From Gracilaria domingensis (Eukaryota; Rhodophyta; Florideophyceae; Gracilariales; Gracilariaceae): a stretch of 64,000 nt of DNA. The translations under genes and the position numbers were made by a program. Shown piece after piece: positions 1-64,000 of the stretch (position 1 is the stretch's first letter; each line of letters opens with the position of its first letter). The DNA is taken from NCBI GenBank assembly GCA_022539475.1, contig VCMS01000005.1:248001-312000 (forward strand). The letters are read 5' to 3'. The notes under the pieces were generated by a model that made no database searches, was not told the DNA's origin, and was given only the letters and a program-made list of their open reading frames with translations.

Positions 1-2866
1 GCACAGCAACAACTTGTAAACTATGTTCGCTTCCTTCGGCATCAACATTGATGACTTCGTTTTCGTCAAGAAGCATCCGTTTCGCAAGCGGTGCCGGGGA
101 CATGAGTCCAATGAAATCAGTAGTTGATGCTAGCTTGACATCTTGCAGCTGACCAACGTCTACGTCCTTGGATAGTTCCTCCATCTCATCCAGTTCCATT
201 TCTGGGTGCATACGTTCAATTGGAGTCACTGGAGGTGGACATGGTGGTACTCTCAAGAGCATTTCCGGTTGTTGCGGTTCAGAGTTTGAAAGGCTATTGC
301 CTCCAACATCACTGCAATGTCTAGGCTTCTCTTTCGCAGTCTCCGGTGAAAAGTGCGTCGCAGTTACTTGAGTCCATTGTTCCCTACATTCAGCTCCTAG
401 CCCTGTGCTCTCGATCAAGTCAGTTCCACTATGCTTCGCAGTTTTGCTGGATGGCTCATGCTGTGTTTTAGATTCCTGGTCTCGAGCTGAGCGGGTAATG
501 GATGTCCCTCGTTCGTGTTTCGAAACATTCCCAACATCTTCAGAGATAGCGCTTAACTTCTGTCGATATGGAGCAGCACCGTTAAATGGAGAAACTTGTA
601 CTCCTTGTACAGCATATGGACCTTTGCTTCCTCGAATTTTAGCTAACGTTGCTTTCGTATTAGGAGTCAATGTCTGGAGAATAGCAAGTTGATATGCGGT
701 TACCCGTGGCGCGATATTTATCTGTGAGACATTGGTATGCACACGAATTCCGTTTACATTTCCAATGACCTCGGTCCGAGCGTTCGGCTCAGCCTCCACT
801 TCTTTTGACTGGGTATTCGGACATTCCTTATGCTTTTCCAAATCAGTTGATGCTGGTGCGATTGAAACGGACGCAACTGCTTGTGTAGCGACCTCTGCGT
901 TGCCTGCGATGGAAGTAGGAACGGTCGCATCCGTCGAGGAATCGTTCGTAGGACCAGGTACAGTAGCAAGATCGACCCCAGTAGAATTAGCAATTTCTTC
1001 TGTTTCATTGTCTGTATTGACGTAATCTGAATCCTTGCCATGAAGAGAGTCTGACTTTTCTTCTTCATTTCCCGCGATCTGTGCCCCAATTTGTTCACAC
1101 ACACCATCTGCACCGGTTGACTGTGGTGGTTGACTTGATTGAGGTGGTACAGAGGCCAAGGAGTCCGATTCTGCAGGCTCAGATTCTTCCAGAACTTCCA
1201 GAAGAAGATCATGGTCACTTCGAGGGAGTGAAACTGCGCTGTTGTCAACGGCAGGATCCGGAACATTTTCAAGGCTCATTGTCTTCTGAGGGGAGGCCAA
1301 GACTGGTAGCGCACACGACGAACGACTTCTTGTTGCATGCGCTGTGGTGGCAACGAGTTCATCATGATCAAAATCTATACCTGAAATGACCGCAGCGTCG
1401 GCCTGGAGCTCCTTCCTCGTAGCAAGCATCTCCTCGCGATGCAAGGACTCGTTCATTGCGATATTCGGCTGTTGCGGAGAACAGATACTCTGTTTTTCTT
1501 TAAGCTCCCCACTTTCGGTGCTGCATTCTTTCCCGATTAGAATTGGTGTACGCAAAGAGGACCTATTGGACTGAGCATCCTTTCTTTTTCTCCCTTCACT
1601 GGCCTCTCGCTCTTCCGCAAGGGAGCGTGTATGTATAGAATGCGGGGTAGAGGGTTGAACAGGAGATGTACCCGTCTCTGCGTGGTTCACGGAGTGCGTT
1701 TCGTGCCGTTCGGTGGGAACTTCGCTGTGACGGCGACTTGAGGTTGCAGATGGTCCTGGGGTCGCAGGAAGGTCACTGAGGGATATGAGCGGAATTGAAT
1801 CAGGAAGGACATTGGCCTGTGCGCTTTCTCCTCCTGTCTTGATACTAGAGAGGTCAACATGTGGAGCACACTGAGAGCTTGGCAGTACCGCTGCGGATCT
1901 CATCTGCTCTACCTCCATGACACCATCACTCTGCTCATCTCCAGCTTCATCCAGTTTTTCGAAGAGAAGATCCATTTCCACGTCAATGTCTAAAGGTTGA
2001 CATTGTGTACCTACTTGCTCCTCGGGTTCAACATCATCTACGACGAGTAGAAACTTGCGCCCATTACTCTCACAGAGTAACGCACCTGCTTCACTAAGGC
2101 CGAATGGTTCGAATCCAGCATACGTCGCAGGACGACATGTAGAAGCAGAGCTCATTCTCCTTGATGAAATACTGCTCCGTCGGCTTCGAACCTTCCTTGC
2201 GGAAACGCTCGCTTGTCTATATTCAGCTTTACTGTGTTCAACTGGCTGTCGTACTTGCACGCCAGTGTCAAACGAAAGCCTCCGATGTTGGGCGGAAGTC
2301 CGCTTGGAAGACGCACAATACGAAACCGTGGACATCCTGCGTGACGCCGGGGAAGCCGAGGACGCATAATCGTAGACAAGCTGTTTCGGAGACGTTTGGG
2401 GTGGTTGCGTTGGAGCCACAGATGAGCGACGCAGAATACTTTTTGCTGGACTTGCGGTAGGGGTCCATGCAGGAACAGGTGCGGAAACTTCGTGTGCTTC
2501 GCTTCCTCGGTTAGACTCTTCCGCGGCGTGGTCGAAAGACGAGGTAATATCCGATTGATAAGAACATTCAGATTCAGCAATAGGAACGCCTACGAATCGA
2601 AACGAATGACCGCGTATAGAGATTGGTTTCGCACGATCATTGACTGGTTGGTTCACGACATCGCCGCAGGCTTTTGGTTGACAGGCAGCCTTGACGAATT
2701 CTGAATAGCTTTGTAGGCCGACCGCGTTTTTTGGGAGGTTGCTGACTGCGGCTAAGTTGAACTCCATGACTCCGGGGGGATGCAATAAGAGCGCTGGCTG
2801 AAGAACCATGGCTGACGATGGGAGGGAGTTAGGCAGAACGTCAAATGGGGCATTGGAAGGCTCCAT
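1..2866 (-). CDS. Large Ser/Thr-rich protein, C terminus beyond window; possible KNL1/Spc105-like scaffold
   Basis: The frame is open from an ATG at 2866 down to base 1 without a stop, about 955 codons, so the C terminus lies outside the window. The protein looks disordered: rich in Ser, Thr, Pro, Glu and Asp, with no globular domain visible. Short motifs stand out: SILR at residue 143, RRLSF at residue 195, and acidic MELD near residue 890, followed by a more hydrophobic stretch (DFIGLMSPAPL). In KNL1/Spc105/Spc7 kinetochore scaffolds, SILK-like and RVSF-like PP1 docking motifs precede MELT-like repeats and a C-terminal coiled coil. The order here is suggestive only; the Leu in RRLSF is not canonical and the diagnostic C-terminal region is not in view. 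Codon use resembles its neighbours. It is divergent from the VPS13 gene across a 756 bp spacer. The gene call is firm; the identity is a guess. Confidence 0.7.
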   Translation of the reverse strand, partial: MEPSNAPFDVLPNSLPSSAMVLQPALLLHPPGVMEFNLAAVSNLPKNAVGLQSYSEFVKAACQPKACGDVVNQPVNDRAKPISIRGHSFRFVGVPIAESECSYQSDITSSFDHAAEESNRGSEAHEVSAPVPAWTPTASPAKSILRRSSVAPTQPPQTSPKQLVYDYASSASPASRRMSTVSYCASSKRTSAQHRRLSFDTGVQVRQPVEHSKAEYRQASVSARKVRSRRSSISSRRMSSASTCRPATYAGFEPFGLSEAGALLCESNGRKFLLVVDDVEPEEQVGTQCQPLDIDVEMDLLFEKLDEAGDEQSDGVMEVEQMRSAAVLPSSQCAPHVDLSSIKTGGESAQANVLPDSIPLISLSDLPATPGPSATSSRRHSEVPTERHETHSVNHAETGTSPVQPSTPHSIHTRSLAEEREASEGRKRKDAQSNRSSLRTPILIGKECSTESGELKEKQSICSPQQPNIAMNESLHREEMLATRKELQADAAVISGIDFDHDELVATTAHATRSRSSCALPVLASPQKTMSLENVPDPAVDNSAVSLPRSDHDLLLEVLEESEPAESDSLASVPPQSSQPPQSTGADGVCEQIGAQIAGNEEEKSDSLHGKDSDYVNTDNETEEIANSTGVDLATVPGPTNDSSTDATVPTSIAGNAEVATQAVASVSIAPASTDLEKHKECPNTQSKEVEAEPNARTEVIGNVNGIRVHTNVSQINIAPRVTAYQLAILQTLTPNTKATLAKIRGSKGPYAVQGVQVSPFNGAAPYRQKLSAISEDVGNVSKHERGTSITRSARDQESKTQHEPSSKTAKHSGTDLIESTGLGAECREQWTQVTATHFSPETAKEKPRHCSDVGGNSLSNSEPQQPEMLLRVPPCPPPVTPIERMHPEMELDEMEELSKDVDVGQLQDVKLASTTDFIGLMSPAPLAKRMLLDENEVINVDAEGSEHSLQVVAV

Positions 2867-3622
2867 TTTGTGGCGGAAGATATGAAGAGGAAAGGATTAT
2901 CACGACTAGCGTCGTTACAAGACCATGGTTTACGCGAAGAAGAAGGAACTATGGCGCAGGATGCCCGGAGGTTTGAAATGGTCAGATGTGCTGTGTTTCG
3001 CTTCACATTGGAGTACGAGGTGATTTCAAATTTCAAATTTCCGCGGCCCGCTGTGGAACGAGACTTGTCAATTTTTGGAAGCCATCGTGCTGCATGACAG
3101 CCGACTGTAAGAGGTTGTTGCATTTGCAATGCACAGCTTAAGCCGTACAGCAGTGCCACGTAGTCGGTGCCACCGACTCAGTGGTCAACGACTCTTTGAG
3201 TCAAGAGTCGTTGACCACTGAGTCTTGACGATGCAATCGAACTACATCGCAGATTGGTTTCAGATCAACGGCGACCGCAGCTGTCATACCAAGGGTACGA
3301 CGGTGCCCCTGGGTACGATACGCGCTCCCTGTTCAAGAACTTTACGTATCGAATCTCCGAGTCCTGAACGGTTTTCAGCTTGCAGTGGAGAACGTCACTC
3401 GTCTGACCATTGCGAACAGAGCATGCCGTACAGAGAATGTATCGTTTTCTCTAGTCAGTTACTAGCGAACTCCATCCGTGTTGGATAGTCTTATGTTTCA
3501 TATCCCAAATGTTTTCTTCATCACCGGAGCATCATTAAATGAAGTGCGTCGTTCCGGATTAGGGAAACAAACCCACCCCGCTGTGTGGACAGAAAGAGCT
3601 ATAATATAGAATCAGTCGCAAC
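2867..3622. other. Divergent intergenic region with hairpins
   Basis: This spacer separates two divergent genes and must hold both promoters. No convincing reading frame is present; the short open frames lack codon bias and homology. The notable content is a pair of nested palindromes at 3162-3178 and 3175-3224. A GTAC-containing run around 3290-3325 resembles the motif seen at other spacers. No clear TATA box was recognised. Confidence 0.5.
3162..3224. repeat. Nested perfect palindromes (snap-back hairpin)
   Basis: A first palindrome spans 3162-3178: 8-base arms AGTCGGTG/CACCGACT around one C. Overlapping it, 3175-3196 is the exact reverse complement of 3203-3224 (22-base arms) with a 6-base spacer TGAGTC that itself resembles the arm ends. 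The structure could form a strong DNA cruciform or RNA hairpin. No coding capacity and no terminal duplication were noticed. Confidence 0.85.
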
Positions 3623-6600
3623 ATGGGAATTTTTCAGAACCTGGTCGTGGATGCCCTTGCCCGTCATTTTCCACGCCTACGCGAATCTCTGCGCGTCAAT
3701 CTGCTGCGGGGAAAGCTTCATTTACAGGATGTTGACGTTGCGCCCTCTTTTCTGATTCTGAACAACTTACCGCTGCAAATCAACCATGGAAAGATTGGCA
3801 ATCTCTCTGTTCAAGTACCTTGGACAAAGTTATACTCATCTCCAATCCGAGCCCAAGCTGAAGAGTTTCGTTTGTCATTGTCAGAGGTTCCGTTTCCCTC
3901 CTCACAGCGCGAAGTATTCGATGCCTTCACATCTGAGTCGGAAAACGAGAAGAAGCGACAGCTTGCTGAGGGTGAAAGAGGGAAGAGCCCACTTTCACGT
4001 GTTCTCACTCGAATCCTGCCCATGCTTTTGGATCGCTTCGAACTCAATATAAAAAACGTGACCATTGAACTCAACTTTGCCTCTGGCCAGCTCGGAATAA
4101 TCCACCTCGACGAAATGTCAACGAAACCTACCCCCCATGCTGCGAACCGGGGTGATTTAGATAAGCTTATCGTTGCTTCTGGCGTATCATTCACAGTAAC
4201 TTCGGAAACAAGTCACCCTGTGTTGTGTCTGTCAGAAACTTCTATATGCCTCAGTGCTACTCATAGAGGTGGCGCGTGGCACATAGACCTCGATGTACCG
4301 AGTTTCAAGCTGGAAGTAAACCGTTCCTTTCCAAGCTTCTTGAAGGCGTTGTCTGGAAGATCAACGCTTTGGCGTACCACCTATTTGCACCAGCGTCCCA
4401 ACCAAGCTGTTGAAGATGATCCACGAGCCTGGTTACAGTATGCTGTGCGTCGCGTGACTTCAGCCTTTTGCAAACGTCGAATTTACTTTTCAGAGGCAGA
4501 AGCGCGTCGGAAAGCGAAGAGTTTTGTGAAATACAAGGAACTGCATGTGAAACGTCTTCGAAGGATCGCAGATGCCAATGAAGCTCTTCAAATTCTTGAA
4601 TTAGAACGATCTCTCGGAGCAGATGCAATCTTGATTCTCCGCGATCAGGCAAGAAAACATGCCCTTGCCAACGAAGTTTCTTCATTTGCTACTCGTGATT
4701 GGCTTGGTTGGGCACTACTTGGAACTGAAGTATCTCAGGAGCAAGAGCAAGCGGCGGAGGAGCTGAAGCATTCACTTACAATAGCTAAGTATGGACAGGC
4801 GAGCTCTGCTTCTCAAGAAGTATCGGATCTGTCAACAACGTGGTCGAAAATAAGGTTTGGAATCAATCTCTCCTTCTTTCATATAATTGTTGAAGACGAA
4901 CATAGCAGTTTGAGTTTTAGCGTAAACGCTATCTCCATGCAGGCAGAATTGGATTCTTCTTTAGAGTCGTACAACGGCTCGTTATTTATCGAAAGCGCAA
5001 AGCTTTTGTACGGAGATGAAGTTATATGGGTTGGAGCTCCATGTGATGATACAAATCGACTTGGCATGAAGGAAGCACGAAAGCCCAAGTTTCTAGAACT
5101 GAAGCTTTACAAGCTTTGGTATGAGGAGACGGTAACGAGATCCATAATAATTCAATCGTGCAGGGTTGAACTCGACTTCATGACTGAAGACGGTTTTGAG
5201 CGTCTGAGGAGGATTGCTGCCTTTGCGGGGAGCATGCAATTCATGTCTCCTAATCCAGTCGATGAAAGCAGAAAAGTTATGAAACCTGGAGACATGAAGA
5301 TTGTGGGAGTCGATAATGTGACCCAAGCCAAGACCTACATTACTGTCTCCAGATTCACTTTGTTGGTTCGCGGTGCTGTTCAGCATCCGCGACGTTCTTC
5401 CTTGAACATCTGCTGCAGTCTCTCAGACGTTTACGCGGAAATCGAGAGCGGAGAGATGGAGAAATCTTTTCACAGAGGAACACTGGACATATCGGCACAT
5501 CAACTTCTGCCGTCGACTTTGAGTTCTAGAGAAACAGAAATTGCTACAAGCTCAGAAGGGAGTGAGACGTCCAAGTTCTTCCAAGTTACTGCATCTCTTA
5601 GAACTGAAACAGTCGAGAATCGTGTAGAACTGGATATAGCAGACGTTACAGGGTTTCTTGAATTATCTGGCACGGCTCCATTCATTAACTCTATGTTTGA
5701 TATACATGATCAATTCCTCGCGACAAGGGTCCATAGGTTTGGTAATGGTTCTCGAGATAGCACCGATACTGGAAGGAATCCATCCAATCAGAATACTACA
5801 TATATGTTGAAAGCCCCTTCCATAGACTTCAGGTTTCGAGATTCTGATGGAGAAGGCAAGACAACTGATGCAGTCAGATTGAAATTGGGGGGCGTCATAT
5901 ATGAAGCAGGAGGATGCCCATATCACACGATCCGAGCTCAGCACATAGAAATATATGAATCCTTATATCACGACTCCATCCTTCTTGCAGGGTCTGAGTT
6001 CGCGATCGATTTTGATAAACGTGGGGGTTTCGGATCGTTTCCTCAACGGGTGGAGTCGAATGTTGAGAACCTGAGCGTTTCAGTGTCACTCAAGGGTCTT
6101 TCGAAGATTTCTTCTATCGTGGACTGTGCTCTAGAAGGCCTCCGACGCCCGCCAGGGAACCAGGTTGCGCTTCAAGGACAAGAAGTCCCAGTCCAAACCT
6201 CGTTTGAAGATAGCCTACAAGCAAATCTTTCATTTTCACTTCGGCTCAGAAGAACAAAGCTCACGTGTGCTGCATATGACATCTGTATCCAGACAGCACT
6301 TGAGGAATTCCTTTTAGTCCGTCAAGACAATATTCTTACTGGCTTCCTGGACAACCTTGAAGTCAAGGACATTAGCCAGTTATCTTCGAAATACAAGACG
6401 TTGCTGAGATGTGTGATGCGAGAAGGAGATCGTTCTCCTCGGCGAAAGGCCATTTCATTTGAGACGTCAAAGAGTACGAATAACATTCAGATCTCGGCAT
6501 TGCAAGTGGTATGGTTGAAATCCGTCATCTCCAACATATCACAAATGCATCAATCATTCCGTAGTACTGTGAACGACATATGTACGACGATAAGTGGCAC

Positions 6601-9600
6601 TTCTCCTGAACCTGGGTCAAAGGAGTTGATATCCAAACTACCAGAGGCGCCTGAATCTGGTCCATTAACTGTACAGGGATGGGATCTAACATTAATATTT
6701 CCTCTTTCTCCAACAAGCTCTGAAGCTGTGTGTATCATATCATCTCACATAACTGCAACTGTCTCTCCTAAAGGTCAAGTCATATCGTTAAGAGGGGGGC
6801 AAATCCTCACAAGGACGGATTCGTCGCAGGGTCAAACTTTGGCCCGTAGATCTCGTGAAGCAAGAGTAGACCAATGGGTTGTACTAGTACGTGAAATTGA
6901 TACCGACTTCAGTCATCACAGTGACCTGGAAACGATGCCATCGGAGCACAAGCGAAGAATTCGGGATAAGTGGTCTATTGAAATCCTGCGAAGGATTTCA
7001 TTGTTGATAGCACCAAATCAGATTCTGGTGCTCAAACGATTTGTCTCGAACACCTTCAGTAGTAAGAAAACCCCGATCTCAAGTGATGGACATGAACAAA
7101 ATGAGTCCTCATCTCTTGAAAAAATGATAGAGGCAGAATGTCGCGATTCTTCCCAAAAAGAAACCCCAGCTCCACAGCTTGTTTCTGTTGAAGTGTGCAG
7201 TTTGGAATGCGAAACTCATCATATCTCTATAGAACTTCTGGTAGAAGCGGCGACGAGCACCGCGTCAACCACATCGATTGCAAACATCAATATGGATCCA
7301 ACAAAACTTTCTTGGAAACGGTCAAGCAAATATAGTGGAACTTATTGTGACACGGACGTCATTTCATGGAGTTTGAGAAGCACCTCCGTCAGCTTAGAGG
7401 ACCGGACAAACAAAGACCCAGGTACGCGTAGGATGATCCTCCATACGAGGCAGGATACCAACGGTTCTCGTTCTTTTCATGAACTGGGAACTGAAGTCAA
7501 AGCTCCGAGAACAGCGCTTTATGTGGAGTACATAGAAAGGACAGATTTAGAAACAAAGACGACCAGTTCCTGTGATATTTCGCTTCGCCAAGCTCAAGTC
7601 GTTGCATGTCCAGCTCTTTTTCTAGCCCTTCAGAATTTCGGGGACCAGTGTTCTTGGGATGCGCCTCAGGAAGTCCATAGAAGTGAAGAGGTGTATCAAA
7701 TTCGAGGGGAAGGGACCATTGCGCGCATCCATTCTGCTGGCGAAGAAGAGCCAGTCTCAACTTCGAGTGAAGTCGATCCAGACGCTAGATTGCTAGAGAA
7801 CAAGTTTCTGAAAGTCCCGGCATCTAAAGTAACGTTGTCATTGCGCGACGTAAGTTTTCTACTGTTAAGTAGTGTCGAAGGGGGAAGAAAACCGTTCGTG
7901 AACATTCCGATGGAATCGGTCACAGTAGTTCTTCTGAGAAACAATTATGGACTGCTACTCGAAGGCTCTAGGCTGAAGATTAAGCGCGCAAGTGTGACAA
8001 TGCTTCGATACAGTAAGAGGCCCCAAGGTACCGACTCACATCGAAGGACTTCTTTCACATGGAACATACCAGAGCACGCGTATGGTTTGGACTACAAGGA
8101 TTATGGTAGCCCAGAAACTGACGACAATTCCTCCGCTCGTCATAGAATTTCACCTTCAAGGAGTAGCCTTCCTCATAGATGGCGTGCTGATCAAGCACCG
8201 AACCGAAGTGGAAGCAATTCTCTCGAATCAACGGAAACTATTTTGCATCTCCAAAGCATTAGCATCAAGTTACCATCCGTTGAACAGAATCGAATCGGTA
8301 TTACTATACCGGACGTTGCAATCGATTGTCCTTTGGAGTCCCTTACCTATTTTACTTTACTGTGTGCGGATTTGGAGTTGGCTCCTCCCCCGAAATCTCC
8401 TTTAGAAGCTTTTGAAGAGAATGAAGTGTTTCTATATCCAGACATCCAAGCAATCATTGGAAGTGTTTCTTTGAGAACCAGAATTGAGACGACCGCTGCA
8501 CTGCTTTCTGAACATGAATCCGTCCGTAACCATGCGAAACTTAGACTTACTGGCCACGGGAAGTTCCTCATCACGGAGGAATTTCAGCGGATGGGATATC
8601 ACTATAAAGGCAGGTGGAGATGTTGTGGATGAAGAGAAGGGAGTTTGTGACCCGATTCTATCACCGAGTACGCTGTCAGTGAAAGCAAAGACCATGGGAG
8701 AGAGATTTATGAAGATTGAGGCTCAACAACTTATAAGAATTGCTCTCAGTCCACTAACAGTGAGAGCAGTTGCTGGCATGGGTTTCAAAGTCTCAGAGGT
8801 TATGGAGAAGTATCAAAAAAGAACTGTGGAAACTGAGAATACCCTTTGTGATGAGAATGAAGGAATGAATGCCATGAGAGTGCACTTGTCAATACCAGGT
8901 TTCGTAATCCGCTGTTTCGCAGAACAGCCAAGGGTACAGCTACTGCGGCTGGTGTTCCGAGACGTGAAGTGCTTCCTTCACTTCCCCGCGAGCATTGGTG
9001 ATGAAGGAAAAGCGGAGTTATCAGTACGCGATGTTATACTTGAGGACACAGTATCTCCACATCTCCAGGAGGGTGACGTACGAGAATCTCGCTCAAGGTC
9101 CTCGTGTACGATAGTCTCTAGCGCTCAAGGCAATGCTCGTGTTGATGAGCGTCCGCTTCTCTTGTCAGAACCTGGTTCGGTTTTTGATTCATCGCAGCTT
9201 GGAAATTCAAGTGAACACGGTCGCTGGGAACCAAAGCCAGTGTTTTATTGCTTTCTGTCGTGGTACCTGCCATTCGAGCAAGTTGCGGCCCAAATTGGTG
9301 GAAGAGGAATCGATATCGCTGTTAACTTGGGAATGCTTCCTACCTGTGCCGAATGGGCTGAGACTCTTGTGCACGAATACGCCGCAGTGCAAAGGGCCCA
9401 AAGCCATCGGCATCGTTCGAAGACTAGGTCATCCATGACCGCAACAACGCCATCTTTTCCATTGAGAATCGACCACATAGTCGTTGAACCACTGAGAATT
9501 AGAATAAGCGTTAGCTCCCCACCAAGGGACTTGCAGCCTTCTTGGACCCAGAGAATGTTGTCGTGGATGGTTTCTGCTGAAAATGCGGATGGAATGGTGA

Positions 9601-10496
9601 TCGATCTTCCTCAAGTCGTATTCACTGGCGATTTTAGTAGCACGCAACAATTCCTCGGTACGTTTAAATCCAGCTACATGAGAGCACTTCTCTCTCGACA
9701 CATGTTCAAGCAGATCATCCGGCAAGCCCCCCGAATTCTTCGCCTGGGGCGAGTTTTAGCGACTTCATGGACTCGACGTCGCTCTCGAGCTGGTCTCATA
9801 ACTGGGAAAAAGATATCTGTAGAACGAGAAGGCTCGGTTCCAAGTGCTACAAGGGATATAGGCCTTATTGGAGCTCTAACACAAGTCCAATATCGACTTG
9901 CTACTCATGTACGCGAAGTACATGATGTTCAAACCACAGAAGAAGGATTTGAGCAAGTTTCTCCCACCCAACAAGCATCTGGGGAAGGCCAGGCTATTCA
10001 GACCATTGACATTACAGATAGCAGTCACCACGCACGCACTGAGGACGAAAGTCAGGAAGGGAAGTCTTTGTTCCTCTGGCTACGCGCTCACGATCATCGT
10101 ATCCCTCGAAATGAGCGTTTCGAGAATAACTTCTCGTTCAGTCCAGCTGTGTCCATGCTAACAACGAGCCGATATCTTCTGTTTGTCAATCGGTCTATAA
10201 GAGCAGTTCAAGAGCCCATTATCGCAAGAGCAAACATCGCTGAATACCACATCACGGGGCCGCGAATTACGATCGTAACCGTATTATCAGGTAGCATTTC
10301 ACCGGCAAGATTCGTCGCTCGTCAGCGGGAAAGGGACTCTCCTTCGTTGGCTAGATATCTAAGAGCATCGCCGCGAATTTCGCAGATTCAAATGCATGAG
10401 ATAGAATGCACTTCCCCGCAGTACGCCTCATGGCTCCTGCAACAACTTCCGCCACCGAATGAAACTCTACGATCCCGTCTTTACCGTTCACGATGA
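3623..10496 (+). CDS. VPS13-like: VPS13-family bridge-like lipid transfer protein (frame change near 8570-8600)
   Basis: VPS13 proteins form long hydrophobic channels that move phospholipids at membrane contact sites. The N terminus is a chorein_N domain (about residues 1-100), with the typical hydrophobic start and the VPWTKLYSSP motif. Residues about 260-360 carry the Arg-rich helical pair with RYKEL-like spacing (here KYKELHVKRLRR) seen in VPS13. Frame one runs 3623-8632 (1,669 codons). The protein then continues in the +1 frame to 10496, where GWDITIKAGGDV resembles the WEP-type VPS13 C-terminal segment. A one-base indel around GAATTTCAGCGG (about 8578-8590) would join the frames. An 88-base intron from the GT in CCGTAACC (8526) to GGCAG just before GTGGAG would also restore frame. 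The total is about 2,280 residues, shorter than yeast or human VPS13. The gene ends 78 bp from the convergent ABC transporter. Confidence 0.85.
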
Positions 10497-10574
10497 GTAC
10501 AGCTATAAGGTTGACGTGGTCCGCTTCGCTCCGGTTGTAAGTTTTGTAAATATCAACGAGGTTTTTCGCTCAAG

Positions 10575-12620
10575 TTACATTCCGTTTGGCAATGTATCGT
10601 CTACTGCTTCTTGCACCTTCCCGACCCTCCACTCACCTGCACCGTCCATAATAACTGCCAATTCATGGAATTTCATAACAGCCTTTCTGTGAGCCACTGA
10701 AAGGAGAGTGATTCCAGCATCTGCCATTGCCTGATAGAGAGCAACTTCCCCATCTGCTGACACTGCAGCGGTGCATTCGTCCAAGACCGCAAACTTTGGC
10801 TTATGATACAGAAGACGAGCCACAGCTAACCGATTACGTTCTCCCCCACTCAAAACATCATCCCACGCCATTTCCCCGTCAAAACCTCCACAACGGGCGA
10901 CCAGATGGCCGAGTTCTACGCTAGATAAGCTTGTCATCGCGGCCTTTTCGTCAAAACTTATTCGCTCACCAACTACAACCCCCGGTAATCTTGGATACAT
11001 GAGTTGTTCTCGCAGAGTACCCGCATACATATACGGACACTGAGAGAGGTAGAAAATATCTGTTCGAGCAGGCAATGTGACTGTGCCTGCTTGGAGCGGC
11101 CACAGTCCAGCAAGCATGCGCAGAACACTGCTCTTTCCGCTACCATTAGGCCCTAGGATGATAACGCTTGACCCTTGAATTACCTCAAAGCAGAGCTTCT
11201 GAACGAGAGGAGCGCCGTCAGGGGACCACATAGATACGTTTTCAAGCATAATACATTTCCCGTACTGTCGCTTCGGTGGATGTACCTTTGAGGCGTGCGC
11301 AATCGTCTTCCGGCCTGCTTCTGAGGATCGGGTGGAACCATTTTCAGACTCAAAAATGCGGTCTTGTAGCGAACGGAAAGCTTCTAGGTGACCATTTGGT
11401 TTCCCCAATTCCTTAATCTTCTCCATCATTTCCGAAACACGAGCTGTATGGCCAGCCAATGTGTTGATTCGCTTGTAGACGAGCACAAGCTCTCCCATAG
11501 CTGCTGAAGTTTGCATCATGAGCCGCATTGCATTGATGTATTTGCCCGCGATTACATTGGTGGCGCCGCGTTGTTCGACCGGAGTATAGTATAAAGGAAC
11601 AGCAAAAACTACGAGACCAATGATCGACGCCGTGTATTTAACTAGATAGCCATCAAAACACTGCTGTATGAATCGCTGAATCACGGAGAGCTTCGAGTGA
11701 TGAATCATACGTGCAAGTCTCGTGTTGAGCGACACCATCTCGGCCCGCCCTGCCGGCGGATCGTTGAACGCAATCTCTTCCGCACTTGTTGCAATGCGTG
11801 CATGAGCAGCTCGGAGATCAGCACTGAGGGTGGCGAATTCAGATGTCATCCGACCCAGCGGAGGAGACACCCTTCGCAGAAAAGCACCAACAAAAACGAA
11901 ATACAGATAAAGAGCGAATTGTCCTCTGTAGCCCATGATAGACGCCAGAGACCGAGAAAAAATGATAATGTCTAACAATGGTTTGAAAGTATAAGAGTAG
12001 ATTTCGGCAAAGGTCTCGGAAAACTTTTCGACATCTTCCGTGATGCGCTGATCGGGGTGTGACAAGCCGGAGAGTACACTGGCTGAGTAGTACGCACGAT
12101 TCGCCAAGTAGAGACGATGCAGGTGACGAGCAAGAGCAGTGCGAAGAGAAAGAGAGACTGTAACCTGAGAAGCCTTCATTGCGGACGTAACAATCGAAGC
12201 AGGAATTGCATTCAAGGCAAACTTGACCAATACGCGTCGAAAGCCCGGCCAGTTTGCCGCAGTGATATTCTCCGCACATTCACCTTCCAACGCGCACATT
12301 CGATCACTCAACACAGTTCGGGCGGTAAGCAACACGCCCTGCAACGCGAGCAAGGCAGCGGACCTAGACGTGATGCCCGGGACGCAAACGCGAAGGATCG
12401 CGAGTAGACGTCGCACGGAACGCGCATCGACATGAGTGCGACTGCGAGGACTCTTCTTGGCTTCGCGAAGGGCATGGGAGGTGAGCTCTTGTTGCCGGGA
12501 GCGAAGGGAACGTTGAAGAGCACGCAATCGGGCGATGGCAATGGCGCTGCCACCACCGGCCAAGAGTAGGGCCAACGCTATGCGCGAACGCGGCGTGAAC
12601 GAGGTGCTGAGCAGCGACAT
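10575..12620 (-). CDS. Peroxisomal-type ABC half-transporter (ABCD family)
   Basis: ABCD proteins dimerise in the peroxisomal membrane and import fatty acyl-CoA or related substrates for beta-oxidation. The protein is one transmembrane domain followed by one nucleotide-binding domain, 681 residues from the ATG at 12620. The longer frame to 12731 would begin with GTG, so I rejected that extension. Family hallmarks are HPDQRITEDV (about residue 187; NPDQR-type motif), EEIAFND (about 278; EAA-like motif), Walker A GPNGSGKSS starting at residue 490, signature LSGGERNR (about 591) and Walker B FAVLDECTAAVS. The conserved aspartate and glutamate are present, so it should hydrolyse ATP. The N terminus is basic and serine-rich before the first helix. 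It is convergent with the VPS13 gene. Whether the substrate is very-long-chain, branched or jasmonate-like acyl-CoA cannot be read from the sequence. Confidence 0.9.
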   Translation of the reverse strand: MSLLSTSFTPRSRIALALLLAGGGSAIAIARLRALQRSLRSRQQELTSHALREAKKSPRSRTHVDARSVRRLLAILRVCVPGITSRSAALLALQGVLLTARTVLSDRMCALEGECAENITAANWPGFRRVLVKFALNAIPASIVTSAMKASQVTVSLSLRTALARHLHRLYLANRAYYSASVLSGLSHPDQRITEDVEKFSETFAEIYSYTFKPLLDIIIFSRSLASIMGYRGQFALYLYFVFVGAFLRRVSPPLGRMTSEFATLSADLRAAHARIATSAEEIAFNDPPAGRAEMVSLNTRLARMIHHSKLSVIQRFIQQCFDGYLVKYTASIIGLVVFAVPLYYTPVEQRGATNVIAGKYINAMRLMMQTSAAMGELVLVYKRINTLAGHTARVSEMMEKIKELGKPNGHLEAFRSLQDRIFESENGSTRSSEAGRKTIAHASKVHPPKRQYGKCIMLENVSMWSPDGAPLVQKLCFEVIQGSSVIILGPNGSGKSSVLRMLAGLWPLQAGTVTLPARTDIFYLSQCPYMYAGTLREQLMYPRLPGVVVGERISFDEKAAMTSLSSVELGHLVARCGGFDGEMAWDDVLSGGERNRLAVARLLYHKPKFAVLDECTAAVSADGEVALYQAMADAGITLLSVAHRKAVMKFHELAVIMDGAGEWRVGKVQEAVDDTLPNGM

Positions 12621-12867
12621 GGGCGATGGGCTGGGAGATGGTCGACAACTAGAGCATGTGCTGTGATAACGCCTACCGCCGGGGCATGTACCAACGGTAC
12701 CGAACGCTCCGATTGACCGGGAATTGCCCACCGTTAGTACCTTTGGTGAAGTTTATACCCCTCGCAATGGAAAGGCTGGCGGTCACAATACCGCACATCG
12801 AGCGGCGGAGAGCAAGCCTGTGTAAAGGGCTGCCATTACAAAAATAATTGTCCCCAAAGACCCGTGG

Positions 12868-12878
12868 TACCGTCGGTA
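12868..12878. promoter_or_regulatory. TACCGTCGGTA palindrome
   Basis: This 11-base palindrome with a central T lies about 250 bp upstream of the ABC transporter ATG. The same core recurs at 33867-33881, 34079-34091 and 34104-34114. Half-sites lie nearby at 12693-12705. It is a candidate binding site for a dimeric regulator, inferred from recurrence and symmetry only. Confidence 0.4.
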
Positions 12879-12892
12879 AGTTTGTAGTACAG

Positions 12893-12923
12893 GTGCATGG
12901 GTACAAAGTTTGTACCCATGCAC
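12893..12923. repeat. 31-base perfect palindrome
   Basis: The 15-base arms GTGCATGGGTACAAA and TTTGTACCCATGCAC flank a single G. Outside the perfect core the symmetry continues for about nine more bases on each side with a one-base slip (GTAGTACAG against CTGTATCTAC). It lies in the spacer between divergent genes. Confidence 0.85.
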
Positions 12924-13175
12924 TGTATCTACAATGATCCACATCGCTCATCCGCTTACTGAATCACATAGTACAGTATGGCGCAAATGTACAAGCATCG
13001 TGCTTTTCTGGGAGTGGACGCAGCGGCGCGTTTCAGCAAGACAAAGAGTGATGAACTTCTGTACCCGCTTCACCTTTCTAAGCTGGTCTTGGAACTGGTC
13101 TTGGAACTTTCAGGTTGCTCGATACAAACGGAAACACCTCATAATCTAACCTGTTTCGGGTTTGACTGCGTTCGA

Positions 13176-13258
13176 AGATTGTCGTTACTGTCTAACATGT
13201 ACCGTCAAAGGTACAACTTGTACCTTTGACGGTACATGTTAGACTGTAACGACAATCT
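13176..13258. repeat. 83-base near-perfect palindrome
   Basis: Bases 13176-13216 are the reverse complement of 13218-13258 at 40 of 41 positions (one T/A difference), with a single C at the centre. The inner arms contain GTACCGTCAAAGGTAC, related to the shorter GTAC palindromes in other spacers. It is the longest fold-back seen in the window. It could be a cruciform, a hairpin RNA precursor or a miniature fold-back element; no target-site duplication is obvious. Confidence 0.9.
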
Positions 13259-14271
13259 GTACCTCAAAAAAGGTGGCTTCCGTATGCACTGATATCGATT
13301 TCAGATGCCACGCGTATCACATTCAAACCCCTTTTCGTATGATTCCGAGAATCGTACGTTTAGAATCTCTAATCCAGCGCTAAAAGGCTGCGCATGTTTG
13401 ACAGATGCTATCGTTCGTTCGTTCGTTTGTCATCTTGTACACCCGTTTGAGCTGGCTCACCAAATCATGCAAATGTTTTTTTGTGAGTACACAATTACGG
13501 CGTTTAGCCCGATTGTTAGTCATAGGCTTCCTGGCATGCAATAAGTAAGAGGCATGGAGATACCTGCTTACCAGAAACAAAAGAGAAACATTTGCAACTT
13601 TGTTCTCATTAACACTCTGCGCCATCCACGGCGACGTAGGCACTATAGTGCAGTCGATCGTTACTGTGTTGTTCCAAATACACGTAAGTGACATCGAAAA
13701 TATGCACATGTGAACAATCGTGTCACAGACCTTTTCTGCCACATGCTTTCCCTGAAACTTGTGAAACAGGTTATATTAAACAACTATCTCTCCCATAGAC
13801 CATACCATCATGCCGAAAGAATAATATGTCGCGCGCCGAAGTAACAGAATAGAAAGTTTGCTTCTTCGTGGTAAATAGGTCGCTTTCGAAAAAAGAGTTC
13901 CGAACAGGTAAGTATCATACCGTTTTTGTCAGCCAAACAGCTTTCTACAGATGATTGCTGGCAACTTCCTGGTCTCCTTTATGCATGTACGCAGCCCTCC
14001 AAAGATTCATCTAAACTTGATCATACCATGTGGTCCACGTGCTACTGTGTGCCTCCATTTGAATTCCGAAGAACACTGACAAAAGAAATTCTGATCAGAG
14101 CGTTCTTGTTCCCCTCCGCAATGTGGTCTGGGGGTTGCTTTGCATTTGATCTCAAATCCCTTCGAAACTGAAACGGAAGAGCTCTGTTCAATAAGACGAT
14201 AGGAGTCTCCTCAAACTGCTCGGCATAGACAATCCTTTTATTCTCACAGAACAGGGTACAGCTTGGATCAA

Positions 14272-15777
14272 ATGCGAGCTTTTATACACTCAGCCTCCGC
14301 TTTGTTTGGTACGCTAGTAACCCTGGTTATCGCCCACAGTCCAGCAAAAGTTCCTGGGATCATCGTTAACTCATATCTTCCCCGTGGCTTTAATGGAACA
14401 GTGCACAGTCTAGCACCAGACATCGGTCACAACGTGTACGCTTCTTGTCTTGATCCATTCGATACTGAAGCCGAGTCAGCTTTCATAGTGAAGCTGGATT
14501 CGAAGCTTCACACCGTTTGGAGCAAGAAGTTTGTAACTTTTCCGCACATACCAGGGACAATAGCATTTTCTGATACCATGGGTTTATATTGGATCATACC
14601 TATGAAGAACTCGGAAACAGACAGTATTCATATATGGGTTTTGGAAATGGATGTTGCTGACGGAAAAACCATGCAAGCTCTTCAAATTGATAGCGTTACG
14701 TCCATTGCAGAAACAGGGATAAAGGCTTTTGTAGCGACTAGTGAGCGGGAGCGACCTACTGTTTATGTTTCGTACGTCGAGCAACGTATATCACAGGGAG
14801 ATACAGTTACCAAGGTGTTTAAGATCCAAAAAATGGACTCCAGTGTTCTCCTTGAACAGTGGAGAACTGAGCTACACAATGCATCGGAAATTGTTGTCTC
14901 TCATGAAATTGCAGAGTATCTCCCAGATGAAGGATTATACGTCGCTCAGATTACTCGGGAACCTACTGCAACCACCACCGAAAGAGTATCAATAACATTG
15001 ATTCATGCGAATGGATCATCAACACTCATAGGTTCTTTCGCTTCTATGACTGGAAATGCAAAGATTGCCGCGTTTGAAAGCGATGACAACGGGGTTATGT
15101 ACTTATCCGAATCTCCTTCGTATCTGCACCACTTAGCCATGATTTCCTTGAACGGAAGTTATATGGTTGCAGAGTTGTGGTCTGATTCATCATTTGACAT
15201 CAGAGCAATGCACGTCTTGCGAAATGGAAGCCTGTTGTATGCGCTCGCAAACTCGGAAGTAACTCGAAACAGAACTGGTTCAATGGTTTCGGAAAATGTT
15301 CCGGTTTTCATAGTATACAACTATACTGGAGATGTTCTGCTCACAGACAAGCACAATGAAACGAATAGTGGCGTCGAAAGGCATTTGAGAACTTTTGCAA
15401 TGAGAAATGAAGCGGAGGGTCCTGCAATTGTCTTAGGCGGTTACTTCAGGCTTGTTGGAAACGATGAGCGTCCCGGAAACGCTCAAATATCTCTTGGAAC
15501 TTATGTTTACTGGGTCTCGGCTTATAGAGCTCGAGAAACCGTCGTCAGTTCTCCTGAACCAGAACTTACGGATCCTGAAGAAGATTCTGCAGAAACTCGA
15601 AGTCGATATCGAAGGTTCGCTATTGGCATATCTTGTGGTGTAAGTATAGTAATAGTCACAGTAGGGATTGTGACTTGTTTGCGAAGAAGGTCTTCCTTTG
15701 TCGCTAAACTGCGTCGAGATAGTCGCTCTGAGCGATATGCTGCTGATGCCGTGACAGGTGTTTGCTCGCGACAGTGA
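14272..15777 (+). CDS. Type I single-pass membrane glycoprotein, function unknown
   Basis: I do not recognise the family. The ATG at 14272 starts a 501-residue protein; nine bases upstream the frame is open from a TTG, which I did not use. Residues 1-22 (RAFIHSASALFGTLVTLVIA) look like a cleavable signal peptide. One strongly hydrophobic helix near the C terminus (FAIGISCGVSIVIVTVGIVT, about residues 446-466) is followed by a basic tail (CLRRR, KLRRDSR), predicting an external or lumenal N-terminal domain and a short cytosolic tail. The ectodomain has about eight N-x-S/T sequons (NGT, NAS, NGS three times, NRT, NYT, NET), which fits the secretory route. Its alternating strand-like segments could fold as a beta-propeller, but no repeat signature is clear. 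It is convergent with cycloartenol synthase, 95 bp away. Confidence 0.75.
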   Translation: MRAFIHSASALFGTLVTLVIAHSPAKVPGIIVNSYLPRGFNGTVHSLAPDIGHNVYASCLDPFDTEAESAFIVKLDSKLHTVWSKKFVTFPHIPGTIAFSDTMGLYWIIPMKNSETDSIHIWVLEMDVADGKTMQALQIDSVTSIAETGIKAFVATSERERPTVYVSYVEQRISQGDTVTKVFKIQKMDSSVLLEQWRTELHNASEIVVSHEIAEYLPDEGLYVAQITREPTATTTERVSITLIHANGSSTLIGSFASMTGNAKIAAFESDDNGVMYLSESPSYLHHLAMISLNGSYMVAELWSDSSFDIRAMHVLRNGSLLYALANSEVTRNRTGSMVSENVPVFIVYNYTGDVLLTDKHNETNSGVERHLRTFAMRNEAEGPAIVLGGYFRLVGNDERPGNAQISLGTYVYWVSAYRARETVVSSPEPELTDPEEDSAETRSRYRRFAIGISCGVSIVIVTVGIVTCLRRRSSFVAKLRRDSRSERYAADAVTGVCSRQ

Positions 15778-15872
15778 GTGTTTTCTTGATACCCAATAGA
15801 AAGCTGCGAAGAACAGAAGAACGATGGTGGAAAGAGTTATTTCGTTTAGAACTAAGAGGAGTGGATAATATT

Positions 15873-18107
15873 TTACGATGTGTGGCAATACTTACGGTAC
15901 TCAGAGAGGGCCCAAATCGGAAAGATGTTCCGATACTGGGAATATGATATCATGCAGTTCTTGTTGAAGACACCACAGATGTTTTGCTGTGGCCAATCCC
16001 CGTTTTCTTCTTGTGAGCGGATAAGAAATTGCGCGGCCTTTTCCAGTGGTTCCTTGTCCTCCCATCTCGCCATACTCAATGCCACCAGCGCCCAACCTGT
16101 ACTAACTACAAGCCCATGTTTTGACTGAACATAGACTAGTTTTTCAGAACTGAGATAGCTTTCCCCCCAACTGCCGTCTTCTTTCTGTTTGCTCAAAATA
16201 AATTGACATGCCCGTCGCATGGAACCACTCGAGTCGGGCGTGAGTCCAACAGAAGTATATGCATCCATCGCAAACCAGAACGCATACAGGAAGCAAACCC
16301 CCCAGCTTCCGTACCATGATCCATCTTCCCTTTGAACAGACTCAATAAACTTGATTCCCCGTTCGATTGACTTATCTATTCTGGCCCTTAACGGGTGGTC
16401 AGGGTATACTTTACGAAACTCTCCCAAACCTTTCATGGCGGAAGCAGAACATTCCACATAGGAGTAATCAATCATGATGTCTCCGAATACTTCAGACGGA
16501 TTTAGATATTCGAGCCATCGAGGCCCCCGAGTAAGCTCATATGTCGCCCAACCACCATCTTCATTTTGGTAACTGAGAATCATTTCCGTAGCCTCTGCAA
16601 GTCTTTCCAAAGGTATATGCTCAGTCTTTGGAATCCACTTCCCGTCTTCACCTTGCAAGAGCAACGAGGCCGCAAGTCCTTCTCCAGTGCAGTCTGCAAT
16701 AGGCCAGCCGTGATCTCTTGTGCTGAAAGGCCATGCACCTTTGCTTGGATGTCTGTAATATCTTTCACGATTAGGAACATCTTCTCTGACTTGTGAAATC
16801 CTAATATAATCATGGGCCAACGACAGTGTCTTGACAAAAGGCCGTAGAACGTCTTCCCCAGCCGCCATGAAAGCTTGGGCTGTGAATGCTGTGTCCCAGA
16901 GTTGAGAACCATTATACCCTTGCATTTTCATCCCATCTTCAGCAAGCCATAGATAATCCTTCAGTCTATCTCGGTGTTTTGATACCTCTTCACTATTAGG
17001 ATTGTCAAACCAGACACAAAGGAAGTTAATGACCTTATTCACAGGACCGATATCAATGTGGTTAGAGAAGTTATCCTCTCCTTTGACAAGTTCAAGCGTT
17101 TCCTGAAGGGCTTTCTGTCTCAAAGCTTTCTTAAACGGAAACCATGCTTTCTCGAAGATAACGAGAGCGCCCCATAATAGCCTTTGGAGATATGGCCTCT
17201 TCACGTAGATATCTTCTTTGCAACATTTACCTCTGAAACTTCCCCATTTAACTTCGTCGTATCGCTCTCCGTACAATTCTTCTCGAATTTCTTTGATAAG
17301 ATCTGTTGCCTCGCCGACAGCTTTCCTACCATACAAATAGCTCATTGGGAGATAAACCACTCTACAATGACACCAAAATCGAGCAGGGTGCATCGGAACC
17401 GCATAAGGTAGCAGCCAGAACTCTGGCGTTAACGGATCTACACCGTCCCATTCATAGACGCCTAATACCGAGAGCCAAAACTTTCCCCAACCGGGGATGC
17501 CCCCTGCTCCTCCGTGGTCTAGGATCCATTGTCTCGCACGCACCGCATCAGGGTCATCAGGACCTACTCCCAACAACCTCATGGCAACATAGTTGAGGCC
17601 TGTTCCGAACATGATTGACTTATGCTCGATATGCAATCCGAAACCACCATCTTCGTTCTGATGATTACGAAGATAACGAATCATTTCACGCTTCTGCGAG
17701 AGATGAAAAGGTGTCTTCGTCACGTAGCAGGCTATAATCATGCCAGGCATGAGAAACATAGGTCCAGCATAGTCCCCTGCCCAATGTCCATCTCCGCATT
17801 GAAGGGTTGCAAAGTATGCAATGCCTTTGTGAATTGCTACTGCCACAGGATCTGCGGCGATAGGATCAGGAACTGGCGCGATTCTACCAACAGTTGGATT
17901 TCCTTTGATCAAACCATGTGCGGCGAGTAAGCGAAGAATGCGGTCTGAAGAATGACTCGTCTTCTGACGATTGCTGGCAAAGTTCGCTTGTGCCTTTCTC
18001 AACTCTGCAACGATGGTTTCTTCTTGAGGTCCATTACATTCCCACCATTGTCTCCCTCTCTCGAAACAGAGCATCCACATATCCGATTCGCCTTCAGCAG
18101 TTCCCAT
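15873..18107 (-). CDS. CAS1: Cycloartenol synthase (oxidosqualene cyclase)
   Basis: This enzyme cyclises 2,3-oxidosqualene to cycloartenol, the first cyclic sterol precursor in plants and red algae; it acts at the ER or lipid-body membrane. The protein is 744 residues, close to the usual 755-760, and intact. It carries several QW repeats (for example QNEDGGWATYEL, QREDGSWYGSWGVCF, QKEDGSWGESY). The catalytic aspartate is D472 in a DCTGE motif, where most family members have DCTAE. Residues that separate cycloartenol from lanosterol synthases are all of the cycloartenol type: Tyr398 (Arabidopsis Tyr410), His466 (His477) and Ile470 (Ile481). The MQGYNGSQLWDT segment is typical. The start at 18107 is the first ATG and matches homologue length. 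Product specificity is an inference from these residues. Confidence 0.95.
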   Translation of the reverse strand: MGTAEGESDMWMLCFERGRQWWECNGPQEETIVAELRKAQANFASNRQKTSHSSDRILRLLAAHGLIKGNPTVGRIAPVPDPIAADPVAVAIHKGIAYFATLQCGDGHWAGDYAGPMFLMPGMIIACYVTKTPFHLSQKREMIRYLRNHQNEDGGFGLHIEHKSIMFGTGLNYVAMRLLGVGPDDPDAVRARQWILDHGGAGGIPGWGKFWLSVLGVYEWDGVDPLTPEFWLLPYAVPMHPARFWCHCRVVYLPMSYLYGRKAVGEATDLIKEIREELYGERYDEVKWGSFRGKCCKEDIYVKRPYLQRLLWGALVIFEKAWFPFKKALRQKALQETLELVKGEDNFSNHIDIGPVNKVINFLCVWFDNPNSEEVSKHRDRLKDYLWLAEDGMKMQGYNGSQLWDTAFTAQAFMAAGEDVLRPFVKTLSLAHDYIRISQVREDVPNRERYYRHPSKGAWPFSTRDHGWPIADCTGEGLAASLLLQGEDGKWIPKTEHIPLERLAEATEMILSYQNEDGGWATYELTRGPRWLEYLNPSEVFGDIMIDYSYVECSASAMKGLGEFRKVYPDHPLRARIDKSIERGIKFIESVQREDGSWYGSWGVCFLYAFWFAMDAYTSVGLTPDSSGSMRRACQFILSKQKEDGSWGESYLSSEKLVYVQSKHGLVVSTGWALVALSMARWEDKEPLEKAAQFLIRSQEENGDWPQQNICGVFNKNCMISYSQYRNIFPIWALSEYRKYCHTS

Positions 18108-18629
18108 TACCGATAGCTACTCGTCTAGAGTTCGAACCCGGACACGGAAAGCAAAAGAATCTATTCAATATACAATCCGAAGCAGCATAGGCAAGAATTC
18201 GGAAGAAATCTTTTTTTCGAAGTCATAAAGAAATGCCCCTGCAAGGGTGAAAAGATCAACTGTTCCTGATACATGTCTCTCTCTCTGTTTATGAAAACGG
18301 TGGAGTTGATTCCGCTCCTACGCGTGGGCTTGCTCAAGACCCAACGACAACGTTCTTATGTCGTTCGCAATCTTTATATTAGCACGAGGCACCGGCTTTG
18401 TAACTGGAATTGCAATGGCTCTGAGACACCCGGATTCGAAAGATGGATGTACATGCTCTACAAAGGGTAGTAGCATTTAAGTTCATCTTTAGTATGATGT
18501 TACGAAACGCGCTGGAATGATTGGAAGCGTTGTCAAGATAGTTAGTACTCCCTATGCTTCTATATAGGGGCTTAGGATCACGGCAAAGAAGAAGCAGATG
18601 GAGAAGATCGAAAGTTTTACAAGATTGAA
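18108..18629. other. Intergenic spacer, nothing recognised
   Basis: This 522 bp stretch lies upstream of cycloartenol synthase and downstream of the oxygenase-fold gene. It presumably holds the synthase promoter. A GTTCGAACC-like string near 18130 recalls a tRNA T-loop, but no pairing stems surround it. No reading frame or strong repeat was seen. Confidence 0.4.
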
Positions 18630-20930
18630 CTACTCAGGGCGGTTCGATATCGGTGTATGAAACGACTTGAGTGAGTCAAATATTTCGTTCACATTCGGGT
18701 TCATCGATCCCTCCGCAGGTATTAGTTGAACCAAAACACCCAAAAGTTTCCTTCTCCTCGAGTCAAGAGCCGCATGAACAAACTGTCTCAAAAGATCCTC
18801 GTTCAATGTCCTGCTATCCACCAACAAAGAGAAAACCAGTGCACTTGAGCGAGAATAGCGCACATTTTTCACACTATTAGCGGGACGAGACATCGAAACA
18901 TATGACTTTAACATGTCCTTGGAGCCCTTCTTGGAACCCTGCTCCGATGTCCCCAAATCTTTCGATATGAACACAGGCACCATACGAGCAAATAGGACGG
19001 CAGCCCCACAGTCTGTACCGTCCTCAAGAATCAAATGATGAAGCTCCTCAAGCAAAAGTGCCATCCGTTCGACTGAATACTCTGCGAGGATCTCCAGAAA
19101 CTTTTTTTGTTGTGATACAAGAGAAGGGAATGAAAACAAGACATTCGCCGCCTCCGGCATAGTCCTGTCAGGCAGACATTTTGAAAGAACGGATAGAGCC
19201 AATGTTCTTCGAACATCATTTCTAGCTTCGGAGAGTCGATTCTCCTTCGGCACACTATGAGCGAGATAGAGACAATTACCGAAACAATCTGACGGCGTAG
19301 CTTTGATAGCAACTAGCATTGGATCGCGAATGCGTTCCCAATTAAACATGCAAATTGCTTTCAGGAAGGCATCGGCATGTGCAGAGGATGAACATCCCAT
19401 GTCCCCTTGACAAAACGAATACGGAAACTCTTCTTCAAGGGCACGATTTCTTTCGACGCGAACCATAAACTCTAGGGCATTTGCGGCAACAGTTTCATTT
19501 TGGATGCTGCAGGAGAACTGTAGCAATCTAAGTGCACCGTCATTGTCACTCAGCGTGGCGTGCTTACCATACGCTATAACCTGTTCAAGGATACTGCGAG
19601 AGTCAGCATCTTTGTTCTCAAAGGCCTGTACCACATACCTGGCCCCAAGTTCAAAACTCTGCGAGCAGAAGAAGTGCGCATGAAAGGTACGAGGCCAGAA
19701 GATAAGAGCAGCTTCCCGATAAGTGAATTGCAAAGGAGGCACCACTTTTGCCGAGAAGGGGTCATATAATTCTGCATATGGTTTAGAGTCTTCAAAAAGT
19801 CCTTTCTTGTGGAGAAAGTGCTCCTTATCACATATCGGTCTGTCGTTCCAAAAGTCGTCCAAACGTATCTGACGTAATTCTCGATCATTTTCTTTGACAA
19901 GCTTCACAACAGTTACATTTGTTTCTTGGACTTCCTTCATTTGATGGATTGGAGAAAACGACTTGCGGTTCTGGGCAGCGTCTTCGCCAGAAGGGGACAA
20001 GTAAAAGTAGCGAGTTCCGGGATCCTTTGATAACACACCACAGTCCGTTTTGTGTACCAAGACCAAAAACATGATGTACTTGTCACTATTGCGCAACTGA
20101 AGGGCGCGTTTTGCATCACTGCCGCGAAGCTTGGCGAATGAGAGTTCGTTTAGCCCGTAAACGTGTTCCAAGGGAATGGCTAGGAAGATGGGGCGTAATT
20201 TGGCGGGCATAGCTTCCCATAACGCAGCTGCTTCCTTGAGCATATGAGATGAATCGCATCGGCTTTCAAAGTTTGGAAGCGGGCCGGGTGCTGAGCGAAC
20301 TACTCTGTAGATCAACGATACACAGTGACCAGAAGTTACAGGAAAGCGTTCACACTCACAGTGGCTAAAGAAGATCGCCCAGTGAAGCCTGCTCTGACTG
20401 CCATGGGTCATATCGAAGTCTTGAGTTTGGCCGCCATGGCGAACGTGTAATTGACCACCGTTGTATGATGTTGGCAATTGTACAATCAGGGTAGCAAAAG
20501 CATCCGATGCAAGTTCATTTTGCGAGTGAGATTCACAATGACCATGCCGGCCGTATATCACAAGCTTGTCAAGTTTGGTACGCAAGGAGAAGTGACTTAC
20601 GTCAAGGCGCGTAACTACCTCGCGAGTCAAACTAGAAATGAAAGATTGATGTTCTATGCTAAGCTGAACGTTGGCAGCATCGATCTGGAGACGGCTAATG
20701 ATAGGTTGTTCGTCATCAAAGTGTGATCCGGGTGCAAGATCAACCTGTTCGCCGACGTCGCCCAAGGATGACAGGTGAGCTTGTGGCAATGGCAGTGGCA
20801 CGGATCCCACCTGAGCAACTCTAATTTGGGAGAACGGGTGGTTGTCGAGAGATTCAGCAACAGCAAAACGACGCGGGGCGTCATACAAGGTGCGATGTAG
20901 TTGGCTGCGAAGAAAATCGGGCCAAATCAT
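18630..20930 (-). CDS. 2OG-Fe(II) oxygenase-fold protein with degraded active site
   Basis: The protein is 766 residues from an ATG at 20930. Residues about 115-212 match the prolyl-4-hydroxylase-type double-stranded beta-helix of large uncharacterised eukaryotic proteins: KLDKLVIYGRHGH, then FATLIVQLPTSYNGGQL, then the HWAIFF...PVTSG block. In family members the pattern is HxD, a distal His in a CEHE motif, and an Arg in a SGYR motif. Here the matching positions read H135-S-Q137, C193 (in CECE) and C203 (SGHC), so one iron ligand carboxylate, the distal His and the 2-oxoglutarate Arg all appear replaced. The remaining ~550 residues are helical and unrecognised. It may have become a binding module. 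Fold assignment is fairly sure; loss of activity is inferred from a by-eye alignment. No frameshift or stop interrupts the gene. Confidence 0.75.
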   Translation of the reverse strand: MIWPDFLRSQLHRTLYDAPRRFAVAESLDNHPFSQIRVAQVGSVPLPLPQAHLSSLGDVGEQVDLAPGSHFDDEQPIISRLQIDAANVQLSIEHQSFISSLTREVVTRLDVSHFSLRTKLDKLVIYGRHGHCESHSQNELASDAFATLIVQLPTSYNGGQLHVRHGGQTQDFDMTHGSQSRLHWAIFFSHCECERFPVTSGHCVSLIYRVVRSAPGPLPNFESRCDSSHMLKEAAALWEAMPAKLRPIFLAIPLEHVYGLNELSFAKLRGSDAKRALQLRNSDKYIMFLVLVHKTDCGVLSKDPGTRYFYLSPSGEDAAQNRKSFSPIHQMKEVQETNVTVVKLVKENDRELRQIRLDDFWNDRPICDKEHFLHKKGLFEDSKPYAELYDPFSAKVVPPLQFTYREAALIFWPRTFHAHFFCSQSFELGARYVVQAFENKDADSRSILEQVIAYGKHATLSDNDGALRLLQFSCSIQNETVAANALEFMVRVERNRALEEEFPYSFCQGDMGCSSSAHADAFLKAICMFNWERIRDPMLVAIKATPSDCFGNCLYLAHSVPKENRLSEARNDVRRTLALSVLSKCLPDRTMPEAANVLFSFPSLVSQQKKFLEILAEYSVERMALLLEELHHLILEDGTDCGAAVLFARMVPVFISKDLGTSEQGSKKGSKDMLKSYVSMSRPANSVKNVRYSRSSALVFSLLVDSRTLNEDLLRQFVHAALDSRRRKLLGVLVQLIPAEGSMNPNVNEIFDSLKSFHTPISNRPE

Positions 20931-21510
20931 TGGTATGAAGAGGTGCGATAGTTAAGAGTGAAGATGCGCCGCGAGTCTCGAGTGCAATGAAGAAGTGGGT
21001 GCGGTCCGTGGTACACTCGAAGCAGCAGTCGAAGAGCAGAATGTGAAGCGCAAGATGCTAGTGGAGGCGTAGCTACAATACGCGGTTCTGTTATCTAGGG
21101 CGGGGGTAGGAAACTCTGAGCGACGCGTGTGTTCTGGTTGCACAGCTGAGCGAGAGCGTGTATGATGGCAGTAAGTTCCGGTATGAAGAGCAGGGGTTAA
21201 AGAGGGTTAGATGACGAATTGCAGTTGTTTATTCACATGTGCATGGTTCGAGGGCCTTGGGCCAAGGGTAAGAGGGCGAACCCTGTTAGTAACAGGCTGT
21301 TACTGTAGCTGGTAGTAGTTACAAGACTCGTACCTTCCTAGATAGCGGTGACCATGTGAACGCATCGATCAAATAAAAACAGAAAGCCACGAACGTTGCG
21401 ACCGAACAACAATGGCAACAAGCAGAATGTCATGACCAGGCGGGTCTGCGAGGATTGGCGACTGTGGGGTTGACGGATATGAATTCGCGCGTTGCGCGGA
21501 AAAAACGAAG
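20931..21510. other. Intergenic spacer with small palindromes
   Basis: This region lies between the oxygenase-fold gene start (20930) and the C9orf85-like gene end (21511). It contains small palindromes CCTTGG-G-CCAAGG (21255-21267) and CCTGTTA-G-TAACAGG (21282-21296), both with a single-base centre. No gene is supported. Confidence 0.5.
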
Positions 21511-22083
21511 CTACTGCCCGTTGGGCAGGGAAGCTATCGACGCGGTAAGCGCATGATGCGCCACGTTCTCGGCGTCGGGAGGGCTGTCATCTGGGGATGG
21601 GTGCTGCTGACGCGAACCATCATCTTCGACAAGCGTAAGACCAATCTTGCGCATGGCTTCCGATACCGATGCGCCTCTGCTCACTAGGCGCAAAACTGTG
21701 CGCCGCTCCCGCTCTGAGAGCGATTCAACCAAGGCGACAACACGCGTGTCGCTGATATCGACGGGCTCATCCGCCGCCACTGTGAGCGCGGCGGCACACA
21801 CGGCGCAGACGCTGCGCTCGCTCGCGCACGCGCTGCACAAGGTGTGGTACGCGCTAAGAACGCACTTGTGTTGGCAGCGATTACATCGCCTTGGCGCCGA
21901 AAGCGGCTTGTACTTGCGATACTTCTTCCTCCACTCGATCTTGCGCGCGCACGCGTCGCAGAGACCATTAGTATCGACCGAGCGCTCAATCCTGGCCGAC
22001 AGCGCGGACCGCCGGTTGTGCCGGAACGCAACCGCGTTCTGGTGCGCCGGCGCGCGGCTCTTCGCTCGGCTGGACGTGCTCAT
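21511..22083 (-). CDS. C9orf85-like (DUF2039) Cys-rich protein
   Basis: The protein is 190 residues from the ATG at 22083. The frame extends upstream to 22170 but that part is low-complexity Arg/Gly in GC-rich DNA, so I prefer the later start, where MSTSSRAKSRAPAHQN resembles the family N terminus. The core GLCDACARKIEWRKKYRKY, then KPLSAPRRCNRC and CSAC/CAVC pairs, matches the small eukaryotic C9orf85 family, with multiple CxxC motifs likely to bind zinc. The C-terminal ~80 residues are acidic and Ser/Pro-rich and are not part of the family core. The family is conserved but of unknown function. It is divergent from the coiled-coil gene across 218 bp of very GC-rich DNA. Confidence 0.85.
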   Translation of the reverse strand: MSTSSRAKSRAPAHQNAVAFRHNRRSALSARIERSVDTNGLCDACARKIEWRKKYRKYKPLSAPRRCNRCQHKCVLSAYHTLCSACASERSVCAVCAAALTVAADEPVDISDTRVVALVESLSERERRTVLRLVSRGASVSEAMRKIGLTLVEDDGSRQQHPSPDDSPPDAENVAHHALTASIASLPNGQ

Positions 22084-22258
22084 GGCGCCCGCGGCGACGC
22101 CGCGCCCGCGCGCCCGCGCCCGCGCCCGCGTGCCGCCCCCAAAGCGGCTGCGCGCGCGCCACGTGTGCACACGCCGCCAGCAATGCGCGCCGCCATGGCG
22201 CGTTCAAACCTTCAAACCAAAACGCACCCAAACGCCCGCGCTCCGCCCGCGTGCCGCG

Positions 22259-22276
22259 CCCCCCCCCCCCCCCCCC
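22259..22276 (+). repeat. Poly-C tract (18 C) in 5' leader
   Basis: Eighteen consecutive C residues end 25 bases upstream of the ATG at 22302, on the coding strand of the gene that follows. Similar C tracts lie before 33693 and 46042 on their coding strands. Confidence 0.8.
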
Positions 22277-22301
22277 GCGCCACCGTCAGCGACCCGCCAC
22301 A

Positions 22302-23291
22302 ATGACCGCCGCCTCGCCGCTCACCGCCGCGCCGCCATCGCCCGCCGCGTCTTCGTCGTCCACCAGCACCAGCTCGCTGTACACCACTCCGCCGCACACC
22401 CCCCTGCGCCGCCGCGCCCCCGAGACCGTTCTGGATGCGTCGTCGCCGCGCGTGCAGCAGCTCGACATCGAACTAGACGCCGCCTCCACGCCGTCGCGCT
22501 CGCCCGCCTCTTCCTCCTGTTCGCAGTCGTCCATCTTCGACTCTGAGCAGCTCTCCGTGCATTCAGACCCGTCACCGCCGCCATCGCCGCCGCCCCCCAC
22601 CCCGCCGCACCCTCAGTCGCAGCCCGCTCACAACCACGCGGCTCCGCGCCCGCAGCCGCGCGCTTCCTTTCTGTCGCGCGCGTCGCACACTTTTTACGCC
22701 GCCTTCCGCAGACCGCCTGCGCGCGCGCCGCAGCCGCCCCCCGCAGCCAAGATGGCTTCGTCACCATCTGCTTCCGCCTCCACGCGTCCGGTGTCGCAGC
22801 TGCTGGACGCGCAACTCTCCGCGCTGCGAGCCGCCAAGGCCGGCTTCGTCGATCTGTCCGTGTTGGTTGCGCTCACGCAACGCACGCTGCATGCTATCAA
22901 TCAACACGCGCTTCCCGCGCTCAAGGCGCACAAGTCGTTGCGCGTGCGCTGCGCCATGCTGGCGTCGAAGGCGTCGAGTAATGCGGGCAACTCTGACATC
23001 GCTGATAAGGAGCGACTGTTGGTGCAGGCCAAGCTGTCGGCGGCCGAAGCGTCGGACTGCGTGGAGCGTCTCAAGCATGAACTGCACGTCACCAAGCGTC
23101 AATTGGCGCTTCCGCAGCGCGTCAAAACGCGCACAAAACGTCAATTGACCACGCAGGCGCTCGTCATTCGAGAAGCGCGAGCGGCCGTGGAGCACCGGCT
23201 GCAACAGGCGAAGCAGGCTCGCGCCTCTGAGCGCGCCGCGCTTCGTCGCGCCGAGGGGGAATATCGAGACATCCAAGGCGACTGGGCATGA
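22302..23291 (+). CDS. Pro/Ser-rich protein with C-terminal coiled coil, unknown
   Basis: The protein is 329 residues from the ATG at 22302. I do not recognise the family. Residues 1-160 are low-complexity, rich in Ser, Pro and Ala, with possible phosphorylation sites. From about residue 175 the sequence becomes helical with heptad-like Leu/Ala spacing (VSQLLDAQLSALRAAKAG, then LLVQAKLSAAEASDCVERLK and later KQARASERAALRRAEGEYR), suggesting a coiled coil of about 140 residues. There is no membrane segment or targeting peptide. The DNA is GC-rich in the first half. The start is placed after the poly-C tract; an upstream extension reading through that tract is unlikely. It could be a cytoskeletal or membrane-associated adaptor, but nothing in the sequence settles this. 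Confidence 0.6.
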   Translation: MTAASPLTAAPPSPAASSSSTSTSSLYTTPPHTPLRRRAPETVLDASSPRVQQLDIELDAASTPSRSPASSSCSQSSIFDSEQLSVHSDPSPPPSPPPPTPPHPQSQPAHNHAAPRPQPRASFLSRASHTFYAAFRRPPARAPQPPPAAKMASSPSASASTRPVSQLLDAQLSALRAAKAGFVDLSVLVALTQRTLHAINQHALPALKAHKSLRVRCAMLASKASSNAGNSDIADKERLLVQAKLSAAEASDCVERLKHELHVTKRQLALPQRVKTRTKRQLTTQALVIREARAAVEHRLQQAKQARASERAALRRAEGEYRDIQGDWA

Positions 23292-23536
23292 GCGCTGGTG
23301 CATTTTATCGGGACTCCCGATACGTGTGTTGTATTTTATAGGCTGGCCTCGCACCGCATCCTACGACGCGTGTGCCAATCGGCGTGCGGCGTCGCTGCAT
23401 CTCAGGCCTTTGAGCACTGCTCGTTGAGCACAGCTCTCCAGAAGGCATATTATGAGCACATAGCGCCCGCCGCCGTAGATCGCCTGCCCTCGAGGCGCTG
23501 CGGCCATCGTCACTGCCGCCCCACGCCTCGCTTCGG

Positions 23537-26089
23537 ATGGCGTTCGTGAACGTCGTCTTTCGCAGCGCCCCGCGTTCGTGCACCCACCCTTTGTTTGCGC
23601 CGCGCGAGAATACCCCGCCAAAGCAGCCGCTCTCCCCCCAGCAGCGTCGCTTGGCCGCCAAGCAAGCAGAGCGTCTTCCAAGACCATCTAATGATTCCGA
23701 GGACCGACGTCGCCGTCAGCTCGCCGCTGAGACGCTCAGTGCCGATGACATCGCCGGCATTTTGGATACTTCGCCTTCGTCCGACGAAATACCTCTTCAC
23801 GATTTGTTGCCTTCAGTCAAGCCCCCGGAAGCACTAACGTCACCAACATCCTTGTCCACCCCTATGGAGATCGCCTTACCTGATGTCCGGTCTGAATCTC
23901 CTGAGAAGCAGCTGAAATCCTCATCGCCTCCCAAAAAACCCTTCCCTCTAAATCCAGGATGCCTTGTGATCCATCTACATCACGGTATCGGTCGTTTTAT
24001 AGGTCTTGAGCGAACGAGCAGTTCTGAAGGGGCCATGCAGGAGTACGCCGTCGTATCGTATCGCGACGGTGAGCTGTACGTCCCTCTCAGCCAGTTGGAG
24101 CTTTTGACCCCTTTGTCACCCGAAGATGCAGCCCAGGTCCGCCGATTAGATCACATGCAACATGACCCTATGTTAGCTCGTCGTCGCATACGCTCAAGCA
24201 AGTCCCGCTATCTTGCTCGAAAACGCACGCGGGCGAACATTCGGCGCCAACTTGTTAACTTGCATTCCTTGTATTCCTCACGACATCTAATTACCCGAAA
24301 TCCATTTCCCGTAGATGAAAGCGCAGAGCGCACATTCTCACAGAAATGTCCTTTCAGACTTACTAAAGATCAAACTTTGGCCGTCGAGCAGGTTCTACAC
24401 GATATGAGTTCGCGCTCAACACCCATGGATCGCCTCTTATGCGGCGATGTTGGCTTTGGAAAGACCGAAGTTGCAATCCGTGCCGCCTTTCGCGCTATAC
24501 TTGCTGGCAAACAGGTTGCCGTTCTGTCCCCAACCACCATACTTGCTCATCAACATCATGAAACCTTTAAAGAACGTTTGAGCGAGAATTACCCGGAATT
24601 CGCCATCTCGTGCATGACCCGTTTCGTTCCTAGACGTAAGGTTCTCGAGGCAAGAAAAGCGATACGCGATGGAACTTGTCACATCGTAGTGGGATCTCAT
24701 ATGTTGTTGGGTGATGCTGTTTCCTTCTCAAACCTGGGTCTTCTCATTGTTGATGAGGAACACCGTTTTGGCGTGAACCAGAAAGAGAAGATCCGAGCCC
24801 GGCATCAAAATATTGACATCCTTTCTCTATCTGCAACGCCTATCCCACGCACTCTACATCTCGCCCTCACTGGTCTGCGTGACACCTCCATTCTTCGTGA
24901 ACCCCCTGAAGGCCGTAAACCAATTGCTACGTCCGTTTGTCCGAGAGGTGTAGGACCCATTCGTCGTGCCATTTCAGACGAAATGCGTCGGGGTGGCCAA
25001 GTGTTCTTCGTTGTCCCACGAGTCGACGGGATTGATTCCACTGCAGAATGGCTTCGCCAACTCTTTCCAAATCTTCGAGTGCTCGTAGCACACGGTCAAA
25101 TGTCAGACGTTGAACATCGTGTTTGGGAGTTTGCGTCGGGTAAGTATGATGTACTTGTTTGTACAACTATTATCGAGAACGGAATTAACATGCCAGATGT
25201 AAATACCATCGTTGTGAACGATGCAACGCGCTTTGGACTCGCTCAGCTACATCAACTGCGCGGCCGAGTGGGTCGAAGCGATCGTCAAGCGTTCGCTTGG
25301 TTTCTGTATAATGAAAGTTTGGGACCTAAGGCCTCGGGGGCAATAGAGCGCCTTAAAACCTTGGAAAAATACAAGGAGCTTGGTTCAGGCTTTAAGATCG
25401 CTCAAAAAGATATGGAAATGAGAGGAGTCGGTACCGTTTTAGGTGTGGAGCAGCATGGAAACAACTCCCTTGAGGCCGCAGAGTATGCACAAATGCTCGC
25501 TGAAGAGCTGGAACATGTTCGAACGGGTGACCCAATCCCGTTGACACTACCCACGTCAGAAGCAGTAGAAGTTTTCCTTCCGGTGTCATCACTAATCCCT
25601 GAGGAATTCATTCCAGATCTCGAACAAAAGATGGCCGTGTATAGCGCTTTTTCAGCTGCCAAGAGCAGGAAGCAGCTCATTTCAGTAGCCAAGAGACTGC
25701 AGAAGCAATATGGAGCTTTGCCGCCACCGACGATCCGCCATGTTTCAGTGTTGGAGCTCAAAATATTTGCCAGGGATGTTGGAATTCGTCGCATAGCGTC
25801 AGAAAGACAACATGTGATTCTTGATTGGGCTGTTGATGAAGTTGTGTTTAAGACCTTAAAAGCTTTCGTCACCGACGAAACAACACGAACAAGGTTAGAA
25901 CATGTAGTTCTTGAAGAAAGAGTTTTGGTGAGAGGCTTAGGCATATGTAGTGGTGATGTCCAACTGGCCAAATTACGAGCCTTATTGAAAGTCTTCAGTG
26001 AAGCAGCGAAGGGCTGGCCAAGACGTGGTAGTCCTGTGGGCAGCAGCTCAAGACGGAACAGCCTTATTGAAAAGGTATACGGGACATAA
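23537..26089 (+). CDS. MFD: Plastid transcription-repair coupling factor-like helicase (Mfd/TRCF, short form)
   Basis: Mfd is a DNA translocase that binds RNA polymerase and removes stalled complexes. The protein is 850 residues. Residues 1-40 (MAFVNVVFRSAPRSC...) look like a plastid transit peptide. A CarD/CdnL-like RNA polymerase interaction domain occupies about residues 132-215 (GCLVIHLHHGIGRFIGLE). The helicase follows, with Walker A GDVGFGKTE near residue 304, DEEHRFG near 405, SATPIPRT near 432 and the RecG/Mfd block QLRGRVGRSDRQAFAWF. The C-terminal TRCF domain (about 670-770) is present. Bacterial Mfd has about 450 residues before the CarD region with UvrB-like modules that recruit UvrA; here only about 130 are present, so the repair-coupling part is absent, as in plant plastid homologues. 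It should act on the plastid polymerase. Confidence 0.9.
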   Translation: MAFVNVVFRSAPRSCTHPLFAPRENTPPKQPLSPQQRRLAAKQAERLPRPSNDSEDRRRRQLAAETLSADDIAGILDTSPSSDEIPLHDLLPSVKPPEALTSPTSLSTPMEIALPDVRSESPEKQLKSSSPPKKPFPLNPGCLVIHLHHGIGRFIGLERTSSSEGAMQEYAVVSYRDGELYVPLSQLELLTPLSPEDAAQVRRLDHMQHDPMLARRRIRSSKSRYLARKRTRANIRRQLVNLHSLYSSRHLITRNPFPVDESAERTFSQKCPFRLTKDQTLAVEQVLHDMSSRSTPMDRLLCGDVGFGKTEVAIRAAFRAILAGKQVAVLSPTTILAHQHHETFKERLSENYPEFAISCMTRFVPRRKVLEARKAIRDGTCHIVVGSHMLLGDAVSFSNLGLLIVDEEHRFGVNQKEKIRARHQNIDILSLSATPIPRTLHLALTGLRDTSILREPPEGRKPIATSVCPRGVGPIRRAISDEMRRGGQVFFVVPRVDGIDSTAEWLRQLFPNLRVLVAHGQMSDVEHRVWEFASGKYDVLVCTTIIENGINMPDVNTIVVNDATRFGLAQLHQLRGRVGRSDRQAFAWFLYNESLGPKASGAIERLKTLEKYKELGSGFKIAQKDMEMRGVGTVLGVEQHGNNSLEAAEYAQMLAEELEHVRTGDPIPLTLPTSEAVEVFLPVSSLIPEEFIPDLEQKMAVYSAFSAAKSRKQLISVAKRLQKQYGALPPPTIRHVSVLELKIFARDVGIRRIASERQHVILDWAVDEVVFKTLKAFVTDETTRTRLEHVVLEERVLVRGLGICSGDVQLAKLRALLKVFSEAAKGWPRRGSPVGSSSRRNSLIEKVYGT

Positions 26090-26437
26090 TAAAGAAAAGG
26101 TAACGAAGTCTAACTACCATTGATCGCGAAAGCTTCCCGAGTTTTCTACGATGGGAGCGTCCCCGGGTTTGCTCGACTTCGTTTCGTACGGTCACTCACC
26201 ATGATGTGGCTTGAGAAGCTAACGCCCGGGCTTGCAATTATTATTATGCACCTAGTTCATCACATCATATCCTTCTGTGAGACATGCGATTCAAATATCT
26301 TTATCAGTTATGACGTTCATGTCGTAGCAGTGGGAAAATAAGACCTATAGGTACTGCATAGTATTCCTGTCTATCGATACCCTAAGAGTTCCTCATTGAC
26401 TCGGTCCTGGCCCAAGATTGCTGGCTTTCTGAGCTGC
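26090..26437. other. 3'-3' spacer between convergent genes
   Basis: This 348 bp stretch lies between the stop of the TRCF gene and the stop of the EIF1AD-like gene. It should hold both 3' UTRs. No gene, hairpin or repeat was noticed. Confidence 0.4.
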
Positions 26438-26950
26438 TCATCTTTCCCCTGTTGCTTCTTGATCGTCATCTTCTTCGCCAGAAGAGCTCTCCTCAGATGA
26501 CGAAGATGACGGATCGTCCCAAACATTCCGATTCGGATTTCCCTCGCCAAGACTCCACTCTTCTTCCTCTTCCTTATCTTCCTCCTTTGGATCCCTGGGC
26601 TGCTCGTGTTCATCAGTTTCTTCATTCCCACGAAAGCGTTCGGGCCAGAACGATTCCTTCACAATTGATGACAAGAATGTACTCAACACAATTGTTTCGA
26701 TGTCTCCTGTGATGCGGCTTATAGCCCCGGCGTGATCACGAACAAAAACGAAGCTTCCTCGACGAATGTATGCCACCTGGCGTAGCCGATTTGGTAAGCG
26801 ATATAGAGCTGTTCTCCCATCTGCTAGTAGTGCTTGGTACGTGTTCTCGCCGAGCGCTTGGACAATTTGTGCCACATGCTGCCCTGGTAGCAAGGTTGGT
26901 TGTTCGGATAGAAGTTGGACTCGTTGCCGACGCTTTCCTCGGGCAGTCAT
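26438..26950 (-). CDS. EIF1AD: EIF1AD-like S1/eIF1A-domain protein
   Basis: The ATG at 26950 gives 170 residues; an extension to 26968 would begin with TTG. Residues about 1-95 match the eIF1A-type OB fold of EIF1AD (haponin): the pattern LPGQHVAQIVQALGENTYQALLADG, LPNRLRQVAYIRRGSFVFV and the diagnostic FWPERF. The tail is highly acidic and serine-rich (EEDKEEEEEW, SSSSSEESSSGEEDDD), as in the family. EIF1AD is a nuclear protein linked to late 40S subunit maturation; that role is family knowledge rather than shown here. It is convergent with the TRCF gene. Confidence 0.85.
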   Translation of the reverse strand: MTARGKRRQRVQLLSEQPTLLPGQHVAQIVQALGENTYQALLADGRTALYRLPNRLRQVAYIRRGSFVFVRDHAGAISRITGDIETIVLSTFLSSIVKESFWPERFRGNEETDEHEQPRDPKEEDKEEEEEWSLGEGNPNRNVWDDPSSSSSEESSSGEEDDDQEATGER

Positions 26951-28578
26951 GTCGTAAACAGAAGACAAAGGACTTGCCTCGTTGTGAAGATAATACCGCG
27001 TTCAGAGCTCCAATTTTCTTCGTGAGAGACTAGTACGCGTGGAGATTGTAAGGGTAAGCTCGTGCAAGACGCACGAAATCAGTTCTTATCTTGTCTTGAT
27101 GTGCTTTGGAGAAGAAAGGCTTTCTTTACAATCGCGTGGGTGCGCGCACATGCTTGTTGCGCGAAAAGAGAGCTTTTCTCTTTGTCACAGGTGCCCTGCT
27201 TGTGCAACCTGCCCCTAATGCAATTGCAAAGCGCTAGCCACGAGGAGTGGGAGGGTTGGGTTCGAAAAGCGAACAGCAAAGCGGAGTGCGCTGGTGTAAA
27301 GAGCGTACCCCTGGTACGATTTTGGCAAGACGCGGACGATCGACAGATTTCTTGCCAAGGCCGCCCACACCGACGTCGAGCTACAGGCTCGACCGGATGA
27401 AATGGCGCACTCATCCAAATAAATACTTTTCTTCGTTCCTTGAAATATCATTCCACGCCTCTCTATTAGATATAGACCACTACTGTATCAGAGAATCTCT
27501 GTTCCGTTTCGGATACCCACGTAGACAAGAGCGAGACGTTTGTTTATTCTGTGAAGACAACGGCCTTCGCGCGACACGATCAATTCGCTCACGACAGTTC
27601 GGCTGGCTCCACTATCCGTGACCTTCCCATCGAAAGCCACCACAATGTGGTGGCTTTCATTGGGAAGGTCACAGACTGCTTGACTGATAGTGGACACGGC
27701 GAACAAGGATCAATCTGTATAATATAAATGCAGTCAAATTTTAACGGACTGCGTCTGTGAACTTCAGTGTGAAGGATTGTCCTTGAAGGACTACTAAATT
27801 TTCGCCTCAACAAAGTTGCAATTCCACACCCCTTGATGGGTATCCTTCCCTGGTAACGACGTAACGACTGTATCCTTACCGTTGAAAGGACCCGTACAAC
27901 TAACATCACGATGATGTAATCAAAGTCTTGCAGGCTAAGGATATCCCAATCTTTGGCCTACTGACGTACTCAAATCTCCTTAGCAGCATGACGCTGAAGC
28001 CTACATAACTAGTAGAACACATTACTCGTACCATAAGAGTAATTTTGGATCTGTAATCCTTCATCATTCTCAAAAGCATGTTTTCGTAGCTTCAACGCCG
28101 GTTCCGCAGACGATGCTTTCGATTTAGTAACAATAATTGCAAAGGAACTGAGCAAACATATCTGGCAATAGGTAGGAAATGAGTGCTCACCATTGTCCGA
28201 GATATACTACTTCTTCTTCTTCTTTATTATGAGCGTGGTACGCTTATTGCTCGTATCACGTGGGGTTTTGCTAAGGACCCCCAGCACTTATAATGTTTTC
28301 CCTATCAACGTAGATATACTACATTCTCTTTACCCTTCTGCATTGAACCACAGCTCTCTTGACTCAAAAGTAGTGAGTAGTTTCCTACCTTCCAACAAAC
28401 GTCCTCTTGTCACAGCGCGAGATCCATAGAGCCAGATGGCTGAGCAAGATAGGAGTGTTTCCATACCGTTGGGTGCCACTACAGAAAGTCATGTTTAATT
28501 TAGTTAGAGGAACAAAAAAGGGTGCACCTGACCTCACCTGGAGGAACACAGTCCTTCCTTACCAAATTATAACCGTAT
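26951..28578. other. Intergenic region with imperfect long palindrome
   Basis: This 1.6 kb stretch lies between the EIF1AD-like start and the end of the RWP-RK-like gene. Short frames here lack domains. It contains the palindrome at 27618-27672 and a short TTC repeat near 28206-28221. No tRNA or snRNA was recognised. Confidence 0.4.
27618..27672. repeat. 55-base palindrome, 27-base arms
   Basis: Bases 27618-27644 pair with 27646-27672 at 25 of 27 positions around a single A. Further out, CCACTATC on the left and GATAGTGG on the right are also complementary, with unequal spacers, so the element may extend to about 27609-27692. It is non-coding and lies in a spacer. Confidence 0.85.
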
Positions 28579-30036
28579 CTAACGTTTCTTCCTGATAGCA
28601 TTCCTCTCAGACCTCTGCTTCGCTTCCGCTCGAAACAATCTTCGCCTCTTCAAGTGATTCTGCACTACCCTAGAATGTTCTTTCTTAATTCGAATTATGC
28701 TATCATGATCCCCACGCCCTTCTGCCTCCCTCAAACTCTGTAGAAGCTTTTTTTCTTTCATGGTTTGGGACTTTAGGGCCCGAGCTGGCCATCGAGGAAC
28801 TCCCAGAGAATTATGAACGAACATTTTCCAAGTCGTAACACCTAATCCCAGCATTCCGGCCAACTCGTCTCGATTGACAATCATGAGTGGTTCTACGTCT
28901 TCGATTGTCACACCTTCTGCCAGACTTTCTCGCAGCTTCCTTCTTGGCATATTAGCTATTTTCCTTGCCATTGCATCAATACGCGCCTGCATGTCAGCAC
29001 TTAGGTTCTCATACAGGTCTGGGTGACTTCCAATGCGCGGACAAGTCATTGAAATATTGCTGGAAGGAGAAAGATCTCTTAGTTCAGCCGAGTCTTGATA
29101 CTCTTCTGAGAAGATACCACCATCACTACTTTCTTCATCATTTTTCTCACCATCTTCTTCATTACCAGTGTCTCTTCCTGTGTTGAGAACGTGACGAGAA
29201 ACTGGCGTGGTATTAAAGGGAAACATTGCGCGGAATTGGCGAATCGCTTCTGAGTGAACTGGATATTCAGCATCATGTTCCCCATTCTTGCGTACTCCAA
29301 ACACGCCGAGAATCTTAGCCTGTTGCTGCCCCTGCTGTTCACCACGAGATGTTGTTTCAGGTTCATTCGACGCACACAAACTTTCTAGACCACTGGATAG
29401 ATCCGTAGCCGCTGCGGCGGAATCCAAAGAACGAAGATCAATTGAAGGTTCGGCAATGGAGATATGCTTCTGGGGGACTTCTGTTTCGTGTGGGTAAAGA
29501 CGTTCAGGTGTCTTCAAAGAGGTTTGAAGAACATTTTGCGATGTTGATGGTGCATCAGCCATGATGTCAGTGAAGTAAAACTCATCGATCAGAGGGGAAC
29601 TAATTGGATCAGATGGACGTTCAATCTTTCCAGCAGTTGCCGAACTTGGGCCATTGGAATCATCCTTTCTTAGGACTTGTTCAAGAAGTGCATACTGCTC
29701 TTGTACGAAAGGAGGAAGAGCGGGGCTCTCCGTGTCATTGGACAGAGGTTGAGAGATGTTTCCTGTCGAAAACGAATCGCGGTCGATAAAAGCGAGTGAT
29801 GGCACTCGCGGGTGTGCAGGAATGAAAGAGTTGTGGTCACCCATGGTTGTGGATTGGCTGAGAAGGTCTGGGATCCAGGAATCCAATGTGCCAGGGACAG
29901 AGGGACGTGGAAAGGATTCCAATGTAGATTTTGCTGGGTTCAGTCGAGTACAAAGCGATGGTGTTTCGGGGCGGGATGGAAGGAGTACTCCAAATGATGG
30001 GAAAAGACGCGCTGGGAAAGTGCTGGTCGCAGTCAT
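28579..30036 (-). CDS. RWP-RK-like putative transcription regulator
   Basis: The ATG at 30036 gives 485 residues; the longer frame to 30066 begins with TTG. Residues about 385-430 resemble an RWP-RK DNA-binding motif: a helix-turn-helix-like stretch LAGMLGLGVTTWKMFVHNSLG followed by VPRWPARALKSQ, where the classic motif is RWPxRK. The RK pair is replaced by RA, so this is a divergent member. A basic helical tail follows (KKEHSRVVQNHLKRRR) and could be a nuclear signal or a leucine-zipper-like helix. The N-terminal 370 residues are Ser/Pro-rich and acidic, as in an activation region. RWP-RK proteins in algae and plants control nitrogen response and gamete development. Which role applies here is unknown. 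The family call is moderate. Confidence 0.6.
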   Translation of the reverse strand: MTATSTFPARLFPSFGVLLPSRPETPSLCTRLNPAKSTLESFPRPSVPGTLDSWIPDLLSQSTTMGDHNSFIPAHPRVPSLAFIDRDSFSTGNISQPLSNDTESPALPPFVQEQYALLEQVLRKDDSNGPSSATAGKIERPSDPISSPLIDEFYFTDIMADAPSTSQNVLQTSLKTPERLYPHETEVPQKHISIAEPSIDLRSLDSAAAATDLSSGLESLCASNEPETTSRGEQQGQQQAKILGVFGVRKNGEHDAEYPVHSEAIRQFRAMFPFNTTPVSRHVLNTGRDTGNEEDGEKNDEESSDGGIFSEEYQDSAELRDLSPSSNISMTCPRIGSHPDLYENLSADMQARIDAMARKIANMPRRKLRESLAEGVTIEDVEPLMIVNRDELAGMLGLGVTTWKMFVHNSLGVPRWPARALKSQTMKEKKLLQSLREAEGRGDHDSIIRIKKEHSRVVQNHLKRRRLFRAEAKQRSERNAIRKKR

Positions 30037-32628
30037 GACCAGACAGAAGGGACAGGAGAAAGCCAAAGAATGTCTGCTGGAGAGATATAGAACGGAGTGG
30101 AATTGAAGACCGACACGGTGATAAAGATAGTCGTGTTAAAGCAACTTCGGAAATAGATTAGAATGCAGGGGGAACGGACACGAAGCGGTTGATATGGGAG
30201 GCTATATGGAGGCTTCCTTAGAAGGGGCTTCAGCAAGAACAAGAACGCCGTGATACAAAATTCGCGGAGTCAGAACAGAATGTCGGAAAATTGGATGGGG
30301 CGAATTGAATGAGACTGCACAGATGTCATATATGCCAATGTCGAACAGACCAAGGGGCAGAGGAGGACTGTGATAAATGCTAACGGACTGAAAAAGGCAA
30401 GCGACGTGAAAGCAAATGAATGTTCATGATGCTGTGTGACTTCTGCTAATGGAAGTAAATTTGATACTGAAGGAGCGATGGGGTCGCTGAAAATGGAGAG
30501 AGGTGTATCAGCACTTACAAGCCACAAAACACGTCGAGTACGATAGAATAAATTAGGATGGCAAGACGCAAGAGCGATGACTGTATGTCGATATTAGTGA
30601 TCCTACACTAGTCTGAAAACGATAAAAGGGCGCGGAGCAGACAACGCGCTGAAGATGAATGGCAATACCATCTTGCATTTCTCCTATATTTTGCAACATG
30701 CTGCACGTTCACTCCGTGCTTGAACGCGTGGGGGGCGCGTGTCCTTGAGCATATGCGTTACGTACGGATCTCATAATCACTTCAATGCAGTCGATGAAAA
30801 ACTTTCCTCTTAATATCAATTGGTGCACAATGCGTCCCACGTGGTGAACAAGCTACGATAATGAGAAACATACAGAGTTACAGTTATCCTTAAGATAACC
30901 CTCTTACGTATCCTTAACGACGTCTCTCTTAACCCTGTAGTGGCATATGAAGCGTACGAGAGCTGTAAAAATTTAGGATGATGAAGGGCAATAATGTTAT
31001 GCCTTCTTTTGATACTCACGCCTACTCTTTTGCACTCGCTTATGTCTGCAATGTCGGCTTTCGAAGGGACACCAGCTTATCGAATTGGATCCCGAGTACA
31101 CCAGAGGCTTCGCAATCACACTAATGCAACAAATTTCGATCACGAGCTTCGAAGCAATGCGTCATCTCTCCTATCTCACCCAACTGATGTAAACATTTAA
31201 CGGCTCCCCGTGTTCCCATTATGACTGAATGTCCCCCACATACCTAGGCACAGACACTCCCTTTTTGAATCTATGAGATGTTGGGGATGCAGGACAGGGG
31301 GTTGTGATTAGACAACCTTTGGTTGCCAGAATGCGAATTTAAAACGAATACATTTGAGTATGGTGCCATGAAACGTCATTCAGCCGAAGACTTTTTATGC
31401 TGCACGACTTCGCACACTTGGCTGCTAAGTATGGATCCCCCACTACATCTCGTCCAACGTATAGTTGCAATTTCGTTGCCGTTTACGTCATGATGATTAT
31501 CCTCTTTTCACTATTGAAAACAACAGGCTACCTCTAAGCAAACAGATTCAAATCAGTCCAGAACATTTGAGGGTTCCTGGGACTACGAAGGAGGAGCAAA
31601 CGGGAACTGTGGGCAAAACACCTACTCTGTTCCTCGTAGAAGAAACCATTTTCTCATCCCAAAACTGGTCGAGTGTAGAATGAGGGATTCGAAGGTTTTC
31701 CAAAACAAAGATGTTGAGCGACCTGTGCAGCAACACAACCGAAGTTTAACCGGAGTTCCCGAGTTGGAGAATATGTTACAATCACTGTTCAATTCTTCTT
31801 CGCTATGGGCAATACTGTTGTCGCAATAGTCGTCTGATACGAAACTGTGCTAACGCTAGAGATATTATGCTTTTGCTCCTCAGAAAGTTCACATTGGTTG
31901 TCCAAACGAGCACAGAGTGCCCGTGATGGATATCGCCTTAAAAGTTTCCTAAATTTTTGAGGGATAACATTGGCGATGACCGCTTCTTAGAGGGGGGAGG
32001 GGAGGGGATTTAGGAGATACGGAAGTGAGCGGGAAATGTATCAAGAATATTTAAGCGATAATATTCTTGTAGATAAGCTGTTTCCTTCATTTTCCTTCCC
32101 GTGAGACTTCATTTAGTGGTGTATTATTATGCCAAGCATGTGAAGGATACGACACAAAAGTTAAGCAAAGGTTCGACAGTGGGATGAGTGGCGGTCAAGG
32201 GGAGTATGAAACAATTGCTTCAAGGTACTTTCAAAGTTATGAAGAGTGCATATATCTGTGTTAAATAATCATCAATAGGATTAGTCACCAATTTCATCAC
32301 TCGATAGCCCTTCAAGTACGGTGGGATACATTACGTAGTACAGTCTTTTTGATCAAATCTTGGATCTAATCCAAGAGCTCCGCCATTCAAGTCTTCCCTA
32401 TCCTATACAATGTACCGTCGTATAACTACTAAAGAAAGATTCTTCTCCAAAAGCAACGGGCTGCTGTTACTGTAGATGCGACCGGTATGGCCCTTTATGT
32501 GAGAAGCAACATCTTGCACTTCCGCACTATACACACCACCTACAGAGGAGGATGACCCCACGATCTCTGTAGAACTAGTTACAGTATGATATCGAAAACG
32601 GACACACACGGCTCCGCCGCCCTGAATT
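30037..32628. other. Gene-poor region
   Basis: This 2.6 kb region lies upstream of the RWP-RK-like gene and downstream of the BI-1/LFG gene. The open frames are short (60-85 codons), lack domains and look like chance. An AT-rich inverted repeat lies at 32042-32069. It is AT-richer than the coding neighbourhood. I see no RNA gene, but a non-coding transcript cannot be ruled out. Confidence 0.4.
32042..32069. repeat. Short AT-rich inverted repeat
   Basis: Arms CAAGAATATT (32042-32051) and AATATTCTTG (32060-32069) are exact reverse complements with an 8-base spacer. It is non-coding. Its role, if any, is unknown. Confidence 0.6.
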
Positions 32629-33693
32629 CTAATTTATGAACGAGAAGATGTTGAGAAGATACAAGAACAAGTTGGTCACGTCCACGTACAAAGAAATGAC
32701 CGCAATCAGCCACTGATCAGGGCCATAGCGTTTTAACACCAACGACGTGTCGTACAGCAGGTATCCAGTCATAACGAGTGCTACATTCACAGTATTGACC
32801 CTGGTTAGTACTCTTGATGAGGTATTCACGCTTTTTGTTCATCACACGTTCTACTTCGCGCATAGTTCTGAATAACTTACCCTTTTGTATTGATTTGTCG
32901 TCAACGGGATAAAATGGGCAGGTAACGAAATGCGTTAGTTGTGCTTAGGCAGAAAGGAAAATAATGGATAGAAGTGATGCAACGTACACTATACATCAAA
33001 CGGAACGAGCAACAACCAGAAGAAGCGGTAAAACGCAAGAGTTGGTTCGGTTAGTAATCGCAATGAAAGGGTGATCGGTTATAGAGGAGAAGAAACGCAC
33101 CCCAGACAAGAAATTGCAAAGACGACGCCACGGCTAAATCTTCCACGAGGCCATGAAATCAAAAACGTAAGCAAACTCAGCACAATCAACACAACGAGCG
33201 CAGCGCCCAAGAAATAGCGCAGAAAGCTGAAGTCAATCTTGGTGATGAACACGAAGGCGGTCACGGTCAAGAACACAGCCACTGTGGCTATAAAGGCTTG
33301 TAAAACAATAACGCCCGCATCAGCTCGATAGTACCTTGAGACAATAACTCCAATCATGGCCGAAAAGCAGACCACAAACACATACATGAATATGAAATCG
33401 AGGGGGAACTTTAGCGGAACGCAGGCCAGCACTAGAAGTGATACAATTGCGAGGGCAATGGCCGCCCACATGACCCAGATATTGTTGACGAGATAGTCGC
33501 TAATGGCGTCGACAAAGGTGAAAGCGCAGGACACCCCAATGGTGATGGCAAAGTTGATGGTGAGAAGAGTGTACACCTTTCGAATGAAACCGAGGCGAAC
33601 ATCCTTCGTGGCGGTATTGACGGTGACCGGGGCGGACGCCGGCTGCGGAATGCCCGGACCGCCGACCTCCGTCTTGTCCTGGTAGTGATTCAT
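32629..33693 (-). CDS. BI-1/LFG (TMBIM) family membrane protein, two exons
   Basis: LFG/BI-1 proteins are multi-pass ER or Golgi membrane proteins that influence calcium leak and cell death. Exon 1 (33693 to about 33101) encodes a soluble N terminus, then about six hydrophobic helices beginning IRKVYTLLTINFAITIGVS. Continuous reading hits a stop after CVSSPL at 33079. The missing family C terminus, GYLLYDTSLVLKRYGPDQWL and LYVDVTNLFLYLLNIF, lies at 32629 to about 32800 in another frame, so an intron is required. Model A: donor GTGCGT at 33100, acceptor CAG ending 32801 (300-base intron, 254 aa). Model B: donor GTCTGG at 33107, acceptor TAG ending 32781 (327-base intron, 245 aa). B matches plant LFG spacing exactly and its acceptor lies 20 bases after TACTAAC, but its donor is weak. 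The 5' leader has a 20-base poly-C. Confidence 0.85.
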
Positions 33694-33746
33694 GGCACGA
33701 GCGAGAAGGGAAGGGGCGTGAGAAATGCGCTTTTGCGCGGAACAAC

Positions 33747-33766
33747 GGGGGGGGGGGGGGGGGGGG
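33747..33766 (-). repeat. Poly-C tract (20) in LFG 5' leader
   Basis: Twenty consecutive G on the plus strand read as C on the coding strand of the LFG gene, ending 53 bases before its ATG. The assembled length is uncertain because such runs are error-prone. Confidence 0.8.
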
Positions 33767-33866
33767 AACGATGGGTAGCGAGACTAGCGCAGCGAGACGG
33801 ACGGACGAGCGGAGCGAGAAGTTGGCGGGATGAGTGCAGCACGGAGGCGTGGCGAAAAAGCGAGGC

Positions 33867-33881
33867 GGTACCGTCGGTACC
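33867..33881. promoter_or_regulatory. GGTACCGTCGGTACC palindrome
   Basis: A perfect 15-base palindrome with central T, about 175 bp upstream of the LFG ATG. Related copies are at 34079-34091, 34104-34114 and 12868-12878. Recurrence in upstream regions suggests a regulatory site; this is inference. Confidence 0.45.
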
Positions 33882-34078
33882 AGGGGTACGGGGGTGCCAG
33901 TTGCGTGCACTTTAATATCTAACAAACGGCGCAACGGTCCACCACGGTGCACGAGCACAGCGTCGTTGCCATCGTTGTTGACGCCACCTGGTGACCCAGT
34001 TGGCAAACTGCCAGTGACTGCATCCAAAAAATGCAAAATCACTATATGAGCAAAATGATCGTCTTCGACGGCTCCAGT

Positions 34079-34114
34079 GTACCGTCGGTACGAGCCTTGG
34101 GGCTACCGTCGGTA
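34079..34114. promoter_or_regulatory. Paired GTACCGTCGGTAC palindromes
   Basis: Two copies, 34079-34091 and 34104-34114, are spaced 25 bases start to start, or about 2.5 helical turns. They are about 390 bp upstream of the LFG start. Their proximity and identical core suggest a tandem binding site. Confidence 0.45.
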
Positions 34115-34237
34115 CCGTGGTAACCTTAGCCTTCCTCTGCACACAGGTGCTAGCTGCCGGACTTTTACCAGATTGCTGCCTTGAGCATATGAACCCCCAT
34201 CCCCATTCTCAGCAGAGTACAGCGCTCCTCCAAGCTC

Positions 34238-35983
34238 TCAATCCCCGCATTCAACCCTGCTCCGCGCTGTTCCCACGCTGTCCTTCCTCTTCCCCTTCGA
34301 CCGGATACGCAACCCCCTTATCCCGCTCCGCGTGCTCGAACTAGACCCACACGCACTGCCATCCCCTTCTAGGCTTGTACCGCCCTCACCATCAGCACTA
34401 CAGCTCCTGCTCGACCCGCCACTCTCCAGGCTAACTCGCAAAAACCTCCCTCGATCGGAGCTCAGGCTCGTAGATTTCCTTAGCGATGAGTTATCTGTCA
34501 CAACCGCCCTGGCTCTTCGCTTCGGAGCAAACGAAGGAATCAACCCCACATTGTATCCCAACGCGTCCGCGCCCGCAGGAGCGCGCTCCGGCGCCCTTCC
34601 TGTAGTCTCACTACGACGCTGTGATTCTCTACGTCGCTCGGCGATTCGTTCTAGATGCATTCGTCGCGCATCTTCTTGTTCTGCTATTCGTTCGTCATCC
34701 ACCAAAGCACCAAAACTATTTACACCCAAAACCGCCAGGATTGCCACTCGCCATCGATCGCGAGCGGTTAACCTCCCCATGCGTCTGTACTTCAACGCTC
34801 GCATCGTAATGGGTAGCTCATATTGTGAATGACGCAGCCAAGGATGTACACGAGCGGCGGAGGCGCGAATGCGACTGCGCGGACAGGGGTGTAGTAGTGA
34901 GCACAGTAACGACTTGGCATCGTCAGACACTCGATTCCAGGGATCTGCCGCCAACTGCAAGTTGCATATGCGGATGTTCTTCAGCACCGTCGCGGCGTCA
35001 GGTGCATCGAAGGGCAGCTGACCGCCAGTGAGAAGCCAGAACATTATGACTCCTGCAGCCCACACGTCGACAGGCGGACCGTAACCTATTCTTCCATTAT
35101 CGTGAGGGTGGCGGGTGATAACTTCTGGCGCAAGGTAATTCGGTGTACCTACAATATCGGTGAGTTCGGTGTCTGAATCTACGAAGGCGGCTAACCCAAA
35201 ATCCGAAAGGCGTGCAGTTGTGGCCCAAAGGTTTTCGTTAGGGTGAGAAGTAAGCAGGATGTTGTCCGGTTTGACATCGCGATGGCACACGTTTTCTGAT
35301 TCTAGATAAGCTAGAGCATCTAACAATCGCGACATGATGGTGGCAGCGACGGACTCTAGCAGCGGACGCTTATTTGGGGCGGTCTGCATCATTCGTTGTT
35401 CGAGAGTGTTGGCCGACATGTAGTGCATGACTACATGCATTGCGGGGGGAGAATCAAATATATCGAGGCACTGAACGATGCATGGGTGATTGACGTACGC
35501 CATCATCCTGGCCTCCGTGTGCGCATATGAGAGCTCGACTCGTGAACACGTAGACTTATCGACGAATTTGATTGCGACGTGGTGGCCATCGTGTTTATCG
35601 AAGCCAAAGTACACAGTTGAAAACGCGCCGGTGCCGAGGCGTTTTGTGTTGACAAGTTTGTAGAAGTCCTCGAACTGTCGGGCGGCATCGGAGAAGGCGG
35701 CGAACCACGCGTCAAACTCCTTGTCGGTACGGAGGGTTACAACGAGTTTATCGTCACTGAGTTTGACGACTATTTCCTTCCTTTTGGCGCTGGCGGTCAC
35801 TTGAGAGGGGACCAGGTCGTAGCGAAACAGCAGCAAATCGTTAAGGTCATCGGCGCCGTCGTAGACCGACAGCGCGTAGTGCACGAGTCGCATATAGCGC
35901 CTCTGCGCGAGCCGCGCTCCGCGCGAGCGGAACAGCGCCCACCCGCGGATGCGGTGCGGCCGCCCGTGTCGAAGGTGCGTCAT
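34238..35983 (-). CDS. PH-domain serine/threonine protein kinase
   Basis: The protein is 581 residues from the ATG at 35983. Residues about 12-105 form a PH domain (RGWALFRSRG at the start, FDAWFAAF with its conserved Trp at the end), likely binding phosphoinositides. The kinase domain runs about 108-375: glycine-rich loop LGTGAFSTVYFG (116-127), catalytic lysine K139 in VAIKF, catalytic loop HRDVKPDN (234-241), D261FG, and APE at 286-288. All key residues are present, so it should be active. The domain is CAMK-like, with GTPNYLAPEV as activation segment. A Ser/Arg-rich tail of about 170 residues follows. PH-plus-kinase order recalls PKD- or AKT-type enzymes, but no C1 or AGC tail is seen. 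It is divergent from the gene at 36391. Substrates are unknown. Confidence 0.9.
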   Translation of the reverse strand: MTHLRHGRPHRIRGWALFRSRGARLAQRRYMRLVHYALSVYDGADDLNDLLLFRYDLVPSQVTASAKRKEIVVKLSDDKLVVTLRTDKEFDAWFAAFSDAARQFEDFYKLVNTKRLGTGAFSTVYFGFDKHDGHHVAIKFVDKSTCSRVELSYAHTEARMMAYVNHPCIVQCLDIFDSPPAMHVVMHYMSANTLEQRMMQTAPNKRPLLESVAATIMSRLLDALAYLESENVCHRDVKPDNILLTSHPNENLWATTARLSDFGLAAFVDSDTELTDIVGTPNYLAPEVITRHPHDNGRIGYGPPVDVWAAGVIMFWLLTGGQLPFDAPDAATVLKNIRICNLQLAADPWNRVSDDAKSLLCSLLHPCPRSRIRASAARVHPWLRHSQYELPITMRALKYRRMGRLTARDRWRVAILAVLGVNSFGALVDDERIAEQEDARRMHLERIAERRRESQRRSETTGRAPERAPAGADALGYNVGLIPSFAPKRRARAVVTDNSSLRKSTSLSSDRGRFLRVSLESGGSSRSCSADGEGGTSLEGDGSACGSSSSTRSGIRGLRIRSKGKRKDSVGTARSRVECGD

Positions 35984-36390
35984 GTCGTGGGCGATTGGCG
36001 CGTCGAGCGCGGCGCGGAAGAAGCTCGAGTGGGCGTCAAGTGCAGTGGTAGCGTTTGTGTGCCGTTGACGGAGCGCGAGACCAGCGCCAGCTGGCGACGC
36101 CGCGCGTCACGCCGCGCCCCGCGCCGCGCACCTCGCGTCACGCGTCACCACTTCGTCATACCTTCGCAGGTATTGGCGCTCTCTGGCGCGCTGTGCGGTC
36201 CGCGCGCCTCACGGCCCGTACCGCCGCGTGGCCACGTGGCGACCTCGACGTTGGCGCCAAATTTGCGAGCAAACGCAACCGCATCGCATCCGATGCAACT
36301 GCGTGCCGGCCGTTTCGTCTCACCTCAAGTAGCGTCGCGCTTTGCGTCGCGGCGCCATCTCTGCCGCCCCCGTCCGCGTGCGTCGCTGCT
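35984..36390. other. GC-rich divergent promoter region
   Basis: This 407 bp stretch separates divergent genes. It is markedly GC-rich and open in several frames on both strands, which explains the spurious long frames crossing it. No motif was recognised beyond GC-richness. Confidence 0.45.
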
Positions 36391-37737
36391 ATGGGATCCT
36401 CCGCCGTCGAATGGAACCGCGACTTGCTCACGCGTCTTCTTCACGCGCTCGTGCTTTCGCGCGGCTCTCTCACCCTGGCCGCAGCTCTGCTGCCTGACCT
36501 CTCCACCGCCGCCATCCGCAAGGCCCTTCGTCAAATCTCGCTGGCGCATCGCAATCCTTCGTCCTGGTCCGACGCCAAGCACACTACCTTTGTGCTCGAT
36601 CGCGTTGCGAACCACTCCATGCCTCCAGCAACGCCTCCACCGGCCGCACCGCCATCCTCGACTGCCTCCAAGCGTGTCGTGCTGCAACTCGTCCCAGCCA
36701 CTGCGCGTGACGCTGCGATAGTGCAAACTGCAAGGCATCATCCGTTTCTCGAACTCAAACTACGTCCGCGCCGACCTTTATGGGACGTGTATGCCCACGT
36801 CTACACAAAGTGGGCTTTACCGATCCGTCTGCTCACCCTCAACCACCTCAGTATCCACACCTCTGTGTCTTCCATCCTTCCGCAAGGTTCCGCGCTTGTG
36901 CGCCTGCAATATCACGTAATCAACGTTCCAGTCGACTTTTCGGCGCTTTCATGTATTTTATCGTCCGATAATCAACAACACGCTCCCATACAGCCACTAC
37001 TAACTACCGACACTGATGACCAGTTTTGGACCGAAAACACTGCCTCACACCTTCCAGTGCTCGATTTTGGCTCCGATTCCCTCTTCAACATCTCGTCAAC
37101 CCATATCGACTCACATCCTCCTCCCCCGGAACCCTGTCCCCGTCTCATCAAGAAGCATCGTGTCGTCGCACCACTCACACTGCACCCGCGGCACCATCCA
37201 CAAAAGAAGAAACCGAGCAGGGCTCGAACACGTCCTGCCCCGCCTTTTAACAAGTCAATCGCACCGCTTCCCTCGGCCAGTCCGACGATACGAAAGGCGC
37301 AAAATCGCGGCGAAAAAGCTGTTTTGAATCTTCTTCGCTCTCACTTGGAACAGCTTGGCTCCAAGTCTTCGGAACCTACTGGAACGCCGAACGTGTGTAT
37401 GCCGATGCAGGGCTCTAGCGTTGGTGCTGATACTAACAATCTTAACTTATCTCTCCTCGCTGAAGCCGATTCGATGTTCTCCATGGGGTTATCCACGCCT
37501 TTGCAGCAACCTGCGATCACCAATGGTGTGCACGAAGATGACCATGATACTGCTGGTAATGCGCAACTTGCGAACGAGTCGTTGAGTCTCATAGTGCGCG
37601 ATGAATTGGCTGTTGACCTTAATCATGTGACTCATTTCGACGCCCAGCAGTCAGAAGCCCCAGAAGCAGAACCTACAACACTTCTACCCGCGCCTGACGC
37701 ATCGCTTAATTTCTCGGCTCTGTTTCAAGACTTATAA
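36391..37737 (+). CDS. Unknown, probably nuclear protein
   Basis: The ATG at 36391 begins a 448-residue protein. The frame is open upstream to 36055, but that part lies in the GC-rich divergent promoter, so I did not include it. Residues about 5-80 look helical (LLTRLLHALVLSRGSLTLAA, then ALRQISLAHRNPSSWSDAKH), perhaps a small helix-turn-helix, but no family is recognised. A conserved-looking block follows (ATARDAAIVQTARHHPFLEL, then RPLWDVYAHVYTKW). Basic runs (HHPQKKKPSRARTR at about residue 270) resemble a nuclear localisation signal, and the C-terminal 150 residues are acidic and Ser/Asn-rich. A transcription-associated role is plausible but not shown. Confidence 0.65.
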   Translation: MGSSAVEWNRDLLTRLLHALVLSRGSLTLAAALLPDLSTAAIRKALRQISLAHRNPSSWSDAKHTTFVLDRVANHSMPPATPPPAAPPSSTASKRVVLQLVPATARDAAIVQTARHHPFLELKLRPRRPLWDVYAHVYTKWALPIRLLTLNHLSIHTSVSSILPQGSALVRLQYHVINVPVDFSALSCILSSDNQQHAPIQPLLTTDTDDQFWTENTASHLPVLDFGSDSLFNISSTHIDSHPPPPEPCPRLIKKHRVVAPLTLHPRHHPQKKKPSRARTRPAPPFNKSIAPLPSASPTIRKAQNRGEKAVLNLLRSHLEQLGSKSSEPTGTPNVCMPMQGSSVGADTNNLNLSLLAEADSMFSMGLSTPLQQPAITNGVHEDDHDTAGNAQLANESLSLIVRDELAVDLNHVTHFDAQQSEAPEAEPTTLLPAPDASLNFSALFQDL

Positions 37738-38740
37738 CGCATATCATTTTTGACACAACTCTATTGCACATTTGTAAACTTTGTTCCGTTCTTGTGTTGT
37801 CCTACTACGAGTACTCCATTCTTCGCGCGCTACCGGAGCGAAGTCTAGTCTGGTCAGGGTGTCAGTCTGGCCATGTTCGTTGACACAGGAACGTAGTCTA
37901 CTGGCAAAGCTTGCTGATTGAAGCATTTACGCGTTTTACGTCTTACCAGCGCGTACCATAATCCGACGTTTTTCAGCTTTACCTGTTAAGATGGATTAAG
38001 TCCATCTACATATGAGATAGGCATTGTTTTTGGCAAGGAAAGACCGTGGAAACTTCCGAATGGGGAAGAAAATTCTCAGTTGGATATGGAGACACGGCTG
38101 TCAAACTACGAAAACATTTTAGATGTGTGATGTTGGTAACCAAAGGTATAGCGCACAAAACTTGGTCACCATCACAGCAAAAAAAAAAAGGGCGAGCTAG
38201 CACAGCTGTCAAACCATGCGGGCGCATCTACGCTTCTGTTTACCCCTACCCTTGGAAACGTATGTTCTTGACTCTTTTACGAATTTTAGTTACTACTAAA
38301 AATAATGTTGCTCAATTTTTTTGAAACTCTAAAATGTGATAGGCGGCTACCGTACGTGTAGAGGGTGTCACAGTGACAAGGGTCAAGGGCTGGCTCGCAG
38401 TTGCGGATTGGGGGCGAGCAGCTGCGCGGCAGCTGTTCCGTTTGAAAGGATTTCGATTTTGCAGTATACCGTGATCTACGAAAATACAGGATTGCGCGCG
38501 AAAAAACCAACAGAGCAAAGCGTTGTCGCGCCATACATATCTATCCGCAGTTGCCGCCATTTCCGTGGGTGTGTTATCGAGCACTCCACGATTTGGAGTC
38601 GCCTGGATACGGCTTGGGGGTCAAGGCTCTCCGCTAGGGCGCAGTTGGGTGAATCACATCGGTCGCGCATGGTCGTGTGTCCCAAGTCTTTCAAACGCTA
38701 CTACGTCACTACGTTTTGAGTTCCATGGTTGACTGTATCC
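37738..38740. other. Intergenic region, nothing recognised
   Basis: About 1.0 kb lies between two same-strand genes. It includes an A-rich run near 38178-38190 and short open frames without coding character. It must hold the terminator of the upstream gene and the promoter of the repeat-protein gene. Confidence 0.4.
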
Positions 38741-41700
38741 ATGCCGACCAATTCAACTCCGTCGCTCCCAACATCTCCATCCCCAACACGAAAAGCATTT
38801 TCGAGCCAACATAATGTCTGGAACAAGCTTCTTTTTCGAGCTGAAAAGCGAGGTCCCCAAATAGAATCGCATCTCTACCTTCCTCGCGATCCTGGAGATG
38901 ATCACTTACGGGCTTCTTTCGAAGACTACCTCATCAATCATGAGTTGCAGATAGAAGCTGTTTTCCGGATTCCAGTGCGAGCGCCTGCGCGACCGAAGCG
39001 GAAAGCCGCGAAGAGGTGCATACCGCATCCATCTACGTACAGAGCCCAAGAACCCCGAGCACTCGCTGTTGCTCCTCTTGAAGCGGACGACAACCGATTT
39101 GATGTTGTCTTAGTTGACGATGTTCTTGCGTCAACACTGCCCTCGACAAATGGAAGTGATGATTACGTCATAAGACGGAAAAATACTGGCAAGTCGAATG
39201 AGTCGGGAAGTGACATTCCACGCTCTCAGCGTTTGAGGAACGACCGGGCTTTATACTCTGAGCCAAGCACGAAACCATCTCTCCTTGTACTTCCACAACA
39301 ACATGCCCCAGAGCGTTCAAGACGTCGGGTGTCGAAGTCGACTCCGTTATCAACTCTTCACAATCCGCTTTCTAGTCTGGAGCCTTCCGAAGACTCCCCG
39401 ACTCTATATAGCTGTGATTCGAGAGCAGTAGCGTCTCGCATTGAGTCCACGCCAGATGTACGGGTGGAGGACTCGTCACTCGATGTTGTCCCTATGGTGC
39501 CTAGTTCAGGCAGAAGGGCAAAATCGGGTGGAACGAAGCGTGACTCTCATAAGTCTAACAGTCGTAGGCGTTTGAAACGAGCAAAGCATAGCGGTGATGG
39601 AGATATGGTACCAGATGTTTTCTCTCTCTCTCCGCGTTCATGTGGGTCTGAAATGTCAAAGCCTGAAGCTGGAGTTGCAGAACCCAGACGATTTAAAAGC
39701 ATCGTGAATCTGTGTTCTTCTGATGATGATGATATAGTCTGGTCTGATGGTATAGGATCAAAACCCAACCGATTCAAGCGCAATTCCAAGAAGCCCGAAG
39801 GAAATGAGAGTTTGGGACGAACAAAAATCGGGTTCAGAGCAGATGCACCCATGCGCGGAACAGATCCGTTTTCATTATCTGAAGATGCGATAGGGTTTAA
39901 TATTGCAAGAGTTAAATCGAACAGAGCGAAACGCGATTCCAAGGAAGCTAAAGGTCGTGGAAGCTTGAACAGAACAGTATCCCATTCTAAAGCAGATACG
40001 TATGTTCGCGAAACGGATCTCCTTTCATTTTCTGAAGACGATTTGGTGGGTTCTGCTGCTGCACGAACAAAGTCGAACCGAACGAAACGCTATGCTAGGA
40101 AGACCAAAGGTCGTGGAAGGTCCAACAGAACGACATCCCGGTCTACGGCAGATGCATCTGTACGCGAAATGGATCTCCTTTCATGTTCTGAGGATGATTT
40201 AGTGAGTTTTGCGGCCGCGGGAACAAGATCGCACCGAGTGAAACGCGATGCGAAGAAGGCTGAAGGTCGTGGAGGCTCAAACAGAGCAAAAACGGCCTCT
40301 AAAGCATGTGACCCCATGCCCCAAACAGATTTGTTTTCGGGATCTGAGGATGATGTGGTAGTGGGGTTCGATGGTGCAAGAGTAAACGCGAAAGGAGCGA
40401 AGCGCGGTTCTAAGAAAGCCAAAGTTCGCGAAAGCTTAAAAGGAACAAAACACGGTTCTAAGGCAGATGTGCGCATGCGCCAAACGGACCCGTTTTCATT
40501 ATCTGAAGATGACGTGGTAGGGTTTGATGGTGCGAGAGTAAAATCAAATGGAGCGAAACCCGATTCTAAGGCGGCCAACGGTCGTGGAAGCACAAGCGCA
40601 GCAAAAGCCAATTCTAAAGAAGATGTGCCTGTACACGAGACGGACCTCCTTTCATTCTCTGAAGACGTTGTGGCGGTGTTCGAAGCTGGAAAAACTAAAA
40701 CCAGAGAGACAGAATGCGATTCTAGCGGTCCTGAGGTGCGTGGAAGCTTGAACGGAAGAAAGCAAGGTTCCAAAGGAGATGCATCATTGCGCGTTATGTC
40801 TCTGTCTTCTTCTGAGGATGATGTATCGCATCCTGAAGCTGTCGCTTGCCATCGACCAAGGTTTGCTTTTCGGAAGTCAGTTGGTAGTATAGTGCCAACT
40901 CAAGCGTCTTGTGATGTGGATGAACAGTATAGCTCCGAATCTGGGATTCTTGCGTTACCTCCTGACTGCCAGGAAACACATTTGGCATCAAACCAATCAT
41001 CTTCATGTAACGCTGGTCAGAGAAACGATGAGGGCCATGAAGAAACTGCTTCAAAACACAAGCATGAGAACAAGATGTTGCTTCCACTAGGGCTTCGTCG
41101 TGTTGGAGTCAAGGTGAAAAACAAGCGAGCCGAATCGAACAAATCATTGAGTCCAGCTCAAACCGAAAGCATGCGTACTTTCCGTCGCGATGGAAAGAGG
41201 CGAGCATCTAGCACTCTAGCAAGACGTTTAATGATTCGATCACAGCCACAGAAAATGAGCGAAGTTCATATGAGTTTGCAACCGACGGAAACGCCTGGCA
41301 ACAAAAACCAGAATATACGTTCGAAGACGATGACTGCTAGTAATGCTCTAAGTTCCGATCTGGAGATCGACGGAAGCTCTGGGGGAGAAGATTCTGGGAA
41401 TCTTAAAGATTCTGCTATCCCGGCATCTAGTAATTGCAGTGAAGACGTAAGCCATAAAGGCCGTTGCAGCCCACATGATGTATCTGAGGGCAGACTTCTG
41501 CGAAAGCCGAAGACAATGCCAACGCCGACTTGTATTGGGAAAAGACGTCAACTAACGATTCCTCTCACATTGCGTGTCAGACAACCTAGAGACGTAGATA
41601 TGTGCCAAAGTCCTGAAAAGAGACGCAGAACAGGCGGAGTTGGGAGAAAAGAGAAATCGAAGAACCGTTCGAAATCGGCCCCGGGAAGGAAAAATTCCAG

Positions 41701-42355
41701 GGGACAAGTAGGAAAGAGAAGAAGCGAACCCGAGAGAGAAAGCATGGCTCTCGATAAGCAATTGTGTCAATCTTCATCTCACCCTGGTCACGTTGCAATG
41801 AAAGATCAGGATATCGCTGTAGGAAAGGAGTTGAATATTTCTCTATCACGCCAGAGATACCCATTGCGATCTAGTAAGCAAGTATCAGAACACGTTTCAG
41901 ATTCGCCAACCACCAGAAGGGCGGCAAAGTACGTAGGTCGAAAATCATACGACTCGATCCTGGCCCAAACAACAGATTCTTCCGAGCCTTCGCGCGACGC
42001 TCAGCTTGGGGCCATACCATCCTCTGAACTATTACCTGCAAACGTGAATGAAGGACTTGGGTTCGAGGGAAGTCGTCCTTCGGGTGATGGTGACGTAGAG
42101 GCCAAAAGGTTGTTTTCAGGGAAAACGTCACCGTCGAAAGGGTTACATAGAAAAGCGAGGGCAGACATATTTCGAAGACAGAGTTCGTCTTCGAGAAAGT
42201 GGAAGAAGGACAACGTGACTGCTCGTGGCAAGAGAAGACGGGTTAGAGGGGAAAACGGTTCAAAGCGTTTTGGTCTAAGTGGAAGTGATGTTACGTTTCC
42301 ACCTTTAGGGTCACTTCGAAAACGAGGTACAAGGAAGAGTAAACATTTTGGATGA
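38741..42355 (+). CDS. Large basic nuclear protein with tandem SEDD repeats
   Basis: The ATG at 38741 gives 1,204 residues; the extension to 38729 starts with TTG. I do not recognise the family. Residues 20-85 may form a small N-terminal domain (NVWNKLLFRAEKRGPQIESH, then FEDYLINHELQIEAVF). The central part (about residues 345-695) has seven repeats of roughly 48 residues. Each joins a basic stretch (NRxKRxSKKxxGRGS) to an acidic serine motif such as DLLSFSEDDLVGS or DPFSLSEDDVVGF. An earlier IVNLCSSDDDDIV is a good match to a SUMO-interaction motif. The rest is Lys/Arg/Ser-rich with many possible nuclear signals (RRTGGVGRKEKSKNRSKS, RGKRRRVRGENGSKR). It resembles disordered chromatin scaffolds such as repair or SUMO-pathway factors. 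Function is unknown. Confidence 0.75.
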   Translation: MPTNSTPSLPTSPSPTRKAFSSQHNVWNKLLFRAEKRGPQIESHLYLPRDPGDDHLRASFEDYLINHELQIEAVFRIPVRAPARPKRKAAKRCIPHPSTYRAQEPRALAVAPLEADDNRFDVVLVDDVLASTLPSTNGSDDYVIRRKNTGKSNESGSDIPRSQRLRNDRALYSEPSTKPSLLVLPQQHAPERSRRRVSKSTPLSTLHNPLSSLEPSEDSPTLYSCDSRAVASRIESTPDVRVEDSSLDVVPMVPSSGRRAKSGGTKRDSHKSNSRRRLKRAKHSGDGDMVPDVFSLSPRSCGSEMSKPEAGVAEPRRFKSIVNLCSSDDDDIVWSDGIGSKPNRFKRNSKKPEGNESLGRTKIGFRADAPMRGTDPFSLSEDAIGFNIARVKSNRAKRDSKEAKGRGSLNRTVSHSKADTYVRETDLLSFSEDDLVGSAAARTKSNRTKRYARKTKGRGRSNRTTSRSTADASVREMDLLSCSEDDLVSFAAAGTRSHRVKRDAKKAEGRGGSNRAKTASKACDPMPQTDLFSGSEDDVVVGFDGARVNAKGAKRGSKKAKVRESLKGTKHGSKADVRMRQTDPFSLSEDDVVGFDGARVKSNGAKPDSKAANGRGSTSAAKANSKEDVPVHETDLLSFSEDVVAVFEAGKTKTRETECDSSGPEVRGSLNGRKQGSKGDASLRVMSLSSSEDDVSHPEAVACHRPRFAFRKSVGSIVPTQASCDVDEQYSSESGILALPPDCQETHLASNQSSSCNAGQRNDEGHEETASKHKHENKMLLPLGLRRVGVKVKNKRAESNKSLSPAQTESMRTFRRDGKRRASSTLARRLMIRSQPQKMSEVHMSLQPTETPGNKNQNIRSKTMTASNALSSDLEIDGSSGGEDSGNLKDSAIPASSNCSEDVSHKGRCSPHDVSEGRLLRKPKTMPTPTCIGKRRQLTIPLTLRVRQPRDVDMCQSPEKRRRTGGVGRKEKSKNRSKSAPGRKNSRGQVGKRRSEPERESMALDKQLCQSSSHPGHVAMKDQDIAVGKELNISLSRQRYPLRSSKQVSEHVSDSPTTRRAAKYVGRKSYDSILAQTTDSSEPSRDAQLGAIPSSELLPANVNEGLGFEGSRPSGDGDVEAKRLFSGKTSPSKGLHRKARADIFRRQSSSSRKWKKDNVTARGKRRRVRGENGSKRFGLSGSDVTFPPLGSLRKRGTRKSKHFG
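39769..40830 (+). repeat. Coding tandem repeat, ~145 bp period, seven units
   Basis: Seven units with the order basic stretch, then D-x-x-S-x-SEDD are visible within the large basic protein. Acidic cores read SLSEDAIGF, SFSEDDLVGS, SCSEDDLVSF, SGSEDDVVVGF, SLSEDDVVGF, SFSEDVVAVF and SSSEDDVSHP. The DNA copies have diverged, so amplification is not very recent. Confidence 0.8.
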
Positions 42356-45103
42356 ACAAAGTACAAATCAGTAGTTCAGAGATAGTCGAATGAGTAAATT
42401 CGGAGCATAATATAGCGCATGGGAACTCCGAGTTGCTCCCGGACACCGTTTCTAAACAGATCCTCTTTGAAGTATTATACAACGGCAAGTTATCTCTTTC
42501 TTCAAAAGGGTCTTAGGTCAGATCGTTGGCTTTACCAAAGAGTGATTTTGGGCGAGAACCGCTGTCCCTTGCTTCGTTCGCGACTTCGAAATTGACTAGG
42601 TTCTGGACGATTCGGGAGGTCATAACTCATCCAGGCGGTCGTTCAGGTCGCTGTTCGCCCTTACGGACCGGGGTGACACGCCGTTCAAAAGTCCCGTCTA
42701 GCTGGCTTTGTCGCCGGAAGAAGGCACTACTGTCTTTCCCTGTCTTTCCCTGCGCTTTTCCGTTGCAGAATTGTTTCAAAGGAGCCTGCGGCGAAGCGAT
42801 CTCCAGGGGTTTCCTGTTTGAACGGTGATACATGCTAGGCGCGCTTTTTCTGGACTGATTTCGGCGAAGAAATGAAGCTCGCGAAGGGTTTCCATGGCGG
42901 CCAACGTCTGACGTGGTACATGGGAAGTGGCTTGCGGTGTGCCCCTCTGTCGGTGATCTCCAAGGGATGAAAGACAGGGTATGTGTGAGGAATGCTGTCT
43001 TTTGCAATGAAATGCTCTAGCGGTGGAAACACCTTAGGAGACTTGAAGCTTTCTTCATACTGTGCAGTGCAACACCAAATCATAGGCGCCTCTTCTTCTT
43101 CTTCTTCTCAGAACGGGTTGGGTTGTCTGTGGCTGTGACCAGGGCTTGTTCCGGCTCGCAATTAAGTACTATAAAGCACACTAGTTGCGTCAGATACTGC
43201 CGATGACGATTACGTAAACATTATGTCTTAAGCAATTCCATTTGTAGCATCTTTAGATTAATCACACGCTCAAAAGCATTCAGATCTGTATTACAGCAAG
43301 ATTTAATGTTCAATGCATGTACAGGAACTCTGTTCATGAGTCGTCGACCATGCTCCGAAACTGCATTGGGATAGGTACCTATACATCCTTGCAGTTCTAC
43401 CCGGGTACTATTCTCAAACACCAACAATGACTGGTAATGTGGAGGGAGAAATCGACTTCAGACTTCATTCAGGGCTCCTAGCATGGGTTCATCAGTTCTT
43501 TACAATTTGCTGTGGGGGCTTCACACGAAATCAGGACGTGGTAATCGGTTATCACGTAGTCCTCTCGTGTTCAGTTACGTCCAGATAACGACATAGAGCG
43601 TTGTTCCAACAAGCCGATTCTTCGTCTCCTTCCGAAGAATAGGAAGCGTGCCAATCAAATCCATCATAGTGAAGAAATAGGGTGGATGTCTTTGAATCCT
43701 TGTCACATAAAACCGTGTATCTATAAATCTTGATAGCGAGGTATGATTTAGATCTCGCATCCAGTATCGCAGATTACGCAGCCCGAGGGCGGTATTTTCG
43801 AAACCATCTCCGATGCAAGAAGAATGAGAGCCTGGTTACTAATCAGTCTTCAAGTCAGACTGCAGTTAACAGACACATGCAATAGGAATACTCTGCTACC
43901 GCAGAATTTTAAATGTTGAAATGCAAGCGAAACATGATTGAAGCTCACAGAATGACGAGCACTTTCGCTCTTCTTCGATCTGGTTGACGTCGGCGACCGG
44001 ACGACCGAGGGACCGAGTGCACTTCGCGGCACAAATCTTCACAAGTCCGCATTCATCTGATCCCTTGAAACACATACTGCCGGGAGAGCTCTTTGGGTAT
44101 CTGTTGCAAATTTTTCCAACTGGGTTGTGGATCAGTGTCTTTCCTGCTGTGACGGCTTTAGAATACGCAACGAAGCGCGAAAACACATAAGATTAGGAGC
44201 TATGTGTTAATGCATTCAGAAACATGTTCGTAATATCCAAACCAGTCAAGAGGTGAAGTGAGAAGTTACCACTCCTTAACTCAAGGACCTTAACACCTTC
44301 ATTCCTCGAACCATCGTGAAAAGCTGGACTTCATCTTGATATCCAGCTTTCCATATGATGTATTCAAATCACGGAAGCGTCTTGCGCCAAAGCTACATCG
44401 CTGTACATTCCAGCTTCTTTAGCAGTTCACTCTTAACTTGTGGCGGATGCGCTGAGAACTGAGCAAGCATAATTTCGTACGTGTAACTTCGGCGACCCAA
44501 GTAAGTCGCCCGAGAGGTTCAGTTGTGAAGGGGAAGCTTTAAAATACAGTTTCTCAACAGCATTACAAGGGTATAGTATAGGCAGATGAGGTTGCAGTTC
44601 ACCCATCGTCCGAGCCATTCTCGGAAAGCACATATGTGTAGACCACTGCACAACATGATCGCGATTTGTCTTCGGAGTACGTCTACTTCACCAACTGGAA
44701 TTAATGACAGGCAAACCGGCAATGACAGCACGTAGGCAGAAACTTTACAAGTGCTGGTGAAATAACTGCCAAACAAAGACAACCTCGTCGTCGGAAATGA
44801 ACGGGGGATCCATGATCAAGACGACGTGAACAGATAACAATTTGCGGTATGATATAAACAAGAGCTAAAACATATCTTGGCACTGGGATGAAAGACGAAG
44901 GGGAATGCTTTGTCTCAAGGACTGTAGGGCTAAGATTGCGTTATAAGTGAATGAGCACGACAAGCGCCCTGCGGATTACGAACGTGAAACGGTTTAGAGT
45001 GAAACTCATATCCCTGAATCTGTAGAACACGCATGATAGCGAGCTCGCACTCAATGAAATCACAAACTCGATCGGTTTCAAATGTATGAGACACAAGGGC
45101 ATC
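42356..45103. other. Long gene-poor region
   Basis: This 2.75 kb stretch lies between the repeat-protein stop and the UAF30-like stop, so the flanking genes are convergent. That makes its length unusual in a compact genome. Open frames of up to 126 codons (42627-43007, minus) show no domains. It contains a decamer duplication (TGTCTTTCCC twice, 42731-42750), a CTT repeat near 43089-43108 and an inverted repeat near 44320-44350. A non-coding RNA gene is possible; none was identified. Confidence 0.4.
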
Positions 45104-46042
45104 TTACTGAATCTTGGTCATGTGAGCGCTAAGATACTTGGCGATACCCATATTACTGACGGTTTTGGAACCATCGAAGATGGCCATGAGCTTTTCATCG
45201 CATAGGATTCTCTTTCCGTCATCTGGGTCCTTGAGCTCATTCTCTCGAATGTACTGCCATATCTTCTTCACCACGTCAGTTCGAGAGAGTTGGGTTTCAC
45301 CACATACTGCACTGAGGGCGTCAGACAGCTGCATTGGTTTTGAAAATGCAGTCTTCCGGGGGCGGTCTGGATCAGACTTGACCTGTTTAGGTCGTTTAGC
45401 TGGGCGAGGCTGGGGTGGATTGAGAGCTTCCTTCTGTTTGCGGATGATCTTTTCTTGAATTATTTTTTCCTCACACTTCTTCGCCAACTCTTGTATGTGC
45501 TCGTCACAATCCTCGGGCTTCAAAACAAGACCCGAGACAACCTTGGCAAGAGAAAAATACGTAAAACTGTCCACCGATAGCGCAGCCTTCAATGCGTCAT
45601 CGCACAGGATTCGACGGCGGTCAGATGGGTCATTGAGGTCGTGCTTCTTTGCATAAGCGGAGATTCTCTTGGGAATATGAGAACGTGAGATGACAGTCTC
45701 TCCCATGAAGTTTGCCAAAGGCTCAGCCAAGACGACGGCGCGCTCTAGACCAGTGAGCTTTACAGGCTTTGGTGGCTTGGGTTCAGACGCGGATGACTTT
45801 CTCTTTGAGCCCGCTGAAGTGGAGGGTTGATCCGATTGAAGCTCATCGCCTTGAAAGGAGGCGAGAAAGTCGTCAATCTTACTGCGAACCAAGGACTTCT
45901 GCTCATTGAGCTGCGCAGGCGGCAGGTCAAATTTGTCACTGAGCATGGACATGACCATTCGCAAGGTGATGCGCTCCAGATCATTGTTACGAAGGATTTC
46001 GTTGATAGCTTCGGTGAGAGTTTCTTCGGACGGGTTAGCCAT
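45104..46042 (-). CDS. DEK_C plus double SWIB/MDM2 protein (UAF30/TRI1-like)
   Basis: The ATG at 46042 gives 312 residues. The frame continues upstream to 46282 through the poly-C leader; I rejected that part. Residues 1-62 match a DEK C-terminal domain (EAINEILRNNDLERITLRMV). Two SWIB/MDM2 domains follow, at about 100-175 (AVVLAEPLANFMGETVISRS) and 235-310 (QLSDALSAVCGETQLSRTDV), each with the ending ILCDxxL...F. A basic linker (PAKRPKQVKSDPDRPRK) lies between. Yeast UAF30 has a DEK_C and a SWIB domain and activates RNA polymerase I transcription; plants and algae have versions with two SWIB domains. The protein is likely nuclear and chromatin-bound. It is divergent from the phycobiliprotein lyase gene. 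Confidence 0.9.
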   Translation of the reverse strand: MANPSEETLTEAINEILRNNDLERITLRMVMSMLSDKFDLPPAQLNEQKSLVRSKIDDFLASFQGDELQSDQPSTSAGSKRKSSASEPKPPKPVKLTGLERAVVLAEPLANFMGETVISRSHIPKRISAYAKKHDLNDPSDRRRILCDDALKAALSVDSFTYFSLAKVVSGLVLKPEDCDEHIQELAKKCEEKIIQEKIIRKQKEALNPPQPRPAKRPKQVKSDPDRPRKTAFSKPMQLSDALSAVCGETQLSRTDVVKKIWQYIRENELKDPDDGKRILCDEKLMAIFDGSKTVSNMGIAKYLSAHMTKIQ

Positions 46043-46687
46043 GGTAAGGGGGGGGGGGGGGTGGGAAGGTGGGGTTGAGGGGAGTTTGGGAAAGGGGTTG
46101 GGCGGGCGATGAGGGAGAAGGGGCGAGAGCTGGAGTGGCGGTTGTGAGACGGACGTGAGCTGGAGGCGAGGGGTATTTAAGGGCAGAGAGGGTTGCGCTT
46201 GGGCGGGAGCGCTGCGGTCGAGTCTAGCTAGAGGCGGCGAAGCGAAGAGTCTACGGTACGCTAAGAGCGCCAAAAAGCGCAATTCTAACTAGGCGCGCGC
46301 CAGGCGTTTAGGCCGGAATCTAGATATGTTCGGACGTAAACCGCAGTGTATGAGGCGGTTGGTTTGATTGAAAAGCACTGAAAGTGTGCGCTACGCAACT
46401 TTCCGTTCGTGAGCGCTGTTGGGTGATCGAGTCCGTGGCTGCAAAAAAAGCGAAAAATTAGCGGAAGGGGGGTAACTTAATAGACACGTGCGTGTATGCA
46501 GCTCGGAACCCATGGAATCCTGTAACTCCCACGCGTCTCGCAAAACATGTTTCGGTGGACACGTGGCTTCAGCAAGATCTCGTTCTCTTCGAACTTCGAA
46601 GAACTTGTTGTCGTGGAGATTGCATTCAACATCCCGCCGTGCGTCCAACGCACCGCAACCGCAAACAAGCCGACGCTGTGCTGCGCC
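46043..46687. other. Divergent promoter with poly-C leader
   Basis: This 645 bp spacer holds the promoters of the SWIB protein and of the lyase. It includes the 14-base G tract at 46048-46061. Open frames crossing it on both strands are extensions of the flanking genes. No hairpin was noticed. Confidence 0.45.
46048..46061 (-). repeat. Poly-C tract (14) at SWIB gene start
   Basis: Fourteen consecutive G on the plus strand form a C tract on the coding strand that ends five bases before the ATG at 46042. This is the closest such tract to a start codon in the window. Confidence 0.8.
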
Positions 46688-47479
46688 ATGGCGACCACCT
46701 TCGTTCCGGCCGTTGCGCCGCACGCCCAGCTTCCCTTCGTCAAGGAGCCTTTCTCGATTAGCCGCCCGCCTCGCCGCGCGGCTCTGTCACGGCCAGTTCG
46801 CATGGTTTTCTCGGTAGACACGGTCTCACCCCCGGTTTCGGTTGACAAGAGCGGTCTGCTGTCGCCCAAGTCGTTCGACAGCCCTGAGCAATGTCTAGAT
46901 GCCTTCTCAGAGTACTTCAGTTACATGGCTGGAACATGGAACTCGGAAAGGACGTACCACTATCAGCTACCGCATGTGGCTCGAGAAGATTCACAGACCA
47001 CCTTTGACGTTGAGCGACTGCGGCCGCCCCAAGTGGCTCAAGTTCTCGAATCGAACGGCGACGCAACTGCCCTGCTTTCTAACGAGCAAAAGGACAGTAC
47101 CCAGGGCTTCAACGTCTCCTTCTCGACTCGAATGGCATCTCAGTCAGAACTCGTGCGCTCCTCCACCAATCTGGCGTTCGTACCCAAGTCCGTACACAAA
47201 GCCGGCGTCATATACGGAGACTACTATCGTGACCTGGGTTACGAGGAGTCAGCTCCCATCAAAGCGACCTTCTCGTTCGACTGTGCGAAGATGGAGCTCA
47301 CCATGACCACCTTCTACACGCGCGTTGTATCCGTTGACCAAATCAGCTTGATTAATCAATCTACGAGGTTGAGACGTATTGTAAACTATAGACGTCCACC
47401 CTCATCTCAACCGATCGAAGACGTGGTGCTAGTTGGATTTGGAATCGAGCGCAAATCCCCTCAGCGGTTAGTCTCCTAG
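46688..47479 (+). CDS. CPCS: Phycobiliprotein chromophore lyase, CpcS/CpeS family
   Basis: CpcS/CpeS lyases attach bilins to cysteines of phycobiliproteins, and function in the plastid of red algae. The ATG at 46688 gives 264 residues; the frame is open upstream to 46547, but that part is not typical of a targeting peptide. Residues 1-40 are rich in Pro, Arg and Ser with few acidic residues, as in a plastid transit peptide. The mature part starts FSEYFSYMAGTWNSERTYHY, matching the family GxWxSxRT(S/Y)H motif. Later GVIYGDYYRDLGYEESAPIK, then MTTFYTRVVSVDQISLINQS and the final VGFGIERK fit the lipocalin-like barrel. The insert DATALLSNEQKDSTQ is longer than in cyanobacteria. This gene is the best marker that the host has phycobilisomes. 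Substrate subunit is not determinable here. Confidence 0.85.
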   Translation: MATTFVPAVAPHAQLPFVKEPFSISRPPRRAALSRPVRMVFSVDTVSPPVSVDKSGLLSPKSFDSPEQCLDAFSEYFSYMAGTWNSERTYHYQLPHVAREDSQTTFDVERLRPPQVAQVLESNGDATALLSNEQKDSTQGFNVSFSTRMASQSELVRSSTNLAFVPKSVHKAGVIYGDYYRDLGYEESAPIKATFSFDCAKMELTMTTFYTRVVSVDQISLINQSTRLRRIVNYRRPPSSQPIEDVVLVGFGIERKSPQRLVS

Positions 47480-48455
47480 TACTTTCGGCTTGTGAGTCTG
47501 CTGCAATATGATCGCGCTTCTAAGCGACAGCTCTGATCACCATGCGCTTTTGCACAGCGTTTGCCGGTTACACTGAAAGTGTAGGGTTTCAGTCTGAAAC
47601 CCTACACTTTGACAACTGCCGCGCAATGTAACGTAAGGAAAAGTATGCTCTGCAGTTTCGCACGGGCGACCGAATCATATGATGTTGGAGAGTTGCCCTT
47701 GTAAGAAAAGTTGTCCATTTCGTCTCTAGGGAAGCGTGAATTATGATGTGCGTCAAACTTAATGGCAACTGGCGCAGACGGGACGGAGATAAAGTTTTTT
47801 ACTCGTACCCTCGGTACAGACGACTTGAAACATGATGTACAGCACCCTTGTACAGTAAGTACACTACACACGTAAGAACCCACAAGTAGGAACTTCGACG
47901 TTATCCAGTGAGTTGAATGTAAAAAAAAACTTGAGCTTGCATCCTAAGCACTTCGCCATTTCGTTTCGCAGCACCAATCGATTCTCTTACGAGTTCCGCT
48001 GATAGCACCTAGCAGTTTCATAGAAACAGGTGGCCTTGGAGTCTCGTATGCACCGTACGCATTGTACTCTTTGCTTGGGCGAAGCCGCGATTCGCAAGAC
48101 GAGGTTAGGGATGAGTGTAGTTCGTAACGGCTCTTACACAAAATTTATTATACAATGTCCGCATCTGCAATTGTGGCTCCATCTCGCTAGGGAGAGGTGC
48201 CGGATAAGATACCCTGGCAACGCCACCGAGCATCCCCGGAGTTGATTGTACGGGTGTGGTGCATCCTGGACTACACTAGTACACCGCTCTGCAATCTGGC
48301 CCAACAGAATTGATGCCAAAAGAGATATCCATGCCCCTCCCGGCTATCTGGTTTATACACATGAACGAACATTGCCCTTACCGCTGTCACAGCTCATCAT
48401 TGAATTGCGGACATCAATCCCCAACTAACTTCTGCTCTTTCTGAAAGGTTATTAA
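47480..48455. other. Intergenic region with perfect palindrome
   Basis: About 1.0 kb lies between two same-strand genes. A 35-base palindrome lies at 47576-47610, 97 bp after the lyase stop. A near-palindrome GTACCCTCGGTAC lies at 47806-47818. No gene was recognised. Confidence 0.45.
47576..47610. repeat. 35-base perfect palindrome
   Basis: Arms AAAGTGTAGGGTTTCAG and CTGAAACCCTACACTTT are exact reverse complements around a single T. It lies 97 bp downstream of the lyase stop codon, where it could fold as a hairpin at the end of the transcript. Confidence 0.9.
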
Positions 48456-50045
48456 ATGGCTTCGCTACGGTCTTTCTCCTTCTATGCCGCCTCGGCTCTC
48501 AGAAGACGACCGCAAGTGTCCTGTTCTTCAACACGTTCCCAGAGTACATCGTTTCGGCGCGATTCATTTCAATGCACCAGCGCCATGGCAACCTCAGCAA
48601 CATCAACAGAGCCCGCTTCGGAATATGTCAGAGTTCTTCACAAAGAAAAAGGTCTTAACAAGGACCTGCAACGCATGCAATACGCTGTTCGTGGAGAGCT
48701 AGTTCTTCGTGCACAGAAGCTCTCTCGTGATCTGGATGCTGGAGCAAAGCTACCTTTCTCGAGCATAACCTATTGCAACATAGGTAATCCACAATCAGTC
48801 GGTCAGAAGCCTGTATCCTTCCTTCGTGAAAGCTTGGCTGCTGTTGTATATCCTTCCCTTCTCGAAAAAGGTTCTCTTGCCCCGGACGTTGTTGACAGAG
48901 CACGCGCGTTTTTGAGAAGTTGTCACAGTGTCGGCGCCTACTCAGAGAGCAAAGGTGTGGATTTCGTTCGGAATCGGATAGCCAAAGCAATTGAAGACAG
49001 AGATGGGTACCCGGCAGATCCAGAGACAATATTTCTAGGTAACGGAGCGAGTGATGCTGTCAAGGCAATGCTTCAAATCATCATTAGAGATTCCGCAGAC
49101 GGTATTCTTATACCTATTCCTCAATACCCGTTGTATTCCGCCACGCTGACTGCTCTCGCTGGCAAACAAGTTGACTACTACTTAGATGAAGACAACGGAT
49201 GGGCTTTGAGCATTGATGAACTGAAGAAGAGCCTATATGAAGCTAGAAAAGAAGGAACTGATGTTCGGGCCATAGTCGTTATAAATCCTGGAAATCCGAC
49301 AGGCCAAGTACTTTCCGAAGCGAATATGCGCGATATTGTTCGTTTCTGCGGAACAGAAAAGTTGGTGATTATGGCCGATGAGGTATACCAAAAGAACGTA
49401 TATGTAGAGAGCAAGCCTTTTGTATCTTTCAAGAAGGTCGTATGTGATTTGGGCAGCCCAGTGGAACTCGCTAGTTTTCACAGCATATCCAAGGGTGTCC
49501 TTGGAGAATGTGGATTGCGAGGTGGCTATGTTGAACTACACAACACGCAGCAAGATTTGAACGACCTTCTCTACAAGGTATTTTCTGTATCGCTATGCTC
49601 AAACGTGGTGGGCCAGTACGCGATCGATTTGATGATGACACCACCAAAGGAAGGTGAAGCGTCATACAGTCTGTATAAACGGGAAACGGATGACATCTAC
49701 AATGACCTTAAAGCAAAAGCTCAGAAGCTTTGTAAAGGTCTGAACACTCTCGAGGGGGTCAGCTGCAACGATTCTGAGGGAGCGATGTATCTATTCCCGC
49801 AAATACGCCTTCCAAAGAAAGCCATCGAAACGGCCAAGCAGCGTGGTTACGCATGTGCTGACGTGCTATACTGCGTGGAACTCTTGGAAGCAACTGGAAT
49901 ATGCGTTGTTCCTGGTTCAGGATTTGGGCAGCGTCAAGGAACCTATCACTTTCGAACGACTTTCTTACCCTCACGAGAAAAGATTGATGGCGTGGTGAAT
50001 AGTATGCGAACTTTTCATGATCAATTTCTTCGTAGGTATTCGTAG
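48456..50045 (+). CDS. ALAAT: Alanine aminotransferase
   Basis: This PLP enzyme interconverts alanine plus 2-oxoglutarate with pyruvate plus glutamate. The protein is 529 residues, with an Arg/Ser-rich, acid-poor N terminus (residues 1-45) that looks like a mitochondrial or plastid targeting peptide. Family features are YCNIGNPQSVGQKPVSFLRE, FLGNGASDAVKAML, IPIPQYPLYSATL, VINPGNPTGQVL, IMADEVYQKNVY, and the PLP lysine near residue 346 in SFHSISKGVLGECGLRGGY. The C terminus ends RRYS rather than a peroxisomal SKL-type signal, which argues against the peroxisomal glutamate:glyoxylate form, though this cannot be excluded. Single exon and intact. Confidence 0.93.
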   Translation: MASLRSFSFYAASALRRRPQVSCSSTRSQSTSFRRDSFQCTSAMATSATSTEPASEYVRVLHKEKGLNKDLQRMQYAVRGELVLRAQKLSRDLDAGAKLPFSSITYCNIGNPQSVGQKPVSFLRESLAAVVYPSLLEKGSLAPDVVDRARAFLRSCHSVGAYSESKGVDFVRNRIAKAIEDRDGYPADPETIFLGNGASDAVKAMLQIIIRDSADGILIPIPQYPLYSATLTALAGKQVDYYLDEDNGWALSIDELKKSLYEARKEGTDVRAIVVINPGNPTGQVLSEANMRDIVRFCGTEKLVIMADEVYQKNVYVESKPFVSFKKVVCDLGSPVELASFHSISKGVLGECGLRGGYVELHNTQQDLNDLLYKVFSVSLCSNVVGQYAIDLMMTPPKEGEASYSLYKRETDDIYNDLKAKAQKLCKGLNTLEGVSCNDSEGAMYLFPQIRLPKKAIETAKQRGYACADVLYCVELLEATGICVVPGSGFGQRQGTYHFRTTFLPSREKIDGVVNSMRTFHDQFLRRYS

Positions 50046-50283
50046 AGAGATACTGTGAAACAATCATCCCGATGTGCGTGGTCTCGTAGTGATCAGGATG
50101 TATTGCGAATCTCAATGTGTGCTCCTGATGCAGTATGAAGGTTAGGTCAAGTTAGCGCTTATTGTTCCACATCGTAGACACTTGATAGGCATTTAGAGCT
50201 ACGCCTCCGCTTGTTAATATTTGCATGACAAAAATGCCTTCGGTTAGACGGCTTTGCCTGATACCACGAATGAAGTGCTCCCG

Positions 50284-51976
50284 TCACTTCCAATGCTTTC
50301 CATAAAGTTGTCGCCGAAAATGGGCAGATTTTTGTAAAGGAATGGCGTATATCCAAGGACTCCAATATAAGAAGGCTAGAAAGACCATCACACAAACAGT
50401 TGCACAAACCCAGGTTTGCATACGACGGGATGGTATGATATCAACCAAATTCGCGGTTCCCAAGAGCGCATAGAACAGGGGGGGAAGATAGTGATACAGA
50501 AATGTGCACCTCGTCACTTCTGCGACATTTTTGAATGTTTGGTGAACGAAAAATGCACAGAAAAGGTTAGGTTAGGTTCAAAATGTTTGCTTGTTCACAG
50601 AGGACGACTGAACTCATGAGCGGGGTTTGCTTACCGAGATAAGGTAGTAAATTGAGAACAAAAGCGGCTAGGAAAAATAAACCGCGAGCGACAAAAGCTT
50701 GTAGCTTGCGATTGGTGACGCGACTCAGAGACGACTTGGTTCTGTGCATAATGAGAGAGCCTGATATCGCAGCAAAGGCTACGAGCCAGAAAACAGTGAC
50801 GACAGAAACTACGGGATTCACAATAGCATAGATCTTTTCATTGGCCCAGGCGGCTTCAGGATTGAGTTCATTATAATAAAGTAATCCCCTCATGTTAATA
50901 ACCCACTGCCACCACCTACTTTCCCATGGATGGCGGACTTTGATGCCTTTGTTTGCTTTGTACATTTGATGATTAAGGTAAACGAAGTTGCGCACGAAAC
51001 CGTCAGGCTTGGCATTGGGGTCATAATGGGTTCCATTGATTAATGTGCGGCGGAAGGACCTCTTCATAAACGCATCACCGGCCCCGCTGAAGATGAGAAT
51101 ACGGAAGTGAAGCCAAAACAAACTGATGTAAATGGAAAGGGTGATACAGGCAGCCAGAAGAATGTGTTTGGGAGCTAAGCGCCTCTTCGTAAAAGGACGA
51201 GCAGTCAAAGAGACGATGGCAACCAGACCCGGGGTGACCAGAGCGGTCCACTTGACGCTAAGGGCAGCGGTGCCAGACAGGGCGGTAGCGACGACCCATC
51301 GGGTTCGTTGGTGAGATGGAGCACGCCACATTCGCAAAGCGCAGAGAAGGCAGAGAGCCATGAAGCAGAGAAGCTGCGGATCGCATAGCACGAGACGACT
51401 TTCGATGACAGCTAGATGTTCAAACGCGTGTATGAAGGCAGGCAAGAAGCTGGCCGGGAACGAAAGGCCAAACGCTCGACAGATGAGGAACGTCAGGGGA
51501 GACACAGCGGAGCCAAATATAGCACTGGTAAGTCGGAGCGGCACGTAACGCTGCTTGCCAAACAACTCGCCGTTGACGTCATACTTGAGGGTAGGATCGC
51601 CGCAGAACAGGTAGGTAACAAGCAGGAACACAAGCTTGCCCAGCGGTGGATGAATATCAAAAAAGTAACGGCGATAGTAGTAGGCGGAAGTGAACTTAAG
51701 AAAGTGAACCTCGTCGAACACAACGCTGGGCGGATACGAGATGCGATACAGGCGGACGAGCAGCGAAACGGCAAACAGCAGCGGCGCGACAAGGCGCTCG
51801 GCGGGAATGAGATCGGGCGGGACGTGCGGCAAAGGGGCCAGACACGGCGCCGAGGGCGACGGCGACGCGGACAGCGGCGGCGGCGGCGCGGGCGCGGAGA
51901 AGGAGCGATAGAGGCGGCGCATGCGCAGGCGCATGCGAATGAGCGACGCGATGACGGTGTGACGAACGGCGCTCAT
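50284..51976 (-). CDS. PMT: Protein O-mannosyltransferase (GT39) lacking MIR domains, two exons
   Basis: PMTs transfer mannose from dolichyl-phosphate-mannose to Ser/Thr of proteins in the ER. Exon 1 (51976-50635) encodes the N terminus and most helices. The catalytic DE pair is D88-E89 in VVFDEVHF. PMT signatures include YYYRRYFFDIHPPLGKL and SGAGDAFMKRSFRRTL. The stop reached by straight reading (50567) truncates the family's last part, but exon 2 (50519-50284) supplies it: EVTRCTFLYHYLPPLFYALL. The intron is 50520-50634: 115 bases, GTAAGC to GCAG, with a CTAACCTAACC branch-like run. The join gives 525 residues in frame. Most eukaryotic PMTs carry MIR repeats in the central lumenal loop; here only about 30 residues separate SGAGDAFM from FVYLNHQMY, so they are absent. 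It is divergent from QTRT2. Confidence 0.92.
50520..50634 (-). other. Spliceosomal intron in PMT gene
   Basis: The donor is GTAAGC (from 50634 downward) and the acceptor is GCAG ending at 50520. A tandem CTAACCTAACC about 50 bases before the acceptor is a likely branch site. Splicing joins LPYL to EVTRCTFLYHY in frame, restoring the conserved C-terminal PMT motif. It is the best-defined intron in the window. Confidence 0.85.
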
Positions 51977-52107
51977 GGCTTGCGGCGGCGACTGTCGGCG
52001 CGGCGCCGCGCAGACGCGCGTCCGTGCGCATCCGCCATCTTAGCGCGCCGGCGCGCCAGCAAGGCACGCGCCACGTCGCACACGTCGCGGCGGAAAGCGC
52101 CGTCGCA

Positions 52108-52110
<3 letters not shown>

Positions 52111-52142
<32 letters not shown>
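52111..52142 (+). repeat. CGG trinucleotide repeat (about ten units)
   Basis: About ten tandem CGG units end 11 bases before the ATG of the QTRT2-like gene, in the divergent promoter shared with the PMT gene. It is probably in the 5' leader. Such repeats can vary in length between strains. Confidence 0.8.
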
Positions 52143-52144
<2 letters not shown>

Positions 52145-52152
52145 GCGCCGCC

Positions 52153-53688
52153 ATGGACGCGCTGTGGCACGGCAGCCGAACGCGCGGCGCGGCGGCGCGC
52201 GGCGACGAGCACGGCGCCATGAAGGCGCCGACGACGACGGGCCGCGCGCGTCTGCACCACGTGCGCGGCGCGGCGCTGCAGCAGCAGACGCCGGCGCCGC
52301 TGCTGGCGACGCAAAAGGGGCAGCTGCCGTTCCTGCCCGTGCCGCTGGCGCGGCTGGCCACGCCGGCCGGCACCACGCGCCTGCACGCGCTGGCGGCGCC
52401 CGAGTGGCACACGCTCAACGCCAACGCCAAGCTGGGCGCCGCGCAGCTGTTTCCGCGCCTCGAGCTGGACGCCAAGTCGGCGACGTGCAGCGCGGACTGC
52501 ATCTTGTTTCTGACGCTGCGCGCCGTGCCGTCGCACGACCTGCTCACCGACGCGCCGGGCAAGAAGGAGGTGGTGTGCAGCATGGGCGATGGATCGCGCC
52601 GTATCGTTATGTCGTCGCAGGATATGTGCCGCCTTCATCACGCGCTGCGCACGGACTACTGCGTGAGTGTCAGCGACGGCATGACGTTGCACAACGCCGT
52701 CAGGCCAACCGTCCAGCAGCGGCGCGCAAAGCGCAGCGAGATGCTGCAGAACGCGTTCGTGCGCGCGGCCGGCGAGCAAAACAGCCGCCAAGTACTGGTG
52801 GCGATCCAGGGCGGCGACTGCGTGGACACACGCGCGCGGCTGGCGCGCGCGGCCGCCGCACACGCGACGCACGCCAGCGTGGCCGGCTTCTCCATCGAGG
52901 GCCTCTACGCCGGCGAAAGCGTCGCGCGCCGCTTCGAGTGCGTCTCGGCGTGCGTGGAGGCCGTGGCGCACACCGCGCTGCCGCGCGTGCTGCTGGGCGG
53001 CAGCGGCTCGCCGAGCGAGGTGCTGCGCGCCGTGGAGGCGGGCGTGGACGTGATCGAGGGCGACTACCCGTTCGAGCTGGCCGAGCGCGGGCTGGCGCTG
53101 CGCCTCGCCGACGAGCTGGCGCCGCTGTGCGCGCGCGCGCGCGACGAGGCGCTGCGCACCGAGCCGCTGTCGCGCCGCTGCGGCTGCGGCGCGTGCGGCG
53201 GCGCGCCCGGCGGGCGCGCGTTCGCGCGCGGCTACGTGCGCCACCTGCTGGAGGTGCACGAGATGATGGGCGTGTCGCTGCTCGCCATGCACAACGTGTG
53301 GCAGTACCTGCGCTGGTTCGAGGCGCTGCGCGCCGCGCTGGCCGCCGCAGAGCTGCCCGCGTTTGCCGCGCGCTTCCGCCGCGCCGCCGCGCGCCGCGCC
53401 GCCGCCGCCGCGTGCGCGGCGCGGCGCGGCGCGGCGCGGCGCGCGCGACGTCGCGCGCCGCGCTACGCTCGCTGCGCGCGCTGTAAGCACGTGGCTACGC
53501 GTCCCGAGCGCGCGCGGCACGCGCGCCGCGCTCGCTGTGCGCGACCGCTGTCGCGCGTTGGAGCGCGTCACCTCGCGCTCATTGCCGCGTTCCCCCCTGC
53601 GCGCGCCGCCACCCCGCCCCCCTTAACCCCCCCTCCCGTCCCCCCCCGTCTCCTCTCCTCCCGCCGCCTGAGAGCGTGGTCGCGATGA
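52153..53688 (+). CDS. QTRT2: Queuine tRNA-ribosyltransferase accessory subunit 2 (QTRT2-like)
   Basis: QTRT2 pairs with QTRT1 to exchange guanine for queuine at the tRNA wobble position. The ATG at 52153 gives 511 residues; an ATG at 52219 (MKAPTTTGRARLH) fits the family N terminus slightly better. The TIM-barrel parts are clear: LVAIQGGDC, VAGFSIEGLYAGE, VLLGGSGSPSEVLRAVEAG, GVDVIEGDYPFELAERG. The zinc site is CGCGACGG plus the His in GYVRHLLEVHEMMG. The family usually ends soon after the ALRAALAAAELPAF region; here about 120 more Arg/Ala-rich residues run on to a TGA that overlaps the next gene's ATG (ATGA, 53685-53688). Very high GC makes stops rare, so this tail may be chance or include an unspliced intron (GTAAGC at about 53482). 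The gene is far more GC-rich than its neighbours. Confidence 0.85.
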   Translation: MDALWHGSRTRGAAARGDEHGAMKAPTTTGRARLHHVRGAALQQQTPAPLLATQKGQLPFLPVPLARLATPAGTTRLHALAAPEWHTLNANAKLGAAQLFPRLELDAKSATCSADCILFLTLRAVPSHDLLTDAPGKKEVVCSMGDGSRRIVMSSQDMCRLHHALRTDYCVSVSDGMTLHNAVRPTVQQRRAKRSEMLQNAFVRAAGEQNSRQVLVAIQGGDCVDTRARLARAAAAHATHASVAGFSIEGLYAGESVARRFECVSACVEAVAHTALPRVLLGGSGSPSEVLRAVEAGVDVIEGDYPFELAERGLALRLADELAPLCARARDEALRTEPLSRRCGCGACGGAPGGRAFARGYVRHLLEVHEMMGVSLLAMHNVWQYLRWFEALRAALAAAELPAFAARFRRAAARRAAAAACAARRGAARRARRRAPRYARCARCKHVATRPERARHARRARCARPLSRVGARHLALIAAFPPARAATPPPLTPPPVPPRLLSSRRLRAWSR

Positions 53689-55064
53689 CCACTCTGCTGC
53701 CGGGCGTTGACTACGCGCGCGTGCTGGAGCAATCGCACGCGGTGGCGTTCTTTCGCTCTCTGCCGCGGTGGCCGACTGCTTCCAGACAGTTTGAGTTCTC
53801 GTTCGCGTACCTCTCGCCTGTGGCTTTCACCGCCTTGTTGCCCATCTTCTTCGCCGTCGCGCTCACGCTCCTACTGTTGGTGCACCTGCTTGTTCGATAC
53901 TCGTGTCGCCGCGAGTCCACGGAAGCGCGCATCAAGCGTCTGGCGCTTTCGCGACCGGCCACGCTGTTGCAGTGCGCTTTCTCGTCGCTTATTCTGTTCC
54001 TCATTTTTACGTTCACCTCGCTCACGTTGCTTGCAAACGCTACGCTTCAGTTTGCGGCCTTGGATGCCGTCGATTTGATTTCGGCGCTCACAAACGATCT
54101 TTCGCTGTCGGGCTTTTCTTTTGTTGATGTTGCGCTCTTCTTCAGAAGGCGTCTGCTCGATTTTGACCCGGCCGCCGCGCTTCGTGCTGACAATCCGATT
54201 AACCAGTTTTTACCCGAGTTTGGCGAGCGCTCCCTGTCGGCCATGCACCAGTACACCATACAAAACTATCCCAATCTCAACCCGCTGCGCACAAATCTGC
54301 TCTCGTTAGTAAACGCCATAGATCACGTCTTGCAAGTTGTTCGCCGCGCCGTCACGCTGGTCTACGTCGTTCTGCTTGCAATCATTCTGCTCATCGCCTC
54401 TGCACCGCTTTTGTTGTTCCTTGTGGACGCTTTCACCGTTCAGAACCGTCGCCGAGTGCTTCGATTTTTGGCGCATCTCACCTTCTTCCTGCTGCCGTCG
54501 TTTTTCTGCTGGGCATGCGTGGGAGTTACTGCTGCTGTTGGTATTACTGTGGCTGACGTTTGCCACATGTTGCATGACTATCGCCACGCCTTGCTGGGAA
54601 ACCCTGTCTCAGAACCCAACGCGCTGTTGCAGTCCGGCTTTGACTGTCCGGCCACGTCTGCTGTGGGCGTGCGTGAACGGATTCAGCTGGCTGCTGACTC
54701 TGTCCTTCAGAGCGAGTTGGCGTCGTCTACCGTCAAGTTACTGCTCAATACTTCGGCCGAAAGCATTGCCGAAACGGCTCGGTGGTCGGGCAATCGTGTG
54801 GAAGTTGCGCTGAATTGTTCGATGCAGATCCAGTTTTCGGGAAAGCTGGAAAGCGTTGTGTGCTCGCCGGCGGGACATGGCGCTCTTCAAGGCGTCTATG
54901 ACTTATTTATTGGCTTTCTGGGACTCTCTATTTGTCTGACGCTTGCAGGCTTTGCCAGCTTGTTTGGGATGCAAGTGGCAAGGAGCTTGATTGTTTGGCG
55001 AGGAGTGAAGGAGCCGGGGCTAAGTATGGACGACGTAAGCGACATGACTATCAGTGCTGCATAG
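53685..55064 (+). CDS. Five-pass membrane protein with tweety/prominin-like topology
   Basis: The ATG at 53685 gives 459 residues; the longer frame begins with GTG. Hydrophobic helices are at about 50-73 (AFTALLPIFFAVALTLLLLV), 95-117 (CAFSSLILFLIFTFTSLTLL), 224-248 (VTLVYVVLLAIILLIASAPL), 258-283 (FLAHLTFFLLPSFFCWACVG) and 412-437 (VYDLFIGFLGLSICLTLAGF). Helices 1-2, 3-4 and 5 are separated by two long loops with Asn-linked sequons (NAT, NTS, NCS), matching tweety-homologue and prominin topology. Plants have related uncharacterised proteins. Direct sequence identity to tweety is weak, so this is a topology call. The 5' leader overlaps the QTRT2 frame by four bases and is rich in C runs. It is convergent with nothing nearby. 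Confidence 0.7.
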   Translation: MTTLLPGVDYARVLEQSHAVAFFRSLPRWPTASRQFEFSFAYLSPVAFTALLPIFFAVALTLLLLVHLLVRYSCRRESTEARIKRLALSRPATLLQCAFSSLILFLIFTFTSLTLLANATLQFAALDAVDLISALTNDLSLSGFSFVDVALFFRRRLLDFDPAAALRADNPINQFLPEFGERSLSAMHQYTIQNYPNLNPLRTNLLSLVNAIDHVLQVVRRAVTLVYVVLLAIILLIASAPLLLFLVDAFTVQNRRRVLRFLAHLTFFLLPSFFCWACVGVTAAVGITVADVCHMLHDYRHALLGNPVSEPNALLQSGFDCPATSAVGVRERIQLAADSVLQSELASSTVKLLLNTSAESIAETARWSGNRVEVALNCSMQIQFSGKLESVVCSPAGHGALQGVYDLFIGFLGLSICLTLAGFASLFGMQVARSLIVWRGVKEPGLSMDDVSDMTISAA

Positions 55065-55349
55065 AGCTGCGATGGCTTCGTGACGTAGCCTGCACTCGCC
55101 GTGCCTGTGTACTACTCTGTACTATTTGAACTCTCGACATCTAACTGAACTGAATAACTCTGCTGATTGCTGATTGACGCACTTTACAAGTGTTTTGTAA
55201 ATGAAATGAACATTTTGACCCAAAGGCTGTTCCTTATCGATCCAACGATTGCCCTTAACCGGGTGAATAGTTTTGAGGAAAGATTGACTGCCATCCTGTC
55301 AGCGGGCCGATGGCAAGTTGTTATGTTCTGGCCTGACGTTGGTGTGAAA

Positions 55350-55386
55350 CAAGTTGCATGTTGCTTGCAAGCAAGCATGCAACTTG
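55350..55386. repeat. 37-base palindrome with one-base slip
   Basis: Left arm CAAGTTGCATGTTGCTTG pairs with right arm CAAGCAAGCATGCAACTTG, with a single unpaired base and no loop. It lies about 290 bp downstream of the five-pass membrane protein stop. Confidence 0.85.
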
Positions 55387-56112
55387 CAGGCAGCAACATG
55401 CAGAAAGTTGTTGTTCAGAGGCGAGCTTCTCTAGTAGCTCGGGGTGAGGACTCCTCCCTGAGGGGTTCACCGATGGTAGCGCTCTTACCCTTGGGGTTGT
55501 ATGCCAGAGAGAGTCTGCTGTGGTTAAACCTTCAGTTTGGGAGGTGTGCTCGAATTCAGAGCCACAAATAAAGTTACTGTGCGTGGAGCACATTTCTGCG
55601 AGAGCCAGGGCTTGATGTTTTATACGACGGCCGTTACATTACAAGCGGCGTGTGCTTGTGTAAAGCTTCGCATGACAACAATGAGCAGTGCCAACGAAGA
55701 AAAGCGCCGTTTTCCAGAAGAAAAAGAGATTTGATTCGCGCTTGCTTGAAGCTTTTATGTTGCTGGATAAGTTGCTAAGGTTATCGAACACGACAAAAAT
55801 AAGCATCGGCGCGAGTGTGATGAAGACGTCGCGGCAGATGTGTGCAGCGAATCACGTCGACGTTCATGCCCTTTACAAGAGTATCATAGCACGTTGAAGC
55901 GCACGTCATCGGCCAGAAACGCAGGCGAGAGCGGTGCGGGTGCGAACTCGAATCTGCTCATCGTGCTACCGACAAGTCGTTGGCCCTTCCACCGCCCAAT
56001 CTGATGACGTGTTACAAGACACGTACTGTTACCGCTTTACAGTAAGCTAAGTTTCTCCAACGCGGATGACACAGTGACAGGCTGCATGTCGGTTGTGACA
56101 TCTCTAGGTCAT

Positions 56113-56135
56113 GGCATGTCACAATGTGACATGCC
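56113..56135. repeat. 23-base perfect palindrome
   Basis: Arms GGCATGTCACA and TGTGACATGCC flank one A. It is 230 bp upstream of the acyl-CoA synthetase ATG. Nearby GTGACA and TGACATC copies suggest a degenerate cluster. Confidence 0.85.
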
Positions 56136-56365
56136 GTTACGCTTTACAGCCCATACTAACCGAACCATTACAGCACGTTACAGATTGGGGTTCGCCGCTG
56201 GCGAACCTCGGGCGAATCCAATCCAGTGGGCTCGCCCGAGATCGGTTCTTCGTGGCGAGCACGCGCATGGGTCAGGCTCATTCCTGAGGCCAGGAGTCAC
56301 CTCGATCCCCGACACCCATCCATGTCCGCTACGCACGCATTCCCTGATGAGCTTTCACCCCCGTG

Positions 56366-57850
56366 ATGAACAGCAGCTGTGCCATCCTGCACAACTCGGA
56401 CGGCACCAGTCAATCGCTCCAGAGCGCTATCGCTCAATCGTACGCACAGCTCGCAGTGTATCTTAATTCACCACATGATTTCAGCCATCGGCTCCAAGTC
56501 GCGCTCTTCCGTCTTCCGCCCCGTTTCGCGTTGTCGACGTGCTTTGCGCTTCATCGCTTGCAATGTGTGCCTGTTTTTCTCAACGACCGATGGGGTTTAC
56601 CTGAGCTACGAAAAACCCTTCTGAGTTTTCCATCGTCGGTATTCATCACCACCGACGAGCAACACAAGCAGCTGTCCCCGCTTTTCTCCACCCTTGATCA
56701 TCCCCCGTCCGTGCTGCTCTTGCGTCACGATGCCACATTTTCCCACATTCCATCCAAATCCTCTTTGAAGCCTGCCTCTCTGGCGTCGGACACATGTGCC
56801 GTCTTCTTCACCTCAGGTACATCAGGCAGGCCTAAGCCGGTTCCATTAACATTCCGTAACGTATACGTGCAATCTCGCTTCAAGAAGTTTTCTCTTCGCC
56901 TCAGTCCCACCACTGTCTACCTTCATCTGGCACCTCTGTATCACCTTTCAGGCTTTTCATCCAGCCATGCCGTTGCCCTTGCACATGGCCATCACATTTT
57001 TGCCCCCTCCACTCTTCACCCGAGCAATTCATCACACGCAGCAGTTTTGCTCACGCTCATACAACAATCTCGAACAAGTCATTTAGTCGCCGTTCCTTCC
57101 ACGCTACAACTACTCGTAGACGCTGCGAACAGGACAAAGTTTCCTCACGTCAGCACGATCCTATACGGTGGCGCTCGGGCACAACCCTCTCTGCTTGCCG
57201 CACTGTCACGACTCTGTCCAAACGCGAGAATCCTTGGCGCATACAGCATGTCGGAAACGGCCAGCAGCATCATTCTACAGCAACATCCACATCCTGGCTT
57301 TCTTGTGCCACATTTTGCTGCTCGTGTCATGGATGTGTCATCGGGTCTTCCATGCGTGCAAGGGCAGCGAGGGGAACTTTGGTTACGTGGTTCTGCCGTT
57401 TTCACTGGTTATGCCCACTCAGACAAGAGGGAATACATGCAGGATGGGTTCTTTCGCACAGGCGATGTCGTTGTGGAGAACAAAGACGGCAGTTTCGAGG
57501 TGTTGGGGCGCACTACTGATTCGATTAGGTCTGCCGGCGAAACAGTGTGGCCTGTTGAAGTGGAAACTACCCTACTTGCGCATCCTGCTGTAAGGGAGGC
57601 AGCAGTTGTTGGAGTACCCCACCGCATTCTGGGAGAAGCTGTCGTTGCAGCTGTGGTTCTGATGGTTAAGGAGAACGCATCAAAAGTAGTAGACACACTC
57701 ATGGGTGCTTGTAGAGAGACTTTAGCGCACTATAAGTGTCCAAAGCATATATTTGTCACTGGCTGTCTACCTAAGAATCCAAACGGCAAGATCAGTCGCG
57801 TTGATGTGCGGCGGTTGTGTATCAAAGATGAGCCCCAAGCCCATCTTTGA
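56366..57850 (+). CDS. AMP-binding acyl-CoA synthetase (possibly MenE-like)
   Basis: ANL-family enzymes adenylate a carboxylic acid with ATP and transfer it to CoA. The ATG at 56366 gives 494 residues; one codon earlier is GTG. The P-loop FFTSGTSGRPKPVPLTF lies near residue 145, YSMSETASS near 290, and the C-terminal hinge FFRTGDVVVENKDGSFEVLGRTTDSIRSAGETV near 370-400. The catalytic A10 lysine is in NPNGKISR (about residue 473). The compact length and the GETVWPVEVE motif recall o-succinylbenzoate-CoA ligases (MenE/AAE14 of phylloquinone synthesis), though the usual GGENVYPEEVE is altered. No clear targeting peptide is seen, which weakens a plastid role. Substrate unknown. Confidence 0.85.
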   Translation: MNSSCAILHNSDGTSQSLQSAIAQSYAQLAVYLNSPHDFSHRLQVALFRLPPRFALSTCFALHRLQCVPVFLNDRWGLPELRKTLLSFPSSVFITTDEQHKQLSPLFSTLDHPPSVLLLRHDATFSHIPSKSSLKPASLASDTCAVFFTSGTSGRPKPVPLTFRNVYVQSRFKKFSLRLSPTTVYLHLAPLYHLSGFSSSHAVALAHGHHIFAPSTLHPSNSSHAAVLLTLIQQSRTSHLVAVPSTLQLLVDAANRTKFPHVSTILYGGARAQPSLLAALSRLCPNARILGAYSMSETASSIILQQHPHPGFLVPHFAARVMDVSSGLPCVQGQRGELWLRGSAVFTGYAHSDKREYMQDGFFRTGDVVVENKDGSFEVLGRTTDSIRSAGETVWPVEVETTLLAHPAVREAAVVGVPHRILGEAVVAAVVLMVKENASKVVDTLMGACRETLAHYKCPKHIFVTGCLPKNPNGKISRVDVRRLCIKDEPQAHL

Positions 57851-58300
57851 TCAACGAGAATCTTCCTTAATGAACGAACAGCAGAATATTTGTATTACAC
57901 AGGCGCCATTAACCGTGATGGGAATGAATGTTATTGACTTCCGACGAATCCCGAGAAATGCAAGGCATTGCGCCCTGCTGTTCTTTGTGCAATAAAAACT
58001 GTCATTGTTGTTTTCAAGATGTTCTTGGTACCGTTGGCAACGTTGATGTGATAGAGATTACTTCAGAACGAAGATGGTGCACTGTACCTATGGTACCTTA
58101 GGTATAAACCGCGATCAAAAATAAAAGGCATGAATCCTTTGGAAGGCAGGCATTTTTGTTCGCTTGGGAGATTTCAAATCCTTTGGATTGCCAGCATAGG
58201 GCGTTGCACTTCAGACCTTGCTTCCTTGCGCATGAACTCTCTCCCGGCGGAGATCAAAGATCACGAACATTCAGTCCTGTCAAGAGTCCAGGGTTTTTAG
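57851..58300. other. Intergenic region with GTAC palindrome
   Basis: This 450 bp stretch lies between two same-strand genes. A near-perfect palindrome TACCTATGGTACCTTAGGTA lies at 58085-58104, and GGTACCGTTGGCAAC near 58028. No gene was seen. Confidence 0.45.
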
Positions 58301-59350
58301 ATGTTCACATTTTCGCCTTCCATCTTGACTTTCTTGCGGAGCGCAAACCCTTGTCTTCTTTCTTCGAAGACGCGTGCGTCATACTGCCGCTTTCCAAAGC
58401 AGAGCCTAGTCTGCAAAAGGAAACGACCGGCTGATATCTTCCGCACTGCCCTTTGTTCGTCAACACGCGATTCCGTGTCAATGAGTTCATCATCTAACCG
58501 CTCAGCTTTGGTAGATCCAACATGGTTGGCCTCTCGGCTACAAGACACTACCGTGCTGGATGCATCGTGGTATATGCCTGCGCAAAAGCATGATGCATAC
58601 GGTGATTACAAGAAGAGAAGGATCCCAGGTGCTCGCTTCTTTGATATAGACGGCTCCGGTCTATGTGACACGTCGTCTTCTCTTCCACATATGTTGCCCC
58701 ATTCCACAGAATTTGCAGCGAAAGTATCTGAGCTTGGAGTTACCAACGAAAAGTCGGTTGTCATCTACGCTCAGTCCGGTTTCGTAGGTGCGGCGCGCGC
58801 TTGGTGGATGTTTCGACTTCATGGAAAGCAAGATTCGTACTTACTTAATGGTGGGTTGAACGAATGGGAAAGCCAGCACTTGCCTCTTGAGACCAGTCCA
58901 CCTCCAGAACACACAACGACAGAGTCGAGCTCGTCATTTGTTTCTGATGTAAACGCCGATCTCGTTCGTGATATGCAATACATGCTGCGCCAAATTAGCG
59001 ACCGAAATGGCGTGATCATCGATGCGAGATCAAAAGCGCGTTTTGACGGAACAGGTCCAGAGCCGAGACCAGGTTTACTACGCGGGCACATGCCGGGAGC
59101 TTACAATGTGCCGAGCTCAACTGTTGTCTCCGCCGGAAAGATGAAAACCGCTGATGAACTGCGACAGGTGTTTAAGGAAGCTGGCTTGCATCTAGATACC
59201 ATCACTCAACCTGTTTCCCTTACTTGTGGTAGTGGAGTTACAGCAGCGATTCTCTGCGCTGCGCTTCATGAGCTTGGAGTAGCGTCCGCCGTTTACGATG
59301 GGAGTTGGAGCGAGTATGGGGCCATAAACAGCAACCCCGTTACGACGTGA
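58301..59350 (+). CDS. MST: 3-mercaptopyruvate sulfurtransferase (tandem rhodanese)
   Basis: The enzyme moves sulfur from 3-mercaptopyruvate to cyanide, thiols or thioredoxin. The protein is 349 residues; the first ~60 are Ser/Arg/Lys-rich and likely a mitochondrial or plastid targeting peptide, and an internal Met near residue 60 (MSSSSNRSALVDPTWL) could start a cytosolic form. Two rhodanese domains follow. The N-terminal one is inactive-type (PGARFFDIDGSGLCDTSSSLPHMLP, VIYAQSGFVGAARAWW). The C-terminal one has DARSKARFDG, GHMPGAYNVPSSTVV and active-site C309 in CGSGVTAAI, the mercaptopyruvate-type CG(S/T)GVTA loop rather than the CRKGVT of thiosulfate enzymes. It is convergent with the helicase gene, only 10 bp away. 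Confidence 0.93.
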   Translation: MFTFSPSILTFLRSANPCLLSSKTRASYCRFPKQSLVCKRKRPADIFRTALCSSTRDSVSMSSSSNRSALVDPTWLASRLQDTTVLDASWYMPAQKHDAYGDYKKRRIPGARFFDIDGSGLCDTSSSLPHMLPHSTEFAAKVSELGVTNEKSVVIYAQSGFVGAARAWWMFRLHGKQDSYLLNGGLNEWESQHLPLETSPPPEHTTTESSSSFVSDVNADLVRDMQYMLRQISDRNGVIIDARSKARFDGTGPEPRPGLLRGHMPGAYNVPSSTVVSAGKMKTADELRQVFKEAGLHLDTITQPVSLTCGSGVTAAILCAALHELGVASAVYDGSWSEYGAINSNPVTT

Positions 59351-59360
59351 TAAAACTGCT

Positions 59361-61160
59361 TCAAAACTTATCTTGACCCGTTAGTCGATCAAATGTCTCT
59401 TCCGTGATCTTTCCTCGCTTCAGCTTTCGTAGTTGCATAGCTTCAAAGCTAAAATCCTCTTCATCATCGCTGATTTCGTATTGAGCCTGATTAACCCTCA
59501 CCATCCCTTTCTCTTTAGCTTTTCGTTCGTTGTTGTCATTGGCCTTTGCCTTTCGTTTTCGTTTCTTTCCCTTTCGGGCTGCCTTCTCAATTCTTTCGGT
59601 ACTCCTCTCCTGTGCCTCAGAGATCTTCCTTTGACGAGCCGCCTCTTTCTGTTTGTCCTTGAACTTGATCTCACGGATGTTTACGCCCTCACCTCGAGGC
59701 TTTATCTTGCTCCGAAGTTTCTTAAACTCGTAGAAGCGCGGGAGACGTAGTAAACCAAAAGAGTCTGCTGCGCTATTGATGTCGAGCTCGTCAAGCTTGA
59801 AAAGATAACGACATCTATGTTCCTTATAAGCGCGTATATAACTTAGAAACGCAAGCTCCGAAGCTTCAAGGATCGCTCTGTCACTTAGCGTAGCTTCTCG
59901 TACAACGCGCTTTACATCCTCCAAAACGTTGATTGACTCAGACAACTCGAACTTGACCGTGGGACATTTTCGAATCTTTAAGAAATCCACGTACGATTCT
60001 TCACTCGCGGCGAGAAAGATCATAGACCTCCCGTCGCGACCTAAACGAGCAGTACGGCCTACACGATGAACATACGCATCGGGCTCTTGGGGTGCGTCGA
60101 ACTGCACAACCCAGTCCACATCTGGAATGTCAATTCCCCTAGCTGCCACGTCGGTACAAAACAAAACACCTTGTTCAGACTCTACAAACCGAGCTAGATT
60201 GCGATCACGCCGATGTTGATTCATCTTTCCATGCAGAGCAATAAATGGTCTTTCTGCTGATTGAGATTCAATTTCATGTTGGTCTCCCCGATTTATATTC
60301 TTTTTTGCGCATGACAGCATTAGATTCAACGGAAGTCGACGGTAATACTCAACACAAGCGCAAGTTAGAAAGTACACAATAAACTTCCCTTCTTCGCGAG
60401 CAACAATGTCTATCAGACGGGCAAGTCTTTCCCCTTGAGGAACTATATCATAATAGCTTGATAAAGAGGCTGGAACAACTCTCTTTCCTTCCACAGAAGC
60501 GACCTTGACAACTACTCGAACAGGATTCCGTAGACCAGCTCGAGCCAAAGAGATGACCTCTTCTGTTTGTGTGGCAGAATATATTCCAGTTCGACGCTGT
60601 CGTGGCAAGCGGGTTAGAATAGAAGTAAGCGTAACTGAGAAGCCCATATCCAATAGGCGATCAGCCTCGTCAAGTATAAGCATTTCTAATGTATTGTAAT
60701 GGAGTTCGTTTGACTCCAACGCTGCCGCAAGACGGCCGGGAGTAGCAATAATCAGGCGGTGGTCCTTGTACTTCGCATCTGGTCCAGCGGAGCTTGAATC
60801 AGCCCCGCCGACAAGGGGAACCGGACGTACGTCCCCAGGAATGTTATCAAAAAGAGTGCATGCAACTGCGTGGACCTGAGATGCCAATTCCCTTGTGGGA
60901 AGTATGACTAAAGCAAAGATGCGTTTCGATGGCTTGGTCTTCTTTTTGAGCATTTCCTGCGCAATTGGAATTAGGAACGATAGAGTTTTCCCAGAACCAG
61001 TTTCTGCTTGAACACAAACATCCTTGCAGGTAAGCAAGGGTGGAATGGCGGTGGCTTGAACGGGGGTCATAGACTTGTGGCGGAATGTATCATGCAGAGC
61101 ATTCACAACTGATTCTGCCAGAGGGGGGCGCAAAGCGGTCCACGGGCCTGCGGTGGCCAT
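59361..61160 (-). CDS. SPB4: DEAD-box RNA helicase, SPB4/DDX55 type
   Basis: SPB4/DDX55 helicases act in the nucleolus on 60S ribosomal subunit precursors. I start at the ATG at 61160 (MATAGPWTALRPPL, 599 residues), which is where homology begins; an upstream ATG at 61283 would add 41 residues without family similarity. Motifs in order: TPVQATAIPPL (Q), AETGSGKT (I, about 54), PTRELA, TPGRLAA, LDEADRLLD (about 161), the SAT region as SATQTEEV, and HRVGRTARLGR (about 367). The sequence SKPTQWP-type C-terminal SPB4 extension is seen as FKDKQKEAARQRK followed by a Lys/Arg-rich region and an acidic end (EISDDEEDFSFE). It is convergent with the sulfurtransferase gene at a distance of 10 bp, so the two 3' UTRs must overlap. 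Confidence 0.92.
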   Translation of the reverse strand: MATAGPWTALRPPLAESVVNALHDTFRHKSMTPVQATAIPPLLTCKDVCVQAETGSGKTLSFLIPIAQEMLKKKTKPSKRIFALVILPTRELASQVHAVACTLFDNIPGDVRPVPLVGGADSSSAGPDAKYKDHRLIIATPGRLAAALESNELHYNTLEMLILDEADRLLDMGFSVTLTSILTRLPRQRRTGIYSATQTEEVISLARAGLRNPVRVVVKVASVEGKRVVPASLSSYYDIVPQGERLARLIDIVAREEGKFIVYFLTCACVEYYRRLPLNLMLSCAKKNINRGDQHEIESQSAERPFIALHGKMNQHRRDRNLARFVESEQGVLFCTDVAARGIDIPDVDWVVQFDAPQEPDAYVHRVGRTARLGRDGRSMIFLAASEESYVDFLKIRKCPTVKFELSESINVLEDVKRVVREATLSDRAILEASELAFLSYIRAYKEHRCRYLFKLDELDINSAADSFGLLRLPRFYEFKKLRSKIKPRGEGVNIREIKFKDKQKEAARQRKISEAQERSTERIEKAARKGKKRKRKAKANDNNERKAKEKGMVRVNQAQYEISDDEEDFSFEAMQLRKLKRGKITEETFDRLTGQDKF

Positions 61161-61283
61161 TGTGACAAGATGAAAGCCTTTGCCCTGCCTTTTCAAATGT
61201 CCATCATGCACCGACGTTAGCTCTTCTAAACATAAAAAAGAAGGAATGCGTCGGCGAAGAAAGCGGACGAAAAAGATATCCAT

Positions 61284-61742
61284 GAAGGATCATGAGTTGT
61301 TACAACTTTCGTATTCCCTATCACGCTATTAAGGTACCCTTTCACAAAATTGAAAGCAACCACGTGTTTGGCCCATGTCTATCCACTGGCACCTTGAGGT
61401 TGGAAAGCCAAACCACGCAGATCTGATCGAAACGATGCATGCCGAGGTCTGCATCATCACATAGACGCCTTTACATGCAGGTCTGAAGTAAAAAACGACA
61501 TTAGGCTCAAGTAGAGGCTCCTTACCCTTGCAGCTGCTCATTATTGCTGACCCACAGATTGTTTTCGTGAGCTTGAAGTATAACGAATACAACTAATCGT
61601 AATTATCAGAATTCTAGCGGATATATCCGCAATTCGATTAGGGCGGCAAACATTGATCACAGGCGTAGGTTACTTCAGTTGTTCCTATCATTTCGCCGTG
61701 GTAGTTCCGAAAAATCTTCAAAGATATCAACTGCATCGAACT
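61284..61742. other. Divergent promoter region
   Basis: This stretch separates the divergent helicase and LPD genes. An ATG at 61283 in frame with the helicase leaves it unclear whether 61161-61283 is coding. No hairpin or repeat was noticed. Confidence 0.4.
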
Positions 61743-63329
61743 ATGGCCTTTATCACGGGAGTACTTCCGACATCCTGGGCCTATCGTCCACAGAAATCGT
61801 TCCTGTGTCAGAGATCTTCGTCCATTCGAAACACAGTTGGTCGACGCGCCAATCTTCAACGTCGTCCTCTAGCATCAAAGAGATCCCCTCGTGCCTCCTT
61901 CGATTATGATCTTGCCATCGTTGGGGCTGGTGTTGGAGGTCACGGAGCAGCCCTTCATGCCGTCTCAAAGGGTTTGAAAGTCTGTATTTTTGAAGCTCGT
62001 GATGTAGGCGGAACGTGTGTCAATAGAGGTTGTGTTCCATCTAAAGCTCTCCTTGCTGCCGCTGGTCGCATTCGGGAAATGAAGGATGCTGATCACTTGC
62101 GAGCCCTGGGGATCTCGCTTGACGGAGTCTCCTATGACCGACAAGGAGTGGCCGATCATGCCAACGGCTTAGCGTCGAAAGTTAAAGGAAACATGACCAA
62201 CTCATTAGGCGCTTTGGGAGTTACTGTCATCAATGCTAGAGCAACGCTCACCAGTGCTCAAAGCATAAAAGGATCTGATGGAAAGACCTACACGGCAGAG
62301 AATATCATTCTAGCGCCTGGTAGCGTTCCGTTCGTGCCGAGAGGTGTTGAAATTGACGGCAAGACTGTTTTCACAAGTGATGACGCATTGAAAATGGAAT
62401 GGGTTCCTGACTGGGTGGCTATTGTTGGATCAGGATACATTGGCCTCGAGTTTTCTGACGTCTATACGGCATTAGGCTCTAATGTGACTTTTGTTGAAGC
62501 TATGCCAAACTTAATGCCAGGATTTGACCCTGAGATTGCCCGCCTAGCGCAGAGGCTTCTCATTAATCCCCGACCAATCGATTATCACACTAATGTTTTC
62601 GCTTCTAAGGTTACGCCAGGGATCCCGGGACAGCGTCCAGTCATTATTGATCTTATTGACGCTGGAAGTAAGGAACCAGTTGATCAGCTGGAAGTGGATG
62701 CCGCGATGATTGCTACTGGTCGGGCACCATACACGGAAGGCTTAGGATTGGAGTCAGTCCAAGTCGAAACCCAGAGAGGATTTGTTCCTGTGGACGAACG
62801 TATGCGTGTCCTTGACAAAAACGGAGCTGCGATTGAACATCTATTCGCAATAGGTGATGTCAACGGGAAGATGATGCTTGCCCATGCGGCATCTGCCCAG
62901 GGAATCAGCGCAGTTGAGAACATTGTCGGTAAAGAACATCAGGTCGATCATAACGCAGTGCCAGCGGCCTGCTTTACGCATCCAGAGATATCGATGGTTG
63001 GGTTGACAGAGCCGGCAGCAAAAGAGAAGGCGTCGTCGGAAGGTTTTGATTTGGGTAAGTCAGTTGGGCATTTTCGTGCTAACTCGAAAGCCTTGGCTGA
63101 GGGAGAGGGAGACGGTATAGCAAAAGTGTTGTTTAACAAGAGTAATGGAACAATATTGGGTGTCCACATAATTGGTCTTCATGCTGCCGACTTGATACAG
63201 GAGTGTTCAAACGCTGTAGCACGAGGTACCACCGTCGATGAACTTGCCTTTTGTGTACATACCCATCCGACACTTAGTGAAGTTGTGGATGAAGCTATCA
63301 AAGGTGCAGTTGGAATGGCTGCCCATTAA
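61743..63329 (+). CDS. LPD: Plastid dihydrolipoamide dehydrogenase (pyruvate dehydrogenase E3)
   Basis: E3 reoxidises lipoyl groups of the pyruvate dehydrogenase complex and reduces NAD. The ATG at 61743 gives 528 residues; an extension to 61653 begins with TTG. Residues 1-55 are Ser/Arg-rich with no acidic residues, as in a plastid transit peptide. The FAD motif is [20 protein letters not shown], the redox disulfide is in [13 protein letters not shown], the NAD motif is [20 protein letters not shown], the FAD GD motif is [19 protein letters not shown], and the active-site His-Glu pair is HTHPTLSE. The insertion [17 protein letters not shown] and overall form match the plastid rather than the mitochondrial isoform. 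All catalytic residues are present. Confidence 0.93.
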
Positions 63330-63489
63330 CACAAATCAAGATTAACCAAGCCTGAAAGAGACGAGGGATAGGCCGTTGTCGACAGGTCCAGCCGTTATGA
63401 AGACCTTGGCGCTTGTCCAGCAGTCTGGTTCAGAGAAATGAAGCATTTTTTCGCTCGCTTCCTGAATGAAGTTCATTAATCCCCGTGGT

Positions 63490-64000
63490 TCATGTGTCAT
63501 CGGTCCTGGAGGCTGTATCCCACTCATCGATCCAGCGTCTAAATGCCCAGTAAGGAGCAATGTGGCGTAACAAATACAAAAGGAGATACGATAGATCAAA
63601 GTGGTGACTTCCCGTAAACAACTGGACTAAACGTTCCACGCACCCAATCCAGTCCAGTCCAGCGTAGGTGCAATATAGCACTGCGGCTAACAACCAACGT
63701 ACGGTATCCGACTGGCGGGCTGGAATGTTCGGAAGAACCATTGCTGTAGTCCATTCCTGGGAAAGAAACTTCATTCCATCAGCTTCAGCTCGACGGCAAA
63801 ACCAACCAGTGTGCCACGCTCCGTACAAGAGAGCAACGTCCCTCTCATGGATTTCATTCAGCGCTTCCCACGCAACACGATTCCTGCCTAAGTCATCAAG
63901 TACGCGTGCGTTTGCGTTCGCGTTGGTGCTTGCAACTGCTCGCCAAGCATATGTGAGTCGCCTTTTTGTAACCAAGTCCGCGCTGAGAAGTTGCAATAAC
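63490..64000 (-). CDS. Partial TraB/GumN-like protein, 5' end beyond window
   Basis: The frame is open to the right edge with no ATG at the boundary; the codon at 63996 is TTG, so the start lies outside the window. About 170 C-terminal residues are seen. The segment RDVALLYGAWHTGWFCRRAE resembles the (V)YGAxHxxG motif of TraB/GumN-type proteins of cyanobacteria and plastid-bearing eukaryotes, and W-TAMVLP follows. Two hydrophobic stretches (TVRWLLAAVLYCTYAGLDWI, LSYLLLYLLRHIAPYWAF) could be membrane helices. Function unknown; the family assignment is tentative. It is convergent with the LPD gene, 160 bp away. Confidence 0.55.
   Translation of the reverse strand, partial: LLQLLSADLVTKRRLTYAWRAVASTNANANARVLDDLGRNRVAWEALNEIHERDVALLYGAWHTGWFCRRAEADGMKFLSQEWTTAMVLPNIPARQSDTVRWLLAAVLYCTYAGLDWIGCVERLVQLFTGSHHFDLSYLLLYLLRHIAPYWAFRRWIDEWDTASRTDDT

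Follow-up and report, generated by a model that had tools for sequence, protein, structure and literature searches.

Palindromes at the locus

The window analysed here is a stretch of 64,000 nucleotides from the genome of the red alga Gracilaria domingensis (contig VCMS01000005.1, positions 248,001 to 312,000). A preliminary description had listed seven near-perfect fold-backs in its spacers, most with a one-base centre. All seven are present and above chance: an ungapped scan (score of at least 11, spacer 0-6) gave 7 matches in the window compared with 0.2 per shuffle (10 dinucleotide shuffles), where one of the 7 is GC-rich simple sequence outside the earlier list and the scan misses 55350-55386. 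The centre is a single base in 5/7 fold-backs as read and in 6/7 with one indel allowed. The features are as follows, none with an assigned strand:

3163-3184: putative 22-base hAT-type excision scar, G TCGGTG C CACCGA C TCAGTG G; duplication GTCGGTGG
3175-3229: putative excision scar with long P-nucleotides; duplication CTCTTGAC
12882-12934: one-base-centre palindrome, outer arms with indels; core 12893-12923, centre 12908
13176-13258: longest palindrome, 40/41 pairs; centre C at 13217
21282-21303: putative perfect 22-base scar, C CTGTTA G TAACAG G CTGTTA C; duplication CCTGTTAC
27618-27672: palindrome, 25/27 pairs; centre A at 27645
31808-31829: candidate decayed 22-base scar, G GCAATA C TGTTGT C GCAATA G; 2 mismatches
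47572-47610: putative excision scar; duplication ACTGAAAC
55350-55386: palindrome with an even centre and one bulge, 18 pairs; not explained by an intact scar
56093-56135: probable excision scar; complete 8-bp duplication copy TTGTGACA at 56093-56100

The arms are unrelated in sequence, as originally described. Searches of the genome with 12800-13378, 27300-28000, 55070-56360 and one arm of 3175-3224, in which very common words were skipped, gave only self-matches at the palindromes, and a repeat family was rejected for these sites; the dispersed repeats within 27300-28000 fall outside the palindrome. No Rfam match at gathering score was found in the window, so the palindromes were also rejected as known RNA families. 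Dyad symmetry around one base pair, and the position of all seven outside Pfam-supported ORFs (18 ORFs tested), would suit selected dyad elements, such as sites of dimeric or cruciform-binding proteins or hairpin RNA precursors. However, the arms are unrelated, the position relative to ORFs varies (upstream, downstream, convergent), and neither the exact 8-bp register nor the duplicate at the arm end described below would be predicted. We consider selected dyad elements highly improbable.

The one-base centre is enriched across the nuclear genome

Genome-wide counts were made in 264 kb of nuclear genome. The GC-rich or repeat-rich 10-kb loci L009, L012 and L025 (three of 24 sequences) were left out of the spacer, long-ORF, offset, chain, partner, short-scar, target-pattern, periodicity and mirror counts, and L021, a mostly masked stretch of plastid contig, was left out everywhere. 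With arms of at least 8 bases, 33 inverted repeats have a one-base spacer compared with 3.2 expected (15 shuffles; 4.8 in a second set of 4 shuffles), an enrichment of about tenfold, while spacers 0, 2 and 3 gave 6, 7 and 6 compared with 3.9, 3.2 and 3.6. With arms of at least 7 bases, 69 one-base palindromes were observed and 15.7 expected. The density comparison with shuffled sequence proposed earlier thus comes out in favour of the inverted repeats, and the genome-wide specificity of the one-base centre had gone unnoticed. Since counts at the remaining spacers exceed those in shuffles to some extent as well (about 1.5-3-fold for spacers 0 and 2-6), part of the palindrome load comes from another source.

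Mirror repeats with arms of at least 8, counted as a control, are frequent in raw form (34 at spacer 0 and 37 at spacer 1), but nearly all are simple sequence; after a complexity filter, 3 and 9 mirror repeats remain, compared with 5 and 32 inverted repeats. The earlier statement that such palindromes avoid genes applies to the seven but not to weaker one-base palindromes, which occur in long ORFs. At arms of at least 8, 13 were observed within frames of at least 150 aa (158,690 bp; 2.8 expected) and 20 in the remaining 105,310 bp (1.0 expected), so that the enrichment is also present, though weaker, within long ORFs. A comparison of repeat copies with and without a palindrome was not informative, because the spanning copies either have the palindrome in common (L008/L014 and L024) or are distinguished by substitutions scattered through an A/T run (L026).

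The palindromes follow an 8-base register and a complement rule

In 8 pairs of neighbouring one-base palindromes (arm of at least 6), the centres lie exactly 7 bases apart, with 0 expected; every other offset up to 30 occurs at most once. Eight exact 22-base chains of the form t1-w-t8'-w'-t1'-w-t8 (w, 6 bases; ', complement) were identified, and none in shuffles. In a scan spanning |w| = 4 to 11 with low-complexity words filtered, exact w-N-w'-N-w occurs 8 times at |w| = 6 (0 in 5 shuffles), 7 times at |w| = 4 (3.2 expected), once at |w| = 5 and never at 7-11. Writing the chain as a-w-b-w'-c-w-d, b is the complement of d in 8/8 exact chains and c the complement of a in 7/8. Both rules are obeyed by 7/8 chains at |w| = 6 and 1/1 at |w| = 5, but by 0/7 at |w| = 4. 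The exact chains thus fit an 8-bp target-site duplication, and the one-base palindrome would be centred on the complement of the base that bordered an element.

Allowing one mismatch makes the chain less exclusive (17 compared with 7.6 at |w| = 5, and 3 compared with 0 at |w| = 8), and when up to two mismatches are tolerated and complementarity is required of both end bases, 12 chains were found in the 264 kb compared with 1.0 expected. The counts show no enrichment of the short scar in its classic form (t1 w t8' t1' w t8), which is typical of the hAT footprint without defining it: 6 were observed, compared with 4.5 in shuffles. A direct-repeat periodicity of 14 was rejected as a general feature (29 compared with 15.7, much as at neighbouring periods).

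Short-range template switching during replication, in which the polymerase copies back on the opposite strand, returns and leaves a near-loop-less inverted repeat, is described as making and perfecting inverted repeats (PMC7954356, PMC3820800, PMC6649704). It accounts for the unrelated arms, and could cover partnerless palindromes such as 27618-27672 and 55350-55386 as well as the mild excess at other spacers. However, it gives no reason for exactly one central base, a fixed 7-base step and complemented ends, and if the polymerase went back to its first template, the end bases should be identical, which is the case in none of the exact chains (b = d 0/8, c = a 0/8). The complement rule rules out zig-zag template switching as the main cause, and we regard template switching as unlikely. 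Instead, we interpret the palindromes as excision scars of hAT-superfamily transposons, to which we assign a probability of roughly 0.86.

A second copy of the duplication lies beside about a third of the longer palindromes

For the 64 of 69 palindromes (arm of at least 7) that were kept, the others lying less than 80 bases from a locus end or having a simple word, the duplication 6-mer recurs no more than 60 bases past the arm in 22/64 when the predicted orientation is required and in 8/64 in the control orientation; the 22 include both chain members and represent 15 separate places. The partner lies within 12 bases in 19/64 compared with 4/64 in the control. The extra base is as predicted in 19/64 compared with 6/64, that is, in 19/22 partnered palindromes and in 6/8 of those in the control orientation, where 3 of the 6 are self-palindromic or GC-rich words.

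At arms of at least 8, a full 7/7 partner was found beside 10/29 palindromes (7 separate places), or about one third, compared with 1, 2 and 1 of 29 when the word is shifted by 1, 2 and 3 bases. This test leaves out a trinucleotide microsatellite in L006, dropped from the target-pattern arm classes as well, a palindrome common to two transposon copies and palindromes near locus ends. At 6/7 matches or better, the true word and the 1-base-shifted word, which overlaps it, both give 14/29, while shifts of 2 and 3 give 6/29 and 7/29, about half the true word. A perfect partner is absent in 19/29, which matches what end deletions would give, and palindromes lacking a partner presumably share the same excision origin.

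Within the window, the nested pair 3163-3229 illustrates the signature. In 3163-3184 (k = 6, 1 mismatch) the third copy has one substitution and both end bases are complementary. The overlapping 3175-3229 comprises a left flank C TCTT(T)GA (3192-3199), the centre G (3200), a palindromic copy (3201-3222) and, at the arm end, a second duplication copy TCTTGAC (3223-3229); read ungapped, 3175-3224 has 22 paired bases and a 6-base centre, one extra T masking the one-base centre. Its P tract copies part of the older scar, including the substitution, and 3175-3229 is therefore the younger of the two.

At 47572-47610, a duplication remnant ACTGAAA (47572-47578) is followed by the palindromic tract GTGTAGGGTTTCAG (47579-47592), the centre T (47593), CTGAAAC and the right flank; the palindrome 47576-47610 is paired 17/17, with the second target copy at its arm end. 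In the probable scar 56093-56135, a 12-base filler separates the duplication copy from the palindrome 56113-56135 (11/11 paired, centre A at 56124). The scar at 21282-21303 had been absent from the earlier list, and 31808-31829 is a possible decayed scar, weak on its own. The core 12893-12923 is paired 15/15 around one base, with gapped arms extending to 12882-12934 (25 pairs). The 6-mer TTTGTA is repeated upstream at 12881-12886, and the status of this site is ambiguous because the palindrome itself may reach the repeat and the t1 base is mismatched. Both 13176-13258 and 27618-27672 have the signature centre, and a partner search beyond their arms recovered no duplication partner.

Fold-back chimeric reads are a known sequencing artefact that could introduce palindromes during assembly or library preparation. 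Such an origin is at odds with the unique flanks on both sides, the decayed members with substitutions and indels, the copying of an older substitution within the nested pair and the exact 8-base register, and its probability is close to negligible.

hAT genes and the target pattern

The genome contains abundant hAT transposase genes: at least 109 matches to the hAT domain PF05699 were found at E ≤ 0.001 (150 scored of 171 candidates), many of them in frames of 700-870 aa. With chain members counted singly, the duplications deduced at arms of at least 8 have A at position 7 in 18/31 and T at position 2 in 16/31, thus leaning to nTnnnnAn, a pattern that is not known to be common to all hAT groups; it is not shown at arms of exactly 7 (A 7/35, T 8/35). 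The same pattern is given as the target of Hermes (PMC10368747), and hAT elements are described as forming the hairpin on the flank (PMC6900584).

Another DNA transposon superfamily with 8-bp duplications could have left such scars, for example Mutator-like elements, for which the genome has 51 MULE-domain matches and of which Muta1 is described with duplications of 8 or 9 bp (PMC5225508). However, the register here is 8, not 8 or 9, as there are 0 exact and 0 one-mismatch chains at |w| = 7 in the 264 kb, and the duplications of the longer palindromes lean towards the Hermes target. PMC6900584 attributes flank hairpins to hAT elements and V(D)J recombination; the main text of PMC5225508 does not contain the word hairpin. 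We judge this alternative very unlikely.

The genome also has one match to a DRMBL (Artemis/Pso2-like) gene. Separately, seven similar Ku-domain ORFs were observed, four of them near hAT matches. One might speculate, at rather long odds, that a recently amplified hAT-like element carries a host-derived Ku-domain gene whose protein alters the opening and joining of the hairpin ends and makes scars with unusually long P-nucleotides the standard outcome. Among the best matches in the open-licence literature, no title or abstract reports a transposon-borne Ku.

A model for scar formation

We then propose a model for the origin of the palindromes. In the inserted state, the element would be bordered by an 8-bp target-site duplication (flank - t1 w t8 - element - t1 w t8 - flank). 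The transposase would nick one base inside each flank and join the end to the opposite strand, closing each flank as a hairpin whose single unpaired tip base is the complement of the element-adjacent base. The host would then nick the hairpin at a distance from the tip, and, once unfolded, the end would carry P-nucleotides, the flank repeated in inverted orientation about one central base. Rejoining of the ends would leave a palindrome with host-flank arms, while opened ends annealing through complementary duplication copies would give the 22-base t1 w t8' w' t1' w t8. We infer the order of these biochemical steps, and the opening far from the tip, from the palindromes of this one genome.

An excision scar copies the host flank, and its arms are therefore unrelated between sites; the earlier argument that unrelated sequences speak against one transposon family was misleading. 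The expectation of one common process for most fold-backs, distinct from ordinary terminators, is borne out by the hAT-type signature, although none of the three processes then named (fold-back replication, a cruciform-binding protein, hairpin RNA) fits best. The palindromes look like a record of transposon departures, not working DNA parts. Each scar would give the target site, the copied flank and the length of the opened hairpin, and together they would form a datable departure record. The excess at arms of at least 7 (69 minus 15.7, chain members counted singly) is about 53 per 264 kb, which, extrapolated to 78 Mb, would amount to some ten thousand scars in order of magnitude, provided that the sample is representative. 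The scars would thus be a natural assay of the distance from the tip at which hairpins are opened in a red algal cell, a step known mostly from work on V(D)J recombination and yeast, and one-base centre, 8-base register and complemented ends offer a rule to count excisions in any genome. The titles and abstracts of the best matches in the open-licence literature contained neither palindromes in a red algal nuclear genome nor a genome-wide census of hAT scars.

Comparison with known systems

The underlying process is already known, and it is the length and abundance of the scars that look unusual. The many long near-perfect palindromes within one genome recall the mitochondrial genes of Nematomorpha (PMC6649704), but those palindromes are mitochondrial and lie inside coding sequence, and the account given there makes no mention of a duplication register.

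Impaired hairpin opening in V(D)J recombination, as in Artemis or DNA-PKcs deficiency, leads to long P-nucleotides. The scars here are similar in that opening of a hairpin at a distance from its tip would add a long palindromic tract; they differ in their one-base centre and 8-bp duplication, since V(D)J hairpins, to our knowledge, have neither an unpaired tip base nor an 8-bp duplication.

Also close are the excision footprints of the hAT element Ac/Ds in plants, yeast and Candida (PMC5873905, PMC1978519). According to PMC5873905, their arms do not exceed 3 nt in C. albicans or 20 nt in S. cerevisiae, whereas the arms here are commonly 7-8 and reach 22 when perfect (L006) and 41 with one mismatch (13176-13258). 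There is no excess of the classic short form here, and in contrast to the laboratory-selected revertants of Ac/Ds, the scars of Gracilaria domingensis would be natural fossils spread across the genome.

Loop-less palindromes in the window and the genome

Direct scans of the window found all seven near-loop-less inverted repeats, or fold-backs, of the preliminary description at their positions; that at 55350-55386 requires one bulge and was seen by the gapped scan only. At an ungapped score of at least 11 and spacers of 0-6, the window holds seven places, including one of GC-rich simple sequence, whereas 10 dinucleotide shuffles averaged 0.2. The palindrome signal is real and well above chance. 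Simple-sequence fold-backs also occur in coding sequence of very high GC at 52100-53500 (window mean GC, 50%).

The window comprises bases 248001-312000 of contig C5 in a genome of 77.9 Mb and 680 contigs. Phycobilisome genes lie on the plastid contig, C680 (179,836 bp), whose alpha-allophycocyanin differs at 4 of 160 aligned residues from PDB chain 5tjf_A, a Gracilaria structure, which points to a Gracilaria-like red alga as the source. The window itself carries an 850-aa ORF (23537-26089, plus strand) whose domains (CarD/RID, DEAD helicase, TRCF) mark it as a bacterial-type Mfd in the nuclear genome, perhaps plastid-targeted. Our sample consisted of 23 stretches of 10 kb from non-plastid contigs (numbered L) and the window, 294 kb in all, and counts were made on 264 kb after excluding three GC-rich or repeat-rich loci. 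One of these, L025, has three large palindromes within 300 bases (2544-2839; centres 0, 0 and 2; common CCCTAACACGACC arms), which are a repeat of another kind.

The excess lies at a one-base centre

Perfect arms of at least 8 bases flanked a one-base centre 33 times in 264 kb, compared with 3.2 in 15 shuffles and 4.8 in a second set of four. The other spacers gave 6 vs 3.9 (spacer 0), 7 vs 3.2 (2), 6 vs 3.6 (3), 9 vs 3.4 (4) and 10 vs 3.3 (5), so that enrichment is about 7- to 10-fold at one base and about 3-fold or below elsewhere. Mirror repeats, taken as a control, were also abundant (34 at spacer 0, 37 at spacer 1); after a complexity filter 3 and 9 of them were left, compared with 5 and 32 inverted repeats. 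The preliminary description saw such palindromes only between genes. Outside frames of at least 150 aa the excess is indeed large (20 vs 1.0), but the count inside them also exceeds expectation (13 vs 2.8).

A folded hairpin requires a loop of about three bases, and a fold-back mechanism, one of the processes proposed earlier, should therefore favour spacer 3 over spacer 1. The counts reverse this bias, one-base centres being commoner than three-base ones.

A seven-base step and its complement rule

Overlapping one-base palindromes (arm at least 6) had centres exactly 7 apart in eight pairs, where none would be expected; each of the remaining offsets, followed up to 30, occurred at most once. 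Each pair can be written X w Y w' X' w Y', where w has 6 bases. A direct search for w-N-w'-N-w against five shuffles, run for word lengths of 4-11 bases since the complexity filter strips 3-base words, gave eight exact chains at 6 bases and none in the shuffles, 7 vs 3.2 expected at 4, one at 5 and none at 7-11 in 264 kb. With one mismatch permitted, the chains numbered 15 at 6 bases (0.4 expected), 17 at 5 (7.6), 0 at 7 (0.2) and 3 at 8 (0). The base following the first w was complementary to that following the last w in 8/8 exact 6-base chains, and the base preceding the last w to that preceding the first in 7/8; identical end bases occurred in none of the eight, at either end.

The palindromes are best explained as repair products of hAT excision, a known process whose products here are unusually long and abundant. 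Flank-side hairpin formation is described both for hAT elements and for V(D)J recombination (excerpt of PMC6900584). An inserted hAT element would have a copy of the 8-base target t1 w t8 on either side (w, 6 bases; prime, complement). Excision would yield a left hairpin t1 w t8' w' t1' and a right hairpin t8' w' t1' w t8, and both, opened off-tip and annealed via their common stretch, would give t1 w t8' w' t1' w t8. This predicted product has 22 bases, centres 7 apart and complemented end bases, as in the observed chain. Opening far from the tip on one side only would leave a longer palindrome, with the other duplication copy after or before it.

Duplication partners of single palindromes

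We searched for this second copy, the partner, beside 64 of 69 one-base palindromes with arms of at least 7, the others lying near locus ends or having simple words. The predicted 6-mer stood within 60 bases past the arm, in the predicted orientation, in 22/64 (15 separate places; control orientation, 8), within 12 bases in 19/64 (control 4), and with the predicted extra base in 19/64 (control 6). A perfect 7-base partner accompanied 10 of 29 palindromes with arms of at least 8 (7 separate places), compared with 1/29, 2/29 and 1/29 for words shifted by 1, 2 and 3 bases. At 6 or more of 7 bases (arm at least 8), the true word gave 14 and the shifts 14, 6 and 7, the one-base shift overlapping the true word.

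Putative excision products (window positions unless a locus is named)
47572-47610, scar: ACTGAAA, GTGTAGGGTTTCAG, T, CTGAAAC, CCTACAC in order (partner test)
3192-3229, scar: CTCTT(T)GA, G, TCAAGAGTCGTTGACCACTGAG, then TCTTGAC (partner test)
56093-56135, duplication and palindrome: entire duplication TTGTGACA, 12 filler bases, palindrome
21282-21303, perfect 22-base scar (chain search), overlooked in the preliminary description
L006:5773-5823, clean scar outside the window: arm 22, partner TACAGAA at arm end

The scar at 3192-3229 carries bases copied from an older scar at 3163-3184, substitution included, and therefore points to two successive excisions at one spot. The palindromes at 13176-13258 and 27618-27672 have the predicted centre and no partner, which end deletion would explain. 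At 12882-12934 the repeated 6-mer may belong to the palindrome itself, and the centre at 55350-55386 is even. Six successive seven-base units of alternating orientation at L011:9489-9531 are perhaps two or three superposed scars. The odd palindrome GGTACCG-A/T-CGGTACC, found three times in the sample (window 33867-33881; L022:5776-5790 and 6544-6558), recurs in sequence, unlike the scars, and is perhaps a motif.

Candidate source elements

Scoring of 150 out of 171 candidates gave at least 109 matches to the hAT dimerisation domain in the genome, many of which lie in frames of 700-870 aa. MULE elements have 51 matches in the genome; a MULE origin is improbable, as Muta1 makes duplications of 8 or 9 bp (excerpt of PMC5225508), which mismatch the observed register of 8 only. 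Two dispersed repeats, each close to but outside a palindrome, are candidate non-autonomous elements: window 27315-27451 (about 137 bases, at least 8 further matches) and L006:2702-2978 (about 276 bases, more than 20). A tandem array with a period of about 228 bases and unit identity of 85-89% lies at L004:7168-8458.

Two Ku genes occur in long frames (contigs C8, 1018 aa, and C390, 726 aa), and a search with PF02735 gave seven further ORFs of 224-234 aa.

Reference copy of the short Ku-domain ORF
C118:4301-5100 (L038:91-735, minus strand)

An 800-base query around this ORF matched ten places, itself included, the others being on C71, C201, C214, C254, C367, C374, C409, C596 and C8. Six places stand at 100 percent as rounded, four of these with the full score; identity is 93, 89 and 85 percent on C201, C409 and C596, and the host-like Ku on C8 shows 95% over 568 bases. 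Of the seven short ORFs, four have a hAT match at a distance of 6.1-6.4 kb and one at 11.9 kb; the remaining two have no hAT on their own contig among the matches listed. The C596 copy is also about 6 kb from a hAT match, i.e. five copies at about 6 kb. This arrangement suggests a candidate hAT-like element, recently amplified, that bears a captured Ku fragment.

Comparison with known hAT systems

Target words inferred from arms of at least 8, with A at position 7 in 18/31 and T at position 2 in 16/31, agree with the nTnnnnAn pattern reported for Hermes (excerpt of PMC10368747). The pattern was not seen at arms of exactly 7 (7/35 and 8/35, respectively), as would follow either if chance palindromes are mixed in or if some hAT groups use other targets. 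The counts gave no enrichment for the classic short scar (6 vs 4.5 in 264 kb), and therefore hairpins in this host seem to be opened well away from their tips. Absence of the DRMBL family is ruled out as the reason, because one DRMBL (Artemis/Pso2-like) gene is present. An excerpt of PMC5873905 quotes maximum reported arm lengths of 3 nt for C. albicans and 20 nt for S. cerevisiae, whereas arms in this genome reach 22 when perfect and 41 when a single mismatch is included.
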